The notes below the pieces were generated by a model. The model searched no databases. It saw only the letters and a program-made list of their open reading frames with translations, and was not told the DNA's origin. The position numbers and the translations under genes were made by a program. 54,318 nt of DNA, from NCBI RefSeq assembly GCF_001904745.1, contig NZ_MRCD01000063.1:1-54318 (forward strand), given 5' to 3'. The DNA is from Calothrix sp. HK-06. GTDB taxonomy: Bacteria > Cyanobacteriota > Cyanobacteriia > Cyanobacteriales > Nostocaceae. Each line of letters starts with the position of its first letter. The stretch's first letter is position 1. This document shows positions 1 through 54,318 of the stretch, piece by piece.

Positions 1-373
1 AGTCATAAATTTATATAACTTTATAATTATTATATTTTGACTCTATTATATTATTAAGAATTGTAGGATTATTTCAGTATAAATACTTGTCAATATAACT
101 ATAATAAAGTAATGATTATGAAGATAATTAATAATTATTGTTAAGAATATTTAAATAATTCTTTAAGAGTAATTAATTCAGATGAGTAGAAAAAGCTTCT
201 TCGCTTGCAGGTATTGGGTTTACAGATGATAAGAATAGAAAGTGGTCAAATTTTTTCATGAGAAAAATATGGACAGTTTGTTAACTGAACTAATGACCTG
301 AAAAGAAAAAGGTGCGATAATGAACCCGTGAGGAAAAAACGAAAGCATTATTGTTGATGCACGGGGGATTATT
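1..373. other. AT-rich intergenic/upstream region
   Basis: No open frame with recognisable coding character on either strand. Very AT-rich for the first 180 bases, then a more balanced leader in front of the gene at 374. The only structure I see is the inverted repeat at 325-365, listed separately. Confidence 0.5.
325..365 (+). promoter_or_regulatory. Possible leader hairpin before secreted pentapeptide gene
   Basis: CCCGTG at 325-330 is complementary to CACGGG at 360-365, with a small nested GCAT/ATGC pairing inside. The 3' arm runs straight into GGGGGA, the likely ribosome binding site for the ATG at 374. Pairing would therefore partly cover that site. No known riboswitch class recognised. 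Confidence 0.3.
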
Positions 374-829
374 ATGAAAATGAAATTATTTGCGGCTGTG
401 GTTCTAGCGACTCCCCTATTTTTAGCTGGTACAGTAAGCGCGCAGAGTTCAAACCAGTTACAACAGCTATTACAAACTGGTGAATGTATTAAATGTAATT
501 TAGTAGGGGTTGACTTAAAAGGTGCCCATCTAATCGGTGCCGACTTACGTGGTGCTAATTTAAAAGGAGCAGACTTAAGTAAAGCTAACTTAGAAGGCGC
601 CGATTTAACAGGGGCGAACCTAGAAGGTGCTAATCTAACTTCAGCTTTTGTTACAAACGTTAATTTTAAACAAGCTGACCTGGATAAAGTTAACTTTTCG
701 CAGGCAACAATTCACAATGCTAACGTATATCAGGCATCGATGAACGATATGAATATCAGTGATGCTGATATTTATGGTACTGGTATCGGTGTTGGTGGTG
801 AAGACGGATACGTTCCAGATTGGGATTAA
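374..829 (+). CDS. Secreted pentapeptide-repeat protein
   Basis: A 151-residue protein with a clear Sec signal peptide (residues about 1-23, cleavage near VSA-QS), so probably periplasmic. Residues about 41-135 are consecutive pentapeptide repeats of the A(D/N)LXX type, which fold as a right-handed quadrilateral beta-helix in known family members. The repeats become less regular towards the C-terminus, which ends in a short acidic tail. A C-x2-C pair (C38, C41) sits directly before the first coil and could form a disulfide. A GGGGGA motif lies 5-6 nt upstream of the ATG. Molecular function is unknown, as for most cyanobacterial pentapeptide proteins. It converges with another pentapeptide-repeat gene. 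Confidence 0.85.
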   Translation: MKMKLFAAVVLATPLFLAGTVSAQSSNQLQQLLQTGECIKCNLVGVDLKGAHLIGADLRGANLKGADLSKANLEGADLTGANLEGANLTSAFVTNVNFKQADLDKVNFSQATIHNANVYQASMNDMNISDADIYGTGIGVGGEDGYVPDWD

Positions 830-844
830 TTCTAATTTCTTGTA

Positions 845-866
845 GCACAGGCATCCCTGCCTGTGC
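845..866. terminator. Bidirectional hairpin between convergent genes
   Basis: A perfect 9-bp inverted repeat (GCACAGGCA/TGCCTGTGC, loop TCCC) sits between the stop codons of two convergent pentapeptide genes. There is no strong T tract, so it may be a palindromic repeat copy that also acts as transcription boundary. A related sequence (GGCCTGTGC) is near 37760. Confidence 0.5.
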
Positions 867-878
867 ATTGATTGTAAG

Positions 879-2240
879 CTAATTAAATGTACTTGATAAG
901 GGGCTGAAAATAAGAGCGAACTCTCCGGGTTTGAATGTGTTCTCCCAGTTGGCAGGTAAACGTCGAGGGTTAGGGTTTTCTTTAGTAGGTACACGCATAA
1001 ATATATATTCGCACTCGGCGCCTTCGAGTTGGGTTTGAGGTGTTATATCCCAGTTGTCTATATAGGCGCCTGTAAGAATTGCGGTGCGAAAGTCTGTATT
1101 ATCAACTTGGGAGCGCATTAAATTTGCTCTCATTAAGTTGGCGTTGCGTAAGTCACTGTTGTTTAGTTTGGCGCCAACTAAGCTGGTATCTATCAAGTTT
1201 GCTGCACGCAAGTTTAAACCTTGCAAGTCCCAACCATCAAAGTTTTGGTTGTGGAGGTCTTTGTGGACTACGATTTTTCTAATTGTTTGATTTGTGAGAT
1301 AACTTTTACCTACAACTGCTTGATTTAGGTTTTTAACTTCAAACCAACAGGTACGTGTTAAATTGGCTCTTAGAAAGTTGGCATTTTTGACTGAAGCGCG
1401 GGTAAAGTCAGCATCGGTAAGATTTGCGTCTTGAAAATTGGTACCGTAACGAGTAACTGTAGATAAAGCTAAATTACGAATTGCGCTTTGTTTTTCGTCT
1501 TCAAATAAGGCACGACAACCGACATAAGCTGATAGTAGAATTACAATTACGGCAATTGCTACAGCAACTCCTCCAGCAAGTGGGTTAACTCTTGCTGCCA
1601 TTACAGCCATGATTCCAGAAAGTGCTGCTGCAATAGAAATGGCGATAGTAACGGCAATCATTCCAGCGATGGTACCAGCAAGTGCTACGGTGCCTGCTAT
1701 TGTAACGGTACCAAGAATTGTTGCGACAACAGCTACGGCACCTGTGACAATAACAGCTACAACTTGTGCTAATTCCATTGCTTCAGCATGTGCAGTACCA
1801 CCTGCCCATGTAACAGCTACAATTCCAGCCCATCCAACTGCTGCAAGTCCAGCACACGTTACCGATAATGCCATAAATCCAAATGCAGCGCTAACTCCTC
1901 GAAACAGAGTGATGAGAAAGAATATTAGTAATACAGCTAAACTAATAATACCGACATAAAGGTTTTCACGATTGGTATCGAGTAGTAAAATTCCGACTAA
2001 TGAGCCACCTATTGCTGAAAGTAAACCAGATAAAGCCGAAAGTAGTAACGCAGTGAATATTAAGACAATGCAAGAGCGTTTTTGTAGTCCTGTTTTAGCG
2101 TGACTAAAGTTTGCACCTTCTAAATTAGCATTACTAAAGTCTACACCTCGGATGTTCGAGTAAGAAAAGTCGGCGCCACTAAGGTCTTTGCCTTTAAAGG
2201 ATTTACCTCTGAGCTTCGCACGGCGATAATCTTGAGCCAT
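879..2240 (-). CDS. Pentapeptide-repeat protein with hydrophobic membrane core
   Basis: A 453-residue protein with a sandwich layout. Residues about 8-50 are pentapeptide repeats (GADFS, GVDFS, GANFS style). Residues about 55-245 are strongly hydrophobic with several predicted membrane spans rich in Ala, Gly, Val and Ile. Residues about 265-400 return to pentapeptide repeats, interrupted near 305-335 by a less regular stretch, and about 50 non-repeat residues close the protein. No signal peptide is needed, as the core should insert itself in the membrane. Function unknown. The low-complexity hydrophobic part produces long spurious open frames on the opposite strand. Confidence 0.85.
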   Translation of the reverse strand: MAQDYRRAKLRGKSFKGKDLSGADFSYSNIRGVDFSNANLEGANFSHAKTGLQKRSCIVLIFTALLLSALSGLLSAIGGSLVGILLLDTNRENLYVGIISLAVLLIFFLITLFRGVSAAFGFMALSVTCAGLAAVGWAGIVAVTWAGGTAHAEAMELAQVVAVIVTGAVAVVATILGTVTIAGTVALAGTIAGMIAVTIAISIAAALSGIMAVMAARVNPLAGGVAVAIAVIVILLSAYVGCRALFEDEKQSAIRNLALSTVTRYGTNFQDANLTDADFTRASVKNANFLRANLTRTCWFEVKNLNQAVVGKSYLTNQTIRKIVVHKDLHNQNFDGWDLQGLNLRAANLIDTSLVGAKLNNSDLRNANLMRANLMRSQVDNTDFRTAILTGAYIDNWDITPQTQLEGAECEYIFMRVPTKENPNPRRLPANWENTFKPGEFALIFSPLSSTFN

Positions 2241-2373
2241 GTAAATTTACAACAGAGTTGGAACAATCAAAATACGTTTGTTGTAGGATAACACTTTCCC
2301 AACATGTTTTTGCCAGTGTAACCTTTTATAAAGATGTTCTTATTTATTATAATTTCTTAATAGTTATTAAGAC

Positions 2374-2949
2374 TTAAGCAAGAGAGCAGTTAGCTTGTAA
2401 TGCTTTTTCGAGTAAACGCTGGTATTCTTTATCTTTAATACGATACGCGCCAAATCTTTCGAGGTGTGGGTTCATCATTTGGGCATCGAATAATACAAAT
2501 TTTCGTGCTTGTAAGTGTTGTACAAGTTTGACCATTGCGACTTTAGAGCCATCTGGAATATTGAAGAACATTGACTCACCAATAAAGGCGCCGTTGATAA
2601 CAATACCTAAGATACCACCAGCGAGTTCATTACCAAGCCAAGTTTCATAGCTATGTGCCCAACCGGCTTGGTTTAGGTTTAAGTATACATCTTTTAATTC
2701 GTCAGAAATCCAAGTAGTATCACGGTTCGCACAACCTTCTACGACCGCTGGAAAATTTCGGTTAATTGCTACACTGAATGTATCTTTGTTCAAAACTCGA
2801 CGTAGAGACTTCGGATAACGGAAGCGTTCATCAAGAGGAATGAGAGTACGCTCACGACTTTGGTACCAACCCAGGTGATTATCATCATCAGCCATGAGAA
2901 AATAGCCTTGAGCGTAACCGTGAATAATACTATCAACGTCGTACTGCAT
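2374..2949 (-). CDS. aat: Leucyl/phenylalanyl-tRNA-protein transferase
   Basis: Aat transfers Leu or Phe from aminoacyl-tRNA to the N-terminus of proteins with N-terminal Arg or Lys, marking them for ClpS/ClpAP degradation (N-end rule). The 191-residue sequence matches the family across its length: G-Y-F near residue 17, W-Y-x-S-R-E-R-T-L-I-P-L-D in place of the usual W(W)SPxxR block, the F-R-Y-P-K-S-L-R segment, GGILGI and GESMF, then F-D-A-Q and N-P-H-L. The ATG at 2949 gives the usual cyanobacterial N-terminus. Divergent from the gene at 2993 with only 43 bp between starts, so the promoters must overlap. Confidence 0.93.
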   Translation of the reverse strand: MQYDVDSIIHGYAQGYFLMADDDNHLGWYQSRERTLIPLDERFRYPKSLRRVLNKDTFSVAINRNFPAVVEGCANRDTTWISDELKDVYLNLNQAGWAHSYETWLGNELAGGILGIVINGAFIGESMFFNIPDGSKVAMVKLVQHLQARKFVLFDAQMMNPHLERFGAYRIKDKEYQRLLEKALQANCSLA

Positions 2950-2992
2950 AAGAATAGTAGTCTTCTAATAAAAATAGCTATATGCAATCCTT

Positions 2993-3325
2993 ATGACAGA
3001 ACCAATTCCAGCTATAACTTTATTACCTGCTTCTGACCCAATACAAGAAGGTCGTTGGCTACAACAAAATTTACATCAATGGCTTGATAGTCAGTTTATC
3101 CCTGAAGCGGTGAACCAAAAAATTGCGGAGCGAGCAGCGCAAATCTTTATACGTCAACGTATGGAAGGGGAAAATGACCTCGGTTCTTTGGTTTTAGCAA
3201 TTGTAACCGAGATGCAGGCATTTGATTTTTCTAAAAGTTTCTATGGAGAGTTTGCTATTGCTAATGCTGTTAGCGATATTCTCTTAGAAAGTTTAGGTAT
3301 TGATAATAAGTGTTGCGGACAATAA
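2993..3325 (+). CDS. Conserved cyanobacterial hypothetical protein
   Basis: A 110-residue soluble, mostly helical protein with no signal peptide or membrane span and no motif I can assign. It reads like a small conserved cyanobacterial protein, with acidic and hydrophobic residues alternating in amphipathic helices. It is divergent from aat and convergent with rpsN. I recognise no catalytic residues; the only cysteines are a C-C pair five residues from the end. Function unknown. Confidence 0.7.
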   Translation: MTEPIPAITLLPASDPIQEGRWLQQNLHQWLDSQFIPEAVNQKIAERAAQIFIRQRMEGENDLGSLVLAIVTEMQAFDFSKSFYGEFAIANAVSDILLESLGIDNKCCGQ

Positions 3326-3334
3326 AAGATAAAA

Positions 3335-3383
3335 GTTAGGAGTTAGGAGTGAGGAGTTAGGAGTTATGAGTTAACTCCTAACT
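3335..3383. repeat. Short tandem heptamer repeat ending in terminator-like hairpin
   Basis: Degenerate 7-mers (GTTAGGA/GTGAGGA) run in tandem from 3335. The last copy folds back: GTTAGGAGTTA (356-366 of this kilobase) pairs with TAACTCCTAAC (372-382), an 11-bp stem with a 5-nt loop, followed by TTAATTTT. It lies between the convergent stops of the gene at 2993 and rpsN and could terminate transcription from both sides. Short tandemly repeated heptamers are typical of filamentous cyanobacteria. Confidence 0.6.
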
Positions 3384-3388
3384 TAATT

Positions 3389-3691
3389 TTACCAGCTTGA
3401 TTTTACGACACCTGGCAGTAAACCTTGGTGTGCCCATTCGCGTAAAACGTTACGGGAAAGACCAAAATCACGGTAGTATCCTCTTGGGCGCCCTGTTACC
3501 CAGCAACGGTTATGTTGACGAGTTGGTGCGCTGTTACGAGGTAGTTGTTGAATTTTGCGGTGAATTTCCAACTTTTGTAGTGGGTTTTCGGTTGTTCTGA
3601 ACTCATCAAGTAAAGCTTCACGCTTTGCTGCGTACTTTTCAACCATTTTCGTGCGCTTTTTCTCGCGCTCTATCATGCTCTTCTTTGCCAT
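3389..3691 (-). CDS. rpsN: 30S ribosomal protein S14
   Basis: A 100-residue S14 of the long, zinc-independent type. It lacks the C-x2-C-x12-C-x2-C cluster of the short form. The C-terminal block with [20 protein letters not shown] and W-A-H-Q-G-L-L-P-G is diagnostic. S14 binds 16S rRNA in the head of the small subunit. It is monocistronic or the last member of a leftward group, separated from nth by a palindromic repeat. As in other cyanobacteria it lies outside the main ribosomal protein operon. Confidence 0.97.
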
Positions 3692-3744
3692 TACAGTCTC
3701 AAGATTAATTTTTTGACAGCATTCCCTATTCTATACATAAATTT

Positions 3745-3791
3745 GTAGAGACGCGATTAATTTGTAGAGACGCTATATATCGCGTCTCTAC
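3745..3791. repeat. GTAGAGACG palindromic repeat overlapping the nth stop codon
   Basis: Two copies of GTAGAGACGC in direct orientation, the second forming a 10-bp hairpin with GCGTCTCTAC (3764-3773 with 3782-3791). Related palindromes lie at about 41582, 52201 and 53692. The TAG stop of nth (plus-strand 3788-3790) is inside the 3' arm, so the repeat supplies the end of the gene. Confidence 0.8.
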
Positions 3792-4459
3792 GTTTGGTTT
3801 GGTAATAATTTCTTTCCAGTGGGACATATTGGCGCCAGTTCACAAGCTTCACATGCGGGTTTTCTGGCTTTACATATTGCTCTACCATGATATATCAACC
3901 GTATTGACCAGTTTTCCCAGTCTCGTTGCGGTAATAATTTCATTAAGTCGCGTTCGATACGGATGGGGTCTTCGTGTTTTGTAAAACCGAGTCGGTTACT
4001 AAGGCGAGTTACATGAGTATCAACTGTGACTCCGGCGTTAATGCCAAATGCGTGTGCTAAGACAACGTTTGCTGTTTTTCTGGCAACTCCTGGCAGCTTT
4101 AATAAATCATCCATTCTATTGGGCACTTGCGAGTTAAAGTCTTGAACTATCATTCGACAGGCGCCTTGGATGTTTTTGGCTTTGTTACGAAAAAAGCCTG
4201 TGGTTCTCACTAATTCTTCGATTTCAGCAATGTCAGCTTCTGCCATACTTTTGGCATCTGGAAAACGCGCAAATAAAGCTGGTGTGACTTTATTTACACG
4301 TTCGTCTGTACATTGTGCTGATAGAATTGTGGCTACCAGCAGTTGTACAGGGGTTGAATAGTTTAAAGAACAGGTCGCGTCTGGGTATAAACGATTTAAG
4401 CGGACGAGTACTTCGAGTGCCCGTTGTTTTTTAGATGACCGATTGCGAGTAAGGTTCAC
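3788..4459 (-). CDS. nth: Endonuclease III (DNA glycosylase/AP lyase)
   Basis: Nth removes oxidised pyrimidines from DNA and cleaves the abasic site (base excision repair). The 223-residue protein has the helix-hairpin-helix L-P-G-V-A-R-K-T-A with catalytic Lys at 128, the catalytic Asp at 147 (VDTHV), and the C-terminal [4Fe-4S] cluster cysteines C196, C203, C206 and C212 with the classic 6-2-5 spacing. Its start overlaps the rseP stop by 4 nt, so the two are translationally coupled. The last codon and stop lie inside a GTAGAGACG palindromic repeat. Confidence 0.96.
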   Translation of the reverse strand: MNLTRNRSSKKQRALEVLVRLNRLYPDATCSLNYSTPVQLLVATILSAQCTDERVNKVTPALFARFPDAKSMAEADIAEIEELVRTTGFFRNKAKNIQGACRMIVQDFNSQVPNRMDDLLKLPGVARKTANVVLAHAFGINAGVTVDTHVTRLSNRLGFTKHEDPIRIERDLMKLLPQRDWENWSIRLIYHGRAICKARKPACEACELAPICPTGKKLLPNQT

Positions 4460-5523
4460 TGGAACAATGCTTCTTTGACAATTAGAAAAATGCCTAATCC
4501 TAAAAGTAACACTAAACCTGTTTGCATAACACCGTCTTGAATACGGGTAGGTAAGGGTTTACCACGTAATCCTTCGATTAACAAAAACGCTAGTTGTCCA
4601 CCATCTAAAGCTGGTAACGGCAAAATATTGATGATAGCTAAGTTGATGCTAATAAGTGCTGCGAAGGTGAACAAGTTACCCGCATCGTTTTGAGCGATGT
4701 TGGCGCCCATCTTGACAATTTTGACAGGACCTGCTACTTGTCCGGCGGTTTCACCAAATTTAGTGACTAGCTGTCCAAAACCTTGAACGATGCCAAAAAA
4801 TATCTGCTGATAACGATTTGCAGCGATACTGAAAATTTCAGCGATATTTCCAGTGTGGCGATAAATGGGTTTACCGTTAGGTGAGATAAGTTTAATCCCA
4901 ATTATGCCGTTACCATCTTTATCGGCTTCGGGAGTCAGTTTAAAGCTGAGTTGTTCTTGTTCGCGCTGAATTTTTACATTTAACTCTTGATTAGCACGAG
5001 TTTGAATTTGTTGTCTGAGTACAGACAATGCCTCTTTAGAAGCAGGAATTTCCTGATTATTAACTGCGAGAATAATGTCACCGTCTCTAATACCTGCTTG
5101 GTAAGCAATAGATGTTTCCGAAGCTGGCTGGACTATAGCGCCAGGTTGAAAGTTAAAACCTTCAGGGACTCCAACAATTCCAAACTGTAAAGCTAGTAAT
5201 AAATAAGCAAATATTAAATTGGCGATTACACCCGCACTGATAACAATCGCCCGGTCTAATATTGGACGGTTACGCAGCAAATTTGGGTCTTGGGGAGGGA
5301 TATCGCTATCCGGGTCATCATCTGGAAACCCGACGAAACCGCCTAAAGGGAAAGCACGAACTGCATACTCGGTTTCCGGGCCTTGGTATTTCCAAACAAC
5401 TGGACCAAAGCCTAACGAAAAGCGGTTAACATAAATGCCTTGTGACCTTGCTGCTATAAAATGACCTAGTTCATGAACCAGGATTAAAACAGCTAAGACT
5501 GCGATTGCCGCTAAAAATGACAT
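4456..5523 (-). CDS. rseP: RIP-type site-2 zinc metalloprotease (M50)
   Basis: An intramembrane protease of the RseP/S2P family that cuts membrane-embedded substrates, often anti-sigma factors. The 355-residue protein has the zinc-binding HELGH motif in the first membrane span (residues 17-21), a PDZ domain at roughly 110-200 that gates substrates, and the third zinc ligand region L-P-L-P-A-L-D-G-G-Q near residue 300 in a later span. Four membrane spans are visible. It is preceded by serS and overlaps nth by 4 nt. The substrate cannot be inferred from the neighbours. Confidence 0.95.
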   Translation of the reverse strand: MSFLAAIAVLAVLILVHELGHFIAARSQGIYVNRFSLGFGPVVWKYQGPETEYAVRAFPLGGFVGFPDDDPDSDIPPQDPNLLRNRPILDRAIVISAGVIANLIFAYLLLALQFGIVGVPEGFNFQPGAIVQPASETSIAYQAGIRDGDIILAVNNQEIPASKEALSVLRQQIQTRANQELNVKIQREQEQLSFKLTPEADKDGNGIIGIKLISPNGKPIYRHTGNIAEIFSIAANRYQQIFFGIVQGFGQLVTKFGETAGQVAGPVKIVKMGANIAQNDAGNLFTFAALISINLAIINILPLPALDGGQLAFLLIEGLRGKPLPTRIQDGVMQTGLVLLLGLGIFLIVKEALFQ

Positions 5524-5615
5524 AGAGTGAACTTTAATTAATCTTTTGGGACGCTATGTTTCCATTCTAAAGCCAGTAACTAGCTCTCACCTCTACAGAA
5601 TGTATTATTTTGCGA

Positions 5616-5688
5616 TGTGGGAGTGTGGGAGTGTGGGACAAAGAGATGGTTTTTTCTCACCTTCTCACCCTCTCACTCTCTCACCCTC
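5616..5688. repeat. Degenerate GTGGGA/CTCTCAC tandem repeats after serS
   Basis: Short tandem units GTGTGGGA (about 5618-5640) are followed by inverted-sense units of CTTCTCAC/CCTCTCAC (about 5655-5690). The two halves are roughly complementary and can fold into an imperfect hairpin. The block starts directly after the serS stop codon and fills most of the serS-rseP gap. Similar in style to the tandem heptamers at 3335. Confidence 0.6.
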
Positions 5689-6969
5689 TCATAACACTTC
5701 GCGTCCCAGGTATGGTTGTAAAGCTTCGGGAATCCGTACAGTTCCATCAGTTTGTTGATAGTTTTCTAAAATAGCTGCCATTGTTCTGCCAATAGCTAAA
5801 CCTGAACCATTAAGTGTGTGAATATAAGAGGTTCCTTTTTTTCCTGCTTCTTTAAAGCGAATGTCTCCACGTCTTGCTTGGAAATCCATAAAGTTGGAGC
5901 AACTGGAAATTTCGCGGTATTTTTCAGATGAAGGTAGCCAAACTTCTAAATCATAGGTTTTTGCCGCACCAAAACCTAAATCACCTGTGCATAACTCTAT
6001 AACGCGGTAGGGTAATTTGAGTGCTTGTAATATAGCTTCGGCGTTGCCTACTAATTTTTCGAGTTCTTCAAACGAGGTGCTAGGATTTACAAATTTGACA
6101 AGCTCAACTTTGTTAAATTGATGTAAACGTATTAAACCTCGCATATCGCGTCCATAGCTTCCTGCTTCGCGTCGAAAACAGGGGGTATAAGCGCAGTGAT
6201 ATATGGGTAAATTTTCTGCTGCTAAGATTTCTCCTCGATAAAGGTTTGTGACGGGTACTTCTGCTGTGGGTATGAGCCATAAGTCATCTGCCGCACACTT
6301 AAAGCTCTCTTCTGCGAATTTTGGCAGTTGTCCTGTTGCTGTTAGTGATTCGGTATTAACTAATATTGGTGGAATTACTTCTATGTATCCGGCGCCTATT
6401 TGCGTATTGAGCATAAATTGTATCAATGCTCGTTCGAGCGCGGCACCTGCTCCGATAAGTGTAACAAAGCGGCTTTGAGCTACTTTTACCGCCCGTTCAA
6501 CATTCATTATTCCGAGTTTCTCAGCAATTTCCCAGTGAGGAATAATACTTTTGCTTTGAGGTATATACTCACTACCCCATTTTCTAACTTCTACATTTTC
6601 ATCTTCATTTTTGCCAACAGGTGTTGATTCACTGGGCAAATTCGGCAGTGCGAGTATAAATTCTTGGATTCGGTCTTTTATTTCTTTTTCTTGTGGTTCT
6701 AATGAACTAATTTTTTCCTTAACAGATTTGCCTTCTTCTTTTAACGTAGCGATTTCAGTAGATGACGGGTTGGAACCTGCTTTAATTTTTTGTGGAATTA
6801 ATGCGGCAATCTCGTTTCCGCGTGCTTGAAGTTGATTTCGGGTTGCTTCGAGTTCGCGTTGCTGTTTATCTAATTCTAGTATGGGTTGAATATCAAAATT
6901 ACCACCGCGCGTGTTTAACCGCTGCTGTACTAATTCTGGATTTTCTCGTATTTGCTTGATATCTAGCAC
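5689..6969 (-). CDS. serS: Seryl-tRNA synthetase
   Basis: SerRS charges tRNA-Ser and tRNA-Sec with serine. The 426-residue length is normal. The N-terminal long coiled-coil arm that contacts the tRNA variable loop spans about residues 30-105. The class II catalytic core follows: [10 protein letters not shown], motif 2 with F-R-R-E-A-G-S, and motif 3 with [16 protein letters not shown]. It opens the leftward group serS, rseP, nth. The end of the gene abuts a repeat block. Confidence 0.98.
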
Positions 6970-7079
6970 AAGTTTTCTCTAGCTCTAACTATCTAAATAA
7001 TTAATATCGTATTGCCAATACACCACCATATATTAATTTTGGCTTAATATGACGCAAATAAAGTATAGTACATCGCAAT

Positions 7080-7640
7080 TTATTTTGTAATTCGATTTAG
7101 TAACCAGATTGACCCAATTAGTCCGGCAAAGTGTGCGGAAACTGTATTGGTATTGGCTTGAACAACAAATATATCTAGTGGTTGTATGACTCGACTAGGG
7201 TCAAGTTGGGTGATGACACCTGGTTGGGTTGATGTTAAAGCTTTGGTTAGTAGTACACCTACAATTGCCTGGGCGCCGACAAGTGTTAGCAAAATACCTA
7301 CTAAGTGTACGATTAAGCCTAAACGCACAACTTGAACAGTTTCTAATTTACGAGGACGGTTATTCGAGTTTGGAGAGTCAAGTCGTCTACCAATTTGAAC
7401 ATATCGAAAAGAAATAAAAATGCCTACACCCAAGGCAACGAGTCCACTAATGGCAAAAAATACACCTAGTCCGGCGCCACTGTTAGGAGATGCATTTGCT
7501 GGTCTTGGGCTAATGCTGGCAAATAGTAAAATTCCGCCAGAAACAACACCTAGAACTAATTGTGCCCAAAAAGTAATCCAACCGATACGGCGGAAAAGTT
7601 GTGCAATTGCGCGCAGTTGAGAATCGGATTTTTCTGTCAT
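7080..7640 (-). CDS. DUF3611 family membrane protein
   Basis: A four-span membrane protein of the DUF3611 family, found in cyanobacteria and plastids, function unknown. Conserved features are the N-terminal R-x-x-G-W-I-T-F-W-x-Q-L-V-L-G-V segment, a middle span, the charged linker before V-Q-V-V-R-L-G-L-I-V-H-L-V-G, and the C-terminal D-I-F-V-V-Q-A-N-T-N-T block. I chose the ATG at 7640 (186 aa), because the longer frame opens only from a GTG at 7688 and its extra 16 residues do not look like family sequence. The 7640 ATG has a weak GAAG upstream. Confidence 0.85.
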   Translation of the reverse strand: MTEKSDSQLRAIAQLFRRIGWITFWAQLVLGVVSGGILLFASISPRPANASPNSGAGLGVFFAISGLVALGVGIFISFRYVQIGRRLDSPNSNNRPRKLETVQVVRLGLIVHLVGILLTLVGAQAIVGVLLTKALTSTQPGVITQLDPSRVIQPLDIFVVQANTNTVSAHFAGLIGSIWLLNRITK

Positions 7641-7688
7641 AGCTTCAATTGCGCCATATAATGCGCGGTCACATTCGTCTACTATCAC

Positions 7689-8214
7689 ATATCACATTAC
7701 GAAAATTCTTTCTAGATTACTTAAATACAATGTTTCAGTATTATACGGAAATGAAAATGTATAAATATGTATAAATGTGATATTGTAAACTTCGTCTACT
7801 ACTCATTTTAGGAACACTGTTGTCTTCGGTAATCACTGTCATAGAAAGTGATTGTTAAGTTTTACAAAAAATATAGCATTTTACCTTTAAAATATCTTGA
7901 GTGGCATTTTATGCTTAAGCAGTCCTAATAGACCTGGCGTCACTTAACACAAAGGTAACGGCATCTGCTGTTACTAGTACCGCTCCTCACCACACAAGAT
8001 GCTCGCGTTGATTAAGGCTCTGTTTTACAGTGTCTTAAGGACTGTCTCTCCCATCCCATGATAGTCAGCATGGGAGTTGTATGTATCGGAAACTTGGTGG
8101 CATTTTACCCTAAGTAACGTTATATACTTACATAATCAGGGGGTAGCACTATATACTGACTAGCATAACTTGTATGCTTAACCCTCAGGCATTTATTATA
8201 GCCATTCACCAACC
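7689..8214. other. Long non-coding gap with serial stem-loops
   Basis: A 520-bp gap between divergent genes with no plausible open frame. The first part (7690-7820) is AT-rich and probably holds promoters. The middle (7831-8075) contains four successive stem-loops, listed as a candidate RNA. The last 130 bases are the probable leader and promoter of the PadR gene. Confidence 0.55.
7831..8075 (+). ncRNA. Candidate structured RNA (four consecutive stem-loops)
   Basis: Four hairpins in a row: 7831-7853 (AATCACT/AGTGATT), 7955-7974 (8 bp, loop ATCT), 8012-8038 (12-bp stem with one mismatch and one wobble, loop TTT), 8054-8075 (TCCCATG/CATGGGA, perfect 7 bp). Between the second and third is an unpaired CU-rich stretch, CGCTCCTCACCACAC (7981-7995). 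It resembles the unpaired CU-rich core of the cyanobacterial sRNA Yfr1, although the match is not exact and the location is not the usual one. Strand is inferred from the CU-rich core. Whether it is a free sRNA or a long leader of the PadR gene cannot be decided from sequence. Confidence 0.4.
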
Positions 8215-8562
8215 ATGAAACTAGAGGATATATATCAGTTTTTTGACAATCCTCCGCCAACTTACTTGTGCCAAGAACTTGCGGTATGCTACATTTTATC
8301 GGTTTTGCTTAACGAGGGAGAATCTTACGGTACTGAGTTAATCCAAAAACTAGAAAACGAATACCCAACTTATCGACTTTCAGACACTGTACTATATAGT
8401 GCAATTAAATTTTTGGAAGACGAAAAGGCTATTACTGGTTACTGGAAAAAGCTCGAAGGGCGGGGTCGTCCTAGACGGATGTACCAAATTTCTTCCGAAT
8501 GGCAGGAACACGCAAATTCGTTAGCCCAGCTATGGCAAAAGTATATCAAGGAGAGGTCGTAG
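8215..8562 (+). CDS. PadR family transcriptional regulator
   Basis: A 115-residue winged-helix DNA-binding protein of the PadR type. Helices at roughly residues 18-60 with E-S-Y-G-T-E-L-I-Q-K-L-E and the wing R-G-R-P-R-R-M-Y are diagnostic. It lacks the long C-terminal dimerisation domain of classical PadR, so it belongs to the short subfamily 2 type. PadR proteins usually repress neighbouring genes. The next gene, 56 bp downstream on the same strand, is a CCB-type complex-C assembly factor, which suggests co-transcription. Effector unknown. Confidence 0.9.
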   Translation: MKLEDIYQFFDNPPPTYLCQELAVCYILSVLLNEGESYGTELIQKLENEYPTYRLSDTVLYSAIKFLEDEKAITGYWKKLEGRGRPRRMYQISSEWQEHANSLAQLWQKYIKERS

Positions 8563-8618
8563 TTGACGAATAATTGATAATGAATAAATCGTCTCTAATC
8601 TGAACCTGACAGCTTGTT

Positions 8619-9146
8619 ATGGATAGTGCAATTCTGCCATCGACGTTGATGCTTACGATACTTTTACTGGTTGGGCAATTCTTTTTTATCCGTGCCTCAA
8701 CTAAAGACCGTACCGAAACAGCACAACTAACTTCAAAGCAACAAGAAGCAATACTTTTGCCGCAGTTGAAGGAATATTTCCAAGCGCGGTCTTACCGAGT
8801 GGCAGCGGTAGACCCGGGCCAAAACCAAGTTTCCTTTGAAGGTTTTGTCCGACCTAGCCTGTTTTTAGCAGTGTTCCTAACGCTTCTATCTACTGTCGGT
8901 ACATTATGCCTTGCCTTGGTTTTGTCGCAGCTTTTTCCGAATATCGGCGCCCTCAGTTTGGGGTTGCTGCTTCTCGCGCCTTTAAGTGGATTATTTTATT
9001 GGAGAAAAGCTGGAAGGCTTGAGAAAGTTTTGCTTCGGGTTGAACCGACATCTAGCAATGAAACTTTCCCAAGCCGAATAACTGTAGTTGCTCATCGTGA
9101 TGAACTTATCCAGTTACGAGAAGCACTACAGTTAGAAGATGTTTGA
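8619..9146 (+). CDS. Cofactor assembly of complex C subunit B (CCB-type)
   Basis: A 175-residue membrane protein. It resembles the cyanobacterial DUF3529/CCB family, whose plastid members attach the covalent heme c(i) to cytochrome b6. Visible features are an N-terminal membrane anchor (about 8-26), a small soluble region ending in V-S-F-E-G-F-V-R-P-S, two hydrophobic spans (about 85-128), and a cytosolic tail with W-R-K-A-G-R. If the assignment is right it acts at the thylakoid membrane in b6f maturation. It follows a PadR regulator closely. I am sure of the family resemblance, less of the exact CCB subunit. Confidence 0.8.
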   Translation: MDSAILPSTLMLTILLLVGQFFFIRASTKDRTETAQLTSKQQEAILLPQLKEYFQARSYRVAAVDPGQNQVSFEGFVRPSLFLAVFLTLLSTVGTLCLALVLSQLFPNIGALSLGLLLLAPLSGLFYWRKAGRLEKVLLRVEPTSSNETFPSRITVVAHRDELIQLREALQLEDV

Positions 9147-9541
9147 ATAAATAGTGTTTCTCAGATTTTACTCGTTCAGATTGTTTAGGCAAGTGCTTAA
9201 TTTAATCGTCTCGACAAACCTGTGAAAATTACAAGTGCGAGCAAATATGATTCTCCATGATGTCACATCGTGGAGAATCAATTGTACTTACGGTAGAATG
9301 GCGCCATTATGTAACGACAGCGATTTGGGCAACGTTTATAAAGGCGATTATTTCACCCGTTGTAGCCCTTACATTAGTCACTTTAAGGCTTTCGGGGTGT
9401 TAACAAAATTGTAATATGGCTGGCAAGCAAGCTACATGATTAAGAAAAAATAAATTTTTAAATAAAGGTCGCCTTTTTGCCAGTTAATTATTGTCAATGA
9501 CCAGAAATATCAACTGTCCTTGACATTTGGTAATTGATTTT
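9147..9541. other. Intergenic region with one strong hairpin
   Basis: About 395 bp between convergent genes with no convincing open frame. It contains the strong inverted repeat at 9249-9279. The rest, including a GGCGCC site near 9302, shows no structure I can name. Confidence 0.4.
9249..9279. terminator. 14-bp inverted repeat, probable terminator
   Basis: GATTCTCCATGATG (9249-9262) pairs with CATCGTGGAGAATC (9266-9279) with a 3-nt loop and one T/G wobble position. It lies about 100 bp after the CCB-type gene. Only a weak T-rich tail (AATTGTACTT) follows, so it may instead be an RNA processing or palindromic repeat element. Confidence 0.45.
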
Positions 9542-9859
9542 TTATCTACCTGCGATAGCCAGTACCTCCTGCCCCGAAGGAGGCTCCAATGTTCTTAGGC
9601 TAGGAAATAGAAAATGATTCTCTTCAACGTATTGAGCACCGAACAAACCTTTTTCAGCCCAAAAGTATCGGTCTGTAGTATGTTCGTTACGCTTTACGAG
9701 TAACAAAGCAGGTGGCAGAATACCTTCGGTTTGTATGAACCTTCTGGCTGCCGTTACAGGTTTCTCCTCACCGCTGTCGATGCTATATTGAGGCACGTGC
9801 TCAAGAATTCGCCGTCCTTCCTGGCGCCTACGGCTCTTCCGCTTGCGTCTCCTTGCCAA
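9542..9859 (-). CDS. DUF3155 domain protein
   Basis: A 105-residue cyanobacterial protein of the DUF3155 family, function unknown. It has an extremely basic N-terminus (A-R-R-R-K-R-K-S-R-R-R), then the conserved I-L-E-H-V-P-Q-Y-S-I-D-S-G-E-E-K-P-V-T-A-A-R block and the W-A-E-K-G-L-F-G-A-Q-Y-V-E-E-N-H-F-L-F-P-S-L segment. I place the start at the TTG at 9859. It has a perfect AGGAGG 8 nt upstream and gives the family N-terminus. The longer frame from the TTG at 9880 would begin in front of the ribosome binding site. The basic N-terminus suggests nucleic-acid binding, which is inference only. Confidence 0.85.
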   Translation of the reverse strand: MARRRKRKSRRRQEGRRILEHVPQYSIDSGEEKPVTAARRFIQTEGILPPALLLVKRNEHTTDRYFWAEKGLFGAQYVEENHFLFPSLRTLEPPSGQEVLAIAGR

Positions 9860-10178
9860 GCTAAATTCCTCCTCTTTCAAGCAAAAAGATTGTAGTTATA
9901 GCTACAAAATCCGTCGTAATTATAAAATTTATAAATTAAAAAATCAACTGTTTTTAAGTAAATGATACAACTCTTTAGGACAAGGCGTAAAACTTTTTTA
10001 GTAGAAATGTTCAAAAATAATACCGGAGCAGGTTGATAAATTGAGATTGATAACAAAAATATCGTCGGTTCAGAAGGTGTAACCTATGCCTGGGCCAGTT
10101 AACAGAATAATCCGGAGAGCGTTATTATTGTTAAGTACCTTTGTGGCTTGGAGTGTAATTGCCAAGCAGTAGCTAAAA

Positions 10179-11483
10179 ATGTTAATGTCCGCCAGTACGG
10201 AGTTTATTGCTCTGGTAAGGGAGCAGATGGCGCTGTTGGCCCAAGGGCTGGGAGCATCTTTGAGTATTTTATATTTGACTACTGAACTTGTTGAAGCCCA
10301 TGTGACTGAGGCAAAATTAGTTCCTGTGGTGATTTTCCCCGAAACAGCAGCGATAATCGGCGCCGATACAAACGAGGATGATTTAAACACTTTTAGTTCT
10401 TTAGTACGGAATAACGCGACAGACAGTAGTACTGACGATAGTACACATAATGTAAATGCGATTTTTCTACCTAATATAGATAATATAGATAACCAGTTGG
10501 TTTTGCCGTTGGTTCATGAAAATATGATGTTGGGCGTTTTAGTGACAACGTGTACTCTTGGAAGAATGTGGAATGAACAAGAGCGAGGCGAAATTAAACG
10601 GGTTGTACAAACGCTGGCAATAGCGTGCATTTTAGACCAGAAACGAGCCTGGTTGCATTCTCAGTTACATTCGTCTCAAATTATTCAGGAAAAACAGCAA
10701 GATTTACTAGATAGCTTGTTACATCAATTTCGTAACCCGTTAACTGCATTACGAACTTTTGGCAAATTATTAATGAAGCGGTTGCAACCAGGAGACAGGA
10801 ATCGTGAGGTTGCTACATCGATTGTGCGTGAAAGCGACCGTTTGCAGGAATTGCTTCAGAAATTTGATGAAGTGATTGATTTAAGAGCCTCCGAATTTGC
10901 TCCTCTGCTACAGTCTAATAAACAATTACAAGCGTCGGCACCTTCATCAAATTCACCAAGAAGAGCATTATTATTACCTGGCTCAGATGAACTAGAAACT
11001 GATTGCGATGTTAGAGATATACTTTTACCGCTATTAGACTCTGCAAATGCCATTGCTGCGGAGCGAGGTTTACAGTTAATTAGTAATATACCAAGTCAGT
11101 TGCCTTTGTTACGAGCGTCGAGTAAAGCGTTGCGCGAAGTTTTCAGCAATATTATTGATAATGCTTTGAAATATACTCCTAGTGGAGGAAAAGTTTTAGT
11201 TGAAGCGGGACTTTCTAAGGGGAATATGCAAGGAGTAGAGATTAGTGATACGGGGCCAGGTATTCCACAACAAGATTTAGAGCATCTTGGTGAACGTCAT
11301 TACCGAGGGGTGCAAGCGCAAACAGATATTCCAGGAACAGGATTAGGTATTTCTATTGCTCAACAGTTAATAGAGCAAATGCAGGGCGAAATTCAAGTAA
11401 TAAGCCCTGCAATTAATTCAGTAATTAAATCGGAAGACATTGTAGGAACCACTTTTATTGTATGGTTGCTAGTTGCTTTGTAA
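10179..11483 (+). CDS. Sensor histidine kinase with N-terminal GAF-like domain
   Basis: A 434-residue cytoplasmic kinase. Residues about 5-155 form a GAF-like sensor region with a poorly conserved, Asp/Thr-rich loop near 62-92. The HisKA dimerisation helix carries the phospho-accepting His at 182 (L-H-Q-F-R-N-P-L). The HATPase domain follows with N box N-I-I-D-N-A-L-K-Y-T-P-S-G-G, G1 box D-T-G-P-G-I-P, the F-box variant E-R-H-Y-R-G, and G2 box G-T-G-L-G-I-S-I. No membrane span. No response regulator is adjacent, so the partner is unknown. It is divergent from DUF3155. The ATG at 10179 has an in-frame alternative two codons later. Confidence 0.92.
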   Translation: MLMSASTEFIALVREQMALLAQGLGASLSILYLTTELVEAHVTEAKLVPVVIFPETAAIIGADTNEDDLNTFSSLVRNNATDSSTDDSTHNVNAIFLPNIDNIDNQLVLPLVHENMMLGVLVTTCTLGRMWNEQERGEIKRVVQTLAIACILDQKRAWLHSQLHSSQIIQEKQQDLLDSLLHQFRNPLTALRTFGKLLMKRLQPGDRNREVATSIVRESDRLQELLQKFDEVIDLRASEFAPLLQSNKQLQASAPSSNSPRRALLLPGSDELETDCDVRDILLPLLDSANAIAAERGLQLISNIPSQLPLLRASSKALREVFSNIIDNALKYTPSGGKVLVEAGLSKGNMQGVEISDTGPGIPQQDLEHLGERHYRGVQAQTDIPGTGLGISIAQQLIEQMQGEIQVISPAINSVIKSEDIVGTTFIVWLLVAL

Positions 11484-11484
11484 G

Positions 11485-11502
11485 TTGGGCGTACTGCCCA
11501 CC
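11485..11502. terminator. Hairpin between convergent kinase and SLH genes
   Basis: TTGGGC/GCCCAC-type inverted repeat (TGGGC, loop GTACT, GCCCA) in the 23-bp gap between two convergent stop codons. The sequence GCCCACCTTACT recurs after sir at 22301-22320, so it is also a member of a dispersed repeat family. Confidence 0.5.
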
Positions 11503-11506
11503 TTAC

Positions 11507-12760
11507 TTATTTGAGGGAAATCTGCAAGTTTTGACCGATAGTCATTTGGAGGTCGGTGTCGGGGTCGATAACAATTAGGTCAACGCTCTTTCTACCAAAA
11601 AAGGCGCCGATTAAACCACCAATTGCTGCACCACCAAGAACTTCTTCTGTTGCGATAGCGCGGTCACCAGTTACGGCAGAAACTGCGGCTGCTGCTCCGG
11701 CACCTAATGCTGCATTTTTAAGTGCAGAACCAATGCGACTACCTTTTTCGATTCTTTGGGTTTTGGTAATTGCTTCAGACTGAGCAGTAATTTTATATTC
11801 TTGACCAGTAGTAGTTACTAATTTATCTGCTATAAATTGCGAACCTTTTTTACCTTTAACTGGTTTGAGTTGACCGATTACTTGGCTACCCGCAGGAATT
11901 ACAATTGTACCTCTATCGGTGACTACGTTTTGAGCAACTGTTAAAGTTAAAGGCGCCGTTTCATCTTGAGTCACAAGAATTTTTTCTGCCTTGTCGTATT
12001 TAACTGGAATTGTAGTACCTTGAGGAATTACAACAGCTACAGGAGGTTTTTCAACTTCGTTAAGTGCGACTATATATGGCGAGTTGATGGCAGCAACCTG
12101 ATTAGTGCTAACTAATGCTTGGTAAATAAATGCTGCTACTTGAGCGCGGGTTGCTACTTGCTCAGGGTTAAGGAACTGAACATTAGGATAGTTAACTACA
12201 ATTCGGTTTTCTGTTGCTGCTGCAATTGGTGAGCGAGCATAATTTGCAATATTTGTAGAATCGTTAAAGGTTTGTAGTGTGGTTTCAACGTTACCTTGAG
12301 GACTAAATTCTAAGCCATTAGCTAGTGAAACTAATACTTGTTGGCGAGGAATTTGTTCTTCTGGAGCGAAACGGTTATTAGGATATCCAGCTAAAAAGCC
12401 TGTAGCGTAAGCTTGTTGAATTGCACTTGCTGCCCAGTAATTGCTACGTACATCTGAAAATCTTGGGCTTTGGCGAATTTGATTTTTCGGGAAAGCTTTG
12501 TTTATCATCGCTGCGAACTGAGCGCGCGTTACTGGAGCTTGTGGACGGAATGAACCATCAGGAAATCCAGCGATAATATTACGTTGCGCTAATTGTTGAA
12601 TGAACTGCGCTGCCCAATAATCGGACTGTACATCAGTAAACGTAGTTGCTGTTTGAGCGAATGATGGCGCTGATACGACCATTGGGGCAATTGTACCTGC
12701 GGTAATACCCATAGCCATGAATGCTGCCATACCCGATGATAAACGATTTCTGCGTGCCAT
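11507..12760 (-). CDS. SLH-domain exported protein with C-terminal glycine zipper
   Basis: A 417-residue exported protein. The start is the ATG at 12760: it has a perfect GGGGAG site 8 nt upstream and begins with M-A-R-R before the signal peptide (cleavage near S-F-A-Q, about residue 36). Three S-layer homology repeats follow (about 40-210), each with the F-x-D-V-x-x-x-Y-W-A or G-Y-P-x-x-x-F pattern; these bind cell-wall pyrocatechol or pyruvylated polymers in other bacteria. The C-terminal half has a beta-rich stretch with I-P-A-G-S-Q-V-I-G-Q-L (VirB10/TrbI-like) and a hydrophobic Gly/Ala zipper near 340-375. The C-terminal half is paralogous to the next gene. Confidence 0.88.
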   Translation of the reverse strand: MARRNRLSSGMAAFMAMGITAGTIAPMVVSAPSFAQTATTFTDVQSDYWAAQFIQQLAQRNIIAGFPDGSFRPQAPVTRAQFAAMINKAFPKNQIRQSPRFSDVRSNYWAASAIQQAYATGFLAGYPNNRFAPEEQIPRQQVLVSLANGLEFSPQGNVETTLQTFNDSTNIANYARSPIAAATENRIVVNYPNVQFLNPEQVATRAQVAAFIYQALVSTNQVAAINSPYIVALNEVEKPPVAVVIPQGTTIPVKYDKAEKILVTQDETAPLTLTVAQNVVTDRGTIVIPAGSQVIGQLKPVKGKKGSQFIADKLVTTTGQEYKITAQSEAITKTQRIEKGSRIGSALKNAALGAGAAAAVSAVTGDRAIATEEVLGGAAIGGLIGAFFGRKSVDLIVIDPDTDLQMTIGQNLQISLK

Positions 12761-13318
12761 TTTTTTATTTCTCCCCAACACTTTTTGCTTTTGTTTGTTA
12801 ATTAATTTGACTTTTTTGGGCTTTGAATGTTCCAATTGTTACGCTAATTTCAGTAATGTCATTTAGATGTAATTATTAAATGAAGTACTGAAGATATGAA
12901 TACCAAACCTGCTTATTAAAGATATTAAAAAATATCCATTTGCAGTTTTAGAAAGCAAACATTTGCATTCAATGCAATTACAATGGTTTTTGATATAATG
13001 GTTTTGGTAGATTATCAAGTTTTGTTCGCTTTATCTAAACTAGTTGGCAAAATCTAATATCAATAAAGCCGTTAGTTTAAATTAGAAGATGTAGAAACCG
13101 GGTTTCTATCCAAAATTTTCATTATAGATATTGAAAAAGAAACTCAATTTCTAAAACTCTTTTTCTGAGCCTGATATATTGAATGACGCAGTATAAAAAA
13201 AATAGTTGCATGGCTATGAAAAAATTTTGAGCTTATACCAATAATTAAGCGGTCGTCTCTGTTGAGTACGACCGCTGCTTTCTAGGGATGTTAAAAGTCA
13301 CGTGCGCGGGTTGAGGTG
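12761..13318. other. Intergenic region with palindromic repeat
   Basis: About 560 bp between two leftward paralogues. The first part is the SLH gene leader, including an in-frame but unlikely upstream extension to 12835. The palindrome AGAAACCGGGTTTCT is at 13093-13107; the same sequence recurs at 46924. The rest is AT-rich with no open frame. Confidence 0.45.
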
Positions 13319-14014
13319 TTATCTGTTGTTTAAAGATACAGTCAACGGACCAGTTAGTCTTAACGTCAAGTCTCTTTCTGTATCTATAGATATTACTTCA
13401 GCATCACTACGACGTAGTAAGATACTCGCTAAGGCGCCTGCACCACCACCAGCTAATAACTCACCAATTTCAATCTTTCTGTTACCTGTAATCAATCCGA
13501 TAATAGCACCGGCGCCTGCACCGTATGCCGCATCTGTGAGAATTTGACCAGTATTAGAACTTTTTGTGATTTTCTCTGTACGAGTAACAATATTCGATTC
13601 TGCGTAGATTTCTTGCTTGCGTCCATTCGGAAACTCGATTTCGCGCGCGACAAATTGGGCACCTTTTTGAGAGTTTCTATTAGCTGGCTGAACTTTACCT
13701 CTAATTTTACTGTCGCGAGGAATCAATACATTTCCTCTACTATCAGTAATGTTATTAGGTACTGTAAGGGTAATATCTACAGTTTCATCTTTGGATAGAA
13801 TAATTTTATCTTTTTCGTATGTAGTTGGAATTCTTGCTCCGGAACTAATTGTAATGTCACGGTTATAGTTATAATTACCACCGTTTCTTGGTTGCCCAAT
13901 TCTATACTGAGCGTTAGCTGGTGACAATATAAATATAGGAGCAACTGTACCTGTGGTAATTGCCATTGCCATCATGGCAGCAGCACCAGATTTCCAACGG
14001 CGAAGGCTTTTCAT
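13319..14014 (-). CDS. Exported glycine-zipper protein, paralogue of SLH protein C-terminus
   Basis: A 231-residue exported protein with a signal peptide (cleavage near A-N-A-Q, about residue 36) very similar to that of the SLH gene downstream. Residues about 55-150 carry the same beta-rich module: I-P-T-T-Y-E-K-D-K, L-S-K-D-E-T-V-D-I-T-L-T-V, I-P-R-D-S-K-I-R-G-K-V. Residues about 160-200 are a Gly/Ala-rich hydrophobic zipper able to insert in a membrane. It lacks the SLH repeats. The two genes therefore look like a duplication with gain or loss of SLH domains. Function unknown; an envelope role is inferred. Confidence 0.82.
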   Translation of the reverse strand: MKSLRRWKSGAAAMMAMAITTGTVAPIFILSPANAQYRIGQPRNGGNYNYNRDITISSGARIPTTYEKDKIILSKDETVDITLTVPNNITDSRGNVLIPRDSKIRGKVQPANRNSQKGAQFVAREIEFPNGRKQEIYAESNIVTRTEKITKSSNTGQILTDAAYGAGAGAIIGLITGNRKIEIGELLAGGGAGALASILLRRSDAEVISIDTERDLTLRLTGPLTVSLNNR

Positions 14015-14196
14015 TTTTAGGTTTCCTCAACTTCTGAGCGTTAAATTTATTGACGTGGAGGTACTGACGAAAGTTTCTAGTATTTTTACAACCTGTCTTA
14101 CGATATATATCTATTGAATTTAATTTTTGAATAACTGCTAAGACGTAACTATTGTAAAGTTGTTCCAAAACATCAGAGCTAACTAGTTTATTTACC

Positions 14197-14601
14197 TTAT
14201 TCAATTAGATAGCTATACCAACCAGTTTCACCGTCACTATTCTTTTGTGGTTGCAGCAGGCGCCATGTCTTGCCTTCCTTTTGTAACTGCATGTAAACTT
14301 CAAATGGCTTTTTAGGCTGCGTCAGTTCGCGCTCGCTCAGTTTTAAAGATAAATCGTAAGTTCCTTTAACTATGTAAGCAGGTAAGGTGTTGATTATTTT
14401 AGATTGTAGCTGTTTAATTGCTAGATGCTTGACATTAAATCCTTTCACATCTAATTCTAGCTGTTTACTAAGCTGCTGTTGAGTTTGCTCTAGTTGAACT
14501 GCAATGGCTTTTTTGACCAATTTGTTTGTCGGTGTCAATGGGTTACTGTTACATCCGCTTAGTAACACTACCATCACAGCTATTACAATTAACCGAACCA
14601 T
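14197..14601 (-). CDS. Putative lipoprotein, conserved hypothetical
   Basis: A 134-residue protein with a lipoprotein signal peptide and lipobox L-L-S-G-C about 17 residues from the N-terminus, so it should be lipid-anchored in the envelope. The remainder alternates amphipathic helix and beta segments with no known domain. I chose the ATG at 14601, which has GGAG 8 nt upstream; the GTG two codons earlier is too close to that site. It is leftward and followed by the glycine-zipper gene, from which it is separated by about 180 bp. Function unknown. Confidence 0.75.
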   Translation of the reverse strand: MVRLIVIAVMVVLLSGCNSNPLTPTNKLVKKAIAVQLEQTQQQLSKQLELDVKGFNVKHLAIKQLQSKIINTLPAYIVKGTYDLSLKLSERELTQPKKPFEVYMQLQKEGKTWRLLQPQKNSDGETGWYSYLIE

Positions 14602-14697
14602 TATCACTGCTCCTTTTTTAAGACTTACATCTTAATAATAAGGGACAAAAATATACAGGCACCTGCCTGAATGGTTTGCTTTAAAATCGCTTTAAAA

Positions 14698-14771
14698 CGA
14701 GCGTGGCAGGACTCGAACCTGCGGCAGACGGATTAGAAATCCGTTACTCTATCCAGCTGAGTTACACGCCC
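14698..14771 (-). tRNA. tRNA-Arg (anticodon UCU)
   Basis: A 74-nt cloverleaf on the minus strand. The 7-bp acceptor stem GGGCGTG/CACGCTC has one G-U pair, with discriminator G at 14698. The D arm contains AGCTGGATAGAGT. The anticodon stem ACGGA/TCCGT frames loop TTTCTAA with anticodon TCT. The T arm is GCAGG-TTCGAGT-CCTGC. The CCA end is not encoded. It reads AGA codons. Confidence 0.96.
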
Positions 14772-15062
14772 AGTCTACAATAAAAAGATTTTACATCAAT
14801 ATTAAAAAAAAAGCAATAGGATATTGTAAATTTTAGTCAAGACTAAAATCTAGGTGTAAGATATATTATTACTTATATAATCACAGCATAGCATTGATGA
14901 GGCACCGGGTGGATAGTCAGGTTGAATAAAAGTAAAATTGTGCTAACTTGTATCCAGTATATTGATATACAAGATACAAAGTAGACGCAATTGACTTTCA
15001 GAGTCAGTGTGCTGTTTATAAAAAATAACAATGCCCCTGTCAGGAGTGGTGAAGCGTTTGTC

Positions 15063-15722
15063 ATGTTCATTTTAAAGCGGCAGGATGTTGAAATATCAAC
15101 GATTCAGCACCCAAAGCGGGACCAGCAGGTGCCCATTCTTTATTATCAGGGGCAAACTTTTCGGTTGATAAGTGTATTTAGAGCAAATCAAGAAGAAGAA
15201 GCCAAGGCATTATGGCGTGAGTTGACCGATAATCGAGGTAAAGCTTGTATTCTTCTCGAAGAACCAGACCGTTACAGCGTTTGGGGAAAAGTCCGTCTTG
15301 AGCAATTAGGTGCAGAAACTGAAGATTCGATAAAGACAACGACTTTGCTTGTAGCTAGTATTTTATTACTACAGTCGATACATATTGATATTGAAGAATT
15401 TCTAGGCGCCCGACAAGCCGTATTATTTGAAAAAGATATGGCAGAAGTGTGTAGACAAAAGCAATATCCACAAGCATCTTCACCTGAGTTATTTAAATAT
15501 TTGTTAAACGTCAACCCATTACAGGCAGCTCAATTGCCAACCTGGCACGAAAATCATGTAGTCACATTTTTACAAGAACTGCATCGGTTGGGTAAAGTTT
15601 ATTTTGGAAACACAAACTTTGCTCATCCTGTTGTTGATAAATTACAAGAGATGTCAGAAAGTGACCGTTCGTTTTTTATAAGTTGGCTCAATCAATCGCC
15701 TGTGAATAAAATTTGGCATTAG
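15063..15722 (+). CDS. Npun_F0813 family protein
   Basis: A 219-residue cyanobacterial protein. It resembles the Npun_F0813 family, which has no established function. Distinctive segments are an N-terminal I-Q-H-P-K-R-D-Q-Q-V-P-I-L, A-L-W-R-E-L-T-D-N-R-G-K-A-C-I-L-L-E-E-P-D-R-Y-S-V-W-G-K near 60-85, and a helical C-terminal half. No signal peptide or membrane span. An open frame extends upstream to 14991, but the family-like protein begins at the ATG at 15063, so I use that. Confidence 0.78.
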   Translation: MFILKRQDVEISTIQHPKRDQQVPILYYQGQTFRLISVFRANQEEEAKALWRELTDNRGKACILLEEPDRYSVWGKVRLEQLGAETEDSIKTTTLLVASILLLQSIHIDIEEFLGARQAVLFEKDMAEVCRQKQYPQASSPELFKYLLNVNPLQAAQLPTWHENHVVTFLQELHRLGKVYFGNTNFAHPVVDKLQEMSESDRSFFISWLNQSPVNKIWH

Positions 15723-15853
15723 TGTTTAGTAGTTTTACTTAGGCTTAAGTTTGCAAAAAGCGAGTATATTGTGGGTTTAAGCGGTTTGAACTGCAAACTA
15801 TCAATCAAACTGAGTTAAAAAGACTACAACACGCATAGCACAAATAAATTAGT

Positions 15854-16732
15854 ATGAGTAACACTTATAAGAATTCGTATCCATCTACGCTGTTTTCAAC
15901 CCAGAATATCGTATTAGCTAGTCTAGGTTGGGGTGTGCTGACGCTTTTGTACTTTCTGTTATTTAGCGCTGAGGTTCCTTCTAGTGACGGGAATTTAAAG
16001 CGCGCGGATTGGTACATAATTGGTACAAATATTTTTGAAGCAGTGGCTTATCTTGGTGCAGGTGTTCTATGCTTAAGAAATTGGCGCAGCCAAGCTTTGG
16101 TGAGCAACCGCAATGTTTGGCTGTTGATGGGCATAGGTATGCTTTCTTATTTTTTAGGAGGAGTATTCTTTGGCTATACAGAAATTGTTTTAAAGCAAGA
16201 GCCATTCCCTTCAATTGGCGATGTATTTTTCGTGATTACCTATATAGTTGTGGGTTCCGCAATGATTTTAGCAGTGGCTTCGAGACGAATTAAACTAGAG
16301 TCTTGGCAGTGGATTATCATAGCGATGATTGCTATATGTGGTAGTGCGCTTGCATGGTTAATATCGAATCAACCAGTGGGTGTAGAAAAAGACAAAGTTG
16401 AAGAATGGGCAGTTCAAATTGCTCCACTATTAAACTGGTTTTATGTGATTAGTGACGTGTTGTTATTAATCATTGCTACTGCTTTACTGCTAGCATTTTG
16501 GGGTGGGCGTGTTTCTTTATCTTGGCGAATGATTGCAGCCGCAGCATTTTCGCTATATATCGCAGATATGTGGCAAAAATACGCTACTACGTGGATACAA
16601 AATTATCAAAGTGGAGGGATACTAGAAGTGTTCTATGTATGGAGTGGAGTGTTATTTGGTATGGGTGCTGTCTTAGAATATGACGCATCTCTCAATCGTT
16701 CGCGGCGCGAACGTTCAAAAAAACGAGCCTAG
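15854..16732 (+). CDS. Multi-span membrane protein, hypothetical
   Basis: A 292-residue integral membrane protein with about eight hydrophobic spans and a basic tail (R-R-E-R-S-K-K-R-A). The span pattern and the conserved loop E-P-F-P-S-I-G-D-V-F-F resemble the sensory seven-to-eight-helix regions found before GGDEF or kinase domains in cyanobacteria, but here no output domain is attached. The HTH gene starts 2 nt after its stop, so the two form a translationally coupled pair. A membrane sensor plus DNA-binding partner is a possible reading, inferred only from position. Confidence 0.7.
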   Translation: MSNTYKNSYPSTLFSTQNIVLASLGWGVLTLLYFLLFSAEVPSSDGNLKRADWYIIGTNIFEAVAYLGAGVLCLRNWRSQALVSNRNVWLLMGIGMLSYFLGGVFFGYTEIVLKQEPFPSIGDVFFVITYIVVGSAMILAVASRRIKLESWQWIIIAMIAICGSALAWLISNQPVGVEKDKVEEWAVQIAPLLNWFYVISDVLLLIIATALLLAFWGGRVSLSWRMIAAAAFSLYIADMWQKYATTWIQNYQSGGILEVFYVWSGVLFGMGAVLEYDASLNRSRRERSKKRA

Positions 16733-16734
16733 AT

Positions 16735-17781
16735 TTGGTATCTACCGTGAGAAAACTAACAGAGTCAGACAAACAAGAGATACTTAAGTGCTATCGCGAA
16801 AGTGCTGAAACAACTTCAACCTTAGCGGAGAAGTACGACGTTAGCAACTCAACAATTAGTCGTTTGCTAAAAAGTACTTTACCCGAAGATGAGTATGAGT
16901 ATCTTGTTTCGCTTAAGCGAGCAGCGCGTACACCAGAAGGAAGAGCTACGGTAAGTTACGAAAATATCCCAGAGTTTAACTCACAACTTGTAATTCCCGA
17001 ACCTGTTGTAGAAGTTGAAAAACCAGCAACTCCTCGCAAAACGAAACTGCCTCCAGTAGCACTAAAAGAACCGCAACCAGAGGTTCCGATGCCAACAGAA
17101 GCAATTGAAGGCGAAGTTGGGGTTCGCAGGGTACGTAAAAAACGCTCTTCCGCAGAACAAGAGGCGCCTCTTCCTGTTCGGCCTGTTGCAAAACAGTTAG
17201 AACTGCTAGAAACAAAATCATCTAATGTGCCTTCTTATGAAAATTCCCAATATCAGGAGGATATTCCAGAGGATATACGTGCTGATACAACGGCGATGCA
17301 GTTAGAGGCAACGCAAAACACTTTTGCTGAGATGTTTGGCGAGGAACTGCTCGATGACCAAGGGGAAGACTTAGATGATTTGGACGACCTCGATGATGAA
17401 GACGATGACGACGATGAAGAATGGGAGGCGCCTCGACCATTAGTAACTCGACGTGGTGACAGCTTAGTTAGAGTTTTACCTCTATCAGCAGCTAGTTTAC
17501 CTAGAACCTGTTATCTCGTCATCGACCGCGCCGCAGAACTAATCACACGTCCATTGCGTGATTTTGGTGACTTAGGGCAAATACCTAACCCCGAAACCCA
17601 GCAGCGTACCTTACCCATATTCGATAATCATAGAGTCGCCAAACGGTTTTCTACCAAACGCGACCGCGTGATTAAAGTTCCCGACAGCCGGATGTTGCAC
17701 AAAGCACGCTATCAATTGCAAGCTAAAGGCATAACCCGCTTGTTAATCGACGGTCAAGTTTATTCATTATCCTCTGTGTAG
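16735..17781 (+). CDS. HTH protein with acidic linker and conserved C-terminal domain
   Basis: A 348-residue protein in three parts. Residues about 5-50 form a helix-turn-helix (L-A-E-K-Y-D-V-S-N-S-T-I-S-R-L-L-K) of the transposase/resolvase kind. The middle is a Pro/Glu-rich linker with a run of Asp and Glu near 215-235. The C-terminal 110 residues form a compact domain with R-V-L-P-L-S-A-A-S-L-P-R and I-T-R-L-L-I-D-G-Q-V-Y. No catalytic triad is visible, so it looks like a regulator, not a transposase. The frame opens at TTG 16735, 2 nt after the upstream stop; GTG at 16747 is an alternative start. Function unknown. Confidence 0.72.
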   Translation: MVSTVRKLTESDKQEILKCYRESAETTSTLAEKYDVSNSTISRLLKSTLPEDEYEYLVSLKRAARTPEGRATVSYENIPEFNSQLVIPEPVVEVEKPATPRKTKLPPVALKEPQPEVPMPTEAIEGEVGVRRVRKKRSSAEQEAPLPVRPVAKQLELLETKSSNVPSYENSQYQEDIPEDIRADTTAMQLEATQNTFAEMFGEELLDDQGEDLDDLDDLDDEDDDDDEEWEAPRPLVTRRGDSLVRVLPLSAASLPRTCYLVIDRAAELITRPLRDFGDLGQIPNPETQQRTLPIFDNHRVAKRFSTKRDRVIKVPDSRMLHKARYQLQAKGITRLLIDGQVYSLSSV

Positions 17782-17923
17782 TTATCAATCATTAGTCAGT
17801 AGTCACCTTAAAGATGGACTATGAACAATGAACTACATTATTAAGCAGGGCGCCTTGAGGGTTGACAGCTAGTTAACCCTCATTGTTTGTTTAGTTATAT
17901 AAAAATTATAGATTTTTTACTTT

Positions 17924-18241
17924 ATGGATTACTGTTTAGTAATGGTGACAACCAGTTCACAGCAAGAAGCAGAAACCATAGCTAAAACCCTTGTAGAATC
18001 AAAGCTTGCCGCCTGCGTCAACATTTTCCCTATTCAATCAATTTATACTTGGCAAGATAAAGTTCACAGCGAACCCGAATTTCAATTATTTATCAAAACC
18101 GACAGGCGCCTGTTTAACACCCTAGAAGCTAAAATTCGTGAATTACACTCCTACGAAGTACCCGAAATTATCGTCCTTCCCATTATCGCAGGTTCACAAC
18201 CCTATTTAAACTGGATTTCTGAAAACACCAAAAACCCGTAA
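17924..18241 (+). CDS. cutA: Divalent cation tolerance protein CutA
   Basis: A 105-residue CutA1 protein, a small very stable ferredoxin-fold trimer. It is known for copper binding and metal tolerance, though its true role remains unclear. Family signatures are all visible: T-T-S-x-x-x-E-A-x-x-I-A near the start, L-A-A-C-V-N-I at about 29-35, S-I-Y-T-W-Q-D-K near 39-46, E-F-Q-L-F-I-K-T, H-S-Y-E-V-P-E-I near 67-75 and Y-L-N-W-I at the end. Probably monocistronic, ended by the hairpin at 18247. Confidence 0.95.
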   Translation: MDYCLVMVTTSSQQEAETIAKTLVESKLAACVNIFPIQSIYTWQDKVHSEPEFQLFIKTDRRLFNTLEAKIRELHSYEVPEIIVLPIIAGSQPYLNWISENTKNP

Positions 18242-18246
18242 TACCC

Positions 18247-18270
18247 GCATGGGAATGTAAGTTCCCATGC
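18247..18270 (+). terminator. Hairpin after cutA
   Basis: A perfect 9-bp stem GCATGGGAA/TTCCCATGC with a 6-nt loop begins 5 nt after the cutA stop. It has no T tract (AAATAGCC follows), so its termination strength is uncertain. Confidence 0.5.
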
Positions 18271-18348
18271 AAATAGCCTAAGTCCTCTATAAAAGGACTA
18301 ACACTGAATGTTACTTTTAATACTTATTGTCAAATAATTATGTTAATT

Positions 18349-18387
18349 TTCCTAGAGGATATTTTTATGTAATTTATCCTCTAGGAA
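18349..18387. repeat. TTCCTAGAGGATA palindromic repeat, copy 1
   Basis: TTCCTAGAGGATA at 18349-18361 is inverted as TATCCTCTAGGAA at 18375-18387, a perfect 13-bp stem with a 13-nt loop. Two further copies with different loops are at 37071-37111 and 37136-37177. It lies between convergent cutA and the ADP-ribosylglycohydrolase gene. Confidence 0.85.
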
Positions 18388-18415
18388 TTTTGGCAGGAGT
18401 GCAAATAAATCTTAT

Positions 18416-19351
18416 TTATAATATACCTTTAGTAAATCGATTTGCTAAATCAATGATGTCATCTTTACGTGCAATTACTTCTATCCAGTCATTGGGTATA
18501 TTATCAAAACTATAATAAATACCTGCCAGTCCACCTGTAACAGCTGCCGTAGTATCTGTGTCAAATCCTAAATTCACAGCTTTTAGTACAGCTTCGGCAT
18601 AAGAAGAACTATTTAAAAGGCACCAAAGTGATGCTTCGAGTGTATCAATTACATATCCATCCGAACTAATTTCCTCTAATGGTAGTTTATTAATGGCGCC
18701 ATCAAAGACTCGTTCAAAATGCTGCATCTCCACATTATATTCAGATGTACTATAAATATCTTTAACGTCTTCTATGCCTTTTAGGTAAGCTGCGTGTTTG
18801 TCGGCGCCTTCTAGCAAAGCAACTGCAATACTAATATATATACCGCACGCGATTTGCGACCTGGGGTGAGCGTGAGTAATACATGAAACTTGATGTACTC
18901 GTTTAATTAGTTGAGAAAATTCTAATTCTCTATATAAATAAGCCATTGGTAAAATTCGCATGAGTGAACCATTACCATTACTGTTCTCAGTTTTACCACC
19001 TGCGTCTATAGGTGAGGCGCCTTGTTTCCAATTTATAATTGCCATAAACGTAGTGTTACCAATGTCAAAGACTTCACCTCTAGCAGTCCAGTAACTTTCG
19101 TGGTACCACTGCCAAAACGACTTAGCTATTGCATCGAGTGAAAACCCATTACATAAACTTTCTGCCAAACAAAAAGTCAGGGAACTATCATCAGACCAAG
19201 TGCCAGGTGGTTGATCCCATGTTCCGTAACCCTGCATTGAAGTTACTGGCAATGCTGTTCTTTCTAAGCGACTGGTAAATTCTACAGGCACTCCTAAAGC
19301 ATCACCGACACAAACACCCATTAAACCAGATAACACTTGATTGTTTGACAT
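18416..19351 (-). CDS. ADP-ribosylglycohydrolase family protein
   Basis: A 311-residue protein of the ADP-ribosylglycohydrolase (DraG/ARH) family, which removes ADP-ribose from proteins or related substrates using two Mg ions. Metal-binding motifs are present: G-D-A-L-G-V-P-V-E-F near residue 15, T-W-S-D-D-S-S-L-T near 50, G-N-G-S-L-M-R near 125, and D-T-D-T-T-A-A-V-T-G-G near 275. I use the ATG at 19351 because M-S-N-N-Q precedes the conserved L-x-G-L-x-G-V-C-V-G-D; the frame also opens at 19375. No nitrogenase or DraT gene is adjacent, so the substrate is unknown. Confidence 0.88.
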   Translation of the reverse strand: MSNNQVLSGLMGVCVGDALGVPVEFTSRLERTALPVTSMQGYGTWDQPPGTWSDDSSLTFCLAESLCNGFSLDAIAKSFWQWYHESYWTARGEVFDIGNTTFMAIINWKQGASPIDAGGKTENSNGNGSLMRILPMAYLYRELEFSQLIKRVHQVSCITHAHPRSQIACGIYISIAVALLEGADKHAAYLKGIEDVKDIYSTSEYNVEMQHFERVFDGAINKLPLEEISSDGYVIDTLEASLWCLLNSSSYAEAVLKAVNLGFDTDTTAAVTGGLAGIYYSFDNIPNDWIEVIARKDDIIDLANRFTKGIL

Positions 19352-19632
19352 AATAGTTCTTTGGATACTTACCATATAAATAATGGTCGTATCATTTATA
19401 ACTTATTTGTTCCAGAAAGTGTGACAGATTTAAAAGTGTCATCTAAAACATATAATTCTCCTGTTTTTTCGTTAAAGAGCTGTATAAATTATACTTTGGT
19501 AATTTTATGTACTTATAAATACAATTATGAAATAGCAACATTGGCTTAATAAAAGCCAAAAACTAACTGGAACCTTTTAGTATTTTTTTCGACCTTGAAT
19601 ATAAAGCGATACTTACAAATTAGGTTAAAAAT

Positions 19633-20169
19633 ATGAAAGGTGTGATGAAGTCTTTTGTGACGATTTCTGCATTGTCCGCTTTAGCAATTGCTCCAATTTT
19701 TATGTCTGCTGGTTCTGCTAGTGCGGCGCCTAAAAAAGGTACTGATGCAAGCTATGTTGGTGTAGGTGTAGCTGCTGGTGTTACCAACGGTGGTCAAAGT
19801 GGAGACGCTGCAACTTTTGGTGGTAATATTGTTGGTCGTGCTAAGTTGGGTAACTCACCATTATCTGCACGTGGTCAAATCAACTTCAGTGACCAAACAA
19901 GCGCAATTATCCCTCACTTAACTGTAGACGTACCTATCGCAAAGGGTACTAACGTTTACGTTGGTGGTGGTTATCAATTTGTTGAAAAAGACGGCAAACC
20001 AACTCCTAGTGGTAACAAAGATGGTGTTGCTGTTGTAGCTGGTGTTGAATCAGAAGTGGCTAGAAATTTCCTGATCTATAGCAACGCGACTGTCGGTATC
20101 AACGCTTATAAAAATAGCCCAGCTTCGGGTGTTAGCATCAACTCAGGTATTGGCTACCGCTTTAGATAG
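19633..20169 (+). CDS. Small exported beta-rich protein (outer-membrane-like)
   Basis: A 178-residue protein with a Sec signal peptide (cleavage near A-S-A-A, about residue 31). The mature part is rich in Gly, Val, Asn and Thr with alternating hydrophobic residues in short strands, and ends in G-I-G-Y-R-F-R. Strand-rich sequence with a C-terminal aromatic residue suggests a small outer-membrane beta-barrel, but I see no named family. A second ATG at 19645 is preceded by AAAGGTG and could be the real start; it still leaves a signal peptide. Monocistronic. Confidence 0.72.
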   Translation: MKGVMKSFVTISALSALAIAPIFMSAGSASAAPKKGTDASYVGVGVAAGVTNGGQSGDAATFGGNIVGRAKLGNSPLSARGQINFSDQTSAIIPHLTVDVPIAKGTNVYVGGGYQFVEKDGKPTPSGNKDGVAVVAGVESEVARNFLIYSNATVGINAYKNSPASGVSINSGIGYRFR

Positions 20170-20468
20170 AAATTGGCTCTTCTCCATTAGCTAATAGTTA
20201 ATACTTCATCAATATAGAATGGTATTTACTACCCCCATTAACTATTAGCAACCAGTTATTAACTATTTATAAACAACTAATAAGTATTATTGCCGGGTTT
20301 GTTTTAGTGTTACATCACTAGCGAAGTCGGCTTTTTAACGTGGTAGAATATAAATAATTCAACTTAATCCCGACCGGATTACCGTCCATCCGTAGCCGAA
20401 TGGGTGCTAAATCCTACCAAGTTTCGGCGTGTAGTGATGACTTAATAAGAACACTTTATTTTACAGAA

Positions 20469-22280
20469 ATGGTACAATCTGCTCCTCCTCCTGCCGTTGA
20501 AACCCGCAAACCTTCTAAAGTCGAAGGACTCAAAGAACGTAGTAATTTTTTACGTGAACCAGTTGCTACTGAGTTACTTCAAGACACGAATCACTTTAGC
20601 GAAGACGCTGTACAAATTTTGAAATTTCATGGTTCGTACCAGCAAGATAATCGTGATAACCGTGCCAAAGGGCAAGAGAAAGATTATCAAATGATGTTGC
20701 GTACACGTAACCCAGGTGGTTTTGTGCCGCCAGAGTTATATTTGACTTTAGATAAACTGGCTGACGAATACGGCAATCATACAATACGTGCTACCACTCG
20801 CCAAGGGTTTCAGTTACATGGGATTTTAAAGAAAAATCTTAAGCCCTCGATTGCTGCTATAATTCAAAGCATGGGTTCAACATTAGGCGCCTGTGGAGAC
20901 GTGAACCGTAACGTGATGGCGCCACCAGCTCCTTTCAAAAATAGACGCGATTATCAGTACGCTTGGGAATATGCCGAAAATATAGCCCAGCTACTAACAC
21001 CACAAACAGGAGCTTACTACGAAATTTGGTTGGATGGCGAAAAAGCTATTAGTGCTGAAGAAAATCCAGAAGTCGTAGCAGCACGTCAAAAGAATGGTAC
21101 GGGTACAATTGTTCATGACAACCCAGAACCTATCTATGGTACACACTACATGCCACGTAAGTTCAAAGTGAGCGTTACTGTACCAGGAGATAATTCAATT
21201 GATTTATATAGTCAAGATTTGACGTTGGTAGTCATTACCAATAAAAAAGGTGAACTCAAAGGGTTTAATGTATTTGCTGGTGGGGGTTTAGGAAGAACTC
21301 ATAATAAAGAAGAAACCTTCGCACGTACCGCAGACCCAATTGGTTACGTACAAAAAGAAGACGTTTACGACTTGGTAAAAGCAATTGTTGCCACACAGCG
21401 CGATTATGGTGATAGAACCGACAGACGCCATGCTCGATTAAAGTATTTAATAAATGATTGGGGAGTTGACAAGTTCCGCACGAAAGTCGAAGAATACTTT
21501 GGTAAACCCGTCGAACCATTTAAGAAACTCATCAAATTTAGATATCATGACTTTCTAGGTTGGCACGAACAAGGCGATGGTAAATTATTCTTGGGTGTTT
21601 CCATCGACAATGGACGTGTAAAAGACGAAGGTGACTTTAAGCTTAAAACAGCATTGCGCGAAATTGTCGAGAAGTATAACTTACCCATACATCTAACACC
21701 GCATCAAAACGCGCTGTTATGTAACATTGCACCAGAAAACAAAGAAGACATCGAAGCAATTCTTAATCGTAATGGTGTAGTCACAGACTTAGAAAAAATT
21801 GACTCGCTAGAAAGATTCTCTATGGCATGTCCTGCTTTGCCCACATGTGGTTTAGCAGTAACAGAGTCTGAGCGCGCAATACCATCCTTTTTACAACGGA
21901 TACGAGCATTACTCGATAAAGTCGGGTTGCCAAATGAACATTTTGTTACCAGAATGACAGGGTGTCCGAACGGATGCGCGCGTCCTTATATGGCAGAACT
22001 AGGATTTGTAGGTAGCGCTCCCCTGTCGTATCAAGTTTGGCTTGGTGGATGTCCCAATCAAACTCGAATGGCACAACCGTACACAGAAAAAATGCACGTG
22101 GACGACTTAGAGACTTTCCTCGAACCGATTTTTGTATTGTTCAAAAAGTCGCGTAAGAAAAAAGAAAGTTTTGGTGATTTTTGTGCGCGTGTTGGTTTTG
22201 ATGCGATTCGTTCCTTTAGCGAGACTTATCAACCTGGAGTTGAAGAAGTTAGCATGAAAGTCAAACATGGAAAAAAATAA
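20469..22280 (+). CDS. sir: Ferredoxin-dependent sulfite reductase
   Basis: Sir reduces sulfite to sulfide with six electrons from ferredoxin in assimilatory sulfur metabolism. The protein is about 603 residues from the ATG at 20469, whose M-V-Q-S-A start fits cyanobacterial homologues; the frame is open from 20400. The siroheme/[4Fe-4S] ligands are in [12 protein letters not shown] and [10 protein letters not shown]. Siroheme-binding arginines lie in T-T-R-Q-G-F-Q and N-V-M-A-P-P. The upstream gap of about 300 bp shows no recognisable CysR/NtcB site. It ends against the convergent hairpin at 22301. Confidence 0.96.
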
Positions 22281-22300
22281 TCTTGTGTAATGGTTTGTAT

Positions 22301-22317
22301 GGTGGGCAATGCCCACC
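22301..22317. terminator. Hairpin between convergent sir and GNAT genes
   Basis: GGTGGGC-AAT-GCCCACC, a 7-bp perfect stem followed by TTACTGATT. It shares GCCCACCTTACT with the hairpin at 11485, so it is a dispersed repeat used as a transcription boundary. Confidence 0.5.
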
Positions 22318-22359
22318 TTACTGATTACTCTGATTTGTTCGTAAAAAATAACTCATCCG

Positions 22360-22908
22360 CTACATCCGTTCTATCCGTTGCAAGGTTTTAATACTAGCAG
22401 GTGGTTTCGGGTTAGGCGCCGTTGGTTGTAGCATTAGCCCTAACCATGTAACATCATGCCATTCGCCACATTTGTATCCAGCATTTTTATAAGTACCAAC
22501 GTGCTGAAAGCCTAATGATTCATGTAGACGCATACTCGGTATATTAGGTTGTGTTACACCTGCGTATGCGTTGTAATAACCTTGAAGTTGTAAGATTTCA
22601 AATAAAGCTGTATATAAACTTTTTCCAATTCCCATACGTCGCGCGTTTTCATGAATATACACACTGACATTTACTGACCATTGATAAGCTACGCGTTCAT
22701 GATGCGGCGCCGCATAAGCATAACCTAAAATTTCATTATTAGAACAATACACTAACCAAGGATACTGAAGAAGAAGTTTAACTATTCGCTGTTGCATTTG
22801 TTCAATAGTAGGCACCTCAGTTTCAAACGTTATCGGAGAAGAAAGGCAAAACGGAGCGTATATGGCTTGAATTGAAGCTGCATCATCAGGAGTTGCAAGG
22901 CGAATCAT
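22360..22908 (-). CDS. GNAT family N-acetyltransferase (Pat/ArsN1-like)
   Basis: A 182-residue acetyl-CoA-dependent acetyltransferase. It resembles the phosphinothricin/arsinothricin acetyltransferase group: S-P-I-T-F-E-T-E-V-P-T near residue 24-34, G-Y-A-Y-A-A-P-H near 62-69, the acetyl-CoA loop R-R-M-G-I-G-K-S-L-Y near 90-99, and N-I-P-S-M-R-L-H-E-S-L-G-F near 126-138. In that group the substrate is the free amino group of phosphinothricin-like amino acids or methionine analogues. Substrate here is unproven. About 20 C-terminal residues extend beyond the domain. Confidence 0.88.
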   Translation of the reverse strand: MIRLATPDDAASIQAIYAPFCLSSPITFETEVPTIEQMQQRIVKLLLQYPWLVYCSNNEILGYAYAAPHHERVAYQWSVNVSVYIHENARRMGIGKSLYTALFEILQLQGYYNAYAGVTQPNIPSMRLHESLGFQHVGTYKNAGYKCGEWHDVTWLGLMLQPTAPNPKPPASIKTLQRIERM

Positions 22909-23414
22909 AGAAAAATCAGAATATAAAAGGATTAATATAGTAATCCTAAATCATTTTTTAAAAATCATATGACCGAATTTTAATAAGCCGCGAATTTAGG
23001 TATAGTACTTTATTCTCCTTTACGTTTTTTTATAGTTTATTATTCAATAAAAAATATTAATATCTAAAAATAATATTCTATCTAAATTGTTATTAATTAA
23101 TTAAGCATTCAACCTATATAATAGTTATTGATATTAGTAAAAATCGTATTTATCTAACAAACCGCAATAGCCTAGGTTACAACCCTAGGAAAGCAAAGGA
23201 CATAAAGGAAAGAAAGCGGAATATTGGTTATAATCAAAGCTTGCATTAGATAAAATAGTATTTATTAATGTAATCATCTATAAATCATCTATATTTATAT
23301 TAAAGAACAAACAACAAGGGAGTTATTGCGATTGTTAGCACTAAAAAGATTTGTTAAACATCTATCATGCGACATATTTACCATATTCGAATTACAAAGA
23401 CAGTGGGGTAATTC
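22909..23414. other. Promoter and leader region of the aldehyde oxidoreductase operon
   Basis: About 500 bp between divergent genes. It is extremely AT-rich except for one structured, purine-rich block at 23155-23230, listed separately. No open frame. Confidence 0.45.
23155..23230 (+). promoter_or_regulatory. Candidate structured leader upstream of paoABC-like operon
   Basis: An isolated higher-complexity block in AT-rich DNA, 185 nt before the first gene. Nested pairings are visible: TAAC (23155-23158) with GTTA (23227-23230), CCGC (23162-23165) with GCGG (23216-23219), and inside them a 6-bp hairpin CCTAGG/CCTAGG (23171-23189). A conserved-looking unpaired purine stretch, AAAGCAAAGGACATAAAGG, follows. 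It does not match the Moco riboswitch or any class I can recall, so this is only a candidate. Confidence 0.3.
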
Positions 23415-24140
23415 ATGAGTAACAACGATGATAGACTTAATAACGCTTCACAGCAGGGATTAAGGGCACAGGTTGCAGCCACACCAGTCGGCGCCGTAGC
23501 CCTTGCATCACAAGTTAAAGAAACCCAAGACAAACAAAGCGTGAAAGTAGAAGTCGGAGAAATCACTGTTGACCTTAATATTAATGGTGAGAATTATGCA
23601 CTTATGCTTGAACCTCGCGTGACTTTACTTGATGCCTTACGTGAACGGTTACAGTTAACAGGTAGTAAAAAAGGTTGTGACCACGGACAATGCGGCGCCT
23701 GTACTGTCATAATTGATGGGCAGCGCGTTTATTCGTGTTTATCGCTGGCTGTAATGCAGGAAGGTAAAGAAATTACAACAATTGAAGGTTTGACTCAAGG
23801 TGATGACCTTCACCCGATGCAGTTAGCATTTATTGAAAATGATGGTTTTCAATGTGGTTATTGCACTCCAGGTCAAATTTGTGCTGCGGTAGCGTTGATT
23901 GATGAAGTTAAGCAAGGTTGTGCGAGTGTAGTTACAGAAAATCTCACTGAAAATTTAGTTGACAATTTAAATGGGCTGCCGCAATTAGCAAATCTTTCAG
24001 AATTAGAAATTCGCGAACGAATGAGTGGTAATTTATGTCGCTGTAGTGCTTACAACGGTATTGTCGCAGCAATACAGCAAATAGCAGGACAAATACCACC
24101 AGAACCAGCAGCATTAGTAATGGTGCAAGGACAAGCATGA
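23415..24140 (+). CDS. paoA: Aldehyde oxidoreductase, [2Fe-2S] subunit (PaoA-like)
   Basis: The small iron-sulfur subunit of a xanthine-oxidase-family molybdoenzyme. It carries two [2Fe-2S] clusters: the plant-ferredoxin type with C88, C93, C96 and C108, and the helical type with C147, C150, C208 and C210. An insert of about 35 residues (about 165-200) separates the halves of the second cluster region. E. coli PaoA has a twin-arginine signal; here the N-terminus (S-N-N-D-D-R-L-N-N) has no twin arginine, so export is not evident. It overlaps the next gene by 4 nt. Electrons from the molybdenum site pass through these clusters to FAD. Confidence 0.92.
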   Translation: MSNNDDRLNNASQQGLRAQVAATPVGAVALASQVKETQDKQSVKVEVGEITVDLNINGENYALMLEPRVTLLDALRERLQLTGSKKGCDHGQCGACTVIIDGQRVYSCLSLAVMQEGKEITTIEGLTQGDDLHPMQLAFIENDGFQCGYCTPGQICAAVALIDEVKQGCASVVTENLTENLVDNLNGLPQLANLSELEIRERMSGNLCRCSAYNGIVAAIQQIAGQIPPEPAALVMVQGQA

Positions 24141-25120
24141 AGAATTTTAACTACACACGGGCAACTACAATAGAAGATGCTGTCGATAGATCTTCACAAG
24201 CAATACTTATTGCTGGTGGCACAAATTTAGTTGACAGAATGAAGGTTTTTCTTGATCAACCGACACAAGTTGTTGATATTTCTCGTCTTGATTTAAAGAA
24301 GATTGAAAATACTGAAAACGGGTTACGGTTAGGCGCCCTTGTTACTAATACCCAAGTAGCTGACTTTCCTCTTGTACGACAAAACTATCCAATATTGTCA
24401 CGGGCAATATTAGCAGGAGCATCGCAGCAAATTCGTAACGTTGCTACTGTTGGTGGAAATTTGATGCAGCGTACTCGTTGCCCTTATTATTATGATACTG
24501 CATTTGGTTGTAATAAAAGAGAGCCTGAAAGTGGATGTCCGGCAGCAACGGGAATAAATCGGATGCACGCAATTTTCGGAGCAAGCGATAAATGTGTAGC
24601 TGTAAATCCTTCGGATATGTGTGTGGCATTAGCAGCTTTGGATGCAGTTGTTGAAGTTGAAGGAATAGAAGGTCGGCGCCAAATTCCTTTTAGCGAGTTT
24701 CATCGTTTACCAGGTAATCAACCTGAACGTGATACTGTACTTGAAGATGGGGAAATTATTACTGCTGTAATATTACCAGCAAATATAAATGCAAAATCGG
24801 GAGTGTATTTGAAATTGCGTGACCGTGCTTCTTATAGTTTCGCGCTTATTTCAGTAGCAGCCATTCTTGATATTGATGATAACAAGATTCGTGATGCTCG
24901 AATTACATTAGGTGGTGTTGCACACAAACCTTGGCGTACACAAGAAGCAGAGCAGTTTTTGGTTGGTAAGGCTGTTGATGAAACGTTATTTCAACAAGCT
25001 GCCGACTTAGCACTTCGCAACGCTCAACCGTTACAACATAACAAGTTCAAAGTGGAAATGAGCAAACGTGCTATTCGTCGCGCATTAATGGTATCAGCTA
25101 ATGGAGGTGGGATAGCATGA
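24137..25120 (+). CDS. paoB: Aldehyde oxidoreductase, FAD and [4Fe-4S] subunit (PaoB-like)
   Basis: The FAD-binding middle subunit, 327 residues. The FAD pyrophosphate loop is A-G-G-T-N-L-V near 26-32 and T-V-G-G-N-L near 104-109. The insert with C115, C125, C134 and C153 matches the extra [4Fe-4S] cluster found in E. coli PaoB and in 4-hydroxybenzoyl-CoA reductase but not in ordinary xanthine dehydrogenases. This places the operon with the PaoABC group. Overlaps of 4 nt at both ends indicate translational coupling with the flanking subunits. Confidence 0.92.
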   Translation: MKNFNYTRATTIEDAVDRSSQAILIAGGTNLVDRMKVFLDQPTQVVDISRLDLKKIENTENGLRLGALVTNTQVADFPLVRQNYPILSRAILAGASQQIRNVATVGGNLMQRTRCPYYYDTAFGCNKREPESGCPAATGINRMHAIFGASDKCVAVNPSDMCVALAALDAVVEVEGIEGRRQIPFSEFHRLPGNQPERDTVLEDGEIITAVILPANINAKSGVYLKLRDRASYSFALISVAAILDIDDNKIRDARITLGGVAHKPWRTQEAEQFLVGKAVDETLFQQAADLALRNAQPLQHNKFKVEMSKRAIRRALMVSANGGGIA

Positions 25121-27219
25121 GTCAAGTTTTAGGGAAATCGGTTAGTCGTAAAGATGGTATAGCAAAAGTTACTGGTGCCGCGACTTACTCAGCAGAATAT
25201 CAACTGCCTAATTTAGTTCACGGATATGTTGTTACATCAACTATTGCCAGTGGAGAAATTTGTCATATTGATACGAGTGAGGCTCAAAAAACACCTGGAG
25301 TTCTTACGGTATTTACGCATTTAAATGCACCAAAGATATTTAAGCCTCAATCAAAGATTTACGAAGCTCGTTTACCTTTGTCTGATAATCAAGTTCATTA
25401 CGCAGGGCAAATAATTGGGGTTGTTATTGCTGATACTTTCGAGCGTGCGCGCGATGCTGCATTTCGTGTCAAAGTTGATTATAATCCCCAGACGCTTGTT
25501 ATTGAATCTAGCAAAGCCAACTTCAAAGAGGCGCCACGGCATTTTGGCGAGGAAATGAAGTTTTCGTTCGGTGATGTTGATAAGGGTATGGCTGCTTCCG
25601 AAGTAAAAGTTGCCCAAACTTATGAATCTTCTACTGAACTTCATTCTGCAATGGAACCTCATGCCATTATTGTAGACTGGCATGAAAGTGATGGGGTAAC
25701 AATATACGAGCATACACAATGGGTTGCAGCTTCACAGCGCACCTACGCAGGATTACTAGGTGTACCAGTTGAAAAAGTGCGAATAATTAGTCCGTACATA
25801 GGTGGTGGTTTTGGTTCTAAAGCCTTTCCTTGGTCACATGCTGTTCTTTGTGCAGCAGCAGCAAAAGAAATAAAACAACCGCTAAAAATAGTTTTAAGTC
25901 GGCGCCAGATGACAGCTTTAGCTGGACATCGTTCAGAAACAGAACAAATAATTCGTTTAGGCGCCACTGCGGATGGTACGATTACAGCGATTGACCATGA
26001 AGTAAAATCAGTGACATCGCCTGTAGATGTATTTATAGAGGCTTGTACGAGCATTACTCCTGTAATGTATAAAACTGATAACCTACGGTTAATGCAGGAA
26101 CTGGGGGTAATGAACGTTGGAGTGCCAACATTTATGCGGGCGCCAGGTGAGAATCCGGGAATGTGGGCGTTAGAATCAGCGATGGATGAACTCGCATGGA
26201 ATTTAAAGATTGACCCTATAGAGTTGCGACTTAAAAACGAAACTAAAATTCATCAGCGTAAAAACCTTCCTTTCAGTGCCAAACATTTTGCGGACTGTTT
26301 GAAAGTTGGTTCTGAGAAGTTTGGTTGGAAAGACCGAGCGAAAGAACCGCGTGCTAGAAGTCGTGATGGAAAGTTAATTGGCTGGGGAATGGCAGCGGCA
26401 ACATACCCAGGTTTACGTAGTGGAGCTTCAGTCAAAGTTCGTTTATTAAAAGATGGTACAGCCCATGTTTTAACTGCTGGAAATGATATGGGAACAGGTG
26501 CTTATACAGCAGCAGCAATGGTTGCCGCCGAAACCCTACAAATACCAGTAGAAAAAATTCGTGTTGAACTTGGTGACTCACGACTTCCGGATGGAGGTAT
26601 GGCAGGTGGTTCGATGATGAGCGCATCAATAGTGCCTGCTATAATGGCAGCATGTCAAGAAGTTCTAAAACTTGCTGAAGTTAAAACAACCCAAGAAGCA
26701 TTTGCACTACTCGAAAAATCTGGTGGCGCCGCATTTGAGGCTACAGCATCATCAGCACCAGGAGAAGAAAGTAAGAAATTCGCCTTTCAATCATGGGGCG
26801 CCCATTTTTGTGAAGTTGAGATTGATGAGAGTATTGGTAGGTTGCGTGTAACTCGTTGGTTATCAGTAATGGATATAGGACAAGTCATCAACGCTAAAAC
26901 CGCAGCGAGTCAAGTACGTGGCGGTGTGATAATGGGTATTAGCCAAGCCTTGATGGAAGAATGTCAGTTTGACCCCAATATAGGTTATCCCGTTGTATAT
27001 GATTTAGCAACATATCACTACGCAGCACACGCGGATATTCCCCGTATAGACGTAATATTTGTTGGTACACCTGATACTAACTTTAACCCTGCTGGAGTTA
27101 GAGGAGTAGGAGAAATTGGTATTACAGGAGTTTCCGCAGCAGTCGCTAACGCTGTGTATCATGCCACAGGTAAACGACTGCGAAGTTTACCATTAACACC
27201 AGATAAATTACTGGTGTAG
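25117..27219 (+). CDS. paoC: Aldehyde oxidoreductase, molybdenum-binding subunit (PaoC-like)
   Basis: The catalytic subunit, 700 residues, binding the molybdopterin (cytosine dinucleotide in the E. coli enzyme) cofactor. Visible features are the cofactor-binding G-G-G-F-G-S-K near 230, the segment F-M-R-A-P-G near 340, Q- and G-rich stretches near 455-510, and the active-site G-V-G-E with the base Glu at 666. Substrate is probably an aromatic or aliphatic aldehyde by homology. The maturation chaperone (PaoD/XdhC-like) and MCD-forming MocA genes found with E. coli paoABC are not in this window. The gene ends 11 bp before a MITE-like element. Confidence 0.92.
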   Translation: MSQVLGKSVSRKDGIAKVTGAATYSAEYQLPNLVHGYVVTSTIASGEICHIDTSEAQKTPGVLTVFTHLNAPKIFKPQSKIYEARLPLSDNQVHYAGQIIGVVIADTFERARDAAFRVKVDYNPQTLVIESSKANFKEAPRHFGEEMKFSFGDVDKGMAASEVKVAQTYESSTELHSAMEPHAIIVDWHESDGVTIYEHTQWVAASQRTYAGLLGVPVEKVRIISPYIGGGFGSKAFPWSHAVLCAAAAKEIKQPLKIVLSRRQMTALAGHRSETEQIIRLGATADGTITAIDHEVKSVTSPVDVFIEACTSITPVMYKTDNLRLMQELGVMNVGVPTFMRAPGENPGMWALESAMDELAWNLKIDPIELRLKNETKIHQRKNLPFSAKHFADCLKVGSEKFGWKDRAKEPRARSRDGKLIGWGMAAATYPGLRSGASVKVRLLKDGTAHVLTAGNDMGTGAYTAAAMVAAETLQIPVEKIRVELGDSRLPDGGMAGGSMMSASIVPAIMAACQEVLKLAEVKTTQEAFALLEKSGGAAFEATASSAPGEESKKFAFQSWGAHFCEVEIDESIGRLRVTRWLSVMDIGQVINAKTAASQVRGGVIMGISQALMEECQFDPNIGYPVVYDLATYHYAAHADIPRIDVIFVGTPDTNFNPAGVRGVGEIGITGVSAAVANAVYHATGKRLRSLPLTPDKLLV

Positions 27220-27230
27220 AAATATGAATT

Positions 27231-27418
27231 AAATCCCCCCAACCCCCCTTAATAAGGGGGGCTAAGAATAGCTTATTATTCTCTTATTAAATATGGCTAA
27301 GAATAGCTTATTATTCTCTTATTAAATATGGCTAAGAATAGCTTTTTATTTCCCTTCTGAAAAAGGGCTAAGAATAGCTTTTTATTCCCCCCTTATTAAG
27401 GGGGGTTAGGGGGGATTT
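27231..27418. mobile_element. MITE-like element with 31-bp terminal inverted repeats
   Basis: The left end (27231-27261) and right end (27387-27418) are inverted copies built of C6-AA-C6-TTAATAA-G6, differing by a single inserted A. Between them are four tandem units of about 35 bp, each starting GGCTAAGAATAGCTT (27260, 27295, 27330, 27366). The first two are identical over 35 bp. No transposase is encoded. The element is 11 bp after the paoC-like stop and 60 bp before the protease gene. I see no clear target-site duplication. Confidence 0.7.
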
Positions 27419-27477
27419 ATTTTATACACTTAGCTTAATTAAGTATTATAGTAGTAAATACTCAAAGGTAGGATATT

Positions 27478-27933
27478 ATGAGAAAGCTATCGATACCATA
27501 TTTTCCAGACAGACAAATGGGTCAAGTAATAATAACATTAAACGTAACCAACCGAATTGATAAAGTATTGCAAATGCGAGGATTTATTACGCAAGAAGTT
27601 CGTTTCGTTCAATTAACAGATGTTTTAGTCGATACAGGTGCTACACTACTGTGTTTACCTTCATCTGTTATTACTCAATTAGGTTTAGTTCAAGGAGGAG
27701 AAGCAAACGTAGAAACAAGTGCTGGAGTACAAAAAGGGCGAATATTTAGAGATGTTGATTTGTATATTGAAGGGCGCCAAGGTACTGTCGATTGTTTAGA
27801 ACTGACAGAAGTATCATATGCTTTATTAGGTGTTATACCAATGCAAATTTTAGGACTTGAGCCAGATTTAAAAAACCATAAATTGCGATTATTACCTATG
27901 AATTCTGAGCAAAGTTATCTTACAGTTTTATAA
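27478..27933 (+). CDS. Retropepsin-like aspartic protease family protein
   Basis: A 151-residue single-domain protein with the aspartic-protease signature V-L-V-D-T-G-A-T near residues 57-64 (catalytic Asp in D-T-G) and the later hydrophobic L-L-G-V-I-P-M-Q-I-L-G segment that takes the place of the conserved I-L/I-G motif of retroviral-type proteases. Such proteins must dimerise to be active. The first 45 residues lack a signal peptide. Similar short clan AA proteins are common in cyanobacteria, some beside toxin-antitoxin genes; none is seen here. Natural substrate unknown. Confidence 0.82.
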   Translation: MRKLSIPYFPDRQMGQVIITLNVTNRIDKVLQMRGFITQEVRFVQLTDVLVDTGATLLCLPSSVITQLGLVQGGEANVETSAGVQKGRIFRDVDLYIEGRQGTVDCLELTEVSYALLGVIPMQILGLEPDLKNHKLRLLPMNSEQSYLTVL

Positions 27934-27951
27934 ACGACCTTCAACACCAGA

Positions 27952-28758
27952 TTAGTGGCGTAACCAATTATACCAATCATTTAACCCCTCACCTGTTTGT
28001 GCAGAAATTTGAAAAACCTGAATTTGGGGATTTACTTGACGCGCGTATTCAATACATTTTTGTATATCAAACTGCACATAAGGTAGCAAATCAAGCTTAG
28101 TGATAATCATTACCTGACTAGCACGAAACATATGAGGGTATTTGATGGGTTTATCTTCTCCTTCTGTTACAGAGAGAATTACAACTTTTGCATTCTCACC
28201 CAAATCAAATAATGCAGGGCAAACAAGATTACCGACATTTTCAATCATGACAACAGAATTTAGAGGTGGGTTAAGCTGTTGTAAACCCTTATCAATCATT
28301 CCCGCATCTAAGTGACAACCTGTTCCGGTATTAATTTGTACAACCTTGCAACCAGTTTCTTGGATTTTTTGAGCATCATTAATTGTTTCTTGGTCGCCTT
28401 CAATAACGCTGATTTCTAATTTTTGCTTTAAATCTTTGATAGTGCGGGTAAGTAGAGTTGTTTTCCCGGCGCCTGGTGAACTCATCAAATTTAAAGCTAA
28501 AATATTTCGTCCCTTGAACCAACCACGATTTTGAGCCGCAAGTAAATTATTCTTAGATAAAATATCAGCTTCTAACGATATTGTTGTACTGTGAACTTGG
28601 GCATGAATATGAGCAGGTTCAGGATGATGGGTATGAGTAACAACACTACCATCTGGTAAAACATGTGTATGATGATGGTGATGATTCTCATCATGAAGCG
28701 AATCAACCATAGTCACTTTTACATGCACATCATCCGAACAGCCACAAGTTACACACAT
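27952..28758 (-). CDS. hypB: Hydrogenase nickel incorporation GTPase HypB
   Basis: HypB is the GTPase that delivers nickel to the [NiFe]-hydrogenase large subunit together with HypA. The 268-residue protein has the N-terminal high-affinity nickel motif C-x2-C-G-C (residues 2-7), a His-rich nickel-storage segment at about 22-55, the P-loop S-S-P-G-A-G-K-T-T near 93-101, D/E-rich switch regions (I-E-G-D-Q-E-T) and the G4 motif T-K-L-D-L. It follows hypA by 5 nt. No hydrogenase structural genes are in the window. Confidence 0.96.
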   Translation of the reverse strand: MCVTCGCSDDVHVKVTMVDSLHDENHHHHHTHVLPDGSVVTHTHHPEPAHIHAQVHSTTISLEADILSKNNLLAAQNRGWFKGRNILALNLMSSPGAGKTTLLTRTIKDLKQKLEISVIEGDQETINDAQKIQETGCKVVQINTGTGCHLDAGMIDKGLQQLNPPLNSVVMIENVGNLVCPALFDLGENAKVVILSVTEGEDKPIKYPHMFRASQVMIITKLDLLPYVQFDIQKCIEYARQVNPQIQVFQISAQTGEGLNDWYNWLRH

Positions 28759-28763
28759 AAATC

Positions 28764-29090
28764 TTATATCTCAATTTCTTTTATTTTTAATTCTTCACCA
28801 GCTAGTAAATCTAACTCCGTACAACCACACGTACATCGACCAAAAGGTTTTTCAAGTAAAATTTGTGTACCGCAGTTGCGACAACTCGCTAAACCAGGTA
28901 TCTCTCTAATTTGCAACATGGCGCCTTCTAAAACAGTTCCCTGCGAGCAAATATCAAAACAAAATTTAATTGCATCTGGTAAAATTGCAGATAATTTACC
29001 AACTTCTAATAAAACACGCTGCACTTTCTTACCTTCAGCATGTTCAGAAACAATCGCTACAATATTTTGAGTAATACTTAGTTCATGCAT
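28764..29090 (-). CDS. hypA: Hydrogenase maturation factor HypA
   Basis: HypA is the nickel metallochaperone that works with HypB. The 108-residue protein starts with M-H-E-L-S-I, whose His2 and Glu3 bind nickel, and has a zinc ribbon with C-R-N-C-G near residue 72 and C-T-C-G-C near 88. It is the first gene of a hypAB pair transcribed leftward. The leader just upstream (29098-29128) is a GTTGGGT/ACCCAAC hairpin repeat. Confidence 0.95.
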   Translation of the reverse strand: MHELSITQNIVAIVSEHAEGKKVQRVLLEVGKLSAILPDAIKFCFDICSQGTVLEGAMLQIREIPGLASCRNCGTQILLEKPFGRCTCGCTELDLLAGEELKIKEIEI

Positions 29091-29704
29091 AACTAATGTA
29101 GGTTGGGTGGAACGTAGTGAAACCCAACACTTTCATTATTGCGTATTATTATGCGAGATTATAATATTCCAATTAAAAAATCTCGGATTGTCATATTGAA
29201 CGAAGTAAAGCATCTTGTATCTAGCATACCGTAAACAATCAAGATTCTAGACCAGGGCTAATGCTCCTTTGGTACGTTGTATAATTCGTTGTACTATATC
29301 TTGAACAACGATATATTAAAGTGAAGCTTTAAGGGCGAACTTGTCACTTTAGATAATATCAATGGCAGTTAATAATCAAAAAATAAGCATGAACGTAATA
29401 GAATTGTATTATATTTATACAAAAAACTAAATATTAATCACTAGTTTTTTGATAGATTACGTATTTATCGCAAAAAAAGCGCTGTTTCATAGGAATAATC
29501 TATTTACTTAGTGCAATTTTTATATAGGTTTATACTTTGAACTCTTTCTATAAGAGATTTCGGCGCCGCGCACATAAATATCTTACCCAAAGTTCAGCTA
29601 TGACTCCTCGTACTATAAAAGTATATATTCCAAAGCAATACTATTTAACTAGCTAACTCTAACAATAAGATACGGTAAATTAACTTTAAGGAGAATAAAT
29701 TGAA
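29091..29704. other. Intergenic region upstream of hypA
   Basis: About 610 bp with no convincing gene. It begins with the hairpin repeat GTTGGGT...ACCCAAC (29102-29128), a family common in cyanobacteria. A degenerate stretch near 29190-29260 resembles another dispersed repeat. The remainder is AT-rich. The neighbouring truncated ATPase suggests that part of this DNA may be decayed coding sequence. Confidence 0.4.
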
Positions 29705-30202
29705 TCAACTTAACCAATCTCGATGTGAAGCGTTTAAATGCACGTGAATCATCCGGTTGAGTAAAGCTGAAGACATTGGTTTAACAATGGCATTATCAGA
29801 CACACGATTTCCGGCGCCAATTACAATAGAACCAGCGGGAAGATGATACTCACCAATTCGACGTTCGTGAATCAAACTATAAAATGCTTTCTGTACTTCG
29901 TGAGAACAAGCATTTAATTCATCTAAAAACAAACAGTACGGTTCTGAGCGGGCAATTATCTTTGGAGGACAAAAGCGACTTGTTCTATCTATGATTTGCG
30001 GCACACCGATTAAATCTTCCGGCACCAGTTGACTACCAAGTAATGAAACACATGGTATTCCTACTTCACTGGCAAACTCTTCTACTAAAGATGATTTAGC
30101 AATTCCTGGTGCCACCAAATAAACACTGGTCGTACTACTGCCACATTCAGTAAAAATTCGGATAGTTGTTTTTGGGTAAGTGCAATTGCTGGATTCATTC
30201 AA
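29705..30202 (-). pseudogene. Truncated MoxR-like AAA ATPase remnant
   Basis: A 165-residue frame matching the front half of MoxR/CbbQ-type AAA+ ATPases. The Walker A loop is damaged: V-A-P-G-I-A-K-S-S in place of G-x-x-G-x-G-K-S, with Ala before the Lys. Walker B is intact (L-F-L-D-E-L-N-A), followed by the E-R-R-I-G-E-Y segment and a sensor 1-like G-A-G-N-R. The frame stops right after H-R-D-W-L, where homologues continue for another 150 or more residues. No continuation in other frames is obvious downstream. I infer a decaying gene. It splits the hypA-hypE region. Its usual partner, a VWA-domain protein, is absent. Confidence 0.65.
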
Positions 30203-30399
30203 GAATAATTTGTATAAATTTATATATTTAACAAGCCTATTTTATTTACAACCGCTTGCAAGAGTATTATTCCGGATAATCGTAATTACAAAAATAATAT
30301 AATCTTAATTAAAGTTATTAAACTTGGTTAGCGAAACTTTTAACTTGCGCTTAATAGCTTAAGAAAGCTATACTGTAAGAATCCTAGCAAAATTTATAC

Positions 30400-30585
30400 A
30401 TGACAACTTACAAATGCACGCGCAATAAACCTTATATTGATGACGTTGCACGCAAAACTGAAACCAGCGCTCGGCAGGGACACTACATTGAAGCTAATTC
30501 AATACAAGAAGCAATAGCACAAATGGAAAAAAAATTTCCAAATGAGAAAAATATAGGATTTACGGCTGAAGAGTGGGAAGACTAG
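30400..30585 (+). CDS. Small hypothetical protein
   Basis: A 61-residue soluble protein: Lys/Arg-rich N-terminal half, then an amphipathic helix (S-I-Q-E-A-I-A-Q-M-E-K-K-F) and an acidic end. The composition looks like a real small protein, and the frame ends 4 nt into the convergent hypE stop, a tail-to-tail overlap. No family recognised and no strong ribosome binding site. It may relate to short proteins that carry a degenerate surface-contact domain. Function unknown. Confidence 0.5.
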   Translation: MTTYKCTRNKPYIDDVARKTETSARQGHYIEANSIQEAIAQMEKKFPNEKNIGFTAEEWED

Positions 30586-31652
30586 CAAATTCTAGGCAAT
30601 TGGTCACCTACTAACATATCAACAATCCGTTCGGTGCCGAAACCAGTCTTTAATAAAACAATTCCTGCAGGTGAGTCAATTACTTCTCCAACTATACGCG
30701 AGTTTAGACCTGCAGGATGTGATTTCATTGCTGATAAGACGGACGAAGCATCTTCGTGTTTGACTATTACTACTAATTTTCCTTCGTTAGCTAAATACAA
30801 AGGGTCGAAACCCAGTATTTCACACACACCTTTAACTTCTTCTTTGACTGGTATTGCCGCTTCATCCAAACGTATACCCACATTGGCACTTAAAGCAAAT
30901 TCATTTAACACCGTAGCTAAACCACCACGTGTGACATCTCGCATTGCATGAATATTCGGACACGCTTCAATTATAGTAGCGACCAAATCATTCAAAGGCT
31001 GGCAGTCACTCTCTATATTACTATCCAATGCTAGCTCACCGCGTGCAATTAATATAGCTGTACCATGATTACCCAATTCTCCGTTAATTAAGACTAAATC
31101 ACCAGGTTGGATATTTTGGGTAGATATATTTACTTTGTTAGATATTACCCCAATACCAGTTGTATTAATAAATATTTTATCTGCGGCGCCCTTCGGCACG
31201 ACTTTAGTATCACCTGTGACTATTTGTACACCTGCTTTAATTGCAGCATTTTGCATACTTTTAACAATATGCTTTAGTGTTTCTACTGAGAAACCTTCTT
31301 CTAAAATAACGCTACAAGTTAAATATAATGGTTTGGCGCCACTTACAGCTAAATCATTAACTGTGCCATTTACAGCTAACTCACCAATATCACTACCAGG
31401 AAAAAACAACGGGTCTACAACATAGGAATCAGTAGTAAAGGCAAGTTTATCGCCGTGTTGCATCAAAGCCGCTATATTAAAAGTTGCTTGGTCTTCAAGT
31501 GGCGCCAAAAATGAGTTATTAAATGTATTAATAAAAATATCATTGATTAAATCGCGCATCGCTTTACCACCACTGCCATGCGCGAGGGTTATATTTTTAT
31601 CTTGTACAGTCGCGCGTTTATTAAGTTTAATACCGTAATCAGGGTTTTTCAT
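30582..31652 (-). CDS. hypE: Hydrogenase expression/formation protein HypE
   Basis: HypE dehydrates the thiocarboxamide on its C-terminal Cys to a thiocyanate, making the CN ligands of the [NiFe] hydrogenase iron. The 356-residue protein belongs to the AIR-synthase (PurM) superfamily, has the early H-G-S-G-G-K-A-M-R-D-L motif and T-D-S-Y-V-V near 73-78, and ends in the required P-R-I-C with Cys as last residue. Its partners hypF, hypC and hypD are not in the window, and hypA/hypB lie 1.5 kb further left beyond a decayed ATPase. Confidence 0.96.
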   Translation of the reverse strand: MKNPDYGIKLNKRATVQDKNITLAHGSGGKAMRDLINDIFINTFNNSFLAPLEDQATFNIAALMQHGDKLAFTTDSYVVDPLFFPGSDIGELAVNGTVNDLAVSGAKPLYLTCSVILEEGFSVETLKHIVKSMQNAAIKAGVQIVTGDTKVVPKGAADKIFINTTGIGVISNKVNISTQNIQPGDLVLINGELGNHGTAILIARGELALDSNIESDCQPLNDLVATIIEACPNIHAMRDVTRGGLATVLNEFALSANVGIRLDEAAIPVKEEVKGVCEILGFDPLYLANEGKLVVIVKHEDASSVLSAMKSHPAGLNSRIVGEVIDSPAGIVLLKTGFGTERIVDMLVGDQLPRIC

Positions 31653-31667
31653 AAATTAGCGGGACAA

Positions 31668-32993
31668 TTAACTAAAAATTGCAAACTGTGCTTTGCCTTG
31701 CTGTTTGGCACGGTACATCGCAATATCCGCATCATTAAGCAAATTAAGAGGTTCTTCATGATTTTTTGAACTTAAGGCAATTCCAATACTAGCGGTAGCA
31801 ATAAGCTCGTGTCCTTTAAGGTGTAATGGTTTCTTAAGAGATTCTTGAATGCGTCTTGCTACACTTGTTGCCAAGTGTACGTTCTTGACATCTTCCAATA
31901 ACACAGCAAATTCATCACCTCCAAACCGAGCAACCGTGTCACCACTTCGTACACACGAGTTTAACCGAGAAGCGACATGAACTAGTAAATCATCCCCCAT
32001 CGAATGTCCGTAACGGTCATTAATTCCTTTAAAACCGTCTAAATCTAAAAACATGACGGCAAAATGATAATTATTCCTTCTTTTTGCACGCTCGAAAGCT
32101 TGCCTTAAGCGGTCTAAGAATAAAACTCGATTTGGTAATGATGTTAATGCATCGTAAAAAGCGTTGCGTACTAAATGTGCTTCCTTTTCTTTACGCTGCG
32201 ATATATCTTGAAATACTATAACGGCGCCTGTAATATTACCATCTCGGTCGCGAATTGGAGCAACATTGTCCCCAATGGGAATCAAATCGCCATTTTTATT
32301 GATTAACATGCAGTTTTCTGGCAAATTTAAAACTTGACCTTGTTTAATTGCTTGCCTTACCAAATAGTCGATTTCTTCTCCTGTGTCATTATCTACTAAG
32401 TTCAATACTTGTGTAATGTGCTTTCCAATAACTTCTTCTTCTTTCCAACCAGTTAGAGTTTCTGCAATTCGGTTCATTACTTGCACGTCTCCACTGATAC
32501 CAGTAATAACTACGGCGCTACCCATACTGTTAATAACTGACAGCATCTGCTGCTGTTCTACTTCAAATTTCGTTTCAATATGATGCTTATAAAGTGCCAT
32601 TTCTACAGCGTTATGTAAATCTTTTTCTGTAAACGGTTTAAATATATGACTAAACGGTTCGCTCCGGCGATGATATAAATTCGGTTGTACCGTATACTCC
32701 ATTAAATATAATACTGGTATGTGAAAGTTTTTCCGGATAATATTACCTGTTGCAATCGCATCAATATCACCAGCCAAGCAGATGTCCATTAATACTAAAT
32801 TAGGCTGCGTTTCTGCTACCTTTTGAATAGCTGCTTTCCCTGAATTAATTACATCTGAAACCGCATAGCCTAATTTCTGCAAACTATTCCTAATGTCTAT
32901 CGCGAGAACTATAGAGTCCTCTAAAACTAGGATTTTTGGGCAGTCCATGCTAAAGTTACCTGCTTCAATCGGTTCAGATACGATTAACGACAT
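31668..32993 (-). CDS. Receiver-PAS-GGDEF diguanylate cyclase
   Basis: A 441-residue signalling protein. Residues about 20-135 form a response-regulator receiver (L-E-D-S acidic pocket, phospho-acceptor Asp in L-M-D-I-C, Lys in F-K-P-F-T). Residues about 150-270 form a PAS domain ending in the typical V-F-Q-D-I-S-Q-R-K-E. Residues about 280-440 form a GGDEF domain with the intact active site G-G-D-E-F, so it can make cyclic di-GMP. There is no EAL domain, and no R-x-x-D inhibitory site directly before GGDEF. No kinase neighbour. A Met at residue 16 is an alternative start. Confidence 0.92.
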   Translation of the reverse strand: MSLIVSEPIEAGNFSMDCPKILVLEDSIVLAIDIRNSLQKLGYAVSDVINSGKAAIQKVAETQPNLVLMDICLAGDIDAIATGNIIRKNFHIPVLYLMEYTVQPNLYHRRSEPFSHIFKPFTEKDLHNAVEMALYKHHIETKFEVEQQQMLSVINSMGSAVVITGISGDVQVMNRIAETLTGWKEEEVIGKHITQVLNLVDNDTGEEIDYLVRQAIKQGQVLNLPENCMLINKNGDLIPIGDNVAPIRDRDGNITGAVIVFQDISQRKEKEAHLVRNAFYDALTSLPNRVLFLDRLRQAFERAKRRNNYHFAVMFLDLDGFKGINDRYGHSMGDDLLVHVASRLNSCVRSGDTVARFGGDEFAVLLEDVKNVHLATSVARRIQESLKKPLHLKGHELIATASIGIALSSKNHEEPLNLLNDADIAMYRAKQQGKAQFAIFS

Positions 32994-33467
32994 GAACCAT
33001 CACGGGCGAGAAAATTATTCTATCATAATCAATCTCCATACTGCTTGCATCTGCCGTTAGTACAAAGTTAAGCAGAATATTATATTAAGCAATCTGGGTT
33101 CAATTAACCGTTAATTTCGGCACTTACCTCTAATTTATCTGTGCAATCATTATCAAGTTTCCAAGCTATATTCAGCATATACTTGTATAAAAAATATCAT
33201 AGCTGCTTTATTATTTATTACCTCATAAATACAATAATACTCGGTTTTTACTTAGCTAAATAAAAATATTATATTAACATATAATTTAGTTATGTGTTGA
33301 TTTGATATACTGCTCCCGCTAAAAGAAAATCATTCATACACTAACAAAATATTAACCAAACACTTACAAGTAAAGTGGTATTGTAAATACAGTTTTGATG
33401 TATAAAAAAACCGGGTTTAATGTTAACCCGGTTTGCTGAACAACTTTTTTTGTTTGGTAATAAAACT
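32994..33467. other. AT-rich intergenic region
   Basis: About 475 bp between two leftward genes with no open frame. It holds the folB terminator (33408-33434) at its right end and otherwise the probable promoter of the GGDEF gene. Nothing else seen. Confidence 0.5.
33408..33434 (-). terminator. Rho-independent terminator of folB
   Basis: AAACCGGGTT/AACCCGGTTT, a perfect 10-bp stem with a 7-nt loop, followed on the minus strand by a run of seven T. It lies 34 bp after the folB stop. The CCGGG core is similar to the palindromes at 13093 and 46924. Confidence 0.75.
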
Positions 33468-33836
33468 TTAAACTCTAGTTCGAGTCACTTCGAGACTGAT
33501 TTTGCCTCCAAAATCAGGAATAGGCGCCGCTGGTTTACTGAGAATCACTTGTACTTGGGTGACATAATTACACTCGGCTAAAATCGACTCTGCAATTGTT
33601 ATTATTAGCTTTTCAATCAATGCGAACTTAGATGTTTGTATTAAATGCTTCACTATGCTGATTACGCTACGGTAATCTAAAGTATCTTCAATGGCATCAG
33701 TTTTTCCTGCTTTCGAGATATCTAGCCACAACTTAACATCTACTTCAAACCATTGTCCTAGCACTTGCTCTTCTGGTAGGTACCCAGTGTAACCATAAGC
33801 ACGAATACCTGTAACATGAATGTTGTCCATATTCAT
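33468..33836 (-). CDS. folB: Dihydroneopterin aldolase
   Basis: FolB converts 7,8-dihydroneopterin to 6-hydroxymethyl-dihydropterin in folate synthesis. The 122-residue protein has the family start D-x-I-x-V-T-G-I-R-A-Y-G-Y-T-G, with the catalytic region, the D-T-L-D-Y-R-S-V segment near 50, the substrate Glu in A-L-I-E-K-L near 72-77, and the late K-P-A-A-P-I motif with its catalytic-pocket Lys. The first ATG at 33836 and a second at 33830 are both possible. It is divergent from menD. Confidence 0.95.
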   Translation of the reverse strand: MNMDNIHVTGIRAYGYTGYLPEEQVLGQWFEVDVKLWLDISKAGKTDAIEDTLDYRSVISIVKHLIQTSKFALIEKLIITIAESILAECNYVTQVQVILSKPAAPIPDFGGKISLEVTRTRV

Positions 33837-33945
33837 ATATTATGTCAAAACGTTAAATTGCCTGGTTGGATTGTAATAGGTATTGGGTAATGGTAATCAA
33901 GTACTAGATACTAGATAGAGCAATATTAATTTCACCACTGTTATA

Positions 33946-35667
33946 ATGTCATTAATTCGTAATACAAATGAACTGTGGGCTTTTGTCCTTGTCGAAACTC
34001 TAGAAAGGTTAGGGTTGACTTATGCTGTAATTTGTCCAGGTTCTCGCTCGACTCCTTTAGCTGTTGCGTTTGCACAAAAGGTGCCTACAATAGAAGTGAT
34101 TCCTATTCTCGATGAACGTTCAGCAGGATTTTTTGCATTAGGAAAAGCAAGAGCGACAAAAAAACCTGTGGCAGTCGTTTGTACTTCTGGAACAGCGGGG
34201 GCAAATTTTTATCCTGCGGTGATTGAAGCGTTTGAAAGTTGTGTACCATTATTGTTACTAACTGCTGATAGACCGCAAGAATTACGCTTTTGTCACTCTG
34301 GACAAACTATTGACCAAGTAAAGTTATACGGTAATTATCCCAACTGGCAAGCCGAACTCGCAATTCCTGGCGCCACATTAAATTTACTAACATATTTAAG
34401 GCAAACAGTAATTCATGCATGGGAACGCTGTTTACTTCCTACTCCAGGCTTAGTACATTTAAATATACCGTTTCGCGACCCTCTAGCCCCAGTCAGAGAT
34501 GGTATTGATTTAACTAGCTTACAGTCAGAAATAAATAGCGAAGATTTTTGGCGCCATATTAAACCCGTTTCTTCCTTACCCACCCCTTCATCCTTACCCG
34601 TCCCCTCTTCTTCGCGTGGTATTATCATTGCTGGAATTGCTCAACCGCTTATAGATGAGCAATATTGTAATCAGGTAGCATTGCTTGCACACGCTTTAAA
34701 TTATCCTGTATTGGCAGAAGGACTTTCTCCCGTTCGTAACCATGCTCATTTAAATCCCTATATAATTTCCACTTACGACTCAATTCTTCGTAATGCTGAC
34801 TTTAGAGAAAAGCTTGCACCCGAATTTATCATCCTTATAGGTGAAATGCCAACTAGCAAGGAGCTACGAACTTGGTTACAGCAAACTCAACCGCAGTTAC
34901 TAATCATCGATAAAAGCTTTCGCAATCTTGATTCGCTGCACTTAAGAACTTCACACCTGCGAGTAGACATTTGTGAATTGAGCGAATTTCCGACGCTACC
35001 AACTACTACTTACCTTGAAGATTGGCGCCATATTGAAAATAAAACGCGAATAACACTCGATAAAACTTTTGAAAAAACCAACGAGATGCTTGAATGTAAA
35101 GCAGCTTGGTTACTTTCACAGATACTACCACCAAAAACACCTTTATTTATTGCCAACAGTATGCCTGTACGTGATATTGAGTTTTTCTGGAAACCCAATA
35201 ATCTTGGTATTAAAGTATTTGTTAACCGAGGCGCCAATGGTATTGATGGTACATTATCTACAGCTTTAGGAGTAGCTCACCGTAACCAAAGTAGTGTTAT
35301 GCTAACAGGTGATTTAGCTTTGCTGCATGATACAAACGGGTTTCTGATTATAAAAAAGTTTATAGGCCATTTAACAATTGTTCTAATTAATAACAACGGT
35401 GGTGGTATTTTTGAAATGTTACCAATTTCTCAATTTGAGCCACCATTTGAAGAATTATTCGCCACTCCCCAAGATATTGATTTTGGCAAACTCTCTGCTA
35501 CATATGATATTGAACATGAAATAATTACATCATGGGATTTATTAAAAGAAAAATTAAATCCATTACCCACATCAGGAATTCGCATTTTAGAAATACAAAC
35601 AAACCGTAAACATGATGCAAAATGGCGTAAAAATAATTTAGGAAAATTTGCTAATAATATCGATTAG
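33946..35667 (+). CDS. menD: SEPHCHC synthase (MenD)
   Basis: MenD is the thiamine-diphosphate enzyme joining 2-oxoglutarate to isochorismate in the phylloquinone/menaquinone pathway, which supplies the photosystem I electron carrier. The 573-residue protein starts with the conserved N-T-N-E-L-W-A and C-P-G-S-R-S-T-P-L-A, has the cofactor Glu in L-D-E-R-S-A-G-F-F-A-L-G, and the ThDP-binding G-D-L-A-L-L-H-D near 450 with L-I-N-N-N-G-G-G-I-F-E. It forms a tight pair with the LOG-family gene 20 bp downstream; menB lies 2.2 kb further. Confidence 0.97.
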   Translation: MSLIRNTNELWAFVLVETLERLGLTYAVICPGSRSTPLAVAFAQKVPTIEVIPILDERSAGFFALGKARATKKPVAVVCTSGTAGANFYPAVIEAFESCVPLLLLTADRPQELRFCHSGQTIDQVKLYGNYPNWQAELAIPGATLNLLTYLRQTVIHAWERCLLPTPGLVHLNIPFRDPLAPVRDGIDLTSLQSEINSEDFWRHIKPVSSLPTPSSLPVPSSSRGIIIAGIAQPLIDEQYCNQVALLAHALNYPVLAEGLSPVRNHAHLNPYIISTYDSILRNADFREKLAPEFIILIGEMPTSKELRTWLQQTQPQLLIIDKSFRNLDSLHLRTSHLRVDICELSEFPTLPTTTYLEDWRHIENKTRITLDKTFEKTNEMLECKAAWLLSQILPPKTPLFIANSMPVRDIEFFWKPNNLGIKVFVNRGANGIDGTLSTALGVAHRNQSSVMLTGDLALLHDTNGFLIIKKFIGHLTIVLINNNGGGIFEMLPISQFEPPFEELFATPQDIDFGKLSATYDIEHEIITSWDLLKEKLNPLPTSGIRILEIQTNRKHDAKWRKNNLGKFANNID

Positions 35668-35687
35668 AGAAGAGGGGAGATAAAACA

Positions 35688-36272
35688 ATGGAATCTATAT
35701 GTGTATTTTGCGGTTCGAGTATGGGAATTCGACCAAGTTACAAGCAGTCAGCGCAAAAACTAGGCGAAACTTTGGCTAATCTTGGATTAAAATTAGTGTA
35801 TGGAGGCGCCAGTGTTGGTTTAATGGGTATTGTTGCTGATGCCGTTTTAAGTAACGGTGGTCAGGTAATTGGTGTTATACCAGAGTTTTTAGCAAACAAA
35901 GAAATTGCTCATATTGGACTCAGTGAACTTTATGTTGTAAATTCAATGCACGAACGTAAAACTAAGATGGCAGAATTAGCAGATGGATTTATTGCCTTAC
36001 CTGGAGGATATGGAACATTTGAAGAATTCTGTGAAATATTAACTTGGGCACAGTTACGACTTCATGATAAACCTTGCGGGTTATTAAACATTGATGGATA
36101 TTATGACCCCTTGTTGAAATTATTTGACCAAGCGGTTACAGAACAGTTTTTGAAACCAGAATTACGTGCGTTGGTTCTTCAAGCATCAGAACCTGAAGAA
36201 TTATTAACTTTATTTGCAAATTATAAACCTAATATAGTTGACAAATGGATTGGTCGAGAAGTTAAACCATAA
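35688..36272 (+). CDS. LOG family protein (putative nucleoside-monophosphate phosphoribohydrolase)
   Basis: A 194-residue Rossmann-like protein of the LOG (LONELY GUY) family. Members cleave the ribose phosphate from cytokinin nucleotides or AMP. The phosphate-binding motif P-G-G-Y-G-T-F-E-E near residues 104-112 is intact, with V-Y-G-G-A-S-V-G-L-M-G near 38-48 and the conserved M-H-E-R-K-x-x-M. It follows menD by 20 bp with an AGAGGGGAG stretch as ribosome binding site, so it is probably co-transcribed. The true substrate in cyanobacteria is unclear. Confidence 0.92.
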   Translation: MESICVFCGSSMGIRPSYKQSAQKLGETLANLGLKLVYGGASVGLMGIVADAVLSNGGQVIGVIPEFLANKEIAHIGLSELYVVNSMHERKTKMAELADGFIALPGGYGTFEEFCEILTWAQLRLHDKPCGLLNIDGYYDPLLKLFDQAVTEQFLKPELRALVLQASEPEELLTLFANYKPNIVDKWIGREVKP

Positions 36273-36281
36273 TATCCACTA

Positions 36282-36998
36282 TTATTTGATGCCACCAAAG
36301 ACAGCTAAACCGTAGTACTTCCAGGGAACAGCTACAGTTGAAAATCCAGCTTGCATAAGCATTTGTAAGTGTGCGTTCAAAGTTGCTAATTGGTCTTGAT
36401 TTGAATATCCATAACTGCTACTGTTTCCTATTCTTGCACGGACATCAGCTAGTGTAGTGCCTTGTTGAGTTGCCCATTCTTCTCGCGCTAATTTATACAC
36501 TTCTGCTAAAGTTGGCGCCTCTGGTAAAGTTGGGTCTGCATTCCAAAAACAGGCGGATGGAATAAGACTTTCATAAATACGTGTAAATAAATTTTGCTTC
36601 ATTTCATCCGTAAGATGATGAATCGCAAGTGACGATATACACGCATCAAAATCGGTGCTGATATTAAATTTATCAGGATAACTTGCCCACTCGCCAAAAT
36701 CAGCTTCTTGTCCCGACCATCTTTCTTCACATCCAAAAGAACTAACCTTCGAGCACGCGAAGTTAATCATGCGTGGTGAATAATCAAGTGCTATAACTTC
36801 CGCATCTGGACAACGCTTGAGTATTTTGAGCGTCAACTCCCCTGTTCCACAACCAAGTTCTAGAATTTTTTTACTTGTAGATGGTACACAGCGAGTAATC
36901 ACTTCGAGCATTTCATCATAACGCGGCAAAAGTTGACGAATACCAGCATCAAAATCAGAAGTGTTAGCGAACACTTCGCCAGGATATATTTGTGTCAT
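36282..36998 (-). CDS. Class I SAM-dependent methyltransferase
   Basis: A 238-residue methyltransferase with the SAM-binding motif I L-E-L-G-C-G-T-G-E-L near residues 45-54, an acidic motif II (V-I-A-L-D-Y-S) near 69-75, and the post-I S-S-L-A-I-H-H-L. The C-terminal third is variable, as in the methyltransferase 12/25 clans, and the substrate cannot be told. It is convergent with the LOG gene (9-bp gap) and upstream is the long repeat-rich gap. The menD-menB neighbourhood might suggest MenG, but the sequence does not look like MenG/UbiE. Confidence 0.85.
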   Translation of the reverse strand: MTQIYPGEVFANTSDFDAGIRQLLPRYDEMLEVITRCVPSTSKKILELGCGTGELTLKILKRCPDAEVIALDYSPRMINFACSKVSSFGCEERWSGQEADFGEWASYPDKFNISTDFDACISSLAIHHLTDEMKQNLFTRIYESLIPSACFWNADPTLPEAPTLAEVYKLAREEWATQQGTTLADVRARIGNSSSYGYSNQDQLATLNAHLQMLMQAGFSTVAVPWKYYGLAVFGGIK

Positions 36999-37059
36999 AG
37001 ATTTTAAGTAAATGCATCTAATTTAATTATCATACGAAAAAATGAACCTCCCCACCCCA

Positions 37060-37200
37060 AAGGCGCCAAATTCCTAGAGGATAAATCATATCCAAATATA
37101 TCCTCTAGGAATATTGACATAACGAAGGCGCCAAATTCCTAGAGGATAAAATTACATCTAAATATATCCTCTAGGAAAATTTGCATAACGAAGGCGCCAA
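37060..37200. repeat. 65-66 bp direct repeats carrying TTCCTAGAGGATA palindromes
   Basis: Unit 1 (37060-37124) and unit 2 (37125-37190) each start AAGGCGCCAAATTCCTAGAGG and end with a CATAACG; a third unit begins at 37191 but breaks off after AAGGCGCCAAATTT. Each full unit contains a 13-bp inverted repeat (37071-37083 with 37099-37111; 37136-37148 with 37165-37177) with a differing loop. The same palindrome occurs at 18349-18387. Confidence 0.85.
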
Positions 37201-37308
37201 ATTTTTAGTAGTCCACGTTATTAATGCTACCAAGTGAAAAATAATCAACAGCAATATTTGAGTCAAAATTATATTAAATAATGTTGGAAGTTGACCACCT
37301 AAAAACCA

Positions 37309-37516
37309 TTGGTACAGCTTCATACTTATAATGGTATGGGAAAAAGAGTTCGTACCATTTCTTCTACAAATTTGTACCAACTTTTAAGGTACGAGGCAGA
37401 AAAATTGTACCAATGTTTTTTGCTACTGTACCACGGTACGAAGTTTAAGTAACTGGGCTACGTAAAATTGTAAAGACTGTGCTGACAGTACCATTTGTGA
37501 TAGTGTTTTTGGTACG
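37309..37516. promoter_or_regulatory. Cluster of nine GGTAC/GTACC sites
   Basis: Exact GGTAC at 37311, 37389, 37435 and 37511; exact GTACC at 37352, 37374, 37407, 37428 and 37488. Flanks agree loosely with T(T/G)GGTAC(A/G)A. The pair at 37428-37439 forms an inverted repeat with 2-nt spacer, and GGTACGAAGTT occurs twice (37435 and 37511). Base composition predicts well under one such site in 205 bp. This looks like an array of protein binding sites or a decayed iterated repeat, 350 bp before menB. Confidence 0.5.
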
Positions 37517-37867
37517 AAGTTAGCCTTTTTTTTGGTATAAAATTCTTATTTTTATGGCACAGCAATGAGTTTAAGTTAGTTCAATATTGAATTAGAGTGA
37601 TATTATTAAACTATTAATAATAAGTGAAATAACCTCTATATTAATAAATTTGATTTTGTGTACTATATTGAATAGTTAGTAGTTTATTCTCTTAATGCCC
37701 TCTTTCTGTGTACTCTGTGTCTCTGTGGTAAAAATAATTACTTACTGCATAGGCTTTCCGGCCTGTGCTATAAGACTCACAAATTAATGATGTGATTTTG
37801 GTGCATTTGATGCTCTCGTTGCCCTATGCGATAAAATTTTCTGGTTCGGCAATAATAAACGCCTGTA

Positions 37868-38701
37868 ATGGAAACCAATTGGCAAACTGTTAAATCTTAC
37901 GAAGATATTCTTTATCATAAATCTGATGGCATTGCGAAAATTACCATCAACCGTCCCCATAAGCGCAATGCTTTTCGTCCCAAAACGGTATTTGAGCTTT
38001 ACGAGGCTTTTTGTGATGCTCGCGAAGATACTACTATTGGAGTTGTTTTATTTACTGGATATGGCCCACATACTGATGGTAAGTATGCTTTTTGTTCGGG
38101 TGGGGACCAAAGTGTAAGGGGACAAGCTGGTTATATTGATGATGAAGGGACTCCACGATTAAATGTATTAGATTTACAACGCTTAATTCGTTCGATGCCT
38201 AAAGTTGTTATCGCTTTAGTTGCTGGCTATGCTATTGGTGGTGGACATGTTCTACATTTAATTTGTGACTTGACAATTGCTGCCGATAATGCGGTGTTTG
38301 GTCAAACTGGCCCCAAAGTTGGTAGCTTTGATGGTGGTTTCGGCGCCAGTTATCTTGCGCGTGTCGTTGGACAAAAAAAAGCTCGCGAAATTTGGTTCCT
38401 TTGCCGTCAGTATAATGCTCAACAAGCTCTAGAAATGGGATTAATTAATACAATTGTTCCTGTTGAACAGCTTGAAGCAGAGGGTATTCAATGGGCAAAA
38501 GAGATTTTAGAAAAAAGTCCCATTGCTATTCGCTGTCTCAAAGCTGCTTTTAATGCTGACTGTGATGGGCAAGCTGGCTTACAAGAACTTGCTGGTAACG
38601 CCACTTTACTTTATTACATGACTCTTGAAGGCGCCGAAGGTAAACAAGCTTTTTTAGAAAAACGTCCGCCAAATTTCCGCTCTTTTCCTTGGCTACCTTA
38701 A
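37868..38701 (+). CDS. menB: 1,4-dihydroxy-2-naphthoyl-CoA synthase
   Basis: MenB closes the second ring in phylloquinone/menaquinone synthesis, converting O-succinylbenzoyl-CoA. The 277-residue crotonase-fold protein has [10 protein letters not shown] near 31-40, the F-C-S-G-G-D-Q segment with the oxyanion-hole Gly near 76-82, G-Y-A-I-G-G-G-H near 122-129, and the C-terminal [10 protein letters not shown]. It follows a long repeat-rich gap and has its own terminator at 38729, so it is probably transcribed separately from menD. Confidence 0.97.
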
Positions 38702-38728
38702 TTATTTTTTAATTTTTTATCCTAAAAC

Positions 38729-38760
38729 CGCACCTTTATATTCAAGGTGCGATTTTTTTT
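38729..38760 (+). terminator. Rho-independent terminator of menB
   Basis: CGCACCTT/AAGGTGCG, an 8-bp perfect stem with a 7-nt loop followed by A and eight T, 27 bp after the menB stop. Confidence 0.85.
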
Positions 38761-38878
38761 TCAAGAACAAATACATGAAGCTCTATCTTTTTACTTTTTC
38801 TACACAGTTGCACCAATCAATCAAATTATTTACTCAGAATTTATTTAAGAAAATGTAACATTTGATAAATAGAAGGTA

Positions 38879-39172
38879 TTAAACTGACACAGTTTTTGCC
38901 ACTGAAAGTTCAGCGCGGTGAACTGCTAACTCTTCTAATGGAAGAACATCTTGCTTCAAATTTGATGCTACAACAGGTACGGCTTCTGGCAAGCTCCATG
39001 CACCTTCTAAGGTTTCCCAAGATGGTGCAAACGCTGGTAAAGCCAATGAGCAAGCTTTCCAATGTCCTTGAACTGGCGCCCCTAGCTGCTGACAGTTTCC
39101 ACCGCGACGACCTTCTGGATTGTAATGACGACAATATTTACAGGCAGAAGTTAAGAAATTGATGCTCTTCAT
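38879..39172 (-). CDS. Small Cys-rich conserved cyanobacterial protein
   Basis: A 97-residue protein with C-K-Y-C-R-H-Y (C-x2-C at residues about 11-14), then C-Q-Q-L and W-K-A-C-S-L-A-L-P-A-F. The four cysteines with adjacent His could bind zinc or a cluster. The C-terminal half (E-L-A-V-H-R-A-E-L) is helical and variable. It has the style of a conserved cyanobacterial small protein of unknown role. The ATG at 39172 has no ribosome binding site of its own; a perfect AGGAGG lies 39 nt upstream before a mini-ORF that ends 2 nt before this start, suggesting coupled translation. A TTG at 39190 is an in-frame alternative. Confidence 0.72.
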   Translation of the reverse strand: MKSINFLTSACKYCRHYNPEGRRGGNCQQLGAPVQGHWKACSLALPAFAPSWETLEGAWSLPEAVPVVASNLKQDVLPLEELAVHRAELSVAKTVSV

Positions 39173-39553
39173 GGTCAACGCCGTAGGCAAATAGTTTTCA
39201 CTATTTATTTTCCTCCTAGATACAAATACGGATTATTGCCAACAAACCATTATTCAGCATATGTTTTACCGATCCCCAAGCCAATTTTACCTTTATATTT
39301 ATTTTATGTTTGTGTTATATTTTTAAACTTTTTGGTTACAATCACGATACATAAAGCCAAATTGGACTCTTGGAAATCACCCTTTAAAAGCAATTGGGAT
39401 CAAAGCTAACATTACTGCTATAGATTTGTCCTAAATTGGCTCATCGTCCTTTGGATAGAAAGTTTTTACATTTTTATAGCTTTTTTAACTTTTTCTACCT
39501 CTTTTGACTTATTTGACGTATGTAGATTTTATCTAAAATTATCTAAAATCTAG
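39173..39553. other. Intergenic region between two leftward genes
   Basis: About 380 bp. It contains the mini-ORF at 39175-39201 with its AGGAGG site, then AT-rich DNA with several T-rich runs (39465-39500) but no clean hairpin. No other gene seen. Confidence 0.4.
39175..39201 (-). CDS. Possible 8-codon leader ORF
   Basis: GTG start at 39201, 10 nt after a perfect AGGAGG, encoding V-K-T-I-C-L-R-R and a TGA that ends 2 nt before the ATG of the Cys-rich gene at 39172. The strong site has no other sensible start codon. I suggest a leader peptide that brings ribosomes to the downstream start; this is inference. Confidence 0.35.
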   Translation of the reverse strand: MKTICLRR

Positions 39554-40180
39554 CTAAAACCTTTTTGCCGCGCATAATGCACAAACTCCCCAACGTTCTA
39601 GTTCACCCGAAGGAGTCGGAGATTGACAGTGCGGACAAAGTGGTAAGTTTTGTGAACTAGTTTGTACTTTTTTGACCCAGCTATCAAAAGCTGTATTTAC
39701 AGCATTACTACCTATTGCTGGAATGTCCTTCTCTACAGTGTTATAAATATTTTGTTCTAAATAGCATGGATGTTCTTGATGTGAAGCTCTTCTTGGTTTT
39801 ATGATGCGGGTGCTACTATTCCAACCAGCAGTTGAAAAATGAATGTCGGTTAGTGGTGAGTCAGTCAGCGGTGTCGGTTTCCGTCCCGTTGAACTGACGA
39901 ACCCGGAGGGCGCCGATAATTTTTGATTTACCTTTATAAGTAAGGTTTTGCGCTCAAACGTCAAAGTTTGTGCCCATGCAGCACTCGACGTTGCAACCCG
40001 CAGAACATCACGATGGATAGAAATAGGACGAGTATGTAGTGCAATAGAACTACCGACAATATCATGCCAGCACTTGAGCAAAATTTGTAAAGGTGGAGTT
40101 TGCCAGTGACCCCGCGCTTGTAAAAGTTTTAATACATCGTTTACAGTTCTGAAAGCCATCGAATTTAATTTGGAGGACAT
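39554..40180 (-). CDS. DUF721 (DciA-like) protein with C-terminal zinc ribbon
   Basis: A 208-residue protein. The N-terminal 95 residues are a DUF721 domain (C-W-H-D-I-V-G-S-S-I-A-x-H-T-R-P-I and L-R-V-A-T-S-S-A-A-W-A-Q-T-L), the family of DciA, the ancestral loader/operator of the replicative helicase DnaB. A variable linker (about 95-180) leads to a zinc-ribbon end with C-P-H-C and C-A-L-C. The zinc ribbon is an addition seen in cyanobacterial members. A role in helicase loading is likely by homology but not shown here. It is divergent from the SPOR-like gene. Confidence 0.85.
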   Translation of the reverse strand: MSSKLNSMAFRTVNDVLKLLQARGHWQTPPLQILLKCWHDIVGSSIALHTRPISIHRDVLRVATSSAAWAQTLTFERKTLLIKVNQKLSAPSGFVSSTGRKPTPLTDSPLTDIHFSTAGWNSSTRIIKPRRASHQEHPCYLEQNIYNTVEKDIPAIGSNAVNTAFDSWVKKVQTSSQNLPLCPHCQSPTPSGELERWGVCALCAAKRF

Positions 40181-40310
40181 TGTAAAGACTCAAGCGCACC
40201 CCTAAACCTATTGTAAGAAAAGCTATATTAGCAATAAACTATTATCGCAACGGCAAAGCGTAAATTATTTTTTTACTTTTTAGAGTCTATAGCTTGAAAG
40301 TGAGTAGGTA

Positions 40311-41579
40311 ATGAGTCAAAATCCCCTGATGCATCTGGGTAGTCAATTTTCAAAAACACCCGGCTTGAAACCACCACTAGCAGCAGCACTAGCTAGTTTG
40401 GAAGTACAACTCGACCGAGAGTTAGCAAGATACAGGCGTACACGAACTGGTGGATATCGTGCTTCTGGGCAAAGCTCAAAAGACAAAAATAGTAGTTCAA
40501 TTGGACTACAATATTTAACTCCGGTAGCTGACACTATACCATTTGATACAGCTATACCCGCCTTAGACGAAAATATTAGTGAAACTCCTATATCCGAAAC
40601 GAATGTTACACCAGTAACTTATATAAATGAAATAACGACAACACCTCCACCCCCACCTCCACCTCCACCAAGTCCCAAAGTAGCTGTTAGACCTGACCCA
40701 ATACCTGCCCCAATACCTGACCCAATAAAAGAGACGGCAACACCCCCATTATCTACAAGTGCCAGCATCGTGCCAGTTACTACAATCAAAGCCTCTACAG
40801 AAGAAAATGTAGAGTCTAGTACTCATCAAAATCAACCCGATGATTATTTAGAGTCCTCGGAGGCATTATTACGGAGTTTGACAGAAGAGGCGCCACCACC
40901 ACAAAAGCGACCAAAAAGCAATAGTGATAGTTTGCTTTCGCCTTTAGGGATTGGTTCTATTTTATTATTCTTAATGGCAAGTATAATTTTGGGCGCCGTT
41001 GTACTAAATCCGAAACTTTTACCGCAATTTAGTCTTGATGGTTTGTTTAAACGCGATGGGTCAACTGCAACTAATAGTGATACAGGTAGCTCCAGTAGTG
41101 ACGGCAACACCAAAACAGTCGCTCAACCACAGCTAACGCCTATAACTAGATATCCCAACCTTGCCAAAGACGAATTCCCAGAGGTTAAGAGTCCTAATGA
41201 TGTTGTTGGCTTGACCCCCAAAGCAAAACCAACTCCAACTGTAGCGCTTCCAACTCCTCAAAATGTGGCGCCTCCCCCCGTAGTACCTCCTATATCCGCT
41301 CCAACAACTCAGGTGCCAGTAGCTATTACACCAACACCAACACCAACACCAACAGATATTCCTATCTCTGAAATTAAACCTTCAAGTGATGGGTTTTATC
41401 ATGTAGTTATAGATAACATTAGCTCAGGCGCCTTTGCTAACGCCCGTAAAGTAGTACCAGATGCATATTTGTCACCAGATGGCAAGTTAATTTATCTCGG
41501 AGCAATTAAAAACAAAGAAAAAGTTCAGGAATTGCTTAATGACGTTAGGCAAAAAGGCCTCAACGCTAGAGTCAAATAA
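40311..41579 (+). CDS. Single-span membrane protein with SPOR-like C-terminal domain
   Basis: A 422-residue protein. The cytoplasmic N-terminal 220 residues are low-complexity, with a poly-Pro run (P-P-P-P-P-P-P-P-P-S) near 113-123. One membrane span lies at about 215-235 (G-S-I-L-L-F-L-M-A-S-I-I-L-G). The external part has a Ser/Thr/Pro-rich linker and a final 70-residue domain (F-Y-H-V-V-I-D ... I-Y-L-G-A-I-K-N-K-E-K-V-Q-E-L-L-N) resembling SPOR, which binds peptidoglycan at division sites. A role in cell division or wall is inferred. The palindromic repeat begins 2 nt after the stop. Confidence 0.75.
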   Translation: MSQNPLMHLGSQFSKTPGLKPPLAAALASLEVQLDRELARYRRTRTGGYRASGQSSKDKNSSSIGLQYLTPVADTIPFDTAIPALDENISETPISETNVTPVTYINEITTTPPPPPPPPPSPKVAVRPDPIPAPIPDPIKETATPPLSTSASIVPVTTIKASTEENVESSTHQNQPDDYLESSEALLRSLTEEAPPPQKRPKSNSDSLLSPLGIGSILLFLMASIILGAVVLNPKLLPQFSLDGLFKRDGSTATNSDTGSSSSDGNTKTVAQPQLTPITRYPNLAKDEFPEVKSPNDVVGLTPKAKPTPTVALPTPQNVAPPPVVPPISAPTTQVPVAITPTPTPTPTDIPISEIKPSSDGFYHVVIDNISSGAFANARKVVPDAYLSPDGKLIYLGAIKNKEKVQELLNDVRQKGLNARVK

Positions 41580-41581
41580 AT

Positions 41582-41608
41582 GTAGAGACGTGATTCCGAA
41601 GCGTCTCA
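41582..41608. repeat. GTAGAGACG palindromic repeat, partial copy
   Basis: GTAGAGACGTGATTCCGAAGCGTCTC: GAGACG (41585-41590) pairs with CGTCTC (41602-41607). It begins 2 nt after the stop of the SPOR-like gene and lies 23 nt before pspA. A member of the family at 3745, 52201 and 53692. Confidence 0.75.
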
Positions 41609-41630
41609 TTATTAAAGTAGGGAAATAATT

Positions 41631-42311
41631 ATGGGATTTTTAGATAGAATCACACGTGTGGTGCGTTCAAACGTCAATAGTTGGGTAGCAACTTCGGAAG
41701 ACCCAGAAAAAGTTTTGCAGCAAGCCGTAAGTGAAATGCAGGATAATTTAATTCAGTTACGACAAGCTGTTGCTAGCGCCATTGCTACACAAAAGCGTAC
41801 TGAACGTCAAGCTGCTAATGCTACTGAAGCTTCTGAAGAATGGTACAGACGTTCAAAACTTGCTCTTGGACAAGGTAACGAAACTCTTGCCCGTGAAGCG
41901 CTTGTTAAACGCAAGAGTTATCAAGATACTGCTCAAAAGCTTAATACCCAAATTCAGCAACAAAACAGTGTAGTTGTGACACTAAAAAAGGATATGCGAG
42001 CGCTCGAACTTAAAATAGCTGAAGTCAAGACTAAAAAGGACATGTATATTGCGCGTGCGCGTTCGGCACAAGCGTCATTACGTCTCCAGCAACTTGTGGA
42101 CTCACTAGAAAGTGGTTCTACAAGCCTTTTTGAGCGTGTTGAAGATAAAATTATACAACTCGAAGCTCAAAAAGAAGTATCATATATTACTTATGAAGAT
42201 AATTTAGAAAATAAATTTTTAGCTTTGGAATTAAGTGATAATGATATAGATACTGAACTTAAAGCAATTAAGGCTCAAATCTCAAAAAGCACAATTACGG
42301 GAACTGAATAG
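41631..42311 (+). CDS. pspA: PspA/IM30 family protein (PspA-like)
   Basis: A 226-residue, almost wholly alpha-helical coiled-coil protein of the PspA/IM30 (ESCRT-III-like) family. It starts with an amphipathic helix (G-F-L-D-R-I-T-R-V-V-R-S-N-V) that binds stressed membranes, followed by long helices with E-D-P-E-K-V-L-Q-Q-A-V. It ends soon after helix 6 and lacks the Vipp1-type C-terminal extension, so it fits PspA. The next gene, 200 bp downstream, is the Vipp1 paralogue. Likely role: membrane maintenance under stress. Confidence 0.92.
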   Translation: MGFLDRITRVVRSNVNSWVATSEDPEKVLQQAVSEMQDNLIQLRQAVASAIATQKRTERQAANATEASEEWYRRSKLALGQGNETLAREALVKRKSYQDTAQKLNTQIQQQNSVVVTLKKDMRALELKIAEVKTKKDMYIARARSAQASLRLQQLVDSLESGSTSLFERVEDKIIQLEAQKEVSYITYEDNLENKFLALELSDNDIDTELKAIKAQISKSTITGTE

Positions 42312-42513
42312 TAGTATATAATACTGTACTGATAAAAATTATATTAATAGGCGTGTGCGGAAATTTGAGCGTATCTTAAGAAGAAAGATATTAATGGGGG
42401 TGTTTGCTGCACAATCTAGCATAAGAAAGATTAAATTTAAAGAATGGCAGATAGTTAATAGTAAAAATCCAAATCGCTCTTGAACGTAAGCGTAAATCTC
42501 AAAGGAAAAAATT

Positions 42514-43308
42514 ATGGGTTTATTCGACAGAATTAGACGAGTGGTCAGTTCAAACCTGAACGACATGGTGAGCAAAGCTGAAGATCCTGAGAAAATGCTG
42601 GAACAAGCGATTCTGGAAATGCAGGAGGACTTGGTACAGTTACGTCAGGGTGTTGCACAGGCTATTGCAGCACAAAAGCGTACTGAAAAGCAATATAACG
42701 ATGCCCAAAACGAAATTAATAAGTGGCAGCGTAACGCGCAGCTAGCTTTACAAAAGGGTGACGAGAACTTAGCTCGTCAAGCTTTGGAAAGGAAAAAATC
42801 CTTTACAGATTCTGGAACTGCGTTGAAAGAAAGCTTAGACCAGCAAACAACCCAAGTGGAAACTCTCAAACGTAGTTTAATTCAACTTGAGAGCAAAATT
42901 TCTGAAGCCAAAACTAAGAAAGAGATGCTCAAAGCTCGTATTACCGCAGCTAAAGCACAAGAGCAACTTCAAGGTATGGTGCGCGGTATGAATACATCTA
43001 GCGCAATGTCAGCTTTTGAGCGGATGGAAGAAAAAGTCCTGATGCAAGAAGCACGTGCCCAGTCCGCAGCGGAATTAGCAGGCGCCGATTTAGAGACTCA
43101 ATTTGCTAAATTAGAAGCAGGTAGCGACGTTGACGATGAGTTAGCTGCACTCAAAGCACAAATGACATTGGGCCCAGCGCAAGCGCCAAATCAACCCCAA
43201 CTGCCCGGACAAACCACCGCACAACCACAAGCATCAACTCCATCTAAATCAGAAGAAGTTGTTGATGCCGAACTAGAATCGCTCCGCAAACAATTAGACA
43301 ACATGTAA
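42514..43308 (+). CDS. vipp1: Vipp1/IM30, thylakoid membrane maintenance protein
   Basis: A 264-residue PspA-family protein with N-terminal amphipathic helix (G-L-F-D-R-I-R-R-V-V-S-S-N-L-N-D) and the A-E-D-P-E-K-M-L-E-Q-A-I block near residues 22-33. In contrast to its upstream paralogue it has a Pro/Gln-rich linker (about 213-245) and a final helix (V-V-D-A-E-L-E-S-L-R-K-Q-L-D-N-M), the diagnostic Vipp1 C-terminal extension. Vipp1 forms large rings and rods on thylakoid and plasma membranes. It has its own terminator at 43351, and the 200-bp gap suggests its own promoter. Confidence 0.95.
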   Translation: MGLFDRIRRVVSSNLNDMVSKAEDPEKMLEQAILEMQEDLVQLRQGVAQAIAAQKRTEKQYNDAQNEINKWQRNAQLALQKGDENLARQALERKKSFTDSGTALKESLDQQTTQVETLKRSLIQLESKISEAKTKKEMLKARITAAKAQEQLQGMVRGMNTSSAMSAFERMEEKVLMQEARAQSAAELAGADLETQFAKLEAGSDVDDELAALKAQMTLGPAQAPNQPQLPGQTTAQPQASTPSKSEEVVDAELESLRKQLDNM

Positions 43309-43350
43309 GAATATAAACAGTTTGTATTTTTACAAAATATTTCATTTTTA

Positions 43351-43381
43351 AATCCCACAAAGTTATATTTGTGGGATTTTG
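43351..43381 (+). terminator. Rho-independent terminator of vipp1
   Basis: AATCCCACAAA/TTTGTGGGATT, an 11-bp perfect stem with a 6-nt loop followed by a short T run, 42 bp after the vipp1 stop. On the opposite strand it is preceded by A-rich DNA and is less convincing. Confidence 0.8.
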
Positions 43382-43408
43382 TAATCTAATCTGCGGTAAT
43401 CTTTAATA

Positions 43409-43753
43409 ATGAATTACGACACCGCGCGCAAAGTCCTTATTGACCAAGCGATTACAAATTTAGACAATCCTGACGCCTTGCTGATACGAATGCAGCAGGG
43501 TAAACCTCCCGTTCCAGGTCAAATAACATCCATACTATTAGCTTTAAAAGTCGCGTTTGAAGCTCTTAAAGAAGCGACCACTTTAGACCGCGAACTTACC
43601 TATGCTTTATACCTATTATCTTTAAGAACACAACAGTTATTTGCAATTGGGCGTAAAAACGGTATTGACTGGCCTCCTTTACTAAAAGAAGACTTACTAA
43701 GAATTTCCGCAGCTTGCGAAAGCATTTTTTCAGGAACATGGCAAAACAATTAG
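43409..43753 (+). CDS. Conserved cyanobacterial hypothetical protein
   Basis: A 114-residue helical, soluble protein with no signal peptide. Distinctive segments are D-A-L-L-I-R-M-Q-Q-G-K-P-P-V-P-G-Q-I-T-S-I-L-L-A-L-K near residues 22-47 and D-W-P-P-L-L-K-E-D-L-L-R-I near 87-99. It reads as a conserved cyanobacterial protein of unknown function. It is rightward after the vipp1 terminator and is followed by a dispersed repeat and a convergent gene. Confidence 0.75.
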   Translation: MNYDTARKVLIDQAITNLDNPDALLIRMQQGKPPVPGQITSILLALKVAFEALKEATTLDRELTYALYLLSLRTQQLFAIGRKNGIDWPPLLKEDLLRISAACESIFSGTWQNN

Positions 43754-43830
43754 TAGGTTGGGGAGGCACCGCGTTGCCGGGGTTGCCCCGGTTGAAGCGA
43801 GTGCCGTTGGAGGAACGGAACCCAACCAAG
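43754..43830. repeat. GGTTGGG-type dispersed repeat
   Basis: A GC-rich block starting GTAGGTTGGGG directly after the stop at 43753, containing GCCGGGGTTGCCCCGG (imperfect hairpin) and CCGTTGGAGGAACGG, and ending GGAACCCAACC. The outer GGTTGGG/CCCAACC arms are complementary. The shorter relative GGTTGGGTGGAACG...ACCCAAC is at 29101-29128. Repeats of this style are common in filamentous cyanobacteria. Confidence 0.65.
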
Positions 43831-43834
43831 ATGC

Positions 43835-44428
43835 TTATCGGTTTCTTAATTCTGTTTCGAGTTTATCGATATCGCTTTTTAATAGTACAGTCATCTGCCC
43901 TGTAAAAGCGTTACCATTTTTAGGTTTAGCAATTTCCATCCAGTAAGCATAACGGTCTCCCATTCTTAACTGACCGCGTAATGCTTCACGAACAGGTGTT
44001 CTTGCTAAACGTGCTGAATTTATTGCACTTTGGTTTGGATAATCGTAAATTAATTGCGCGCGTTTAAAATCTTGATATATATCTAAACCATAAATTATTC
44101 TTAGTGATTCCTGTAAGCGCTCAAAACTCATTCCGTTGATAGCATCATACATTGATAGTCTTTCTGTACGTATTTTACTCCGGTCTTGAGAAAAACTTAC
44201 GGCGCCTGGAGGTAGTACAGATGCTTGGAAAGTAAATCGTTGTGCTGCGGTATCACTTCTTTGTATAAAAAAACGTTCACCTCGCTTCGGTTTGAGTGTA
44301 GCATGTCCTTTTAACCAGGCGCCTACTTCTTCGGTACTTTGTCCTGGCAATGCTAGCGCATGGTTTGTAAAAGTTAAAAAAGTAAAAGGTAATAGCCAGA
44401 GGGAAATTAATTGCTTGTTTAGTTTCAT
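43835..44428 (-). CDS. Exported hypothetical protein
   Basis: A 197-residue protein with a Sec signal peptide (hydrophobic stretch about 8-24, cleavage near A-L-A-L-P). The mature part is basic and mixed alpha/beta, with W-L-K-G-H-A-T-L-K-P and a middle segment Y-G-L-D-I-Y-Q-D-F-K-R-A-Q-L-I-Y-D-Y-P. No cysteines and no known domain. Probably periplasmic. It is convergent with the gene at 43409. Function unknown. Confidence 0.72.
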   Translation of the reverse strand: MKLNKQLISLWLLPFTFLTFTNHALALPGQSTEEVGAWLKGHATLKPKRGERFFIQRSDTAAQRFTFQASVLPPGAVSFSQDRSKIRTERLSMYDAINGMSFERLQESLRIIYGLDIYQDFKRAQLIYDYPNQSAINSARLARTPVREALRGQLRMGDRYAYWMEIAKPKNGNAFTGQMTVLLKSDIDKLETELRNR

Positions 44429-44589
44429 ATCTCTTTATCAAGTTAAGGGATTATACTGACATACCCCTGGTATCAATATGGGGTAATATTAGTTTTCCCT
44501 TTTTTGATAGAATTCTCTTCACACGGGCAAAAACCTTTATATACTACATAACCAAATACTTTATCAACGATATAAATAACAAAACGAAA

Positions 44590-44616
44590 GGGCAGACAAA
44601 ATAAAATTGTCTGCCC
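44590..44616 (-). terminator. Rho-independent terminator of the J-domain gene
   Basis: GGGCAGACAA/TTGTCTGCCC, a perfect 10-bp stem with a 7-nt loop. On the minus strand it is followed by TTTCGTTTTG. It lies 56 bp after the stop of the J-domain gene. Confidence 0.75.
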
Positions 44617-44671
44617 TAGAACATATGCAATAATTTAGGGTAGATGAATTATAGCACTCTTAACAAGACTA

Positions 44672-45736
44672 TCAATACCTAACATACCTATCAAAATCAT
44701 CAAACATATCCTCTAAAAGCTCATCCATCATTTCCTGCTGTAATGAGCGCAAAATCTCAGGCCCCTGTAGAAACTGCTTGACAGAAATTTTACTTTGGTT
44801 AAAGTCTTGGGCGTAATCACGTATCTGAGATATTATATTGATTTGATTTTCGAGTTGTTCCGTAATTGTATCAAGCGGCTCAACTCCTTGTTTTCTAAAT
44901 TTTCGGAAGTCTGTTACCATTCCCCCTTGAGGTGTCTTTTTCGCTTCTCTAAGTGAGTTCTTCAAACTTTCAAATTGCGTTTTGAGAACTCCATTTTGCT
45001 GCTCGATACGTAGACACTTACGATTTAAGTCATCTTCATTACTACTATCTATTTGTTCTCCAACTTGATACTGTTGTTCAATTTCTAAAAGCCTCGCTAA
45101 ATCTCCTTCAGTATACGCTCGATTAATTTCTTTCATTATTTCTGTGTGACGTTCTTGGGTTTCACTGTCACTAGCTTTATCTGGGTGAAAAACTTCGGCT
45201 AACCGCAAAAATATATGACGGATTTTTTTAGAAGATTCACTACGACTTGCAGATGCAGATTGTGCTTCTGCATCTGATTGATAATAATAGTGCTGGTGTG
45301 ATTGATTTGATTTATGAAAATCTTCGTCACCATTAAATTTTTCTTCTATTTCTATTTCTTCTTGTTCTATAGGCTGAGGACTAATTATTTCAGCATATTG
45401 TAAACTACGATAAATTTCTTCAATTTTCTTTTTATTTTGCTTGTTTAGCTTTTTATTTTTAAGAATTTCATTAAATATCGCGTGAATTTCTTTATCAAGA
45501 ATTGCTAGTTTCTGAATATTTGGAGTTGCTCGACCATACACTTCTGTTGCAACAGTACGCATTTGCTCTAGAAATTTATCTAACTCCGTGCGTTTCTTCT
45601 TTATTTGCTTGAGCAGCTTTTGGTGTTCAATTTCAAGACCTTCCAAACGTAGGTGGACTTGGCTCGGTGCCAAAGTGGCGGTCGCGGTAGCGCTAGTAGT
45701 CGTGCGTTTTAAAGTTGGTGAAGATTTTCGAGGCAT
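44672..45736 (-). CDS. J-domain protein with coiled coils
   Basis: A 354-residue protein. Its central part (about 167-225) is a J domain with the HPD motif in V-F-H-P-D-K and the downstream E-I-N-R-A-Y helix, so it can stimulate a DnaK ATPase. The J domain is flanked by long charged coiled coils: a Lys/Glu-rich N-terminal half (about 25-130) and a C-terminal helix region. There is no G/F region or zinc centre, so it is a type C (specialised) J protein. A Ser/Thr/Ala-rich first 25 residues is disordered. The client is unknown. Confidence 0.85.
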   Translation of the reverse strand: MPRKSSPTLKRTTTSATATATLAPSQVHLRLEGLEIEHQKLLKQIKKKRTELDKFLEQMRTVATEVYGRATPNIQKLAILDKEIHAIFNEILKNKKLNKQNKKKIEEIYRSLQYAEIISPQPIEQEEIEIEEKFNGDEDFHKSNQSHQHYYYQSDAEAQSASASRSESSKKIRHIFLRLAEVFHPDKASDSETQERHTEIMKEINRAYTEGDLARLLEIEQQYQVGEQIDSSNEDDLNRKCLRIEQQNGVLKTQFESLKNSLREAKKTPQGGMVTDFRKFRKQGVEPLDTITEQLENQINIISQIRDYAQDFNQSKISVKQFLQGPEILRSLQQEMMDELLEDMFDDFDRYVRY

Positions 45737-45893
45737 GAGACCAACGAGTTTTACAGAGGGTGTTTACCGAATATTTTGAACTAAATTGACACAAATTATT
45801 ACAAAAGTTACTTTTCAAAACACAAAATTAATTTTACTGTACCGTCTATTGTACTACTTTAATCTCAGATTACAAATATATTTCCACCAAAAA

Positions 45894-46922
45894 TTACCCA
45901 GGCTGTATTGCTACTTTAATGACTTTGCGCTCACGCATATCTACGAATACTTGCTCTAAATCTTTTAAAGGACGTTGTTCGCTAATAAGCAATTCAAAAG
46001 GTATTCTACGACTTGCAATTAGTGACAGCGCTTCACGCACAAAATAAGGGGTGTTATGAAATACACCTTTAATTATCAATTCGCTGTAATGTAACACCTC
46101 TGTACTTACAGAAATGTTTGTATTTTTAGGACATCCGCCAAATAAGTTTACAGTGGCGCCTGCTCTGGCACAAGCAATAGCCGTCTCCCAAACAGTTTTA
46201 TCTCCTGTTGCTTCAATAACTATATCGGCGCCATAACCATCTGTTAATTCTTTCACTTTTTCTGGAATATCTGGCAATCCATGATAATTAAAAGCTTCTA
46301 CTGCCCCAAATTTCTTCGCTATCTCTAATCTTTGATCATTACCACCAAAAACTAGTATTTTTGCATTATAGTCCAAAGCGAGTTTAGCAACAAACATTAA
46401 ACCAATGGCGCCATCACCAAGCAAAACAACTCTATCACCTGGTTTAATATTCGAGCGGGCAACACCATGCAGTACACACGCTAACGGTTCCGTCATTGCT
46501 GCGAGTTGATATGGTACATCAGGCAGCAACAATAAATTCTGCTCAACAATCTGAGCAGGAATTTTAAGATATTGTGCGAATGTACCGTTGTTCCAAGTTA
46601 AATTCGGACAAAGTGAAAATTCTTGCTTTTTACAAAAGAAACAGTGACCGCAGGGTGCAGAATTATTAGCAACCACAGCGTCACCAACTTTCCATTTGGT
46701 TACACCAGCACCTACGGCAACAATTTCTCCTGCTGCTTCATGTCCAAATAAAGTGGGAGGTTTTAGCATTTTCGCATGACCACCCCGGCGCCATACCTTT
46801 AAGTCTGTGCCACATGTTGTTGCAGCATGTACTTTGATGACGACTTCACCTATATTAGGTATGGGGTCGTTTACTTGAGATAGCCTTAAATCTTCTTGAC
46901 CGTAAAGTAAAGCAGCGAGCAT
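45894..46922 (-). CDS. Zinc-dependent alcohol dehydrogenase family protein
   Basis: A 342-residue medium-chain dehydrogenase. The catalytic-zinc Cys is in T-C-G-T-D near residue 37, with G-H-E-A-A-G near 60-65. The structural-zinc cysteines follow a C-x2-C-x2-C-x7-C pattern (C-G-H-C-F-F-C-K). The Rossmann motif G-D-G-A-I-G-L near 169-175 binds NAD(P). Overall it resembles sorbitol/threonine-dehydrogenase-like members; substrate unknown. The ATG at 46922 is immediately preceded by a palindromic repeat that occupies the place of the ribosome binding site. Confidence 0.9.
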   Translation of the reverse strand: MLAALLYGQEDLRLSQVNDPIPNIGEVVIKVHAATTCGTDLKVWRRGGHAKMLKPPTLFGHEAAGEIVAVGAGVTKWKVGDAVVANNSAPCGHCFFCKKQEFSLCPNLTWNNGTFAQYLKIPAQIVEQNLLLLPDVPYQLAAMTEPLACVLHGVARSNIKPGDRVVLLGDGAIGLMFVAKLALDYNAKILVFGGNDQRLEIAKKFGAVEAFNYHGLPDIPEKVKELTDGYGADIVIEATGDKTVWETAIACARAGATVNLFGGCPKNTNISVSTEVLHYSELIIKGVFHNTPYFVREALSLIASRRIPFELLISEQRPLKDLEQVFVDMRERKVIKVAIQPG

Positions 46923-46923
46923 A

Positions 46924-46986
46924 AGAAACCGGGTTTCTACCCGAAATTGTTCTTTTATTAGAATATCAATAAAGAAACCCGGTTTC
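46924..46986. repeat. AGAAACCGGGTTTCT palindromes directly upstream of ADH start
   Basis: AGAAACCGGGTTTCT at 46924-46938 and the related AGAAACCCGGTTTC at 46973-46986, separated by AT-rich DNA. The two can pair with each other or fold singly. The first begins one base before the ADH start codon (ATG first base 46922). Copies or relatives occur at 13093-13107 and in the stem at 33408. Confidence 0.75.
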
Positions 46987-46990
46987 GCTC

Positions 46991-47167
46991 CTATGATTGC
47001 GGGGCTACTCCAAGATTTCTAGATTCTGCTGTGGGTACGCGATTAACTGTTAGTAAGGAAACTTCTTGGCGACAAGATTGACATAACCAGTAAACTTTAC
47101 CGTGGCGAACGTGACGCAACAGCATGGAACTACCGCAACAGGGACAACTGTTAGCTCTCATACTCAT
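46991..47167 (-). CDS. 58-residue zinc-ribbon protein
   Basis: A short gene that falls below usual length cut-offs. It encodes 58 residues with C-P-C-C-G near 8-12 and C-Q-S-C near 29-32, i.e. two paired cysteine knuckles for one zinc, flanked by M-L-L-R-H-V-R-H-G-K-V-Y-W-L and E-V-S-L-L. The ATG at 47167 has AAGGAG with a 9-nt spacing, the best site in this region. It sits between the GT4 gene and the ADH in the same direction. Function unknown; small zinc ribbons of this kind are common in cyanobacteria. Confidence 0.7.
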   Translation of the reverse strand: MSMRANSCPCCGSSMLLRHVRHGKVYWLCQSCRQEVSLLTVNRVPTAESRNLGVAPQS

Positions 47168-47242
47168 ACTATTGTTCTCCTTTTAAATTATTTAACGTTG
47201 TTGATTTGTTGTTGATTTAAGGGGCTATGCACGCCCGACTGA

Positions 47243-48313
47243 TTAAAATTTGATTTTGGCTGCGTGGATACGTCCGTTCTGATTAATTCGACTTTGAATG
47301 ATTTTTTCATACACTTGCTCGTATCCATCAACCATGCGAGCTACGCTAAAGTTGTTTTCTACATGTTTGCGACAGTCATGACGGCTAAGTTGCAGCGCTA
47401 CAGGAACCATTGCGGCCATTTCCTCATAACTAGTACAAACCATTCCAGTCACTCCGTGGGCAATAACCTCTGGTACGGCGCCCATATTCATTGCAATCAC
47501 TGGCGTACCAGTTGCCATTGATTCAATCATTACCAAACCAAAAGGTTCTCGCCATGTAATTGGAAATAGTGCGAGTGCGGCATTACCTAGAAGTTCGACT
47601 TTCTGGGTATTACTGACTTCTCCTAAAAACTTGATATGCTCACCGTCAATATGTGGAGCTATTTCGCGTTCAAAGAATTCTGCGTCTACTACATCGACTT
47701 TTCCAGCCATTTTTAGGCACCATCCAGTCGCACGCGCAATCTTAATTGCATGTTGCGGGCCTTTTTCGGGTGAAAAGCGTCCTAAGAATGCTAAGTAAGG
47801 CTTAGTTTCTTGTGGTTGAGCAATAAATGGATAGTCTTCTGAGTTAATACCGTTGTAAACTGTATCAACGTAATTGAGGTCTATTTGACGTTGAGTGTTG
47901 CTAATGCTAACAAATGGTTGCTTTTTATGATGGGTGTAAACGTTTGTATTTTCACTGTTAAAACTGCCATGCAAGCTATGCACCGTTGGTGTTAGTACAA
48001 AGTTAGCGCTTAGTAATGCCGGAACCCCTACATGGGAGTGAATAATATCGAATTCCTCAGCGCGCTGATAAACTTGGCTAAGTTGGAGCGTTTCGTATGC
48101 CGAATATTCCCGTAAATTTGGGTCTAAACGTAATGCACGCGGACAAACTGCTTCTAACTTCGCTTCTGTATATGAATCACCAGACGCGAATAAAGTAACA
48201 TCGTGACCTCGACGTACTAATTCATCTGTCAGACGACTCACTACCAGTTCGATGCCTCCGTAAGTTGGAGGTGGAACCCGTTCCCACAAGGGAGCTACTT
48301 GAGCGATTTTCAT
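47243..48313 (-). CDS. Glycosyltransferase family 4 protein
   Basis: A 356-residue retaining glycosyltransferase of the GT4 type with two Rossmann domains. The N-terminus has the family start I-A-x-V-A-P-L-W-E-R-V-P-P-x-x-Y-G-G-I-E. The nucleotide-sugar region has F-L-G-R-F-S-P-E-K-G near 173-182, and the late E-P-F-G-L-V-M-I-E-S-M-A-T-G-T-P-V motif near 260-276 carries the E-x7-E pair. It probably transfers a hexose to a lipid or polysaccharide. Transcribed leftward, followed by the zinc-ribbon gene and the ADH. Confidence 0.92.
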   Translation of the reverse strand: MKIAQVAPLWERVPPPTYGGIELVVSRLTDELVRRGHDVTLFASGDSYTEAKLEAVCPRALRLDPNLREYSAYETLQLSQVYQRAEEFDIIHSHVGVPALLSANFVLTPTVHSLHGSFNSENTNVYTHHKKQPFVSISNTQRQIDLNYVDTVYNGINSEDYPFIAQPQETKPYLAFLGRFSPEKGPQHAIKIARATGWCLKMAGKVDVVDAEFFEREIAPHIDGEHIKFLGEVSNTQKVELLGNAALALFPITWREPFGLVMIESMATGTPVIAMNMGAVPEVIAHGVTGMVCTSYEEMAAMVPVALQLSRHDCRKHVENNFSVARMVDGYEQVYEKIIQSRINQNGRIHAAKIKF

Positions 48314-48843
48314 AACTTGTGAAAGGTACAGGTGAAAAGGTTCGATATTTCAGAACCAATATTTCAAATGTGGTAGAGCATTTATACTCACCCACAAACA
48401 GTTTACATCAAATCAAGGTGTCTACTAGAAAGTATTTTTTCCGGTTATCCGTACTTGACACAATCTATTTACTGATTTCTGTCAACCAGTCATTAATCAT
48501 TAGGTAACTACATTAATAACATTACAATCAACTATGAATACGCTTCATCTATCCTGGGGATCATTGAAAGCAGCACGAGAATATAGACTAAACAATATGA
48601 ATCGCGATTTCTAGCGCCGATATTATACCCTATCCAAAACCTTATAAAATAAAGCGGCGCCTGTAAACAACAAAAACTACGAAAAAAAATATAACTTTAC
48701 AAAAATCAATTAAGATTTTAGTCAGATGCGCTACAAAATTTCATGATTACCTTGTAACATTAGCGCTATTGATAATTTACGAATCGTCCGATGAAAAATA
48801 CTAATCTTTGCTTAGATATTAAAAAATTACCCAGATAAAAATA
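48314..48843. other. Intergenic region between divergent GT4 and xth genes
   Basis: About 530 bp, AT-rich. A 26-codon frame from the ATG at 48534 exists but has no ribosome binding site. A GGCGCC site lies near 48656. No hairpin, repeat or RNA gene recognised. It must contain both divergent promoters. Confidence 0.4.
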
Positions 48844-49626
48844 ATGAAAATTGCTACTTGGAACGTTAACTCAATTCGCACACGTTTAGAACATGTTGCT
48901 GACTGGCTAAAACAAAACCCTGTTGATGTGCTTTGCGTGCAAGAGACCAAAGTTATTGACAAAGACTTTCCACTCTCCAAGTTTGAGGCATTAAATTATC
49001 ACACATATATATATGGACAAAAATCTTATAACGGAGTTGCGATACTCAGTAAAAAGCCAGTTGAACAAGTAAGTACAGGTTTTACAAGCGTACTTCCTGA
49101 ATTAGACCCAATATGGGATGAACAAAAACGAGTTATTACAGGTGTAATTGACTCTGTGAGAATTTTAAATCTCTACGTACCTAACGGTTCCGAAGTCGGT
49201 TGTGATAAATACGAATTTAAATTACATTGGCTGACCGTACTGCGAAAATACTTACAAGCTTTATTATCAGAGAATACTAAAATTTGCATGTGTGGTGACT
49301 TTAATATCGCCCTTGAAGATAAGGATATTCACGAAAAAGCCGATATAAAAAATCACATCATGTCATCTGATGCCGAACGTCAAGCTCTCAAAAGTGTTTT
49401 GGAATTAGGTTTCGCGGATGCTTTTCGTAAATTTACTTCAGAAGCAGGTCATTACAGTTGGTGGGACTACCGCGCAATGGCATTTCGTCGTAACATGGGC
49501 TGGCGCATTGACCATCATTACTTAACACCCGAACTATACGAACGCGCAGTAAGTTGTGTAATTGATAAGGCGCCTCGTAAGCTAGAAAAACCCAGCGACC
49601 ACGCCCCAGTTATCGTAGAATTTTAA
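48844..49626 (+). CDS. xth: Exodeoxyribonuclease III (AP endonuclease)
   Basis: Xth cuts DNA 5' to abasic sites and has 3' exonuclease activity, working in base excision repair downstream of glycosylases such as Nth. The 260-residue protein starts with the standard K-I-A-T-W-N-V-N-S-I-R-T-R and has the metal-binding Q-E-T-K near 36-39, the Y-V-P-N-G motif near 117, G-D-F-N-I-A near 154-159, and the catalytic S-D-H-A-P-V near the end. Monocistronic, with a purine stretch rather than a clear AGGAG before its ATG. Confidence 0.97.
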   Translation: MKIATWNVNSIRTRLEHVADWLKQNPVDVLCVQETKVIDKDFPLSKFEALNYHTYIYGQKSYNGVAILSKKPVEQVSTGFTSVLPELDPIWDEQKRVITGVIDSVRILNLYVPNGSEVGCDKYEFKLHWLTVLRKYLQALLSENTKICMCGDFNIALEDKDIHEKADIKNHIMSSDAERQALKSVLELGFADAFRKFTSEAGHYSWWDYRAMAFRRNMGWRIDHHYLTPELYERAVSCVIDKAPRKLEKPSDHAPVIVEF

Positions 49627-49764
49627 TCTACAACATCAATCTCTGTTAATTCATGAACATATAAAGGTCTAGGCACTAACTGTTTAATCATTGCGATATT
49701 CGCCCATTTTTTTACAACTTATTAAAATTGATTAAGAACTCAAAACCTATAACCCCTAATCTTT

Positions 49765-50640
49765 ATGTTTTTGGTAACAGGAGCAACTGGTGGAATCGGG
49801 CGCCGAGTAGTGAGGCTTTTACGCGAATCAAACCATAAAGTACGTGCGTTCGTTCGTTTAAGTTCACATTATGGAGAGTTAGAACATCGAGGCGCCGAGT
49901 TATTTATCGGTGACTTACGTTTTGAGCGCGATATAAAAAAAGCTTGTCAAGGTGTTCGATATATCATTAGTACTCATGGTTCTGATGGTGATGCACTGGC
50001 GTTAGACTACCGCGCGAACATAGAACTAATTGACCGAGCCAAGGAAGTTGGAGTAGAGCATTTTGTATTCATCTCTGTACTAGGTGCAGATAGAGGTTAT
50101 GAAGATGCACCTGTATTTAAGGCAAAACGTGAAGTAGAAAAGTATTTAACCTCTAGTGGCTTAAATTACACTATTTTACGTCCGGCTGGTTTAGCATCTA
50201 ATTTATTACCGCTTGCCGAACGTTTTCGTGAAACCGGGATATATGTACTTATTGGCGACCCTAAAAATCGAACTTCGATAGTGAGTACCGATGATTTGGC
50301 GAAAATAGCTGTTAATTCAGTTAGTGTTATTGGCGCCCGTAATCAAATTTTTCCTGTCGGTGGGCCGTCAATATTAACGCGTGAAGATATACCGCGTACA
50401 TTGAGTCGTATTTTTAATAAAGAGCCAGTTATAATCAATGCACCATTATTTTTAGTAGATGGGTTCCGGGGTGCATTAGAATTGATTAATCCCCAAGCGC
50501 AAAAATCTTTGGGAACCTTTAGAACATTGCTAGCAAACGAATTTTTCTGTAAAACTGAAGAAATTACTAATTTAGAAGCTATTTTCACTTTCCCCTTGGA
50601 ACCGTTGGAAAGCTTCTTAAAACGCTATCTTTCAATATAA
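49765..50640 (+). CDS. Atypical SDR / NmrA-like NAD(P)-binding protein
   Basis: A 291-residue extended Rossmann-fold protein of the atypical short-chain dehydrogenase group (NmrA/Ycf39-like). The cofactor loop is T-G-A-T-G-G-I-G-R near residues 5-13, with A-F-V-R near 28-31 and a conserved I-L-R-P-A-G-L near 143-149. The catalytic Tyr-Lys pair of classical SDRs is not in place, which suggests a sensor or assembly role. A chlorophyll-related role like Ycf39 is possible but unproven. The HlyD gene starts 18 bp downstream. Confidence 0.88.
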   Translation: MFLVTGATGGIGRRVVRLLRESNHKVRAFVRLSSHYGELEHRGAELFIGDLRFERDIKKACQGVRYIISTHGSDGDALALDYRANIELIDRAKEVGVEHFVFISVLGADRGYEDAPVFKAKREVEKYLTSSGLNYTILRPAGLASNLLPLAERFRETGIYVLIGDPKNRTSIVSTDDLAKIAVNSVSVIGARNQIFPVGGPSILTREDIPRTLSRIFNKEPVIINAPLFLVDGFRGALELINPQAQKSLGTFRTLLANEFFCKTEEITNLEAIFTFPLEPLESFLKRYLSI

Positions 50641-50658
50641 GTACCAATCAAAAATTTT

Positions 50659-52155
50659 ATGCGTTCTCCCTTAGCTGCAAACGCTGCACAAGCACGTCAA
50701 ACAAAACAAGTATTCGCTCGACCAGAGGAACAGTTATCTTTTGAATTAGGCAAAGCCGTACAAGAGTTACCACCTCTGTATACAAGATTACTAGCTGGTA
50801 CAATTACTGCGATAGTTTTTGGTACTATTGCGTGGGCACATTTTTCTAAAGTTGATGAAGTAGCAACGGCGCCCGGAGAACTGATAGCTTCAACCCAAGT
50901 ACGTCCTGTAACATCAATTGGTAATGGTTCTATTACCGCAGTACGTGTTAAAGAAGGGCAACGTATAGTTAAAGACCAAGTATTAGTCGAACGTGACCCA
51001 GAATTTCAGAAATTAGATGTAACGCGGTTAACGCAGTCTGCTAAACTTATTCAACAAGATTTACGGCGCCTTGATGCAGAGCGTACAGGAAATAAAACTT
51101 CTGGAAATCCAATTCAAGACGAGCTTTTAGCGTCACGCTTACGAGATTTTGAAGCAAAACAAGCTGCTGCGGAAGCTGAAGCGAATAAACAAGCTGCTTT
51201 AATAGAGCAAGCAAAAGTTCGGCTTACTCGCTTGCAAGAAAACTTTGCAAACGCTCAAACTAGTCTTACCAACGCTCAAACCAACCTCGCAAACGCTCGA
51301 CAACTACGTGAAAAAGTAGATCAAAACGTAGCACTTGCTCAACAACGTGAGAAAAGTATGCGTACTCTTATAGGTAATGGCGCCGTTCCGCGACTCGACT
51401 ACCTCGAAGCGCAAGACCGACTCAACCGCGCGACATCCGAAACGACGCGCGCGAATGACGAAATTACAAATAACCAAAATAAAATTACCGAAGCACAAGA
51501 TAAAGTAACCTCACTACAAAAAGATATTGCCGGTCAGGTTCAAGAGATACGCCAAGCGCAAGCTGCTTTTGTGTCTGCTAAAAAGCAAGCCGACCGTCTC
51601 GCATCTGAACGTCAAAGCGAAGTTTTAACGCAAATCAACAAGCGCCGCGAAGAATATACAGATATAAGCGGTAAACTTGAACAAGCTCGTAAACAAACCG
51701 AGTACGAAACCATTAAATCACCAGTTGCGGGAACTGTATATAAAGTTAAAGCAACTAAGGGGCCAGTACAATCGGGTGAAGAATTATTATCAATACTACC
51801 TGATGGCGAAGAACTAATGCTAGAAGTAAAAGTTCTTAACCGCGATATTGGTTTTATCCGTCAAGGAATGAAAACTAAAGTCAAAATGGCAACATTCCCC
51901 TTCCAAGAGTTTGGTACAATCGAAGGTGAGGTTGCCAAAGTCAGCCCGAATGCAATTGTAGATAAAGAACTGGGATTAGTATTTCCGACCCGAATTAAAT
52001 TAAATAAGCACTCAGTTGTAGTACGAGGAGAAGAAGTACAATTTACTCCTGGTATGACCGCTAATGGCGAAATCGTAACTCGCCAAAAATCAATTTTAAC
52101 CTTCATTATGGAGCCAATTACTCGCAGATTTAGCGAAGCTTTCTCTGTCAGATAG
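50659..52155 (+). CDS. HlyD family periplasmic adaptor (secretion/efflux)
   Basis: A 498-residue membrane-fusion protein that bridges an inner-membrane transporter and a TolC-type outer-membrane channel. One membrane span at about 44-62 follows a cytoplasmic N-terminus. The lipoyl half-motifs are near 80-115 (G-E-L-I-A-S and V-K-E-G-Q-R-I-V-K) and 350-385 (I-K-S-P-V-A-G-T-V). Between them lies a long coiled-coil hairpin (about 120-345) of Ala, Gln and Asn. The last 110 residues are beta-barrel. No ABC transporter is adjacent. It is convergent with an extracellular-type metalloprotease gene. Confidence 0.92.
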   Translation: MRSPLAANAAQARQTKQVFARPEEQLSFELGKAVQELPPLYTRLLAGTITAIVFGTIAWAHFSKVDEVATAPGELIASTQVRPVTSIGNGSITAVRVKEGQRIVKDQVLVERDPEFQKLDVTRLTQSAKLIQQDLRRLDAERTGNKTSGNPIQDELLASRLRDFEAKQAAAEAEANKQAALIEQAKVRLTRLQENFANAQTSLTNAQTNLANARQLREKVDQNVALAQQREKSMRTLIGNGAVPRLDYLEAQDRLNRATSETTRANDEITNNQNKITEAQDKVTSLQKDIAGQVQEIRQAQAAFVSAKKQADRLASERQSEVLTQINKRREEYTDISGKLEQARKQTEYETIKSPVAGTVYKVKATKGPVQSGEELLSILPDGEELMLEVKVLNRDIGFIRQGMKTKVKMATFPFQEFGTIEGEVAKVSPNAIVDKELGLVFPTRIKLNKHSVVVRGEEVQFTPGMTANGEIVTRQKSILTFIMEPITRRFSEAFSVR

Positions 52156-52200
52156 GTAATAGGCATACTGAGAATATGGGACAAAAGTAATAGCATTATT

Positions 52201-52228
52201 ATAGAGACGTTACATGTAACGTCTCTAT
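52201..52228. repeat. Perfect 28-bp palindrome (GAGACG family)
   Basis: ATAGAGACGTTACA followed by its exact reverse complement, no loop. It lies between the convergent stops of the HlyD gene and the M10 protease gene and may serve as a bidirectional terminator. Family relatives at 3745, 41582 and 53692. Confidence 0.85.
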
Positions 52229-52299
52229 TAAGTTATGGGTAATTAAGCAATATGATATTAATCAATATTGAATAATCTACCTCGCAGATGGGTATGTAT

Positions 52300-53442
52300 T
52301 TAGAGAATGTCAGCTTCGTAGTACTTGCTACCAAAGTAAGTATTAAAATTGTTGCTAACTAAGTAACCATATTCACTCCCTAAACCAGACGAACCAGAAC
52401 CAGAAGCAGGAGTATAATATTTCTTCGATGAGTCACCATCATAATAACTGCTTACATAAACTTGGTTTATAAGTGAAGTAGCGCCTGTATAGTTAGTAAC
52501 TGAGTTAATTTGATAATTGCCTTTGTAGCCAGTTTCGTTGCTTGAAGTGTCGTAGATATATTGGTTTGTTGTATACTTATTCGACTCAGCATAACCATAC
52601 CCAGTGTAAGAGTCACCATTGCCGTAGCTGTAGGTGAATGTGTAATATTGATATCCAGGACTGGTAAGTGGCGTTACTGACCCAATTCCAGAACCGTAAA
52701 CATCTCGGATTCCGTTGATATCGTCTTGAAGTAAGAACGCTGTCCCCGCACCTTTAAATCTACCACCGTAATAAGAATTCATTACCGCTTCATTGCTTGA
52801 CTCATGGTTGAGACCTAAAGCATGTCCAATTTCATGAACTGCCACTTCCAACAAGTCAATATTAGTAGACGGGTTATCACTCCAACTATCACCATTATCG
52901 AAGTGGACATCTCCCCCCAAACCACTTCCTGGATAATAAGCATGTGCTAATACTCCTCCGTTGCCGTCAATATAATGATGACCAAATCGGATTTGAGGGT
53001 TATTGTTATCAGAATAATAGTTATCACTTGGTGCAGGGCCACTATCTTTAACCTCTTTAAAATTTAGAGGTGTGTATTTAGACCATAGTTTAAGTGCTTC
53101 TTCGACTATCGAACGAATTTTTGTTGCTAATAAATCACCTTTAAGTTCACCATCTAAAAGATTACTGTAACTGTAAGTGATATCTACAGATGTACCTTTA
53201 CCTCCTGGCTGCGACCATTTAGAGTATCCAACTGAAAATTCATCTTTATGGTTTTGACTCGTGTTTGTCGAAGTGTAAAGCAAATCACTTGAATAGCTAC
53301 TATGTCCAAGTAAACTTGAACTTATGTTAATAGCATCTAAACTGGAAGCTTGATTTGAATTCAATAAACCCCCAGTTGTTTGAGAATTAGTGCTTATTAA
53401 ATTTTGAACTGAAACAATATTATCTATCTTCTCAAACGGCAT
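52300..53442 (-). CDS. Matrixin-like (M10) metalloprotease with Tyr-rich C-terminal domain
   Basis: A 380-residue protein. The catalytic domain (about 65-250) has the zinc motif H-E-I-G-H-A-L-G-L-N-H near 205-215 and the following Met-turn A-V-M-N-S-Y-Y, diagnostic of metzincins. The N-terminal 65 residues are Ser/Asn-rich without a Sec signal peptide. The C-terminal 125 residues form a separate domain with well over 20 Tyr and repeated Y-x-Y patterns, not a haemopexin or RTX domain. I use the ATG at 53442 (GAGG 5 nt upstream); the frame opens at a GTG at 53448. Secretion route unknown. Confidence 0.82.
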   Translation of the reverse strand: MPFEKIDNIVSVQNLISTNSQTTGGLLNSNQASSLDAINISSSLLGHSSYSSDLLYTSTNTSQNHKDEFSVGYSKWSQPGGKGTSVDITYSYSNLLDGELKGDLLATKIRSIVEEALKLWSKYTPLNFKEVKDSGPAPSDNYYSDNNNPQIRFGHHYIDGNGGVLAHAYYPGSGLGGDVHFDNGDSWSDNPSTNIDLLEVAVHEIGHALGLNHESSNEAVMNSYYGGRFKGAGTAFLLQDDINGIRDVYGSGIGSVTPLTSPGYQYYTFTYSYGNGDSYTGYGYAESNKYTTNQYIYDTSSNETGYKGNYQINSVTNYTGATSLINQVYVSSYYDGDSSKKYYTPASGSGSSGLGSEYGYLVSNNFNTYFGSKYYEADIL

Positions 53443-53448
53443 ACACAC

Positions 53449-53754
53449 CTCAATTTTTTAAACTAGCTTTTACGGTGCCAATATTCTTCAAAATCCTTAT
53501 AAAACATGGATTTCACAGTAAAATTGTTATTACATGTCTTCTATACTGATATCTATTGCTGCAAAATAGCCACAGTATGGTTACTTAATTTAAATTTGAA
53601 GAGAGAATAAATTACAAGCTAATCTTTGTAAAGAAATTATTTTTACGTAAAAACAATACAATTTGTATTTATTTATATAAAAAGAATATATGTAGAGACG
53701 CGATGTTCCTCGCGTCTCTACGTTGAAATGTTTCTGCTTTACGTTGTTTCGATA
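53449..53754. other. Intergenic region with GTAGAGACG hairpin
   Basis: About 306 bp between two leftward genes. AT-rich leader of the M10 gene on the left, then the palindromic repeat at 53692-53721. No open frame. Confidence 0.45.
53692..53721. repeat. GTAGAGACG palindromic repeat
   Basis: GTAGAGACGCGA (53692-53703) pairs with TCGCGTCTCTAC (53710-53721), a perfect 12-bp stem with loop TGTTCC. It lies 33 bp after the subtilase fragment stop and may act as its terminator. Confidence 0.85.
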
Positions 53755-54270
53755 TTAAGAAAATCTTGAACTCCCGAATAAAGTATGGCTAGTTGAGAGT
53801 TTTGTGATAATGGCATACGCGCGACGTACAGCAGCGTCAGCGTTAACTAACCCGTTACCAAAATCACTATCTTTTCCTGGAGTGAGTAAGTCAGTAGCGG
53901 TGTCGATAAATATTTGACGTATTTGCGCTGCGGTTAAGTTGGGGTTGATGCTCCATATGAGTAAAACTATTCCAGCTACATTTGGGTTTGCACCAGATGT
54001 ACCGCCAAAAATTTGCATTTCACCATAACTATTTATTGCTGGTGCATCGGTAGGCACCATTAATATTACATTTTTACCATAGTTGGAATACCAAGCACGT
54101 TTTATAGATGTGGCATTTGTTAAACCATTGACTATTGTTGTACCTGTCGGAACTAATGCGCCAACGGCAATAACGTTATTGAGAGTGGTCTGTAATCGTG
54201 CGACACCACCACTGTATGTTGCAATTGTTGTACCTGAATAGTAATCTAAGTCTTGTTTATGTACTGGACT
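53755..54270 (-). pseudogene. C-terminal fragment of an S8 (subtilisin-like) protease
   Basis: The frame encodes the end of a subtilase catalytic domain. It has N-N-V-I-A-V-G-A-L (near 54170), the K-R-A-W-Y-S-N-Y-G-K-N-V block, and the catalytic-Ser segment G-G-T-S-G-A-N-P-N-V-A-G. Coding similarity continues about 70 codons upstream of the first ATG (54060), but the frame is closed by TAA at 54271-54273. No start codon precedes the homologous part. The Asp and His parts of the triad are missing. Ten bases beyond the stop is a GC-rich palindrome. Either a repeat insertion broke the gene or the upstream part lies past the window with a frame break here. Confidence 0.7.
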
Positions 54271-54283
54271 TTAGACTAAAGCA

Positions 54284-54304
54284 CGCGACCGCTTCGCGGT
54301 CGCG
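54284..54304. repeat. GC-rich palindrome CGCGACCGC/GCGGTCGCG
   Basis: A perfect 9-bp stem with a TTC loop, much richer in GC than its surroundings, directly followed by a GGCGCC site and then the window end. Sequences of this form are a dispersed repeat in several filamentous cyanobacteria. It sits at the break point of the subtilase fragment. Confidence 0.7.
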
Positions 54305-54318
54305 GCGCCAAAAAAGCT

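Follow-up and report, generated by a model that had tools for sequence, protein, structure and literature searches.

Genus-wide exchange of HIP1 for GGCGCC in cyanobacteria and its possible origin in methylation-linked mismatch correction

Results

The window, by which we mean the whole 54,318-base stretch of Calothrix sp. HK-06 DNA analysed here, holds 89 copies of the palindrome GGCGCC (Table 1), whereas base composition leads us to expect 2.96 (Poisson p ~3e-96). The preliminary description, which put the number at about 85–90 against about 3 by chance, was therefore accurate, and every place that it named does carry the hexamer. A maximal-order Markov model raises the expectation to 44 (p ~2e-9), a value that the motif itself pushes upwards. 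Within the 42 open reading frames of at least 150 amino acids there are 74 sites, distributed over the frames as 49, 8 and 17, and 15 more lie outside these frames. Because 300 synonymous-codon shuffles yield just 5.0 +/- 2.0 coding sites (maximum 11), and because all frames are used, codon or dipeptide bias does not account for the excess, as had been argued from the letters alone. The even spread that was also claimed did not survive counting. Spacing is near random, with a coefficient of variation of 0.90 over 154 kb of this genome (G000) and 1.02 over 212 kb of its congener G060.

Table 1. Positions of GGCGCC and of the comparison stretch in the window
Feature	Position	Strand	Remark
GGCGCC sites 1-30 (first base)	596, 1017, 1065, 1170, 2172, 2587, 3487, 3831, 4160, 4702, 6391, 7272, 7473, 8946, 9300, 9823, 10359, 11603, 11952, 13433, 13511, 14259, 15405, 17163, 17427, 17849, 18105, 18695, 18803, 19016	both (palindromic)	exact count
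GGCGCC sites 31-60 (first base)	19725, 20886, 20918, 22415, 22706, 23490, 23694, 24332, 24675, 25530, 25901, 25960, 26139, 26725, 26797, 27773, 28468, 28920, 29562, 29813, 31185, 31335, 31501, 32223, 33523, 34369, 34550, 35024, 35230, 35805	both (palindromic)	exact count
GGCGCC sites 61-89 (first base)	36514, 37062, 37127, 37193, 38342, 38630, 39075, 39909, 40889, 40992, 41267, 41427, 43081, 44201, 44318, 46155, 46227, 46407, 46787, 47477, 48656, 49569, 49799, 49891, 50332, 50868, 51065, 51379, 54304	both (palindromic)	exact count
Example site	596..601	both	named in the preliminary description, exact match
Example site	1017..1022	both	named in the preliminary description, exact match
Example site	37062..37067	both	one of a trio inside 140 bases: 37062, 37127, 37193
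All places named in the preliminary description	596, 1017, 3831, 20918, 26139, 37062, 51065		all exist
Stretch for locating syntenic regions in six congeners	18000..37999	+	72-97% identity across the listed matching pieces

The excess is neither confined to the window nor lost at the scale of the genome, the two outcomes that had been named beforehand as telling against it: the whole 9.99 Mb genome carries 15,449 copies (1,546 per Mb), whereas the reversed control CCGCGG occurs 6 times. This control and the codon shuffles together refute an artefact of composition or codon usage, to which we assign next to no weight, and four family genomes of similar GC content (G194, G184, G199 and G012) also count against it, with 0 copies in 40–80 kb each. 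Over 154 kb GGCGCC is enriched (255 versus 8.0 expected), and other forms of GRCGYC are depleted (GACGTC 1 versus 20.3, GGCGTC 3 versus 12.8). Resident plasmids are equally dense, with 73 copies in 40 kb of NIES-4105 plasmids and 29 in 20 kb taken from a plasmid of PCC 7716. The preliminary description saw none of the common cyanobacterial palindrome HIP1 (GCGATCGC); this holds for the window, with 0 copies, and genome-wide it is rare rather than missing, at 8.8 per Mb (88 copies, with 66 of the reversed control).

The same exchange is found throughout this genus of filamentous cyanobacteria, whose seven available genomes include this one, Dulcicalothrix desertica PCC 7102, Calothrix PCC 7103 (G061), PCC 7716 and NIES-4105, and which we compared with the 210 remaining family genomes (217 in all). 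GGCGCC reaches 1,150–1,711 per Mb in all seven congeners, an average interval of about 600 bases, and does not exceed 111 per Mb in any of the others; HIP1 stands at 3.6–22.6 per Mb in the seven. The genome thus lacks the high density of GCGATCGC that defines a HIP1 bearer, and it shows what is expected of an alternate HIP (highly iterated palindrome): a GC-rich palindrome at about 1,000–2,000 per Mb, far above expectation, near-absence of HIP1 from the same genome, and, judging by homology and by the gene neighbourhood of relatives, a methyltransferase in 7/7 genomes that is probably able to modify the palindrome. GGCGCC is therefore the alternate HIP of this genus, and the swap is both genome-wide and genus-wide.

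That GGCGCC is an alternate HIP in Calothrix PCC 7103 was already published (Elhai 2015, PMC4390886), on data that, in the cited sections, comprise one genome plus 19 kb from another strain. The exchange itself is therefore not a new discovery, whereas its extent is. Those sections also state that alternate HIPs arise sporadically and not in clades, which is an observation rather than a defining property, and all seven congeners depart from it. The case described there resembles ours in palindrome, density class, loss of HIP1, depletion of GATC and the GRCGYC-type methyltransferase; it differs in that the whole genus is involved here and that substitution patterns suggest the inner cytosine as the modified base. 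Relative to that account, the new elements are the genus-wide marking, a shared methyltransferase without HindVP beside it, the absence of a putative DmtC and the substitution asymmetries. Two other family members with little HIP1, G194 and G184, showed no replacing palindrome in 80 kb each, and GATC in these samples is 9 versus 280 expected and 31 versus 269 expected.

The HindV restriction-modification system has the target GRCGYC, and a methyltransferase gene of this type is present in 7/7 congeners versus 56/210 other genomes (E <= 1e-40, fragments included; Fisher p 1.4e-4). It lies at the same locus in all seven, between a gene for a RuBisCO-like protein and an SLH/GHL10 gene, with the copy in G000 cut by a contig break. 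The PCC 7102 protein, of 313 aa, contains the C-5 cytosine methylase domain PF00145 (E 7.9e-66), and the enzyme shares 55% identity with a gene on an E. coli plasmid that carries the annotation hindVM. A match to the HindVP endonuclease lies beside the gene in 0/7 genomes of the genus, whereas among the 13 best relatives outside the genus a HindVP gene, whole or broken, adjoins 9 and none stands beside the other 4. From this homology and from the adjoining endonuclease in relatives, we infer that GRCGYC is the target of the enzyme; the substitution patterns described below suggest that the base it methylates would be the inner cytosine (GG-m5C-GCC). Like the HindV system, the genus has a homologue of hindVM, with RE_HindVP adjoining it in outside relatives; it differs in having no endonuclease beside the gene and in carrying one of the target forms in excess instead of avoiding it. 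The orphan GGCGCC methyltransferase foreseen in the preliminary description is thus partly borne out, as a gene without HindVP next to it in all seven genomes, but one of GRCGYC type and not strictly specific for GGCGCC; the broader idea of a lineage-specific exchange of palindromes tied to a methyltransferase gains support from this shared locus. The methylated base of the GRCGYC-type enzyme is given as then unknown in the cited sections of Elhai 2015 (PMC4390886), where it is also suggested that a second copy of the methyltransferase may have been critical. The need for a second copy is not supported here: G060 and G063, which each show one copy, have GGCGCC densities of 1,701 and 1,150 per Mb. 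Members of PF01555 are also listed across the seven genomes, and they were considered as a source of a strictly GGCGCC-specific m4C or m6A enzyme.

A second methyltransferase is conspicuous by its distribution. A putative DmtC, the m5C methyltransferase of CGATCG, is found in 0/7 congeners versus 203/210 other family genomes at E <= 1e-70, a cut-off that would miss a truncated relic (p 8e-10). We infer that the missing enzyme is DmtC because it is near-universal in this HIP1-bearing family and because the standard m5C CGATCG enzyme is reported as replaced in PCC 7103 (PMC4390886, in the sections cited). Among plasmid annotations that might speak to its specificity, the best matches listed are unnamed or, in two records, called HaeIII. 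In Synechocystis 6803 the first C of CGATCG is reported as m5C (PMC6604393, in the part cited), so that HIP1 with DmtA/DmtC and the present palindrome would share a dense dispersal within and between genes and a GC-rich palindrome containing G-m5C-G. They differ in sequence, and the putative CGATCG enzyme is found in none of the seven genomes.

Comparison of syntenic DNA reveals how the sites change. In each of the six pairs GGCGCC is retained more often than the remaining hexamers made up of G and C only, for example 76/85 versus 155/209 in G060 and 47/67 versus 67/156 in G062, with the smallest contrast in PCC 7103 (42/59 versus 86/136). Of the 109 sites that differ in the four close pairs, 67 have GGTGCC or GGCACC as their counterpart, and these C/T changes at the inner cytosine would be consistent with GG-m5C-GCC. 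Losses of GGCGCC other than at the inner C are suppressed, silent ones too. In GGC-GCC codon pairs, C3->T accounts for 17 of 19 silent changes (17/171) and C6 changes to any other base in 1/171, versus 9.4% for other fourfold C, so that silent loss at C6 is ~16 times rarer than expected; loss by C3->T is only 1.6 times that of other fourfold C (p 0.07). Fifteen other nnCGnn palindromes undergo C->T nearly as fast as GGCGCC (2.69 versus 3.2–3.5, two strands), and hypermutability of C3 is therefore not unique to GGCGCC.

The rates come from one syntenic region with 118,360 hexamer positions. In a likelihood model the change GGTGCC -> GGCGCC proceeds at 16.9 substitution units, versus 0.50–0.85 for ordinary T->C and 0.33–0.47 in three control sets, which is 20–36 times the ordinary T->C rate. 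This position-3 excess is the strongest and best determined (lnL loss 37.6 at 0.5), and the estimate ranges from 9.6 to 18.6 when genomes are left out one at a time. Gains by A->G are estimated at 6.3 for position 1 (lnL loss 4.5 at 0.5) and 3.3 for position 2, versus 0.51 ordinarily; both rest on few sites, and the position-2 likelihood profile is irregular. Transversion gains, at 0.0, are not raised, and a value of 2.0 is disfavoured by 5.7 log units. By simple parsimony GGTGCC or GGCACC turned into GGCGCC in 2/10 opportunities, with losses in 22/259; all other one-off words gave 0/50 (AGCGCC 0/9), and other Gly-Ala codon pairs 0/111, of which just 3 were GGT-GCC. Since parsimony gains are so few, the high rate of gain rests on the likelihood model.

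Discussion

The reason why most cyanobacteria carry dense HIP1 has been debated since the 1990s, and a main point of dispute is whether they serve a function or simply result from methylation-directed repair. A genus in which the palindrome has been swapped, one methyltransferase has been kept without its endonuclease and another is missing offers replicated natural evidence on this question, and the substitution asymmetries make a quantitative prediction that is open to checking wherever a clade carries a HIP. The persistence across the whole clade reported here also removes one of two arguments for selected HIP1 made by Elhai (PMC4390886, in the sections cited).

On balance, GGCGCC looks more like a repair-driven genome habit than a signal kept for function. 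We give a probability of roughly 0.5 to the reading that its density marks the level at which a ratchet of methylation-linked mismatch correction comes into balance. A methyltransferase without its endonuclease would no longer select against its own sites, and mismatches at a site might be resolved towards GGCGCC. Transitions that create a site would then be fixed faster than elsewhere, and changes that destroy one would mostly be undone. Deamination of m5C at the inner C would leak sites into a pool of GGTGCC and GGCACC, from which they would soon be converted back, so that the density would reflect the equilibrium of the ratchet and no function of the sites would be required. This mechanism belongs to the model class proposed by Elhai (2015, PMC4390886), whose G-meC repair model, in the sections cited, requires that the methylated C be preceded by G. 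The C-to-T and parsimony controls lower our confidence in it. Seven outside genomes that lack the putative DmtC still keep HIP1, which we also count against it, as we do the near-random spacing, since a ratchet that saturates at around one site per 1,000 bases might be expected to cover the genome evenly.

Selection on the sites themselves, which might serve as recombination, nucleoid-organisation or repair signals such that changes away are removed, is favoured by the higher retention of GGCGCC relative to other GC-only hexamers in every pair, by the rarity of silent C6 losses and by the persistence of the trait across the whole genus. By our own arithmetic, which applies standard fixation formulas to rates of which the gain rate is itself model-based, a scaled strength of about 4 would explain the suppressed losses and would fit the transversions as well as the gains at the first two positions. 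However, it lifts gains only ~4-fold, not the 20–36-fold of position 3. Strong selection should suppress C3->T too, which is instead the commonest change, and transversion gains should rise in proportion, which they do not. We therefore consider selection alone an unlikely explanation. Methylation-linked mismatch correction fits better and is best supported by the rates, a preference that leans on the model-based rate of gain.

A comparably unlikely explanation is repair specific for T:G mismatches, in which an enzyme resembling that of VSP repair or a thymine glycosylase, but not itself a homologue of Vsr, would restore C at GGTGCC and GGCACC after m5C deamination and would also capture ordinary misincorporation of G opposite T, pumping GGCGCC upwards as is thought for VSP and Dcm in E. 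coli. VSP repair at E. coli Dcm sites was reportedly treated by Bhagwat and McClelland in 1992 as a bias that alters oligonucleotide abundance. Our case is alike in that repair bias would shift abundance at methylated sites, and the best-determined rate excess is exactly T->C at position 3. It differs in that the genus has no Vsr gene and that position-1 gains also look raised, though parsimony gives none there. Repair at position 3 alone would leave the suppressed changes elsewhere, silent C6 included, unexplained. In a PF03852 profile search Vsr was found in 0/7 congeners and 1/217 family genomes, and the same search matches 5/14 control genomes; VSP repair driven by Vsr as such is thus ruled out.

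A DNA uptake signal comparable to Neisseria DUS or Haemophilus USS, by which site-bearing DNA is preferentially taken up and recombined, would match the dispersion and the density on resident plasmids but is very improbable, as recombination should also restore transversion variants, which is not seen, and as, to our knowledge, such signals do not usually consist of a 6-mer palindrome dictated by the target of a methyltransferase.

Returning to methylation-linked mismatch correction, a more general proposal can be made tentatively, with the odds somewhat against it: HIPs might be products of molecular drive, in which an endonuclease-less methyltransferase made its own site an attractor for mismatch correction. 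Transitions that create GGCGCC would be fixed ~5–35 times faster, ~7,500–20,000 copies would result and would be kept through the radiation of the genus without selection for the sites, and HIP1 would arise from this machinery if it were paired with a different methyltransferase.

Among the 388 genomes of our class sample, there are picocyanobacteria (family f17) with more than 1,000 GGCGCC per Mb, and we read this as an effect of high GC because their reversed controls are likewise in the thousands. A milder excess occurs in G545, G557, G445, G506 and G500 (10–40 kb sampled from each), all of which bear HIP1 and have GC contents of 0.46–0.56 over readable contigs; one contig in the G545 sample is given as N. 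In the class sample G432 adds another case.

Excess of GGCGCC in the window and the genome

The window holds 89 copies of GGCGCC where its base composition predicts 2.96, in keeping with the over-representation claimed in the preliminary description, and it contains, as also claimed there, no copy of HIP1 (GCGATCGC), the usual highly iterated palindrome of cyanobacteria. A maximal-order Markov model predicts 44 copies, and the excess over this figure is still significant; the expectation is itself inflated because pentamers within GGCGCC rise along with the motif. Codon or dipeptide bias was rightly discounted, since 74 sites are observed in 42 open reading frames against 5.0 +/- 2.0 after synonymous-codon shuffling, with an excess in each of the three frames (49, 8 and 17 sites). 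The genome-wide count proposed as a check gives 15,449 copies in the 9,990,453 bases (243 contigs) of the Calothrix sp. HK-06 assembly, so the excess is not confined to the window, and the reversed control CCGCGG occurs six times. The supposed even spread of the sites was not borne out, as their spacing is approximately random.

In 154 kb of this genome, two other GRCGYC targets are scarce (GACGTC, 1 against 20.3 expected; GGCGTC, 3 against 12.8), GATC is almost purged (47 against 542), and there is a slight flanking preference outside the six bases of GGCGCC. CGCGCG and, in part, GCGCGC are enriched in samples from HK-06 (L157-L161; 57 and 44 copies against 8.0 expected), NIES-4105 (L188-L191; CGCGCG, 62 against 4.2), PCC 7103 (L181-L184 with L205-L211) and C42_A2020_038 (L195-L196), and the CGCGCG enrichment persists after GGCGCC is masked; neither word is among the top ten of Dulcicalothrix desertica PCC 7102. 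We regard these words as a weaker second motif in the genus.

Distribution across the family and class

GGCGCC has been reported as an alternate highly iterated palindrome in Calothrix PCC 7103, where it is by far the most over-represented hexamer across 97 genomes (Elhai 2015, PMC4390886). We found no later treatment of this palindrome in cyanobacteria in the full-text collection searched, from which most subscription papers are absent.

Our family survey covered 217 genomes, seven from the window's genus and 210 from 55 other genera. Within the genus, each genome carries 7,475-20,380 copies of GGCGCC (1,150-1,711 per Mb) and 31-163 copies of HIP1 (3.6-22.6 per Mb), and plasmids of NIES-4105 and PCC 7716 have the GGCGCC density of the genus. 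The maximum among the other 210 genomes is 1,053 copies (111 per Mb; G084), beside 1,270 copies of the reversed control. CCGCGG is nearly missing from the genus, where each genome of 6.5-12.4 Mb has 1-8 copies, and it is rare in many relatives.

HIP1 falls below 200 per Mb in four of the 210 genomes (G182, 9; G194, 50; G191, 82; G184, 104). Two of these, the large genomes G194 (L162-L165) and G184 (L166-L169), have 9 and 31 copies of GATC where 280 and 269 are expected, and 80 kb of each revealed no substitute palindrome among the top palindromes. They are possible intermediates.

GGCGCC and its reversed control were also counted in 388 genomes sampled from the class, among which one further genome, G432, departs from its congeners in GGCGCC. 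Picocyanobacteria with high GGCGCC counts were set aside, as their reversed controls are high too. G432, which belongs to the same order (family f5, genus g60), has 9,489 copies in 3.8 Mb with a reversed control of 2,450, and three sampled congeners have 304-343 copies. In 75 kb (L243-L247) it has 160 sites against 28.6 expected, 78 of them within CGGCGCCG (2.1 expected). This is apparently a second, independent case, with short contigs (10-43 kb) and binning as a caveat. Another member of g60, G281, has no HIP1 in 20 kb (L248), and there GGCC reaches three times its expectation (301 against 100). Its top palindromes include TGGCCA and AGGCCT, so another iterated motif may be present.

Methyltransferases

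Elhai's account credits PCC 7103 with two methyltransferases of GRCGYC type and possibly a GATC endonuclease, and reports that its CGATCG methyltransferase has been lost (PMC4390886). In our survey, an m5C methyltransferase (representative L105) is matched at E <= 1e-70 in 203 of the 210 other family genomes, some matches containing internal stops, and in none of the seven congeners. This enzyme is likely DmtC, the CGATCG methyltransferase, given that nearly every member of the HIP1-bearing family has it and given Elhai's report on PCC 7103. HIP1 persists at 2,878-6,883 copies in the seven outside genomes that lack the enzyme, and therefore loss of the enzyme alone does not remove HIP1.

PF00145 proteins retrieved from the seven congeners, with some weak matches left out, form 14 clusters, two of which are present in all seven. 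One (370 aa) has relatives at 68-73% identity in HIP1-bearing genomes and thus is no marker of the genus. The second cluster (about 313 aa) shares 55% identity with a gene on an E. coli plasmid that carries the annotation HindV methylase; HindV recognizes GRCGYC. At E <= 1e-40 it is matched in all seven congeners and, fragments counted, in 56 of the 210 other genomes.

In all seven congeners this HindV-type locus is flanked by genes for a RuBisCO-like protein and an SLH/GHL10 protein, and the stretches read around it gave no match to the HindVP endonuclease (PF09519). A HindVP gene or remnant adjoins the methyltransferase in nine of the 13 best outside relatives and not in four. In HK-06 the locus is split by a contig break (C29/C207), and contig C60 carries a second copy with 83% identity and an open frame of 328 aa. 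More distant copies (about 60% identical) lie elsewhere in the genus, including two NIES-4105 plasmids (C2, C3) and C60 of HK-06, where a putative DnaB-like gene is nearby.

Retention and direction of change

When the window is aligned to six congeners (81-94% identity), GGCGCC is better retained than other GC-only hexamers in every pair.

Retention of hexamers between the window and each congener (sites retained/sites compared)
Congener	GGCGCC	Other GC-only hexamers
Dulcicalothrix desertica PCC 7102 (G060)	76/85	155/209
FI2-JRJ7 (G064)	70/79	146/197
Calothrix PCC 7103 (G061)	42/59	86/136
PCC 7716 (G065)	47/55	76/130
NIES-4105 (G062)	47/67	67/156
C42_A2020_038 (G063)	12/19	11/44

When just one genome of a pair has the site, the counterpart in the other is GGTGCC or GGCACC, the C-to-T variants at the inner cytosine, in 67 of 109 cases from the four close pairs, at least 9 of 41 with NIES-4105 and 3 of 10 with C42_A2020_038. 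By parsimony, GGCGCC was lost to these variants at 22 of 259 opportunities and by the eight other kinds of change combined 8 times; it was gained from the variants at 2 of 10 opportunities and from other one-off words at none of 50. GGC-GCC Gly-Ala codon pairs, in which positions 3 and 6 are silent, gave 17 C3-to-T, one C3-to-A and one C6 change in 171 opportunities, while other fourfold cytosines changed in 9.4% (C6 suppression, p 5e-6; C3 versus C6, p 1e-5; C3 versus control, p 0.07). The 111 other Gly-Ala pairs, just three of them GGT-GCC, yielded no gain.

Likelihood rates were estimated from 118,360 hexamer positions on a seven-genome tree. In a 4-state model, GGCGCC changes to GGTGCC at 1.68 per strand (three control sets, 0.79-1.25) and returns at 16.9 (controls, 0.33-0.47). 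A 3-state model applied to fifteen other palindromes of the form nnCGnn gives a C-to-T loss of 2.69 for both strands, close to the 3.2-3.5 of GGCGCC, and a return rate of 0.0. Fixing the return rate at 0.5 costs 38 log units, and with gamma rate variation a raised return rate is still needed (fixed at 0.46, it costs 40 units); omission of each genome in turn gives estimates of 9.6-18.6 at a cost of 15.5-40. One 3-state fit with a poorer optimum (return rate 24.2) was left out of these estimates. A-to-G gains, from few sites, appear raised at position 1 (6.3) and at position 2 (3.3, where the profile is irregular) against an ordinary 0.51. Pooled transversion gains are 0.0, and a value of 2.0 is disfavoured by 5.7 log units.

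C3 is the sole leaking position, through C-to-T change, as expected if it carries 5-methylcytosine. The methylated cytosine of HIP1 has G before and after it (PMC6604393), and C3 of GGCGCC is likewise flanked by G on both sides. Yet the mutability of C3 scarcely exceeds that of other CpG sites; GGCGCC is peculiar in the protection of its remaining positions and in its fast return. Mismatch correction that resolves G:T-type mismatches towards the methylated site would yield the whole pattern, and the proposal in Elhai 2015 is a mismatch-repair ratchet directed by G-meC (PMC4390886). We give explanations of this ratchet class about an even chance (0.5) of accounting for the GGCGCC density, slightly less than we gave them before weighing the parsimony counts and the control palindromes. 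Repair specific to T:G mismatches seems unlikely to be the explanation, and Vsr was not found in the seven congeners. Selection is similarly doubtful as the main cause, because strength enough to suppress losses would lift gains merely a few-fold, and because it should act equally on transitions and transversions, yet transversion gains are not raised.

GGTGCC and GGCACC together number 93 in 213 kb of PCC 7103 and 39 in 212 kb of PCC 7102, an over twofold contrast that hints at lineage differences in C/T balance.
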